This document shows positions 1 to 18,496 of a stretch of 18,496 nucleotides of DNA, one piece after another; position 1 is the stretch's first letter, and every line of letters begins with the position of its first letter. The stretch comes from Scytonema sp. UIC 10036 (lineage in GTDB: Bacteria; Cyanobacteriota; Cyanobacteriia; Cyanobacteriales; Nostocaceae): NCBI RefSeq assembly GCF_009725235.1, contig NZ_WJFC01000253.1, forward strand, positions 1 through 18,496. Direction: 5' to 3'. A program made the position numbers and the translations under genes. The notes under the pieces were generated by a model. That model searched no databases and was not told the DNA's origin. It worked only from the letters and a program-made list of their open reading frames with translations.

Positions 1-76
1 CAAGTCCATAGATACCTTACTCAGTATCCTTGTTCTCATGAGAACAAGGATACTGAGTAAGGTATCTATGGACTTG
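1..76. repeat. Left hairpin telomere (protelomerase target palindrome)
   Basis: Bases 1-38 are the exact reverse complement of 39-76, a perfect 76-bp palindrome with its axis at 38|39. The central 24 bp (27-50, half-site TCCTTGTTCTCA) and the arms ACCTTACT/AGTAAGGT (14-21 and 56-63) are shared with the palindrome at the other end; the five bases between core and arm are not. Protelomerase targets are perfect palindromes cleaved near the axis and rejoined as hairpins, and a protelomerase gene lies at 14377. The natural end is therefore probably the axis, with 1-38 being the complementary strand read round the turn. Alternatively the sequence records a telomere junction of a replication intermediate. 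Confidence 0.93.
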
Positions 77-595
77 TGCATATGTGCATTTATTCATGCT
101 TGCGTTACTTAACCGTCTTGTCTATGCATATATGCCTTGATATGTCCCCTTGTCTATAGATAATATCTCTGTTTTAGTCCTCTAGTATATCCATATACGA
201 GCTTGTCACGAGCTTGTCAAGGCATAGGTGCATGGCTTAACCTTCTAGTGCATGGATATGTATGCATATACAAGCTTGTGTTTAGCCTAGTCCAGGCATA
301 CGTGCATGGCTTAACCTTCTAGTCTACACATCAAAACTCATAAAAAAGACGATTTTGGTCACGTCTTTACTGAATCTCTATTCCCTAACCCTCTTGTACA
401 CTCATTATCTATTAACTTGACCCTTGGTATACAGATAATGGCGTTCCAACTCCCACTATTAGGTTTAACCCTCTAGTACAGGCATAGCGGCATTCACAGT
501 TCCCATAGATTTTTACCCCACTATTACCTCTTACCCATTGGCAATTCCAATGATTGTGGCTTGCGATCGCATGGCGCAAGCGTAGCTATCGCATT
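77..595. repeat. Left terminal inverted repeat (diverged)
   Basis: This stretch matches, in inverted orientation and the same order, 17885-18420 at the other end. The best blocks are a 29-bp perfect match (221-249 versus 18236-18264), the segment around 339-400 with AAAAAAGACGATTTT (versus about 18107-18157), and a 24-bp perfect match (536-559 versus 17925-17948) that contains CATTGG/CCAATG arms. Small length differences show that the two copies are drifting and not being copied exactly. No gene is evident. Confidence 0.85.
106..487 (+). repeat. Left telomere-proximal iteron array
   Basis: A recurring motif reads CTTAACCTTCTAGT followed by an A/T-rich CAT or ATA tail. I count about eight or nine copies of varying quality near 109, 144, 174, 237, 282, 311, 384, 413 and 465. 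Two of them lie in a 29-bp direct repeat (221-249 and 295-323, one mismatch). An 11-bp tandem, CGAGCTTGTCA, sits at 198-208 and 209-219. Arrays like this are typical of binding sites for replication, partition or end-binding proteins. The protein is not known, but the same motif recurs at 14314 and 15424. Confidence 0.8.
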
Positions 596-800
596 CAGCC
601 CCAATACCCAATCCCCAGTCCCAATCTGCCCTACTCCGAGCGCAGCGCGTCACTGGCTACCGCGTCCACTCCCAGTCCACCGCGCTACTGGCTACCGCCT
701 TATTAACGAAACTTGTGCTTTTCGTTAATAAACACCGCGCTACTGGCTACCGCGTTCACCGCGTCCACTCCCAGTCCACCGCGTCCACTTCTCCGGCTGC
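595..800. repeat. GCG-rich and heptamer repeats, inner left terminal repeat
   Basis: CCCAATC/CCCAGTC-type heptamers at about 599-627 are followed by repeated CGCGTCCAC and ACCGCGCTACTGGCTACC units. A 24-bp unit occurs exactly at 661-684 and 760-783, and a 21-bp unit at 678-698 and 733-753. The same sequence style lies at 17617-17880 in inverted orientation. Short tandem heptamers are common in filamentous cyanobacterial genomes. Open frames through this block are low-complexity Pro/Ser/Arg translations and were not called as genes. Confidence 0.7.
700..731. repeat. 12-bp perfect hairpin inside a direct repeat
   Basis: TTATTAACGAAA (700-711) pairs perfectly with TTTCGTTAATAA (720-731) across an 8-base loop. 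It is AT-rich in a GC-rich setting and is flanked on both sides by the same 21-bp unit (678-698, 733-753). This looks like a small inserted hairpin or a tandem-repeat unit; I cannot tell which. Confidence 0.6.
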
Positions 801-1777
801 TCGTTCACCGCGCCCACAAAAACTCGCAGTTGTGATTTGGGTTCCTGTTTTGTACCTCTTGTCAATTACGACTATTGTAAAATCAAGCTTTTCTCAATAA
901 CTTTGGTTCTCTACAAGGTACATCCACCGCGTCCACCATTACCCATTACCAAATCCCAATTAAGAGTCCACCTCAAATACTTCGTATGCGTATATTACGA
1001 ACCCGTTAGTAGTCACGCTCGATAAATATATAGATTGAACAATTTGCATGACTACGACTACCAATTAAAGATTTCTCCATGACTACTAGTATTGAGCGCT
1101 GTATCCCAATCCGCCTTGAAATCGCTTATAAGACACTTTAGCCCTATAAGTAGGGATTACATCGTTTTAGGGAATCAATCACCATTACAGGCGATTCTGA
1201 AGTGAGTATTGATGTAAAGCCTTGTTATTACGACGGTGTGTGATAAGTCTTTTAGGAGATTCAGCTTATTTCAGAAACCACGATTCTTGTGAAATCAGTC
1301 AGTTTTTTAAGAGTATAGACAGCACAAAACAGCGTCTTAACTGTCACGATTTTTTAGACAAAACAATACTGCGTCTTAATTATCGTCTTTAGACACTGAG
1401 ATAAAAGTATATTTTTCTACTTGTTATCGACAGAACTTAGCCGCAAGTAGATTTTTGACGACGCATGCTGTTTTCAGCAATCGCCTTGGCATTACTTGAC
1501 CGTTCGACGCTTTCCAATCGCCTTTACCACTGGGGAGTTACAGAAACCTACTTTCACAAGTAGCTTGGTCGGTCTTTCTCGCTGTACGCATTGTTGAGCA
1601 TACAAACGCCGGATACACTTCGCATCTAGCAGTACCCAGCATTGCCGCTCATAATTTTACCAGAATTGCTCAGTTGAGAGTGAGAAAAGATTTTTTGAAA
1701 AAAGCTCTAAACCGCTATAAACCTCTGCCATATGGGCATCCTAGAGATTAGAACTGGAGAAGAGAACTGGGAAAAAG
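801..1777. other. Gene-poor region between left terminal repeat and first operon
   Basis: I see no convincing gene in this 1-kb stretch. Bases 800-1025 hold two short overlapping open frames without good start signals. Bases 1030-1450 are AT-rich, with direct repeats of the type GCGTCTTAAnTnTC near 1331 and 1372 and several GTCTTTA/TAAGAC words. A short fragment at 1079-1141 reads like 20 residues of coding sequence and then stops, which may be a gene remnant. Bases 1450-1700 are more GC-balanced but contain no frame worth calling. Confidence 0.5.
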
Positions 1778-2302
1778 ATGAAAGGAAAAGAGATTTCGCC
1801 GGAAGTATGGATCGAGATTAGATCTGCCTATATCGAAGGTCAAGCGACCTTAGCTGAATTAGCGTTACGGTATGGAGTAGGTAAAAGTACTCTAATGAAT
1901 CGAGCGAGTGCGGAAAAGTGGACAACGCTAAAAAAAGCTGGTGTTACTGAAAGTGAGAGCAGTAAAACTGATGATACCGATGATAGTTACGACGTTGAAA
2001 TATTACAACCGAAAATCAAGCCCAAACTGAGAGTAATAACCCCTGGCTCATACTTTCAGCAAACAGAAGAAATTTTGGACGACGCGATCTTAAGTCTGCA
2101 TGAAACACTACCTCAAGCCCGTGTGAAATCGCTAGAGGCAGCAGCGATCGCACTGGCTCGACTGCTTGAATTGAGACAAAAGATGACACCTCCGACCGCC
2201 GTCGATCTGGCTGAGAGAGCGATTGAATTGGGCATCGATCCTCATATGTTCATGCGAGAGCTAAAAGAGAAATGGGCTTTGCGTCAGGCATCCAATCCGT
2301 AA
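1778..2302 (+). CDS. Helix-turn-helix DNA-binding protein, small-terminase-like N-terminus
   Basis: The 174-residue product begins with a helix-turn-helix at about residues 8-50 (SPEVWIEIRSAYIEG, then LAELALRYGVGKSTLMNRA and EKW). This arrangement is seen in phage small-terminase and related DNA-binding proteins. An acidic linker (55-75) follows, then a helical C-terminal half (95-170) with no motif I recognise. No large terminase is present, so packaging is unlikely; a transcription regulator or plasmid maintenance role is more economical. It is first of three same-strand genes (next at 2351 and 2655). The upstream ribosome site is weak (GGGAAAAAG just before ATG). Function is inferred only from the HTH. 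Confidence 0.75.
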   Translation: MKGKEISPEVWIEIRSAYIEGQATLAELALRYGVGKSTLMNRASAEKWTTLKKAGVTESESSKTDDTDDSYDVEILQPKIKPKLRVITPGSYFQQTEEILDDAILSLHETLPQARVKSLEAAAIALARLLELRQKMTPPTAVDLAERAIELGIDPHMFMRELKEKWALRQASNP

Positions 2303-2350
2303 ATGTTCTGTAGTTTTTGGGCAAAATGACTTAGGAGTGAGGATAAATAA

Positions 2351-2650
2351 ATGCAGAGCAGAGCGAGCAGAATTGAGCTTTTAACGACATGCCGAGAGAT
2401 TCAGGCGTTGGCAAAGCGTCATGAGCGAGAGGGATTCGATTTTTCAAAGATTGAAGTTGACTGGTACCGCTCGCGGCAACCGGATTTCGTAAAGCTTCTA
2501 GACAAATACCATCGGTTGAAGTACGGGCAACCAGCTCCAAATGACACGGGCTGGATTGAAGGTGAAGGAGTAGAAATCACTACTTCAGCCCGGTGGCGGG
2601 AAGCAGAGGAAAAACGTAAGGCGCAACCTCAAAGAAAATCTTGGAAGTAA
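2351..2650 (+). CDS. Hypothetical protein, 99 aa
   Basis: A small charged protein of unknown function. A strong Shine-Dalgarno (AGGAGTGAGGA) sits about eight bases before the ATG. The sequence is Arg/Glu/Lys/Trp-rich with no membrane segment or signal peptide. It contains a helical N-terminus with TCREIQALAKRHE, a WYRSRQPDFVKLLDKYH stretch, and a basic tail ending KAQPQRKSWK that could contact nucleic acid. It follows the 1778 gene by 48 bases and precedes the 2655 gene by four, so the three are probably co-transcribed. I do not recognise the family. Confidence 0.7.
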   Translation: MQSRASRIELLTTCREIQALAKRHEREGFDFSKIEVDWYRSRQPDFVKLLDKYHRLKYGQPAPNDTGWIEGEGVEITTSARWREAEEKRKAQPQRKSWK

Positions 2651-2654
2651 AGCG

Positions 2655-2834
2655 ATGAACAAGCACGCAGCCAAACAGCATTTGCTGAACCTCCAGAGGT
2701 ACGCTATGAACTCAAGCCGTAAGGATTGGCAGAAAAGCTGGCAACAGTATTCCGCCGTCTTGCTTTCTAGCTATCGTTCGCTGTTCGGACGCGAGCCAAC
2801 AGAGCCGGGATGGAACGATTTCGAGCTTTGGTAG
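2655..2834 (+). CDS. Small hypothetical protein, 59 aa
   Basis: A 59-residue frame starting MNKHAAKQHLLNLQRYAMNS and ending WNDFELW. The ATG lies four bases after the upstream stop, with GGAAG some ten bases before it, and a strong stem-loop (2843-2871) follows eight bases after the stop. The Trp-rich, Gln/Ser/Arg composition resembles its upstream neighbour (both carry W/Y-rich patches and a GW near the C-terminus), hinting at related or interacting products. Function unknown. Tight spacing and a downstream terminator-like hairpin are the main support. Confidence 0.6.
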   Translation: MNKHAAKQHLLNLQRYAMNSSRKDWQKSWQQYSAVLLSSYRSLFGREPTEPGWNDFELW

Positions 2835-2842
2835 CTACGGCT

Positions 2843-2871
2843 TTTCAAAGTGGTCAACGTCCACTTTGAAA
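2843..2871 (+). terminator. Stem-loop after the 1778-2834 operon
   Basis: TTTCAAAGTGG (2843-2853) pairs perfectly with CCACTTTGAAA (2861-2871) across a seven-base loop, starting eight bases after the last stop codon. No T-run follows, so this may be an mRNA 3' end stabiliser or a weak terminator and not a classical intrinsic terminator. Confidence 0.5.
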
Positions 2872-3020
2872 TCACGTACTGTAAGCAGGTAAGAAAAGTT
2901 ACAACCAAAAAATTTGGAAGTAACTGTATGCGATAGGGATTGCAAAGCAAAATTGTTGCTCAATTGTTGCGTAATGATTCAGCAAAACCCTGCCAAATGG
3001 CTATTTCAAGGTAGCTCCTA

Positions 3021-3040
3021 TGTTGCGCGATCGCGCAACA
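3021..3040. repeat. 20-bp perfect palindrome with HIP1 core
   Basis: A perfect 20-bp palindrome has the cyanobacterial HIP1 octamer GCGATCGC at its centre (3027-3034). It lies 15 bases beyond the repA stop codon, between two convergent transcription units, and could act as a bidirectional transcript end. No T-run follows on either strand. Confidence 0.5.
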
Positions 3041-3055
3041 CGACCAGAAAGGAAT

Positions 3056-6000
3056 TCATGAGAATTCTGGCTGATTCTGCCAACAAACCCATTGCCTGAT
3101 TCGCTCCTTCACTTCATCTGAAAGGAATTTCACAGCTGCTTTGAGCGCTTGAGCGGGAATAAACTTTCTCAAGTCAAATAACTTTTGTGAGTCGTCACAC
3201 GCTTCGAGCAACTCAGCTGTGTATTGAATTGCTTCTGGCTGTAGCCACTCCTCAACCTGAGTGCTGTGCTGATTGCTAACTTCCTCAGTTGCGATCGCAG
3301 TTGGCTCATGTTTTACCGCCGCTATTACCGCCGCTGCTTTTTCAGCTGCCACCGCGTCACGCTCCAGCCAAGCTTTGAAAACCTCATCCCGATGATCGCT
3401 GATTGGGATTGCTTTTCCATTGGCATCCAGAATTATCCTTCCTGAAATTGGGCATCTTTCAAACTCAGCCGCCGCTTTACCCCATACTCGGATTTGTTTT
3501 CCCCTGCCTCCTTCACGACGGAGGAACGGGAACCGATACCCGATTAATCCCATTAGCGATTGCAGAACCGTGATAGGTGATTTAGCTTTACTAAAATCAA
3601 TTCCCAGTACCAGCTTTAAGCTGTAAAGATTTTTGGGGTCTTTGCACTTTTTAAAAACTTCTACGGCTAATGGGTGAAAATTAGTAATCTCATCAACAGC
3701 TAACAACTCCTCAAACTTGAGCCAGTCTAGCGCGTCAATTTCTTTGCTAATTAACTTGCGATTGGTGTCTACCTTGAAGTAATCCCCATTTCCATTAACG
3801 AGAGCGGTACGGAAAACGTTTTTATCCCTGTCCCCTAAAAACTGTCTGCCTTCACCAAAGTAGTAATGCGTTCGCAGTTGAGCGTACCATCCATCCTCAT
3901 CCTTCTCCACTAAATCGGGGGTAACGGGGACGTTGTACCGCCGCTCCAATTCTGCTTTCCTAAATTCCAATTGCTCACTTTGAGTTTTGCACTGCTGGCG
4001 ACTCAATCGCTCGTACTTGGAATCATCCACACTGTCCGCCGCCGATACCGCTTCTCGGTACTCCAGATACTCCTCATCACAAGTTTGGTTAATGTCCTCC
4101 TTTAAAGCTTCCGATTCGTTCTCCTTGGGCATATCATCCAAATCGCGGGCATCTAAAATGTGATGACCTTCACTCGCTAGATCTTCCAAGATTTGCTGCA
4201 AGTAGTGGCTCATGCCCAAGTTAATCAGCACTCCCATCTTTGCCCAAGTTTGCAAGCAGCAAGGCTCAAAGTTACCATCAACGCTTTCCTCTAAACCCAG
4301 ATGTATCAGCTTTTGAATGTTAGCTTTGTCTTTTTTGTGCTCACCCGCTAGCAATCCCTTAACCGTAGTAGCACCATTGCCAACTCGGTTAATCCCTACC
4401 GATTTAACCCACAGGTAGCGCGGTACTGGGAGACGATAGCGCGATAAATGCTGACGGACACTATCAGTCGCTTGTACACCCTGAAATATTCCCCAGACTC
4501 CATCAAAGTGCTTCTCTTCTATGCTGACACCAGTTTCGATTGTGGGAGTAGCGATTACCAAGTCATAGTCTTTGATGACTTCATTAATGTTCGCGGTACA
4601 ACCATAAGCGGGATGCTTCGGATCTGCTACAGATTCCGAATCAATTCTTAGAATCCGTAGACTAGGTCTTTTCTTAGCAAAGTAAGCTTCTAAATTGCGG
4701 CTACCCCACTTTGATTTTGCTTTCTGTCCGGAGACGCAAAGCAAATGTTTCTCACCAGCTTTTAGCTTTTCTTCTAGCATCTTTACCAGTGGAGCTGGCG
4801 AGTCACCACCAAAACGATAAACTTTCCAAGGTTGCTGGAATTGATATTGGTTTTCTACAATCCATGGCTTAATATCAAACCCCAGTAATCCCTTGATAAA
4901 GTCGATGCTGATATCATTTAAATCGGCATCAGCGATTAAGATTTTACCCCCGTAGTTGACGATATTAAGCAGAAGTTGCTTGAGAGTTTTGATGATAGAT
5001 ACTCGCTCAGCTTGACAAGTTTTTGAATTTAAAAGATGCCAAATCACTTGCTGAACTTCATCAATTATCAGCCAACATCCCCGCCACTCTTCGGGGTTAA
5101 ATCTCGCTTGTGATTTTGGGTGTAAGCTATCGATGCACATCCCCATACCAAAAAGTGACCCTTGCTCACTGCTCTCTGTGATGTAGGGAATGCCCAAGCG
5201 ATTAGCTGTTTGTGTTGAAAGCTGGACGCGGTGAGTTATGAGCAAGACCTTGCGCTCACCACTCCTAATCACCGGGTCTGTGAACCACGCTAACCACTCA
5301 GTTTTCCCCGTACCTTTAGGGGCTTTTAAGCCAATGAGTTGTTTGTCATTCGGGGGGATAAACTCTCCTAAATACCGTTGGTTAAGCAGCAAGTCCACTG
5401 GGTAAGTTAAGCGCTTTAACTGGTGAGTTTGCCATTGGCTAAAGCTGAGGGTAGCTCGGTAAATTGCATCAAACTGTTCGGGACCATGGGACACAATAAC
5501 GTCATCAACTCCCTTCCCTAGCAGAGGATGCCAAGACATTACCCCAACTTCACAACCCGCTTTGATGAAAAGCTTGGCAGTTTTAGCAAGCGCATCATTA
5601 ACGTCACGAATGGTATTCCGTTTTGAGTCGGAGTCAAAGCAAAGATAAATTCTTCGTCCCGATTGAGCAAAAACCTGTAGCTGTGGAATGAGTGAGGGAT
5701 TACCTATCTTCTCCCCAAACTCGTTTTTTGGTTGCCGATACCCGTTGCGAACTCCCGGTAATGCTACCGCGACATATCCACAGCTGAGAATAGAGGCTGC
5801 TTTTTTTGCGCCTTCCACAATTACTACTGGGATTTGTGGATTTTGAATAACCCACTGCCAAAATGCACCGAATGGTAAGCTTTGATAGTCCTCAGGTAAC
5901 GCGACATCATACCGCCGCGCTATCAACTCCCAGATCCGAGCAGGAACTCTTAGGGCGATGATTTCAGTGGGGACTTTTAGTGGTGATTCGTATTTGACGG

Positions 6001-6637
6001 TTTTGCCATTACTGTCTTGACGTGGTGTATCCGGCTTGAATTGACCCCATAACCCATCCTCAAAGGTCAACAGGTCAATTCCATCAACCCACCAACCGCC
6101 GTTCTCCACATGGCGATATCGCTTGAGCGTACCCTCAGCTACACGCCCATCATTACGACGGTCAATTTTTTCGCTGTAAAACAGGTACTCGTAGGGCGAA
6201 TGACCAGACAGAGAGTGAAAATTGAGCGAAGCTATCTCTCCATCTACGCGGCTTTGTGCTACGATTTCTTGCCAATGCTTTTGATGTAATCGTGCGTAGT
6301 CTTCTTGATTTCCTGCGCTGTCTGTGGAGGGCAATTCTGAGGAATCAAGACAACTTCCCCGGTTTGAGGAATCAGTATCAGTTCTTGCGAGAGGGAGATC
6401 GCTTCCTTGGCTTGACTGAAAGTTTGCCCCGATTCCATCAGGTTTTTCAGAGCTTGTCTTTCGATTGTCTTCTGCTTGCTGGTCTTTTTCAATTCCTGAG
6501 ACTTCTTGCAAAACCCTTGAGCCATATTTCCGTTCTCCCAATCTAATTTGCCTAAAAGTTTTTCGGACTTGCTGCTGTAGCGATTTCTTGGGCGCTACCA
6601 CCTTTCCAAAACCTTTGGAGGAGCGACCGTTTAGCAT
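3056..6637 (-). CDS. repA: CyRepA1-type plasmid replication protein (primase/helicase-like)
   Basis: The 1193-residue product is the replication initiator candidate. The first ~105 residues are basic then Ser/Asp/Gln-rich and probably disordered. A DUF3854/Toprim-like region follows: VVIVEGAKKA (271-280), then YLCFDSD with paired acidic residues (331-337) and GVDD (376-379). A helicase module comes next: Walker A APKGTGKT (439-446), Walker B LIIDEV (523-528), ATPTIETGVSI (696-706) and an Arg-finger-type VRQHLSRYR (727-735). This order is that of the cyanobacterial CyRepA1 plasmid replication family as I know it. GGGAGGG lies about seven bases before the ATG. It is transcribed leftward from the long structured intergenic region at 6638-7738, which carries two TTCCGGAAC sites. 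An overlapping frame covers residues ~38-126. Confident of family, less of the exact N-terminus. Confidence 0.88.
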   Translation of the reverse strand: MLNGRSSKGFGKVVAPKKSLQQQVRKTFRQIRLGERKYGSRVLQEVSGIEKDQQAEDNRKTSSEKPDGIGANFQSSQGSDLPLARTDTDSSNRGSCLDSSELPSTDSAGNQEDYARLHQKHWQEIVAQSRVDGEIASLNFHSLSGHSPYEYLFYSEKIDRRNDGRVAEGTLKRYRHVENGGWWVDGIDLLTFEDGLWGQFKPDTPRQDSNGKTVKYESPLKVPTEIIALRVPARIWELIARRYDVALPEDYQSLPFGAFWQWVIQNPQIPVVIVEGAKKAASILSCGYVAVALPGVRNGYRQPKNEFGEKIGNPSLIPQLQVFAQSGRRIYLCFDSDSKRNTIRDVNDALAKTAKLFIKAGCEVGVMSWHPLLGKGVDDVIVSHGPEQFDAIYRATLSFSQWQTHQLKRLTYPVDLLLNQRYLGEFIPPNDKQLIGLKAPKGTGKTEWLAWFTDPVIRSGERKVLLITHRVQLSTQTANRLGIPYITESSEQGSLFGMGMCIDSLHPKSQARFNPEEWRGCWLIIDEVQQVIWHLLNSKTCQAERVSIIKTLKQLLLNIVNYGGKILIADADLNDISIDFIKGLLGFDIKPWIVENQYQFQQPWKVYRFGGDSPAPLVKMLEEKLKAGEKHLLCVSGQKAKSKWGSRNLEAYFAKKRPSLRILRIDSESVADPKHPAYGCTANINEVIKDYDLVIATPTIETGVSIEEKHFDGVWGIFQGVQATDSVRQHLSRYRLPVPRYLWVKSVGINRVGNGATTVKGLLAGEHKKDKANIQKLIHLGLEESVDGNFEPCCLQTWAKMGVLINLGMSHYLQQILEDLASEGHHILDARDLDDMPKENESEALKEDINQTCDEEYLEYREAVSAADSVDDSKYERLSRQQCKTQSEQLEFRKAELERRYNVPVTPDLVEKDEDGWYAQLRTHYYFGEGRQFLGDRDKNVFRTALVNGNGDYFKVDTNRKLISKEIDALDWLKFEELLAVDEITNFHPLAVEVFKKCKDPKNLYSLKLVLGIDFSKAKSPITVLQSLMGLIGYRFPFLRREGGRGKQIRVWGKAAAEFERCPISGRIILDANGKAIPISDHRDEVFKAWLERDAVAAEKAAAVIAAVKHEPTAIATEEVSNQHSTQVEEWLQPEAIQYTAELLEACDDSQKLFDLRKFIPAQALKAAVKFLSDEVKERIRQWVCWQNQPEFS
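6259..6525 (-). CDS. Possible overlapping 88-aa gene inside the 5' part of repA
   Basis: An 88-residue frame (MAQGFCKKSQELKKT...) lies in another frame of the same strand, covering repA codons ~38-126. It has its own ATG with GGGAGAACGGA a few bases upstream. Its composition looks like a normal soluble helical protein, with LSQELILIPQTGEVVLIPQN and a basic tail KSIGKKS. The repA frame in the same place is Ser/Asp/Gln-rich and low complexity, as often seen when a sequence is constrained by another frame. It ends just where the recognisable RepA core starts. It could encode a copy-control or Rep partner protein, or be a chance frame. I cannot decide from one sequence. Confidence 0.38.
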   Translation of the reverse strand: MAQGFCKKSQELKKTSKQKTIERQALKNLMESGQTFSQAKEAISLSQELILIPQTGEVVLIPQNCPPQTAQEIKKTTHDYIKSIGKKS

Positions 6638-6690
6638 GGCTCATTCCCTCCCATCTGCTTGAGGGCAAAGCTAGCTTTCAAAAAACAAGC

Positions 6691-6718
6691 CGTTTTGATG
6701 TTCCGGAACATTAAAACG
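6691..6718. promoter_or_regulatory. Palindromic operator upstream of repA (TTCCGGAA core)
   Basis: A 28-bp palindrome with a single mismatched pair is centred on ATGTTCCGGAACAT and flanked by CGTTTT/AAAACG. Weaker symmetry extends it to about 50 bp. It lies 54 bases upstream of the repA start. TTTTGATGTTCCGGAAC recurs exactly at 6795-6811, 102 bp away, and TTCCGGAAC recurs at 8202-8210 before an HTH gene. This looks like a repressor or Rep-binding operator. Confidence 0.6.
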
Positions 6719-6794
6719 ACTCGTTTTTTAGACGTTCGCCAACGGGCAAAAGGCAGTTTCTTTAAGGGTTTGAGCGCGAACCAACAAGAGTTCC

Positions 6795-6811
6795 TTTTGA
6801 TGTTCCGGAAC
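6795..6811. promoter_or_regulatory. Second TTTTGATGTTCCGGAAC site upstream of repA
   Basis: A 17-bp exact copy of the left part of the 6691 palindrome, lying 158 bases upstream of repA. The spacing of 102 bp between copies is close to ten helical turns, which would suit looping between bound proteins. That interpretation is inference. Confidence 0.5.
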
Positions 6812-7024
6812 CAAGATTTTGACTTTCGCGAGTGGGTCAACGATCGGCATTGCTCAAGCGAAACTCGAAGCGAAGGAGATGGAGAAGCGAGGGTCAATTT
6901 TAGCGGTGAGACGAGCAGAAAAAACCGCGTCAAAAATTGCCACGTCAGAGAATCCCTGAGTGCCAGAATGCTTATCCAATAAAGATTTGACGAGTTGAGC
7001 TTGTTGCAAAGGAGCGAACAATAC

Positions 7025-7044
7025 GTTACTCTAAGAGTAAGGTT
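7025..7044. repeat. Short palindrome sharing telomere arm sequence
   Basis: TTACTCT-A-AGAGTAA (7025-7039) runs into AGTAAGGTT (7036-7044), which is identical to the arm of the right telomere and has the AGTAAGGT arm common to both. It may be a protelomerase half-site or a coincidence in an AT-rich region. Confidence 0.35.
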
Positions 7045-7329
7045 TAAGTCGTTCGCTTCCTTGGGAAGACAGGGGAGCGGCTTATTTTTTTTTCTCATCT
7101 CCGTCAGTTGTTTCGTGTTGAGGTGAACAACAAGCTACAAGGAGACGCATAATAGAAATTAAGTTTAGATTCGTCGCTGATTTGTGGCGAGTTGAACTTT
7201 ATGCGTCGAGTCGTCTCAGTTACCCTAGATTGACCGGGGTTCCCTTGGCTAACCTTGTTCTCCTTGTGGCTTGCTAACTTGTGTTAGCTGGCTCGCTTGG
7301 GCTTGCTGCCAAAGAGAGACAGCTAGACC

Positions 7330-7437
7330 ATGAGTTTACTTGCTACCGAATCAGCTTTTTGTTACACCTATGATGCAACTTGTTCTGATTTGAGTTGCAA
7401 GTATCACTTAAAATACTTGCGGCTTTGGCTTTATTAA
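7330..7437 (+). CDS. Possible 35-aa Cys-containing small protein
   Basis: A 35-residue frame starting ATG (MSLLATESAFCYTYDATCSD) and ending KYLRLWLY, with three cysteines and a histidine in the pattern CX6CX4CXYH. AGAGAG lies about 13 bases upstream, which is far for a ribosome site. The Cys/His spacing could bind a metal. It could also be the surviving start of a longer decayed gene, or chance. No neighbour supports it. Confidence 0.22.
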   Translation: MSLLATESAFCYTYDATCSDLSCKYHLKYLRLWLY

Positions 7438-7682
7438 GATCGCCACGAGTAATTAAGTTCAACTCATTTACACAATAATTTTACGCATATCTTGAGAGAA
7501 TTGGATCTATAGTCTGGGGCTTTAGTTAATATTTGAAATAAAGCGCAGACCTAAGCATATTTCATAGTGTGAAAGCAAAGAACTTGAGAAATTAGTGTCA
7601 ATATGCGCCATTTATGGTATGGACAAAAAATCGTCTTTCGAGTAAGAATCAAGCGAAAGCTCACATATTTTTAGTGTCAATT

Positions 7683-7710
7683 GACCTTCCGTGTGTCCAC
7701 ACGGAAGGTC
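7683..7710. terminator. Strong 13-bp perfect hairpin
   Basis: GACCTTCCGTGTG (7683-7695) pairs perfectly with CACACGGAAGGTC (7698-7710) across two bases. It lies 29 bases past the stop of the leftward 7739 gene and probably ends that transcript or protects its 3' end. No T-run follows, so a replication-related cruciform is an alternative. Confidence 0.5.
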
Positions 7711-7738
7711 AGCGACAAAAGTCAATGCTTTGGCAGGG

Positions 7739-8044
7739 TTATTTGTTGCTCTCATCTTCTTGACCGGGCATATTTGACCATTCATCTGGAGTAATCTTTT
7801 CAAGCTTTCCAGTAACACACAACTTCCAGCACTCCTCAAAAGGGATACCGCGTTTTTTTGCCAGGTATTCTACACGCTCTTTGATAAGCTTTTCTCTCTC
7901 TTGCAACTTGGCACAGAGCAAGCTGCTACCCTGAAACGCTACTGACCGGGCGTTGACCGTTGCGTCAGCTGCTAACAGATCTTCGTACCATTCCCCAATA
8001 GGAGATAAAACTGTTCTATCGTCTTTTCTAGGCATTTTACTCAT
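7739..8044 (-). CDS. Hypothetical protein, about 101 aa
   Basis: A leftward gene divergent from the 8264 series. I start it at ATG 8044 (MSKMPRKDDRTVLSPIGEWY), with GAGAG about nine bases upstream; a TTG 30 bases further up and a second ATG at 8035 are alternatives. The middle is a charged helix (LQEREKLIKERVEYLAKKRG) followed by IPFEECWKLCVTGKLEKITPDEW, with two cysteines three residues apart. The long charged helix suggests dimerisation, but no known domain is recognised. GGGACA boxes lie just upstream, so it probably shares control with the divergent operon. Confidence 0.62.
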   Translation of the reverse strand: MSKMPRKDDRTVLSPIGEWYEDLLAADATVNARSVAFQGSSLLCAKLQEREKLIKERVEYLAKKRGIPFEECWKLCVTGKLEKITPDEWSNMPGQEDESNK

Positions 8045-8065
8045 AGATTTAACTCTCACTCTATT

Positions 8066-8176
8066 TTGTCCCAAATTTGTCCCATTGACTGAAATACTTA
8101 CTACGCAAGCGTTATTCCAGACAAAACCAATTTTGACCCATATTTATCCCAATTATATCCCTAAATTTGGGATAAA
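8066..8176. promoter_or_regulatory. Repeated GGGACAAA / GGGATAAA boxes in divergent promoter region
   Basis: On the minus strand, GGGACAAATTT is followed directly by GGGACAAAATA (8066-8086 region), an 11-bp period. On the plus strand, TTTATCCC (8143-8150), TATATCCC (8154-8161) and GGGATAAA (8169-8176) form an inverted set. The boxes lie between the divergent genes 8044(-) and 8264(+). Similar GGGACATTTGGGACAA occurs at 13312-13327. One-turn spacing suits a repressor or activator binding cooperatively. Confidence 0.5.
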
Positions 8177-8201
8177 ACTGGTATATTGAATTTAATCGGA
8201 A

Positions 8202-8210
8202 TTCCGGAAC
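8202..8210. promoter_or_regulatory. TTCCGGAAC site before the 8264 gene
   Basis: The nine-base core found twice upstream of repA (6701-6709, 6803-6811) recurs here, 54 bases before the start of a helix-turn-helix gene. This suggests autoregulation by that protein and cross-control of repA. Inference from motif recurrence only. Confidence 0.4.
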
Positions 8211-8263
8211 TGACCGGAAGCACCGCGCCAAACCTTCAAACGCTTGCAATATAAGGATTTTGA

Positions 8264-8851
8264 ATGAATCAACCCCTAGAAGCGGAAATAATGCCGGAAT
8301 TGCCGCCGGAAGTGGGAGCGGAAGAAGCGGAAATTTCCGCAACATCTTTGACCAGTTACAGCAGTTCCGAACTAGCCCAACACTTCCAGACCACAGATCG
8401 CACAATTAGAAACTGGCTGAAGCGGGTACGCGAAATTTTTTACTGGTGTCCGGACCGGTTGACGGCTGGCACTCGTTATAGTCAATTCTGCTTTGACCAA
8501 CTGCAAACTTATAAGTTGACTGTGGTAGATGGAGGCAAACCATATCAAGCTTACAGAGATGAAATTTGGGCTTCACTTGCACCAAACAAACAGACTCACT
8601 CTGGTAGTGCGATAGTGCTTTCAGCCCACCGTGACAACACTCTAGCAGATCGCAAATTGACCCAATCGAGCGAGATTTTAGACACGACCAAACAAACCAT
8701 CAAGGACGCATACCAACAACAACCAACGCTAGCTAAAGGACTAGCTAAATTGTTCGCGGCACGGTTCAAGCAAGAGTTTGCTTCCGAGTACGCGGCAGAG
8801 ATTAAACAAGCTGTTCAGGAAGTGCTAGAGACAACCGAGTTTGAGAGGTAA
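8264..8851 (+). CDS. Helix-turn-helix regulator, 195 aa
   Basis: The N-terminal 30 residues are acidic and Glu/Pro-rich. A helix-turn-helix follows at about 33-54 (SSELAQHFQTTDRTIRNWLKRV), then a Trp/Tyr-rich stretch (FYWCPDRLTAGTRYSQF) and a helical C-terminus (140-192) that may mediate oligomerisation. AAGGA precedes the ATG by about seven bases. It opens the rightward series and its promoter region contains GGGACA-type boxes and a TTCCGGAAC site also present upstream of repA, so it is a candidate for repressing itself and controlling replication. An excisionase-like or partition-associated DNA-binding role is possible. The stop is four bases before the next start. Confidence 0.75.
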   Translation: MNQPLEAEIMPELPPEVGAEEAEISATSLTSYSSSELAQHFQTTDRTIRNWLKRVREIFYWCPDRLTAGTRYSQFCFDQLQTYKLTVVDGGKPYQAYRDEIWASLAPNKQTHSGSAIVLSAHRDNTLADRKLTQSSEILDTTKQTIKDAYQQQPTLAKGLAKLFAARFKQEFASEYAAEIKQAVQEVLETTEFER

Positions 8852-8855
8852 AAAA

Positions 8856-9074
8856 ATGAATCGACGTATGCTTGAAGATGTCACCATACCCGATTTGATA
8901 GACCATCTTCGTTGTGACGTTGCTGAACGGTTGATAAGGATTTTGGTTGCTCAAGGGCTAAGCCTCGAAATCTTACTTCGTGGACTAGCAGGATATTGCC
9001 ACTCACGAGGTTTGGAAGGAGTTTGCCGCCGATTAGAGCAAGCCATTGATGAAGCAAGTATCAACGACAGCTGA
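8856..9074 (+). CDS. Small helical hypothetical protein, 72 aa
   Basis: Starts at ATG 8856 with GAGAGG about six bases upstream, only four bases after the stop of the HTH gene, so the two are probably translationally coupled. The product is helical and leucine-rich (IPDLIDHLRCDVAERLIRIL, then LSLEILLRGLAGYCHSRGLE), with no signal peptide. The size and coupling resemble small accessory partners of DNA-binding proteins, but no domain is recognised. An upstream in-frame TTG would add five residues. Confidence 0.62.
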   Translation: MNRRMLEDVTIPDLIDHLRCDVAERLIRILVAQGLSLEILLRGLAGYCHSRGLEGVCRRLEQAIDEASINDS

Positions 9075-9087
9075 GGTTAGAGACTGA

Positions 9088-9252
9088 ATGAATCCTGAAA
9101 TCAAACCAATCATCTCTCGCACACTGGCACGTAAAAACAACTGTGAATCAATCAGGGAGATTACTTCTACTAATGCCAGTTTGAAACTTAAAGAGAGTGA
9201 CCGCCACGACTGCCAATCTTACGCGGTCATTCCCAGTTCCCAGTCCATCTAG
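9088..9252 (+). CDS. Possible 54-aa small protein
   Basis: A frame from ATG 9088 (MNPEIKPIISRTLARKNNCE) to TAG 9252, in the gap between the 72-residue gene and the secreted peptide. A GAGG lies about 12 bases upstream. Composition is polar with two cysteines and no membrane segment. It fits the tight same-strand packing here (13 bases from the previous stop, 10 to the next start), but nothing else supports it. Confidence 0.35.
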   Translation: MNPEIKPIISRTLARKNNCESIREITSTNASLKLKESDRHDCQSYAVIPSSQSI

Positions 9253-9262
9253 AAAGAGAACT

Positions 9263-9397
9263 ATGAAATTGTATTCCATCCTGATGACTACCGCGTTAGT
9301 GGTCATCACCCTTCATCCTACGCATTCACTCGCTAATTGTAAGCATCGAGGTGAGAGCAAGCGTGAAAAATGCGTAACTCAGTTAATTAACCAATAG
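9263..9397 (+). CDS. Secreted small peptide precursor, 44 aa
   Basis: I start it at ATG 9263, which has AAAGAG just upstream and gives a clean signal peptide: MKLYSIL, a hydrophobic core LMTTALVVITL, and a likely cleavage after SLA (residues 22-25 area), leaving a basic mature peptide of about 19 residues with two cysteines (NCKHRGESKREKCVTQLINQ). Longer in-frame starts would bury the signal. Its stop codon overlaps the AGGAG of the next gene, so the two are coupled. It may act in the periplasm or outside, for example as an entry-exclusion, toxin or envelope factor. A lipoprotein is less likely because no lipobox Cys precedes cleavage. Confidence 0.55.
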   Translation: MKLYSILMTTALVVITLHPTHSLANCKHRGESKREKCVTQLINQ

Positions 9398-9406
9398 GAG
9401 ATCTAC

Positions 9407-9856
9407 ATGAGCTTTGGAGAACATTTTGAGAATGCTGTTACAGCCTTCGTAGATAAGATTGACGACATGATTAAGCAACACAAGCAATGGAACGATGAAA
9501 GTGCTGCACTTGGGTTGATTAGTGATGACGAAAAGCTCCGAATGTTGAAGCGCGATCTGTATTGTGAAGTCCGGCTGAGTGACCCGAATCAACAAAAAAT
9601 CATTAACCTGACTGCTGCTATCCAGACCTTAGAAGAAATCAAACACGCTCACGAGACACGAGAGCTAGAACATCGCAAGCTTAACTTAACTTTCCCAGCG
9701 CAAGCGAACGCGATTCTTAACACTTCTGCTTTGTTTGCCCTGTTGCTCGTGATTGGCTCCTACATCACATCATTCACTTGTGGTAATGCCCTTACCCCAT
9801 TTTGCGGATATGCGCGGTCAGTGGTCTATCCGATTAATCAATTTTTCAAAGACTAG
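9407..9856 (+). CDS. Single-pass membrane protein with helical cytoplasmic domain, 149 aa
   Basis: A strong AGGAG, overlapping the upstream stop, lies six bases before the ATG. Residues 1-95 are charged and helical (KIDDMIKQHKQWNDE, then LTAAIQTLEEIKHAHETREL), a probable coiled coil. One hydrophobic segment follows at about 102-123 (ILNTSALFALLLVIGSYITSF), then a short tail with two cysteines (C125, C133). Topology suggests a membrane anchor with a helical domain. Position just upstream of the coiled-coil protein and the membrane ATPase suggests that the three form one envelope-associated complex. Family not recognised. Confidence 0.7.
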   Translation: MSFGEHFENAVTAFVDKIDDMIKQHKQWNDESAALGLISDDEKLRMLKRDLYCEVRLSDPNQQKIINLTAAIQTLEEIKHAHETRELEHRKLNLTFPAQANAILNTSALFALLLVIGSYITSFTCGNALTPFCGYARSVVYPINQFFKD

Positions 9857-9938
9857 ATTGAGGTACGGACAGGTATCTAAAAGCCCGTACCTAAGACCCT
9901 CATTAAGCACGTTAAGTAAAACAAAGGTATCTTCTATT

Positions 9939-10772
9939 ATGCCATTGAGAAAATCAAAAACCGGAACCGTTACAGGTGCTTCATTAGAACCTAAAAACCG
10001 TGGACGTAAAGGCGGTTTAACTGGTAGCAAGCGTGTTACTGGGGAGACTGAAACTGAAACTACTGCTAGTGAAGGTTTCCCGTTGCCTGATGTACCCAGT
10101 CCCTACGGCTTTGATTCATCCCCCGAAGTTGCTGAAGCTGACTCTAACGCTCGTGCTAAGGTTGCCGAAAAGCTTAAGCAAACTGGTCAGGCTGTGGTAG
10201 GTGCGATTATCAACACAGCTTCAGCCGCAGTACAAGCAACCAATAACGGTACTATTTCTGCTAACACTGGTGTGGATTTTGCTGGTATTGTTGCCACGGG
10301 TAGCGCTGAAGTCCCCCAATACGTTGAGGGAATGAGCAATGCTGAGTCAACTAAGCGCCGTTTGGAAATCCAGCGACAGCGAAACACAATCGCAGTCATG
10401 ACCGATAACAAGCGATTAGAGCAAGATATTGTGACGCTTGGAATTGAACACCGCAAGCTGGAAGGCAAAGTAATTGACTACCACACCGAAGGCGTTCACA
10501 ACCAGACTAAAACGGTTCAATTCCACCGTGCTGAGACTGCCCGTGACATTGAAACCTCTAAGCTAGTTCAAGATAAGGAACACTTGGTACAGCAAAACGT
10601 AGCGACAGAAGGGACTCAATCACTAACCCCAGGCATCAAGAAAGAGTGGGAACAAAAGCTAGAACTTCAATCTGTTAAGTCTGAGAAGTTGCGACTCGAA
10701 ATTGAGTCAGCCAAGTACGACAACGAGTATAAGCGTCAAGAGTTAGAAGTTAAATTGCTCTCTGGTTTCTGA
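9939..10772 (+). CDS. Coiled-coil protein of unknown function, 277 aa
   Basis: Start chosen at ATG 9939 with AAAGG upstream; a longer frame from 9753 would overlap the membrane protein by 100 bases. Residues 1-60 are basic then Thr/Pro-rich and disordered (RGRKGGLTGSKR could bind DNA). Residues 75-125 are Ala/Gly-rich, amphipathic (AVVGAIINTASAAVQA). Residues 130-275 are a long charged coiled coil, with an N-terminal arm RRLEIQRQRN and a final heptad stretch SEKLRLEIESAKYDNEYKRQ. It sits 43 bases before the ATPase gene, whose N-terminal half is also coiled coil, so the two may assemble. Not recognised; a scaffold or adaptor role is inference. Confidence 0.7.
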   Translation: MPLRKSKTGTVTGASLEPKNRGRKGGLTGSKRVTGETETETTASEGFPLPDVPSPYGFDSSPEVAEADSNARAKVAEKLKQTGQAVVGAIINTASAAVQATNNGTISANTGVDFAGIVATGSAEVPQYVEGMSNAESTKRRLEIQRQRNTIAVMTDNKRLEQDIVTLGIEHRKLEGKVIDYHTEGVHNQTKTVQFHRAETARDIETSKLVQDKEHLVQQNVATEGTQSLTPGIKKEWEQKLELQSVKSEKLRLEIESAKYDNEYKRQELEVKLLSGF

Positions 10773-10815
10773 TTGTTAAGCGCTTAACATTGAGCATTCA
10801 TTAGGGGAGTAAATC

Positions 10816-13134
10816 ATGCTCCCTTTTCTTGTAAAAACATTTGAGGTCGTTATGTCTAGATTTTTGAACAATGCAGTTCTAGTTGGTTCTTTGTTGATTT
10901 GTGGCGGTGGAATTTGGAGTTTTACCCGTACTAACAACAATCCAATACAACATACGCTAGCTCTTTCTATTGCGGTAGCAGGTGGTACCACAGCAGTAGG
11001 TTGTATTGCGTTCGGTGCTTTGTACGGTGCTGAAGCTGAAGAAAAAATCAGAAAAGCTAGTCAAAAACACGAAGTTGAAATATCCGGTAATAAATCTGAA
11101 ATCACTACTGTTAGAAAATCTCTTGAAGATATCCGACTAGAAAAACTCAATCTTGAACGTCAACTCGAAAAGCACTTGTATGAGAGCAATTTTGAGATTG
11201 AAAAGCGAGACACAGCAATACAGATTCTCAATCAAAAAGTAAAAACTATCGAGGCTGAGTACCTTGTCAAAGTTCAAGAAATTAACCGCAAGCTCGAAAC
11301 TGAAGACAAGCGAGTAGAAGAATTTCTAACCAACTTTAAGCAGTCGATGCTAGACGGACTCATTAACAAAGTTGAGTCTTTAGATTATCTCTACTCAGAT
11401 ATCGAACGCAAACTAAATGATGAACATTTCACAGCAGTACATCCAGCATTGGCTAAGCGATTAGAAGAAATTCAGAAAATTTACGATAAATGCAATGGTG
11501 TTATTCGTAATTTTGAGGCACTGGATATCACAGCTTATGAAACCATGCTGGAGTATTTCTGGCAAATTACTAGCGATGTTTCGGCTGTAAGGGTGAGGTA
11601 TCGTAATTCTCTAAACTCAGCAACACAACAACGTAAAGAAGAATTAGAGAATCAAATTATCAACTCTGTAAGTAAAGAACGTGCAAAAGCTACCTTGAAA
11701 GAATACTCTGACTTTCAACGCAAGCAACTTGACGATTTAATCTTAAAAGTAGATGAGACTAACGCCGAATGGAAGCAACTTAAGGACGCACTGTTGAAGG
11801 ATTTAGAGACGGCACACCTAGAAATTGACAAGCTTAACCAACAGATAGCCGAACTACAAAAACCATTGCTGGCAATAGGAGACAGTACATACGCTCGAAC
11901 TGCCAACCGTATTGCTATGTACTACTTTGACCAGTACAAGTATAAGCTTGATGTAATCCAATGGGATGAGAGCGACACAGGGTACTCTATCTTATTTGCC
12001 ACTAGACGCAATCCAGGGTTAACCGAAAAAGAGTTATTACCTGAAAACACACTTGAACAGTTAGCAGCGTTTACAAACGCCCTACAGGGTACGTTACCCA
12101 AGTTCACTTTTAACTACCAACACTCAACCGTGACGCTCGATGTGACCCTACGCAAACCAGCTAAGAAAGAGCAAGCCAAGGGTGACATAGATAAAATTTG
12201 GATTCCCGTAGATCGGTTTGAAAGCTACGTTAAAAACTGGGAACGGGTCAGGATTACTGCAGGTAGCACCGGGGGCAAGTCACCCACTGCTAAAAACTTG
12301 GCACTGGCAATCATGAAAGGTCGTAACGGTCAGGGCGAAATTAGATTGTATGACCCCCAGCATGGATCGAAAAAGGACTACTGGGACATGCCCAAGTGTG
12401 GAACGTCCCATGAGGACAATGTAACGGGGATGGGTGAACTGTGTGATGAGTTAGATCGGCGTACCAAGTCCCCACAAGCCAATCATCCGTTTATCCTGTA
12501 CATCTTTGATGAGGTAGACTCGACCATTGCCCAAGAGCGAGCAAACAACGGCTATTACTACTTTAGGGACAAAGTGACTTACTCACTCAAGCAAGCGTCA
12601 CATCAAAACATAGGCGCTATCTACATCGGTCAAGCGTGTGACGCGTCCACCATACCAGGTATGAGTTGGTCGGACTGGAACAACGCGGTTCAAGTCCACA
12701 TTGGGGCTAATGCTGGCATTTGGATAAATAAATCAAACTTGACTGCTGAGGATAAAACCCGATTGCTTGAACAGTACCGCAAGATTCAAGAGTACTGTGA
12801 CCGCAAGAATGAAGAATTGGGACTTGATATTTTTACTGACCCCACAGCTTATAGATTTGCGTTAGCAGTACCTCTCACTGGCTTACCTAAATTCATTCAA
12901 TTACCCGATTTCGATAGTTATGATTACTATGAGATAATGAAAAAAAACGTGCTAAATAATAGTTCTCCACAGCGAGAGAGTGAATTGGTAGAGTCTGTAA
13001 TTTCCCAGTTTGAGTCAAAAGAAAAAATAATGTGTCCTCACTGTGGTTCAGAAGAATATCGCTCTAAGGGAGAAAGATGGCTGTGTCTAAATCAAGATTG
13101 TGGTAAGACTTGGCTAAAGAAACCTAAAAATTAG
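10816..13134 (+). CDS. Membrane-anchored FtsK/HerA-type ATPase with C-terminal zinc ribbon
   Basis: A 772-residue probable DNA-translocating ATPase. Two membrane segments (about 16-36 and 46-72) are followed by a long coiled coil (75-350). The P-loop domain has Walker A AGSTGGKS (482-489), DPQHG (513-517), Walker B LYIFDEVD (561-568) and a downstream Gln motif IYIGQACD (602-609), the pattern of the FtsK-HerA superfamily. The Walker A has Ala where Gly is usual. The C-terminus carries CPHC...CLNQDC, a four-cysteine zinc ribbon like those of some transposase N-termini. Two starts are credible: 10816 (GGGGAG upstream) and 10852 (GAGGT upstream); the first GGGAG can pair with CTCCC just after its ATG. 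No relaxase or capsid is present, so segregation or mobilisation is more likely than packaging. Confidence 0.8.
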   Translation: MLPFLVKTFEVVMSRFLNNAVLVGSLLICGGGIWSFTRTNNNPIQHTLALSIAVAGGTTAVGCIAFGALYGAEAEEKIRKASQKHEVEISGNKSEITTVRKSLEDIRLEKLNLERQLEKHLYESNFEIEKRDTAIQILNQKVKTIEAEYLVKVQEINRKLETEDKRVEEFLTNFKQSMLDGLINKVESLDYLYSDIERKLNDEHFTAVHPALAKRLEEIQKIYDKCNGVIRNFEALDITAYETMLEYFWQITSDVSAVRVRYRNSLNSATQQRKEELENQIINSVSKERAKATLKEYSDFQRKQLDDLILKVDETNAEWKQLKDALLKDLETAHLEIDKLNQQIAELQKPLLAIGDSTYARTANRIAMYYFDQYKYKLDVIQWDESDTGYSILFATRRNPGLTEKELLPENTLEQLAAFTNALQGTLPKFTFNYQHSTVTLDVTLRKPAKKEQAKGDIDKIWIPVDRFESYVKNWERVRITAGSTGGKSPTAKNLALAIMKGRNGQGEIRLYDPQHGSKKDYWDMPKCGTSHEDNVTGMGELCDELDRRTKSPQANHPFILYIFDEVDSTIAQERANNGYYYFRDKVTYSLKQASHQNIGAIYIGQACDASTIPGMSWSDWNNAVQVHIGANAGIWINKSNLTAEDKTRLLEQYRKIQEYCDRKNEELGLDIFTDPTAYRFALAVPLTGLPKFIQLPDFDSYDYYEIMKKNVLNNSSPQRESELVESVISQFESKEKIMCPHCGSEEYRSKGERWLCLNQDCGKTWLKKPKN

Positions 13135-13440
13135 TTTAGCTAATAGTAATTGGGCATTAATAGGGGTTCTGACGCTCAATTGCTTAGTGACAAGACTGAT
13201 GACAGCCGTCCTGACACGCGTCACAACCGCGTCAACACAATAGCTAAAAGTATTGATATTACGTGGTTGACGCGTCCGGGACATTTCCCTATAGGGGGGT
13301 GGCTGACATCTGGGACATTTGGGACAATCGCTCAGAATTTACGTTAGTTGAATTTCAAAGTCTAGAAAATCAGCATTTACATAAATAAATTAATTTATAT
13401 TAAATAAAGTACCAGTTATAGAAAAACGAATTAGGGATTT
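13135..13440. other. Intergenic region with GGGACATTT boxes and CGCGTC repeats
   Basis: A 306-bp non-coding stretch. ACGCGTC words recur near 13217, 13229 and 13270. GGGACATTTCCC (13278-13289) is followed by tandem GGGACATTT-GGGACAA (13312-13327). Downstream, 13375-13420 is very AT-rich and may hold the promoter of the 13441 gene (TTTACA near 13378 with TATATT further on), ahead of AGGG at the start codon. A 65-codon frame here lacks a good start and is not called. Confidence 0.45.
13278..13327. promoter_or_regulatory. GGGACATTT boxes upstream of the 13441 gene
   Basis: Three GGGACA boxes, two in tandem with a 9-bp period, resemble the tandem GGGACAAA boxes at 8066-8086 (11-bp period). The shared word at two separate promoter regions suggests one regulator controlling both transcription units. 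Confidence 0.4.
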
Positions 13441-14292
13441 ATGATAGCTCATGACTTGATAAAAACTGAATCAGGATGGAAATGTAAGGTCTGTGATTGG
13501 CTGTGGCAAAGCAAGCCTAAAACTGAATGTCCCGGTGTAACTAGATATAACTGGCTTCATCCAGATTGCTTAAAAACTACTATCGACCTCCAGAAAAAGA
13601 ATCTCAAGCCTAAAGATGAGAATAAGCCAGATGCTTGTATTTATTCACAGAAGAGATGCTTTTGGATCTGGCTATATGATGAGAAGAATTGTGAGATAGA
13701 CAACCTCGATTTACCACCGATTTACCAGTGGAATAATAGAGGGGAACTGAAAACAGTAGGTGAATTAAGAAAAATAAATTTAACTCCCAGTGAAGATATT
13801 AAGCCAGATGGAGTAGCTTGGGTGTGGGATAAAGAGGAAGAGTGTGGGGTGTGGATACCTCTTTATCTGACTGCTAGCTGTAATTGGAAAGCGAGAGATA
13901 ATTGGATTACCAAATCAGCTTTAAAGCAGAAGTATTTGCTATCAGACGGATGGATTAAAAAACTAGGTCAGCCCGATAAAAAACTGGAGAATCGTAATTA
14001 TCGCAATGCCGCACCGATTCAGCTTTACTCCAGGCAAAGAGTAGAGGCATTCCTAGCAGAAAATGCCACTGAGTACGCTCACTGGCTAGACAAGCGAGAA
14101 AAGCACTTGGCAATCTTTGAGGCTAATAAGGACAAGATTTTTGAGCGTCGGAACTTGATTAAGGAACAAACTGCTAAGTGTTTGAGGTGTGCTTCTGGTT
14201 GTTCGTTGCCGGATGGCTTCTTTTGTGCCATCCATCCCACTGGAGTGCAATATATGCCGTGTCCTGACTGGGTAGAACGTTCAAGTGAGTAA
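13441..14292 (+). CDS. Cys-rich zinc-binding-like protein, XPA-like middle segment
   Basis: A 283-residue protein with putative metal sites at both ends: C15/C18/C30/C43 near the N-terminus and C247/C250/C254/C262/C274 near the C-terminus. Two internal repeats of about 29 residues (NLKPKDENKPDA... at 54-80 and NLTPSEDIKPDG... at 113-142) share NLxPxxxxKPD plus an aromatic-rich strand. Residues 155-205 (ITKSALKQKYLLSDGWI, then APIQLYSRQRVEAF) recall, from memory, the DNA-binding helix region of XPA-family proteins. That resemblance is tentative. AGGG sits close before the ATG. It directly precedes the protelomerase gene, so a DNA-binding accessory to end processing is possible but unproven. 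Confidence 0.65.
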   Translation: MIAHDLIKTESGWKCKVCDWLWQSKPKTECPGVTRYNWLHPDCLKTTIDLQKKNLKPKDENKPDACIYSQKRCFWIWLYDEKNCEIDNLDLPPIYQWNNRGELKTVGELRKINLTPSEDIKPDGVAWVWDKEEECGVWIPLYLTASCNWKARDNWITKSALKQKYLLSDGWIKKLGQPDKKLENRNYRNAAPIQLYSRQRVEAFLAENATEYAHWLDKREKHLAIFEANKDKIFERRNLIKEQTAKCLRCASGCSLPDGFFCAIHPTGVQYMPCPDWVERSSE

Positions 14293-14313
14293 GAGAGGGA
14301 ATATCTCATGACT

Positions 14314-14349
14314 AACCCTCTTGACGCTCGCTGTCTCCTTGGCTAAACT
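14314..14349 (+). promoter_or_regulatory. Protelomerase promoter with overlapping telomeric iteron
   Basis: TTGACG (14321-14326), 17-base spacer, then TAAACT (14344-14349) matches a sigma-70-type promoter, 28 bases before the protelomerase ATG. The iteron word TAACCCTCTTG (14313-14323) overlaps the -35 box; the run AACCCTCTTGACG is repeated exactly at 15424-15436 and TAACCCTCTTG also at about 386 near the left end. A protein bound here would block the promoter. Confidence 0.6.
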
Positions 14350-14368
14350 TAAATGACTGATTCAGGTA

Positions 14369-14379
14369 AGTAAGGTATG
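14369..14379 (+). promoter_or_regulatory. Telomere-arm sequence at the protelomerase start codon
   Basis: AGTAAGGTAT (14369-14378) is identical to ten bases of the left telomere arm (56-65) and overlaps the protelomerase ATG at 14377. It includes the AGTAAGGT common to both telomeres. Binding by the enzyme to its own gene or mRNA start would give autoregulation; chance is not excluded. Confidence 0.35.
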
Positions 14380-15411
14380 TCTAGACCAGTCAAATTAGCG
14401 GATGAATTAGAAAACACTTTTATTGACGATCGAGTTAAGCAACTGCTACCCGTGTTTGAAGCTCTCGCGCCGTACAAGCTGAATCAGCGTAAGAAGGGGG
14501 TAGGCGACATCCCAGGATGGGAACGACTAGCGGCACAGGAAGCGCGACTACTCAAGCTCACTTACCCAGACGATAAGCCAGAGGATGAAAAGGAGTATGG
14601 AACTTGCTTGAGACAAGTTACGGCACTCAAAAAAGCGCTTAAAGCATCTGCTAAGACTGACTTGAAAGACCCTGCTTTGGTGAATCCAGTCACAACCATC
14701 ATTTCTCACTTTGGCAACGCTCTTAGCTATTTGTTTAGTGAGTACAAAGAACGTCAAAACGTTAGATACAGGGAAAAAGTTACCGAACGAAGGCAGAAAG
14801 AAAACCGCGTTTTGATTGACCTGACCAACTCCCTTAAGTTTGCCCAAAGTGTCTTGACTGAGGTAGCAGAGGGGAAAAATCCTAACTGGAAAGATGTTTC
14901 TTGTGCTGTCGCACTTGCCACGGGTAGACGGATGGGAGAAGTACACTGCTCGGCTGAGTTTGAGCAGTCAGATGATTATGAGATTGCTTATAGGGGTCAA
15001 CTCAAGGGCAAAGACCGCAAGGTAAAGATAGGAGCTAAAAATGTTCCAGTGAGAAAAGCTACTTTTTACATTCCAACCCTGTTATCAGCCGAACTGATTT
15101 GTATGGGATTAGATTGGCTTGAGGCTAAGGGTAAACGTTTAGGAAGAAATGAGGATGCAGAAACTGTTAACCGTCGTTGGTCAAAAGTTTTGAATCTGGC
15201 TGTAAAAAATTGGGACATCTTCCCAGAAGATGAGCGTACTTACCACAAGTTCCGTGCTGCTTATCTACGGGCTTGTATAGCCAATGACCCAACAGTTGAC
15301 CCCTACGACTTTACCGACTATGCCAAGGACATCTTAGGGGATGACGACGAAAATACCATCAATGCTTATAAGCGCTACGAAATCAAACCTGGTACTTTAA
15401 CTAAAATTTAA
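14377..15411 (+). CDS. tel: Protelomerase (telomere resolvase)
   Basis: A 344-residue member of the TelN/TelK/TelA/ResT group, which cut palindromic telomere duplexes and rejoin them as hairpins using a tyrosine nucleophile. The helical N-terminal part (1-150) would grip DNA. The catalytic domain shows ATGRRMGEV (181-188; Arg-I), GQLKGKDRK (Lys, about 210-215), YHKFRAAYLRA with H290/R293 (HxxR position) and DDDENTINAYKRYEI with Tyr331 as likely nucleophile (Y334 is the alternative). The residue nine before Tyr331, usually His in LGH, is Asp322. Length is short compared with TelN (about 630) and nearer ResT/TelA. Perfect palindromes at both ends of this sequence supply the substrate. Promoter at 14321-14349; AGG in the leader. 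Confidence 0.88.
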   Translation: MSRPVKLADELENTFIDDRVKQLLPVFEALAPYKLNQRKKGVGDIPGWERLAAQEARLLKLTYPDDKPEDEKEYGTCLRQVTALKKALKASAKTDLKDPALVNPVTTIISHFGNALSYLFSEYKERQNVRYREKVTERRQKENRVLIDLTNSLKFAQSVLTEVAEGKNPNWKDVSCAVALATGRRMGEVHCSAEFEQSDDYEIAYRGQLKGKDRKVKIGAKNVPVRKATFYIPTLLSAELICMGLDWLEAKGKRLGRNEDAETVNRRWSKVLNLAVKNWDIFPEDERTYHKFRAAYLRACIANDPTVDPYDFTDYAKDILGDDDENTINAYKRYEIKPGTLTKI

Positions 15412-15423
15412 AATCTCTGTACC

Positions 15424-15460
15424 AACCCTCTTGACGTTAGTAAAACTAGAGGGTTAGTAT
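15424..15460 (+). promoter_or_regulatory. Promoter/operator of the 15472 gene with two inverted iterons
   Basis: TTGACG (15431-15436) and TAGTAT (15455-15460) lie 18 bases apart. One iteron, AACCCTCTTGACG (15424-15436), overlaps the -35 box. A second, in inverted orientation (CTAGAGGGTTAG, 15446-15457), fills the spacer and reaches the -10. The pair can also form a stem (AACCCTCT/AGAGGGTT), so a terminator-like RNA after the protelomerase gene is an alternative reading, though no T-run follows. Confidence 0.6.
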
Positions 15461-15471
15461 AGGTATATTGA

Positions 15472-16719
15472 GTGGAACAAAACAAGCATATGACCCAAAG
15501 TGAATTAGCAGCAAAAATTGGTTCTCAATTAGCTGAAAAACTTCAAGGTGTTACTGATGAAAAGAAAATCAAAGCTTTGACCGTCAAAGCTTGGAAACAG
15601 TTAAGGGAAGCAATTAGAAACCCTAGCAGTTTCAGTTCTAGAGGCTTATCCGGAATTCGCAAAGTAGTTAAAGAGGCATTTCCAGACAGCGAAACCCCTA
15701 AACGGGGCTACTACCACACAACTCAAGGTAAGGGACAAGTATCGCGTTACGAGCATCTAGCGCTCTGGTATCTAACAGCAAACACTGACCGATGGGAAGT
15801 CACTGGGGATGAGGCGAGACAAGCATATTTTAACAACCTTCCAGAATTACCCAAATTTGAACCACAACCCGAAACACATCCCGAAGTACAGCCCGAAGCA
15901 CAGCCCGAAGCACAAACTATTAAGTTAGAAGATATGACATTGCAACAATTAGAACTAGACACTGAGACTCAAGCGATTGTTGAAAATGCTCTTGCTCACT
16001 CTGGAATGAGCCTACCCGACTTTATCAAACAAGCTTGTAGAGTGTATGCCCGAACTGTAGTAGGCAAGGCTGAACAAGCCAATAAAACTGACTTGAGCAG
16101 TATACCCACATCAGAACTACTCAATCCCGTTATACCAGAAGGTAAGAAAAAATCCACAATGGCGACATTACCAGGACGGGCTGAGGAATTGGCTAGACGC
16201 GCTATAGTCGCTATCACGCATCACAACGATATGGCTACTGAAAAATCACAAAAGTGGTGTCTTACTGGTACTGCTATCAATGCTCTAACGGGGTCAAAGA
16301 TGACATTAATTAAGAACGTTATGGAACAGTACAAAACGATGATTGATGACCATAACAGCAAACACGGACTCAATCCCTACGACAATAGAGGACGGTCAAC
16401 GAAGATTGAAGAAGACATCGATTTTGTAAATTTCTCTGAGTCAGTCGCACCAGTGACAGCCGCACCAAAAACGACCACACCAGAGACAACCGCACCATCC
16501 GCAAAACGACCAGAGGTAAAAAAAACCAAGTTAAAAATTGAGACTATGCCCGTCAACTCGTCTGCTTTGGAAATTTGGGAATTCTTACAGCAAAACCCCA
16601 ATACGAAAGCGCGTATCAAAGACGGCAGGAAAGCGCTTCATTACTTGCCAGTCACAGACGACAACGGAAATATGACAGCTATGCAAATTGAAGAAACTGG
16701 AGAAGTGATTCAACTTTAG
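15472..16719 (+). CDS. Unknown 415-aa protein, candidate iteron/end-binding or partition protein
   Basis: Begins at GTG 15472 (AGG upstream); ATG 15490 is equally possible and gives a longer 5' leader. Residues 1-120 are helical with RGLSGIRKVVKEAF and a basic patch. A Pro/Gln repeat linker (PEVQPEAQPEAQ, 137-148) follows. Residues 160-195 (LELDTETQAIVENALAHSG, then MSLPDFIKQACRVYA) resemble a ribbon-helix-helix or short HTH helix pair. Residues 235-317 (RAEELARRAIVAITHHND, KWCLTGTAINALTGSK, DDHNSKHGLNPYDNRG) look like a domain I recall from cyanobacterial plasmid proteins. A Thr/Pro linker and a small C-terminal domain complete it. Telomeric-type iterons overlap its promoter. Binding the ends is inference. 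A strong terminator follows. Confidence 0.7.
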   Translation: MEQNKHMTQSELAAKIGSQLAEKLQGVTDEKKIKALTVKAWKQLREAIRNPSSFSSRGLSGIRKVVKEAFPDSETPKRGYYHTTQGKGQVSRYEHLALWYLTANTDRWEVTGDEARQAYFNNLPELPKFEPQPETHPEVQPEAQPEAQTIKLEDMTLQQLELDTETQAIVENALAHSGMSLPDFIKQACRVYARTVVGKAEQANKTDLSSIPTSELLNPVIPEGKKKSTMATLPGRAEELARRAIVAITHHNDMATEKSQKWCLTGTAINALTGSKMTLIKNVMEQYKTMIDDHNSKHGLNPYDNRGRSTKIEEDIDFVNFSESVAPVTAAPKTTTPETTAPSAKRPEVKKTKLKIETMPVNSSALEIWEFLQQNPNTKARIKDGRKALHYLPVTDDNGNMTAMQIEETGEVIQL

Positions 16720-16752
16720 CTAAGCTGAGGTCAAATGTAGCACTTCTGCCAA

Positions 16753-16778
16753 CTCGCTACTTTTAGTAGCGGGTTTTT
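16753..16778 (+). terminator. Rho-independent terminator
   Basis: CGCTACT-TTT-AGTAGCG, extended by a T-G and a C-G pair, is followed by TTTTT (16774-16778), 34 bases after the stop of the 15472 gene. It ends the protelomerase-15472 transcription unit. Confidence 0.8.
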
Positions 16779-16844
16779 GTGTGGTGAACGAGTGTACGCT
16801 CGTTACGGCGTAGTGGCGGTTATTGTCGGGATTTAGGCGATTAG

Positions 16845-17507
16845 TTAGGAGTTGTTAAAGGGATGAGAGGGAGAGTGGGTAGGGGATTGGTTGATGTCGG
16901 GATAGGAGTATTTCCCGACATCTCCCCCCACAGGTGACAGCATAGCCAAGCTCGAAGCCGCACCCAACACCTGTTCTTCCGTTACCTCAAGATACTTCTG
17001 TAACTGCTCTAAGTTTCGATGTCCCGATATCTCCTGAATCACTCTCAACGGTATGCCAGCATTACTCATTTGGGTTAGGGCAGTCCGTCTAAAACTGTGG
17101 GTACTCACTCCAGTTATCCCAACACGAAAGCAAGCACTTCTCAAAATTCTTGCGGCTGAGTCCTCACTGATATGCCCGTTACTCCTACCGGGAAATAAAT
17201 AAACCGATCCTGCCAGTGAGCGGTAGTGGCAAAGCAGCTGTCTCAAGTCCTCAATCACTGGTATAGACCGCGTTGCCAGTTTACCTTTACTGTTGGCTTT
17301 CCTGATTATTAGCTTTGGTCTAACCAGCCCTTTGGGCGTGTAAATGTCTGATGTCAACAGGGTACACGCTTCACGAATCCTACAACCGCTAAACAGGCAT
17401 ACACCAAACAAAGTGCGATCGCGGTCATTTTCTAGCCCGTGGTTGAAAATTTGTTGTATCTCTTGTTGAGTAAGGATTTTAGCTCTGCCGTGCCGATTGA
17501 CTTTCAT
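16845..17507 (-). CDS. Tyrosine recombinase / integrase, catalytic domain only
   Basis: A 220-residue phage-integrase/Xer-type recombinase. All catalytic residues are visible: Arg43 in SGCRIREA, Lys74 in KANSKGK, His137 and Arg140 in THSFRR, His163 in SGHRN and nucleophile Tyr172 in QKYLEV. The usual N-terminal SAM-like core-binding domain (about 100 residues) is absent, so it is either a naturally short form or a truncation at the 5' side, next to the repeat-rich right end. The C-terminal 30 residues are Ser/Pro-rich and look like drift into non-coding sequence. It points leftward, convergent with the 15472 gene. It could resolve multimers or integrate the element; no attachment site is evident. 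Confidence 0.85.
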   Translation of the reverse strand: MKVNRHGRAKILTQQEIQQIFNHGLENDRDRTLFGVCLFSGCRIREACTLLTSDIYTPKGLVRPKLIIRKANSKGKLATRSIPVIEDLRQLLCHYRSLAGSVYLFPGRSNGHISEDSAARILRSACFRVGITGVSTHSFRRTALTQMSNAGIPLRVIQEISGHRNLEQLQKYLEVTEEQVLGAASSLAMLSPVGGDVGKYSYPDINQSPTHSPSHPFNNS

Positions 17508-17616
17508 CGCTCAACTGTAGACCCTATGTTACAGTTTACGGCTGATGTGACACCTAATTTGATTTCAAGGTCGTAGGGTCACGGAAATGTGAAATTTCTG
17601 GGTCACAGTAGACGCA

Positions 17617-17719
17617 GTGGACGCGGTGGAGATTTGCTTTAAAGCACTTTTGGGTTTGAGGACTGGGGATTGGGGATTGGAAGTGGACGTGGTGGAGATT
17701 TGCTTTAAAGCACTTTTGG
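17617..17719. repeat. 66-bp tandem repeat
   Basis: A 37-bp unit starting GTGGACG and containing GATTTGCTTTAAAGCACTTT is repeated at 17617-17653 and 17683-17719 (one or two differences), a period of 66 bases. GCTTTAAAGC inside it is a perfect palindrome. GTGGACGCGG continues at 17784 and beyond. Confidence 0.7.
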
Positions 17720-17884
17720 AACTGGGGACTGAGGGTTGGGGATTGGGGATTGGGTGTTGGGTGTTGGGGATTAGGGATTGGGAGTGGACGCGGTGTGGAC
17801 TCGCGGTGGACGCGGTAGACTGAGTACCGGGCATTAGGTGTTGGGTGTTGGGCATTGGGCATTGGGCATTGGGGGAGAGTTGCG
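17720..17884. repeat. Heptamer-type tandem repeats, inner right terminal repeat
   Basis: Runs of GGGGATTG, GGGTGTTG and GGGCATT repeated head to tail, with GTGGACGCGGT units between, mirror the CCCAATC/CGCGTCCAC blocks at 595-800 in inverted orientation. Such short tandem repeats are frequent in filamentous cyanobacteria. Open frames through them are low-complexity artefacts. Confidence 0.7.
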
Positions 17885-18420
17885 ATCGCCTTTGGCGCAA
17901 GCTGTACCCAGCTTATCGCCCAAACCACAATCATTGGAATTGCCAATGAATCGGCGGCGGTGATAGGGTAAAAACCTATGGGACTGTGAATGCTGCTATG
18001 TCTGTACTAGAGGGTTAAGCCTAAGAGGGGAAAAAGTTGCGGTAGCGGGAACGCCCTTATCTGTATACCAAGGGTCAAGTTAAGACATGATAGGTGTACA
18101 AGAGGGTTAGAGAATAGAGACTCAGTAAAGATGTGACAAAAATCGTCTTTTTTGATGAGTAGACTAGAGGTTAAGTCATGCACATATGCCTGTACTAGGG
18201 TAAAAACAAGCTTGTACATACATATTTATCTATGCACTAGAAGGTTAAGCCATGCACCTATGCCTGTACAAGGGTAGCCGCAAGCTGATACATGAATGCA
18301 CTAGAGGGTTAAACCAACGATTCTATGTGTAGACTAGGGGACTAAGCAACGCATACATGAGTAGACCAGGGCATTAATGCAGAGATAAGCGACAATGCGC
18401 GACAATTTAGACCAAACGAC
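17885..18420. repeat. Right terminal inverted repeat (diverged)
   Basis: The inverted counterpart of 77-595, keeping the same order of blocks and distances to the telomere within about 15 bases. The AATCGTCTTTTTTG segment (about 18141-18154) and the 24-bp block at 17925-17948 are the non-iteron landmarks. No gene is evident. Confidence 0.85.
17998..18375 (-). repeat. Right telomere-proximal iteron array
   Basis: About ten copies of the iteron, here read on the minus strand (plus-strand form TnTACTAGAGGGTTAAG), lie near 18003, 18061, 18093, 18158, 18188, 18232, 18263, 18295, 18327 and 18358. Quality varies from near-perfect to about two-thirds matching. Orientation is opposite to the left array, so at both ends the motif points the same way relative to the hairpin. 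Confidence 0.8.
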
Positions 18421-18496
18421 TGGTGCAGATATAACCTTACTAACATTCCTTGTTCTCATGAGAACAAGGAATGTTAGTAAGGTTATATCTGCACCA
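18421..18496. repeat. Right hairpin telomere (protelomerase target palindrome)
   Basis: A perfect 76-bp palindrome, axis 18458|18459. The 24-bp core (18447-18470) and the ACCTTACT/AGTAAGGT arms match the left telomere; five bases between core and arm and the outer 13 bases differ. The natural end is probably the axis, with 18459-18496 being read-through. Confidence 0.93.

Follow-up and report, generated by a model that had tools for sequence, protein, structure and literature searches.

A probable linear cyanobacterial plasmid with predicted hairpin telomeres, and a telomere core found alongside close protelomerases

Whether a DNA stretch that ends in a palindrome on either side is a complete linear replicon with hairpin telomeres is the question raised by the window (the whole 18,496-nt stretch analyzed), and a sequence-only reading had answered that it is. 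Hairpin telomeres have been worked out in few bacterial systems: Borrelia, Agrobacterium, and the N15-like phages. The features of the window are listed in Table 1.

Table 1. Coordinates of the telomeres, repeats, and genes discussed in the text
Feature	Position	Strand	Details
Left hairpin telomere, read through the tip	1..76	.	perfect palindrome, axis between 38 and 39
Telomere core, 24 nt, left	27..50	.	central TCATGA at 36-41; core also in other genomes
Left terminal inverted repeat	39..600	.	with polarized subtelomeric repeats
CyRepA1-family plasmid replication protein, 1193 aa	3056..6637	-	NF042913, 438 bits; DUF3854
772-aa protein	10816..13134	+	P-loop, Walker B, N-terminal membrane segments, all by eye
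Subtelomeric-type repeat	14313..14323	-	upstream of the protelomerase gene
Telomere resolvase (protelomerase), 344 aa	14377..15411	+	PF16684, 128 bits
Subtelomeric-type repeat, inverted pair	15427..15452	15427-15433 -, 15446-15452 +	between the protelomerase gene and the next gene
Conserved neighbor gene, 409 aa	15490..16719	+	weak ribbon-helix-helix signal (Pfam scan)
Xer-like tyrosine recombinase, 220 aa	16845..17507	-	PF00589, 90.6 bits
Right terminal inverted repeat	17898..18458	.	with polarized subtelomeric repeats
Right hairpin telomere, read through the tip	18421..18496	.	perfect palindrome, axis between 18458 and 18459
Telomere core, 24 nt, right	18447..18470		central TCATGA at 18456-18461

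Both terminal palindromes were perfect, with arms of 38 nt, and the common 24-nt core and 8-nt boxes (14-21/56-63 and 18434-18441/18476-18483) described in the sequence-only reading were located at both ends. Across 100 Markov shuffles, the longest palindrome arms reached 5-10 nt. When folded as DNA, the left telomere reached -39.7 kcal/mol, a stability equaled by none of 200 shuffles, and the right telomere reached -40.2 kcal/mol. Bases 1-38 were the complement of bases 39-76; therefore, the replicon proper begins at 39, and the unit from axis to axis measured 18,420 bp, as had been claimed. The terminal inverted repeats, reported beforehand as diverged, were identical at 418 of 535 aligned positions (78.1%, telomere arm included). 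The perfection of the "76-bp palindrome" stood, but its value as the length of the telomere site did not: 76 nt is where the assembly stopped, which probably determined this length. Equal arms were also seen in G019:C59 (19/19), G011:C209 (14/14), G145:C70 (27/27), and Fischerella plasmid8 (20/20) and near-equal in G004:C58 (51/52); in one relative, the entire 3,574-nt contig was a perfect palindrome.

Terminal palindromes could also be made by fold-back chimeras in the library or by an assembler reversing at an unrelated inverted repeat. The equal arms of the window correspond to (77-1)/2, the value that a de Bruijn k-mer limit would presumably give, and the arm lengths of relatives likewise follow the contig end. 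However, a random event would not land on one and the same 24-nt core at each end and again in 11 searched genomes and one further assembly, nor would it limit the core to resolvase carriers within 388 genomes, and an artifact of this kind is very unlikely.

The encoded protelomerase named by the earlier reading was recovered as a PF16684 match, and its assignment was backed by family, fold, and catalytic residues. R185, K210, R293, and Y331 aligned with the catalytic R, K, R, and Y of TelK. A point against the hairpin reading is D322, invariant in a 32-row alignment, which aligned to TelK H416; H290 stands at the position of the canonical HxxR motif, which is occupied by K in TelK, and the residue set is therefore altered. 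A histidine at the H416 position is usual but is not known to be required in every member. Among the matches listed (120 of 239 in one of the searches), all relatives above ~58% identity that carried an organism name were cyanobacteria, of genera presumably belonging to Nostocales, which agrees with the host group suggested earlier.

In the set of 388 sampled genomes, a close protelomerase was found in 14, namely 13 with a match of at least 400 bits and G183, in which the gene was in pieces; another had an internal stop. The genome form, called rare beforehand, is thus only relatively so. The core was present in nine genomes, all within these 14, and in none of the 374 others (Fisher p = 4e-15), while a control with the reversed pattern was found in 0 of 388. 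For five of the nine core genomes (G145, G159, G183, G193, and G233), only the DNA pattern led to the genome, and the resolvase was found afterwards (in pieces in G183). Contigs of relatives carrying a close resolvase ended in the same core, which lay at both contig ends in G004:C58 (20,076 nt), G019:C59 (18,151 nt), G145:C70 (16,002 nt), and G011:C209 (89,750 nt). Among genomes that carry a close resolvase, the assembly did not contain the exact core in 14 of 20, and within the 388-genome set in 5 of 14, perhaps with contigs stopping short; many real contig ends near the resolvase carried neither the core nor the subtelomeric repeats. A second box, CCTTR, located 7 or 8 nt ahead of the core and outside the search pattern, was kept in all 19 ends (19/19). 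The center was TCATGA in the window and some relatives and TCTAGA in others, a natural series for how hairpin refolding reads the tip. An end sequence common to 12 other cyanobacterial assemblies points to a sequence-recognizable, little-described family of bacterial telomeres. Since the telomere sequence is tied to the resolvase, a sequence search of existing assemblies can reveal linear replicons, some of them deposited as circular or end-trimmed.

Some close relatives are indeed deposited as circular, for example pANACY.06 and Nostoc UHCC 0870 plasmid unnamed11, as would suit a circular plasmid, or one alternating between circular and linear forms, in which the palindrome is an internal resolution site. 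Such a form is highly improbable for the window, whose ends are two different palindromes with inverted repeats, and no sequence lies outside them. At 20 sites in relatives, the DNA past the axis was the way back, that is, the reverse complement of the DNA before it, perfectly so in 18 (arms 14-1,787 nt), with one end mismatch at L046 and 52 of 60 nt matching across the axis at L049. Moreover, in the "circular" pANACY.06 record, the start and a stretch close to the end form an inverted repeat of 401 nt (99.5%), a sequence arrangement that fits a mis-closed linear molecule.

The N15 and phiKO2 plasmid-prophages are, like the window, single linear replicons with their own resolvase. The window enzyme has the same PF16684 catalytic domain as TelN and TelK and is 27% identical to the N15 protein over 62% of its length, and it is smaller (344 aa vs. 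the 558-residue TelK chain). An N15-like temperate phage, living as a linear hairpin plasmid-prophage, would likewise combine a protelomerase with a plasmid replication protein, and ORF 1778 weakly resembles a small terminase (PHROG E 1.7e-4). Unlike N15 and phiKO2, however, the window had no virion genes: capsid, tail, portal, and large terminase matches were absent among the 16 proteins scanned (PHROG), a DNA-level search of phage records gave no match, and viral contigs held no close relative of the resolvase. A phage is thus a most unlikely identity for this replicon. Among the matches from general Pfam and NCBIfam scans (15 proteins, and 9 in another scan), there was no tpg/tap family of the terminal-protein genes of Streptomyces-type linear plasmids.

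The window is very probably a complete linear plasmid from a Nostocales cyanobacterium, with the sequence running just past each hairpin tip, and the protelomerase that it encodes is predicted to turn the TCATGA centers of the telomere palindromes into closed hairpins by cutting and refolding. The earlier claim of a complete, hairpin-ended cyanobacterial replicon with a protelomerase is supported by an independent line, in that the same core ends other cyanobacterial contigs and, in the 388 genomes, occurs only alongside a close protelomerase; from this arrangement we infer covalent closure of the ends. By analogy with the N15, Borrelia, and TelA scheme, CyRepA1 would start replication inside the molecule, a resolvase dimer would bind each duplicated telomere and cut 6 bp apart around TCATGA, and the resolvase would refold and reseal each telomere half. 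The half-site boxes CCTTR and TCCTTGYTCTC are likely binding determinants. The cumulative GC-skew minimum, a measure confounded by gene direction, lay at 51-54% of length in four two-telomere contigs, window included, and elsewhere in five longer one-telomere contigs (34-71%, or, for G183:C54, 89% of the 20,000 nt that were read).

The window resolvase was 16% identical to Agrobacterium TelA, whose telomeres lie on a linear chromosome instead of a plasmid and have flanking sequence different from that of the window. The central TCATGA is identical to that of the native TelA target and differs from the TelK center CGCGCG (PMC3558466). Unlike Borrelia, in which the ResT of one plasmid serves chromosome and plasmids (PMC4379921), 8 of the 13 contigs with the core among the 388 genomes encoded their own resolvase; those with the core and no resolvase were G233:C19, G193:C236, and three contigs of G183. 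Hairpin linear plasmids as such are already known in Nostoc, and the window is a variant. They were reported in 2018 for Nostoc sp. N6, in which palindromic reads and a drop in coverage led to the inference of hairpin ends for pNPM8, pNPM9, and pNPM10; the main text of that paper contains no word beginning with "telomer" (PMC5987646). The window resembles pNPM8-10 as a linear plasmid with terminal inverted repeats and predicted hairpin ends and differs in the reported end motif: the conserved AAATTAACRGAC given for each end of pNPM8-10 was absent from the window, which had two matches at two mismatches, neither near an end, against a chance mean of 4. Fischerella NIES-4106 plasmid8 and plasmid6 share with the window a cyanobacterial host, a PF16684-like gene, and inverted ends, and the ends of plasmid8 were perfect 40-nt palindromes. 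Their resolvases were 27-31% identical to that of the window and their palindrome was different, and by sequence they constitute a second cyanobacterial telomere class.

Two observations are new here: a polarized subtelomeric repeat, found again next to the resolvase gene, and an unnamed conserved gene adjoining the protelomerase. Across 19 ends, C[AT]AGAGG pointed to the tip 76 times and away from it 0 times. In the window, tip-directed copies started at 476, 396, and 120 on the minus strand of the left end (120 by a looser pattern) and lay at 18007, 18099, and 18301 on the plus strand of the right end. The neighbor gene, which would encode 415 aa from an upstream GTG at 15472, lay next to the protelomerase at 25 of the 26 genome loci, and its protein had 73 database matches, itself counted. 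The neighbor protein is a candidate telomere-binding autoregulator: it would bind the polarized subtelomeric repeats as well as their copies near the resolvase gene, which would couple end occupancy to resolvase expression. We tentatively propose, as a possibility short of probable, a previously undescribed two-part telomere system of Nostocales, in which a TelA-like resolvase would be joined by a DNA-binding partner, encoded almost always next to it, that coats tip-pointing, iteron-like subtelomeric arrays and controls the resolvase via the same repeats, forming an end-capping complex on hairpin telomeres. Across filamentous cyanobacteria, a telomere sequence is now linked to its resolvase and to a candidate third component, and the polarized repeat and conserved neighbor gene raise the question of dedicated end-binding proteins on bacterial hairpin telomeres. 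The 772-aa protein reached no family cut-off in the Pfam scan, and diverged homologues (21-32% identity) were present in 23 of 33 loci (L001-L033).

Perfect 76-nt palindromes opened and closed the window, sharing a 24-nt core (TCCTTGTTCTCA|TGAGAACAAGGA, the axis at |) and an 8-nt box, while their outer arms were unlike each other. The longest palindrome arm in 100 Markov shuffles of the window was 5-10 nt. Near full-length hairpins of about -40 kcal/mol were computed for single strands of both palindromes, and 0 of 200 shuffles was as stable. Counted from the axes inward, the ends were mutual inverted repeats (identity at 418 of 535 aligned positions, 78%), and the axis-to-axis replicon was 18,420 bp; the sequence-only reading held for the palindromes, their shared parts, the terminal repeats and this length. 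The window is very probably real and complete as a linear replicon, with ends predicted to be hairpins. End closure and cleavage by the protelomerase (resolvase) are predicted, and a partner function is proposed for the gene beside it.

Features of the window and of related plasmids deposited as circular
Replicon	Feature	Coordinates	Strand	Remark
Window	Axis of first palindrome	38|39		
Window	Axis of second palindrome	18458|18459		
Window	Minisatellite-like repeats	600-800 and 17600-17880		GGGATTGGGTGTTGGG and GGACGCGGT types; lie near the inner edge of each terminal repeat, in part inverted
Window	Resolvase gene	14377-15411	+	D322: invariant Asp among these cyanobacterial resolvases where TelK has histidine
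Window	Inverted pair of subtelomeric repeat	15427-15452		Between resolvase and next gene
Window	Neighbour gene	15490-16719	+	
Window	Xer-like recombinase	16845-17507		
Fischerella NIES-4106 plasmid8 (L005, AP018306.1)	Perfect palindrome	1-40 and 20627-20666		
Fischerella NIES-4106 plasmid6 (L006, AP018304.1)	Perfect terminal inverted repeat	1-2213		2,213 bp
Fischerella NIES-4106 plasmid6 (L006, AP018304.1)	ErmO-srmA resistance gene predicted in PLSDB	1-102 and 24488-24589		102 nt, within terminal repeat
pANACY.06 (L001, NC_019775.1)	Inverted repeat	1-401, paired with a stretch that stops about 880 nt short of the end		401 nt, 99.5%

The perfect palindromes at both ends stood, but the length of 76 bp claimed for them is probably not biological. 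At 18 of 20 relative sites, the sequence past the axis was the perfect reverse complement of the sequence before it, up to the contig end; the other two were L046 (a single end mismatch across the axis) and L049 (52/60). Arms ranged from 14 to 1,787 nt, and a 3,574-nt contig (G183:C99) was a perfect palindrome over its entire length. Such arms are the assembled appearance of a strand turning round at its end. Within several contigs the two arms were of equal length (38/38, 19/19, 14/14, 27/27, with 20/20 for Fischerella plasmid8) or nearly so (51/52, one contig), which suggests that arm length is set by an assembler limit, and 76, being 77-1, would be consistent with a k-mer of 77.

A single scan of the reference genomes with the resolvase alignment yielded 26 loci, all named as cyanobacteria, and several of their contigs terminated in the core seen in the window, its centre being CATG or CTAG. 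The whole-genome core search took 21 of the 26 loci as entry points, the other five lying in genomes already included, and covered 20 genomes, with locus L013 left out. The pattern TCCTTGYTCTCWWGAGARCAAGGA was found in 6 of these 20 resolvase genomes and in 9 of 388 genomes from the order of G014; the reversed pattern, used as a control, was found in 0 of 388. A resolvase profile search of the same 388 genomes gave 24 positives: 13 at 400 bits or above (G017 with one stop), G183 with a fragmented gene, and 10 with distant matches of 44-85 bits. All nine core-bearing genomes fell among the 14 with a close resolvase (the 13 plus G183), and the core was found in 0 of the remaining 374 (Fisher p 4e-15, for phylogenetically non-independent genomes). 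Four of the nine were known through the resolvase scan, two of them (G014 and G019) having shown the core before the pattern was written, and five (G145, G159, G183, G193 and G233) were reached by the DNA pattern alone. Cores at both ends were present in four contigs (16,002, 18,151, 20,076 and 89,750 nt).

The resolvase was located on 8 of the 13 core-bearing contigs in the 388-genome set; the profile search found none on G233:C19, G193:C236 and three contigs of G183. Counting against the association, the exact core was not found in 14 of the 20 searched resolvase genomes or in 5 of the 14 close-resolvase genomes of the larger set. The linear record of Nostoc ATCC 53789 pNsp_f ends two bases into the telomere centre (...TTCTCTAG), so trimmed ends are one cause of a missing core. 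No trace of a telomere was found at other contig ends near the resolvase. G183 (G183:C92; L066 and L082), with three telomere-bearing contigs, carried its resolvase only as two separate pieces. The 89,750-nt Nodularia contig (REBL01000078.1; L023 and L031), with telomere cores at both ends, carried one resolvase gene some 7 kb inside either end, and both genes were directed outward.

Read toward the tip, CCTTR-N7-TCCTTGYTCTC(A/T)| was present at 15 of 19 non-redundant ends, with an N8 version at the other four. Since the CCTTR box was conserved though it lay outside the search pattern, it lends independent support to this half-site as a putative bound site. The tip dinucleotide was AT or TA and needed 2 changes on the 14-row resolvase tree (mean 3.7 after shuffling; a count this low in 17-18 of 500 shuffles). 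For TelA of Agrobacterium, PMC3558466 describes tip changes as tolerated more than changes elsewhere.

The subtelomeric repeat C[AT]AGAGG, a pattern derived from the window, occurred 76 times directed toward the tip and 0 times opposite in the last 700 nt of the 19 ends, some of which come from one genome and are not independent. The next 800 nt inward gave 3 versus 2, and the last 700 nt of the 17 ends outside the window 69 versus 0. The looser AC[AT]AGA gave 118 versus 5, and a tipward bias at 16 of the 19 ends; C[AT]AGAGG was not found in 4 of the 19. Regular 43-nt spacing characterised a single family of ends: of 24 intervals of this length, 22 lay in L045, L046, L049 and L051 (telomere sites of G233 and G193). 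The repeat was also enriched within 160 nt of the resolvase gene on either side, with 25 copies in 4,480 nt of downstream sequence and 10 in 4,329 nt of upstream sequence, compared with 51 in 294,732 nt for the rest of 28 loci, excluding the outer 1.5 kb and the resolvase gene.

Homologues of the neighbour gene adjoined the resolvase in 25 of the 26 genome loci (L019 being the exception), in 3 of 3 close plasmids and, sometimes in opposite orientation, in several further genomes; none was found in the 3 plasmids whose resolvases are distant. The gene had 73 database matches, itself included. Weak partial matches also lay on seven plasmids of cyanobacteria for which no resolvase is listed, and the pairing is therefore not exclusive. 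No Pfam, NCBIfam or PDB fold match was obtained for the product; the weak Pfam matches across its family were led by TacA1, NikA-like and DUF6290, which are ribbon-helix-helix families (7, 6 and 3 of 36 members; lowest E 0.0027). The protein is proposed to bind the repeats at the replicon ends and near its own gene.

The replication protein of the window was CyRepA1 (438 bits), and none of 16 proteins scanned matched phage structural genes. A 772-aa protein with P-loop motifs, read by eye, and the Xer-like recombinase recurred in relatives. The recombinase was often better conserved among these plasmids than the resolvase (75-87% in about ten loci) and was also present on Fischerella plasmid6 (83%), a distribution that looks as if it had been exchanged between linear plasmid families. 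The minimum of cumulative GC skew fell at 54% of the window's length and at 51-54% of three further two-telomere contigs (G011:C209 excluded; G004:C58 read over 20,000 of 20,076 nt), the pattern expected if replication runs both ways from a central origin, with gene direction as a confounder. A small rise followed the minimum in G019:C59, and the minimum lay elsewhere in most one-telomere contigs.

Hairpin linear plasmids, pNPM8-10 of Nostoc sp. N6, were inferred from palindromic reads in PMC5987646, and a clause in PMC3558466 mentions cyanobacteria with hairpin ends; the kind is therefore already known. The end motif of pNPM8-10 differs and is absent from the window, and the main text of PMC5987646 has no word beginning "telomer". 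The literature searched held no description of this telomere class, its repeats or its partner gene. Fischerella NIES-4106 plasmid8 bears a different palindrome, a second telomere class. This plasmid and plasmid6 encode distant resolvases and belong to that second class; the ErmO-srmA assignment on plasmid6 is probably a false call. pANACY.06 is probably a mis-closed linear plasmid.
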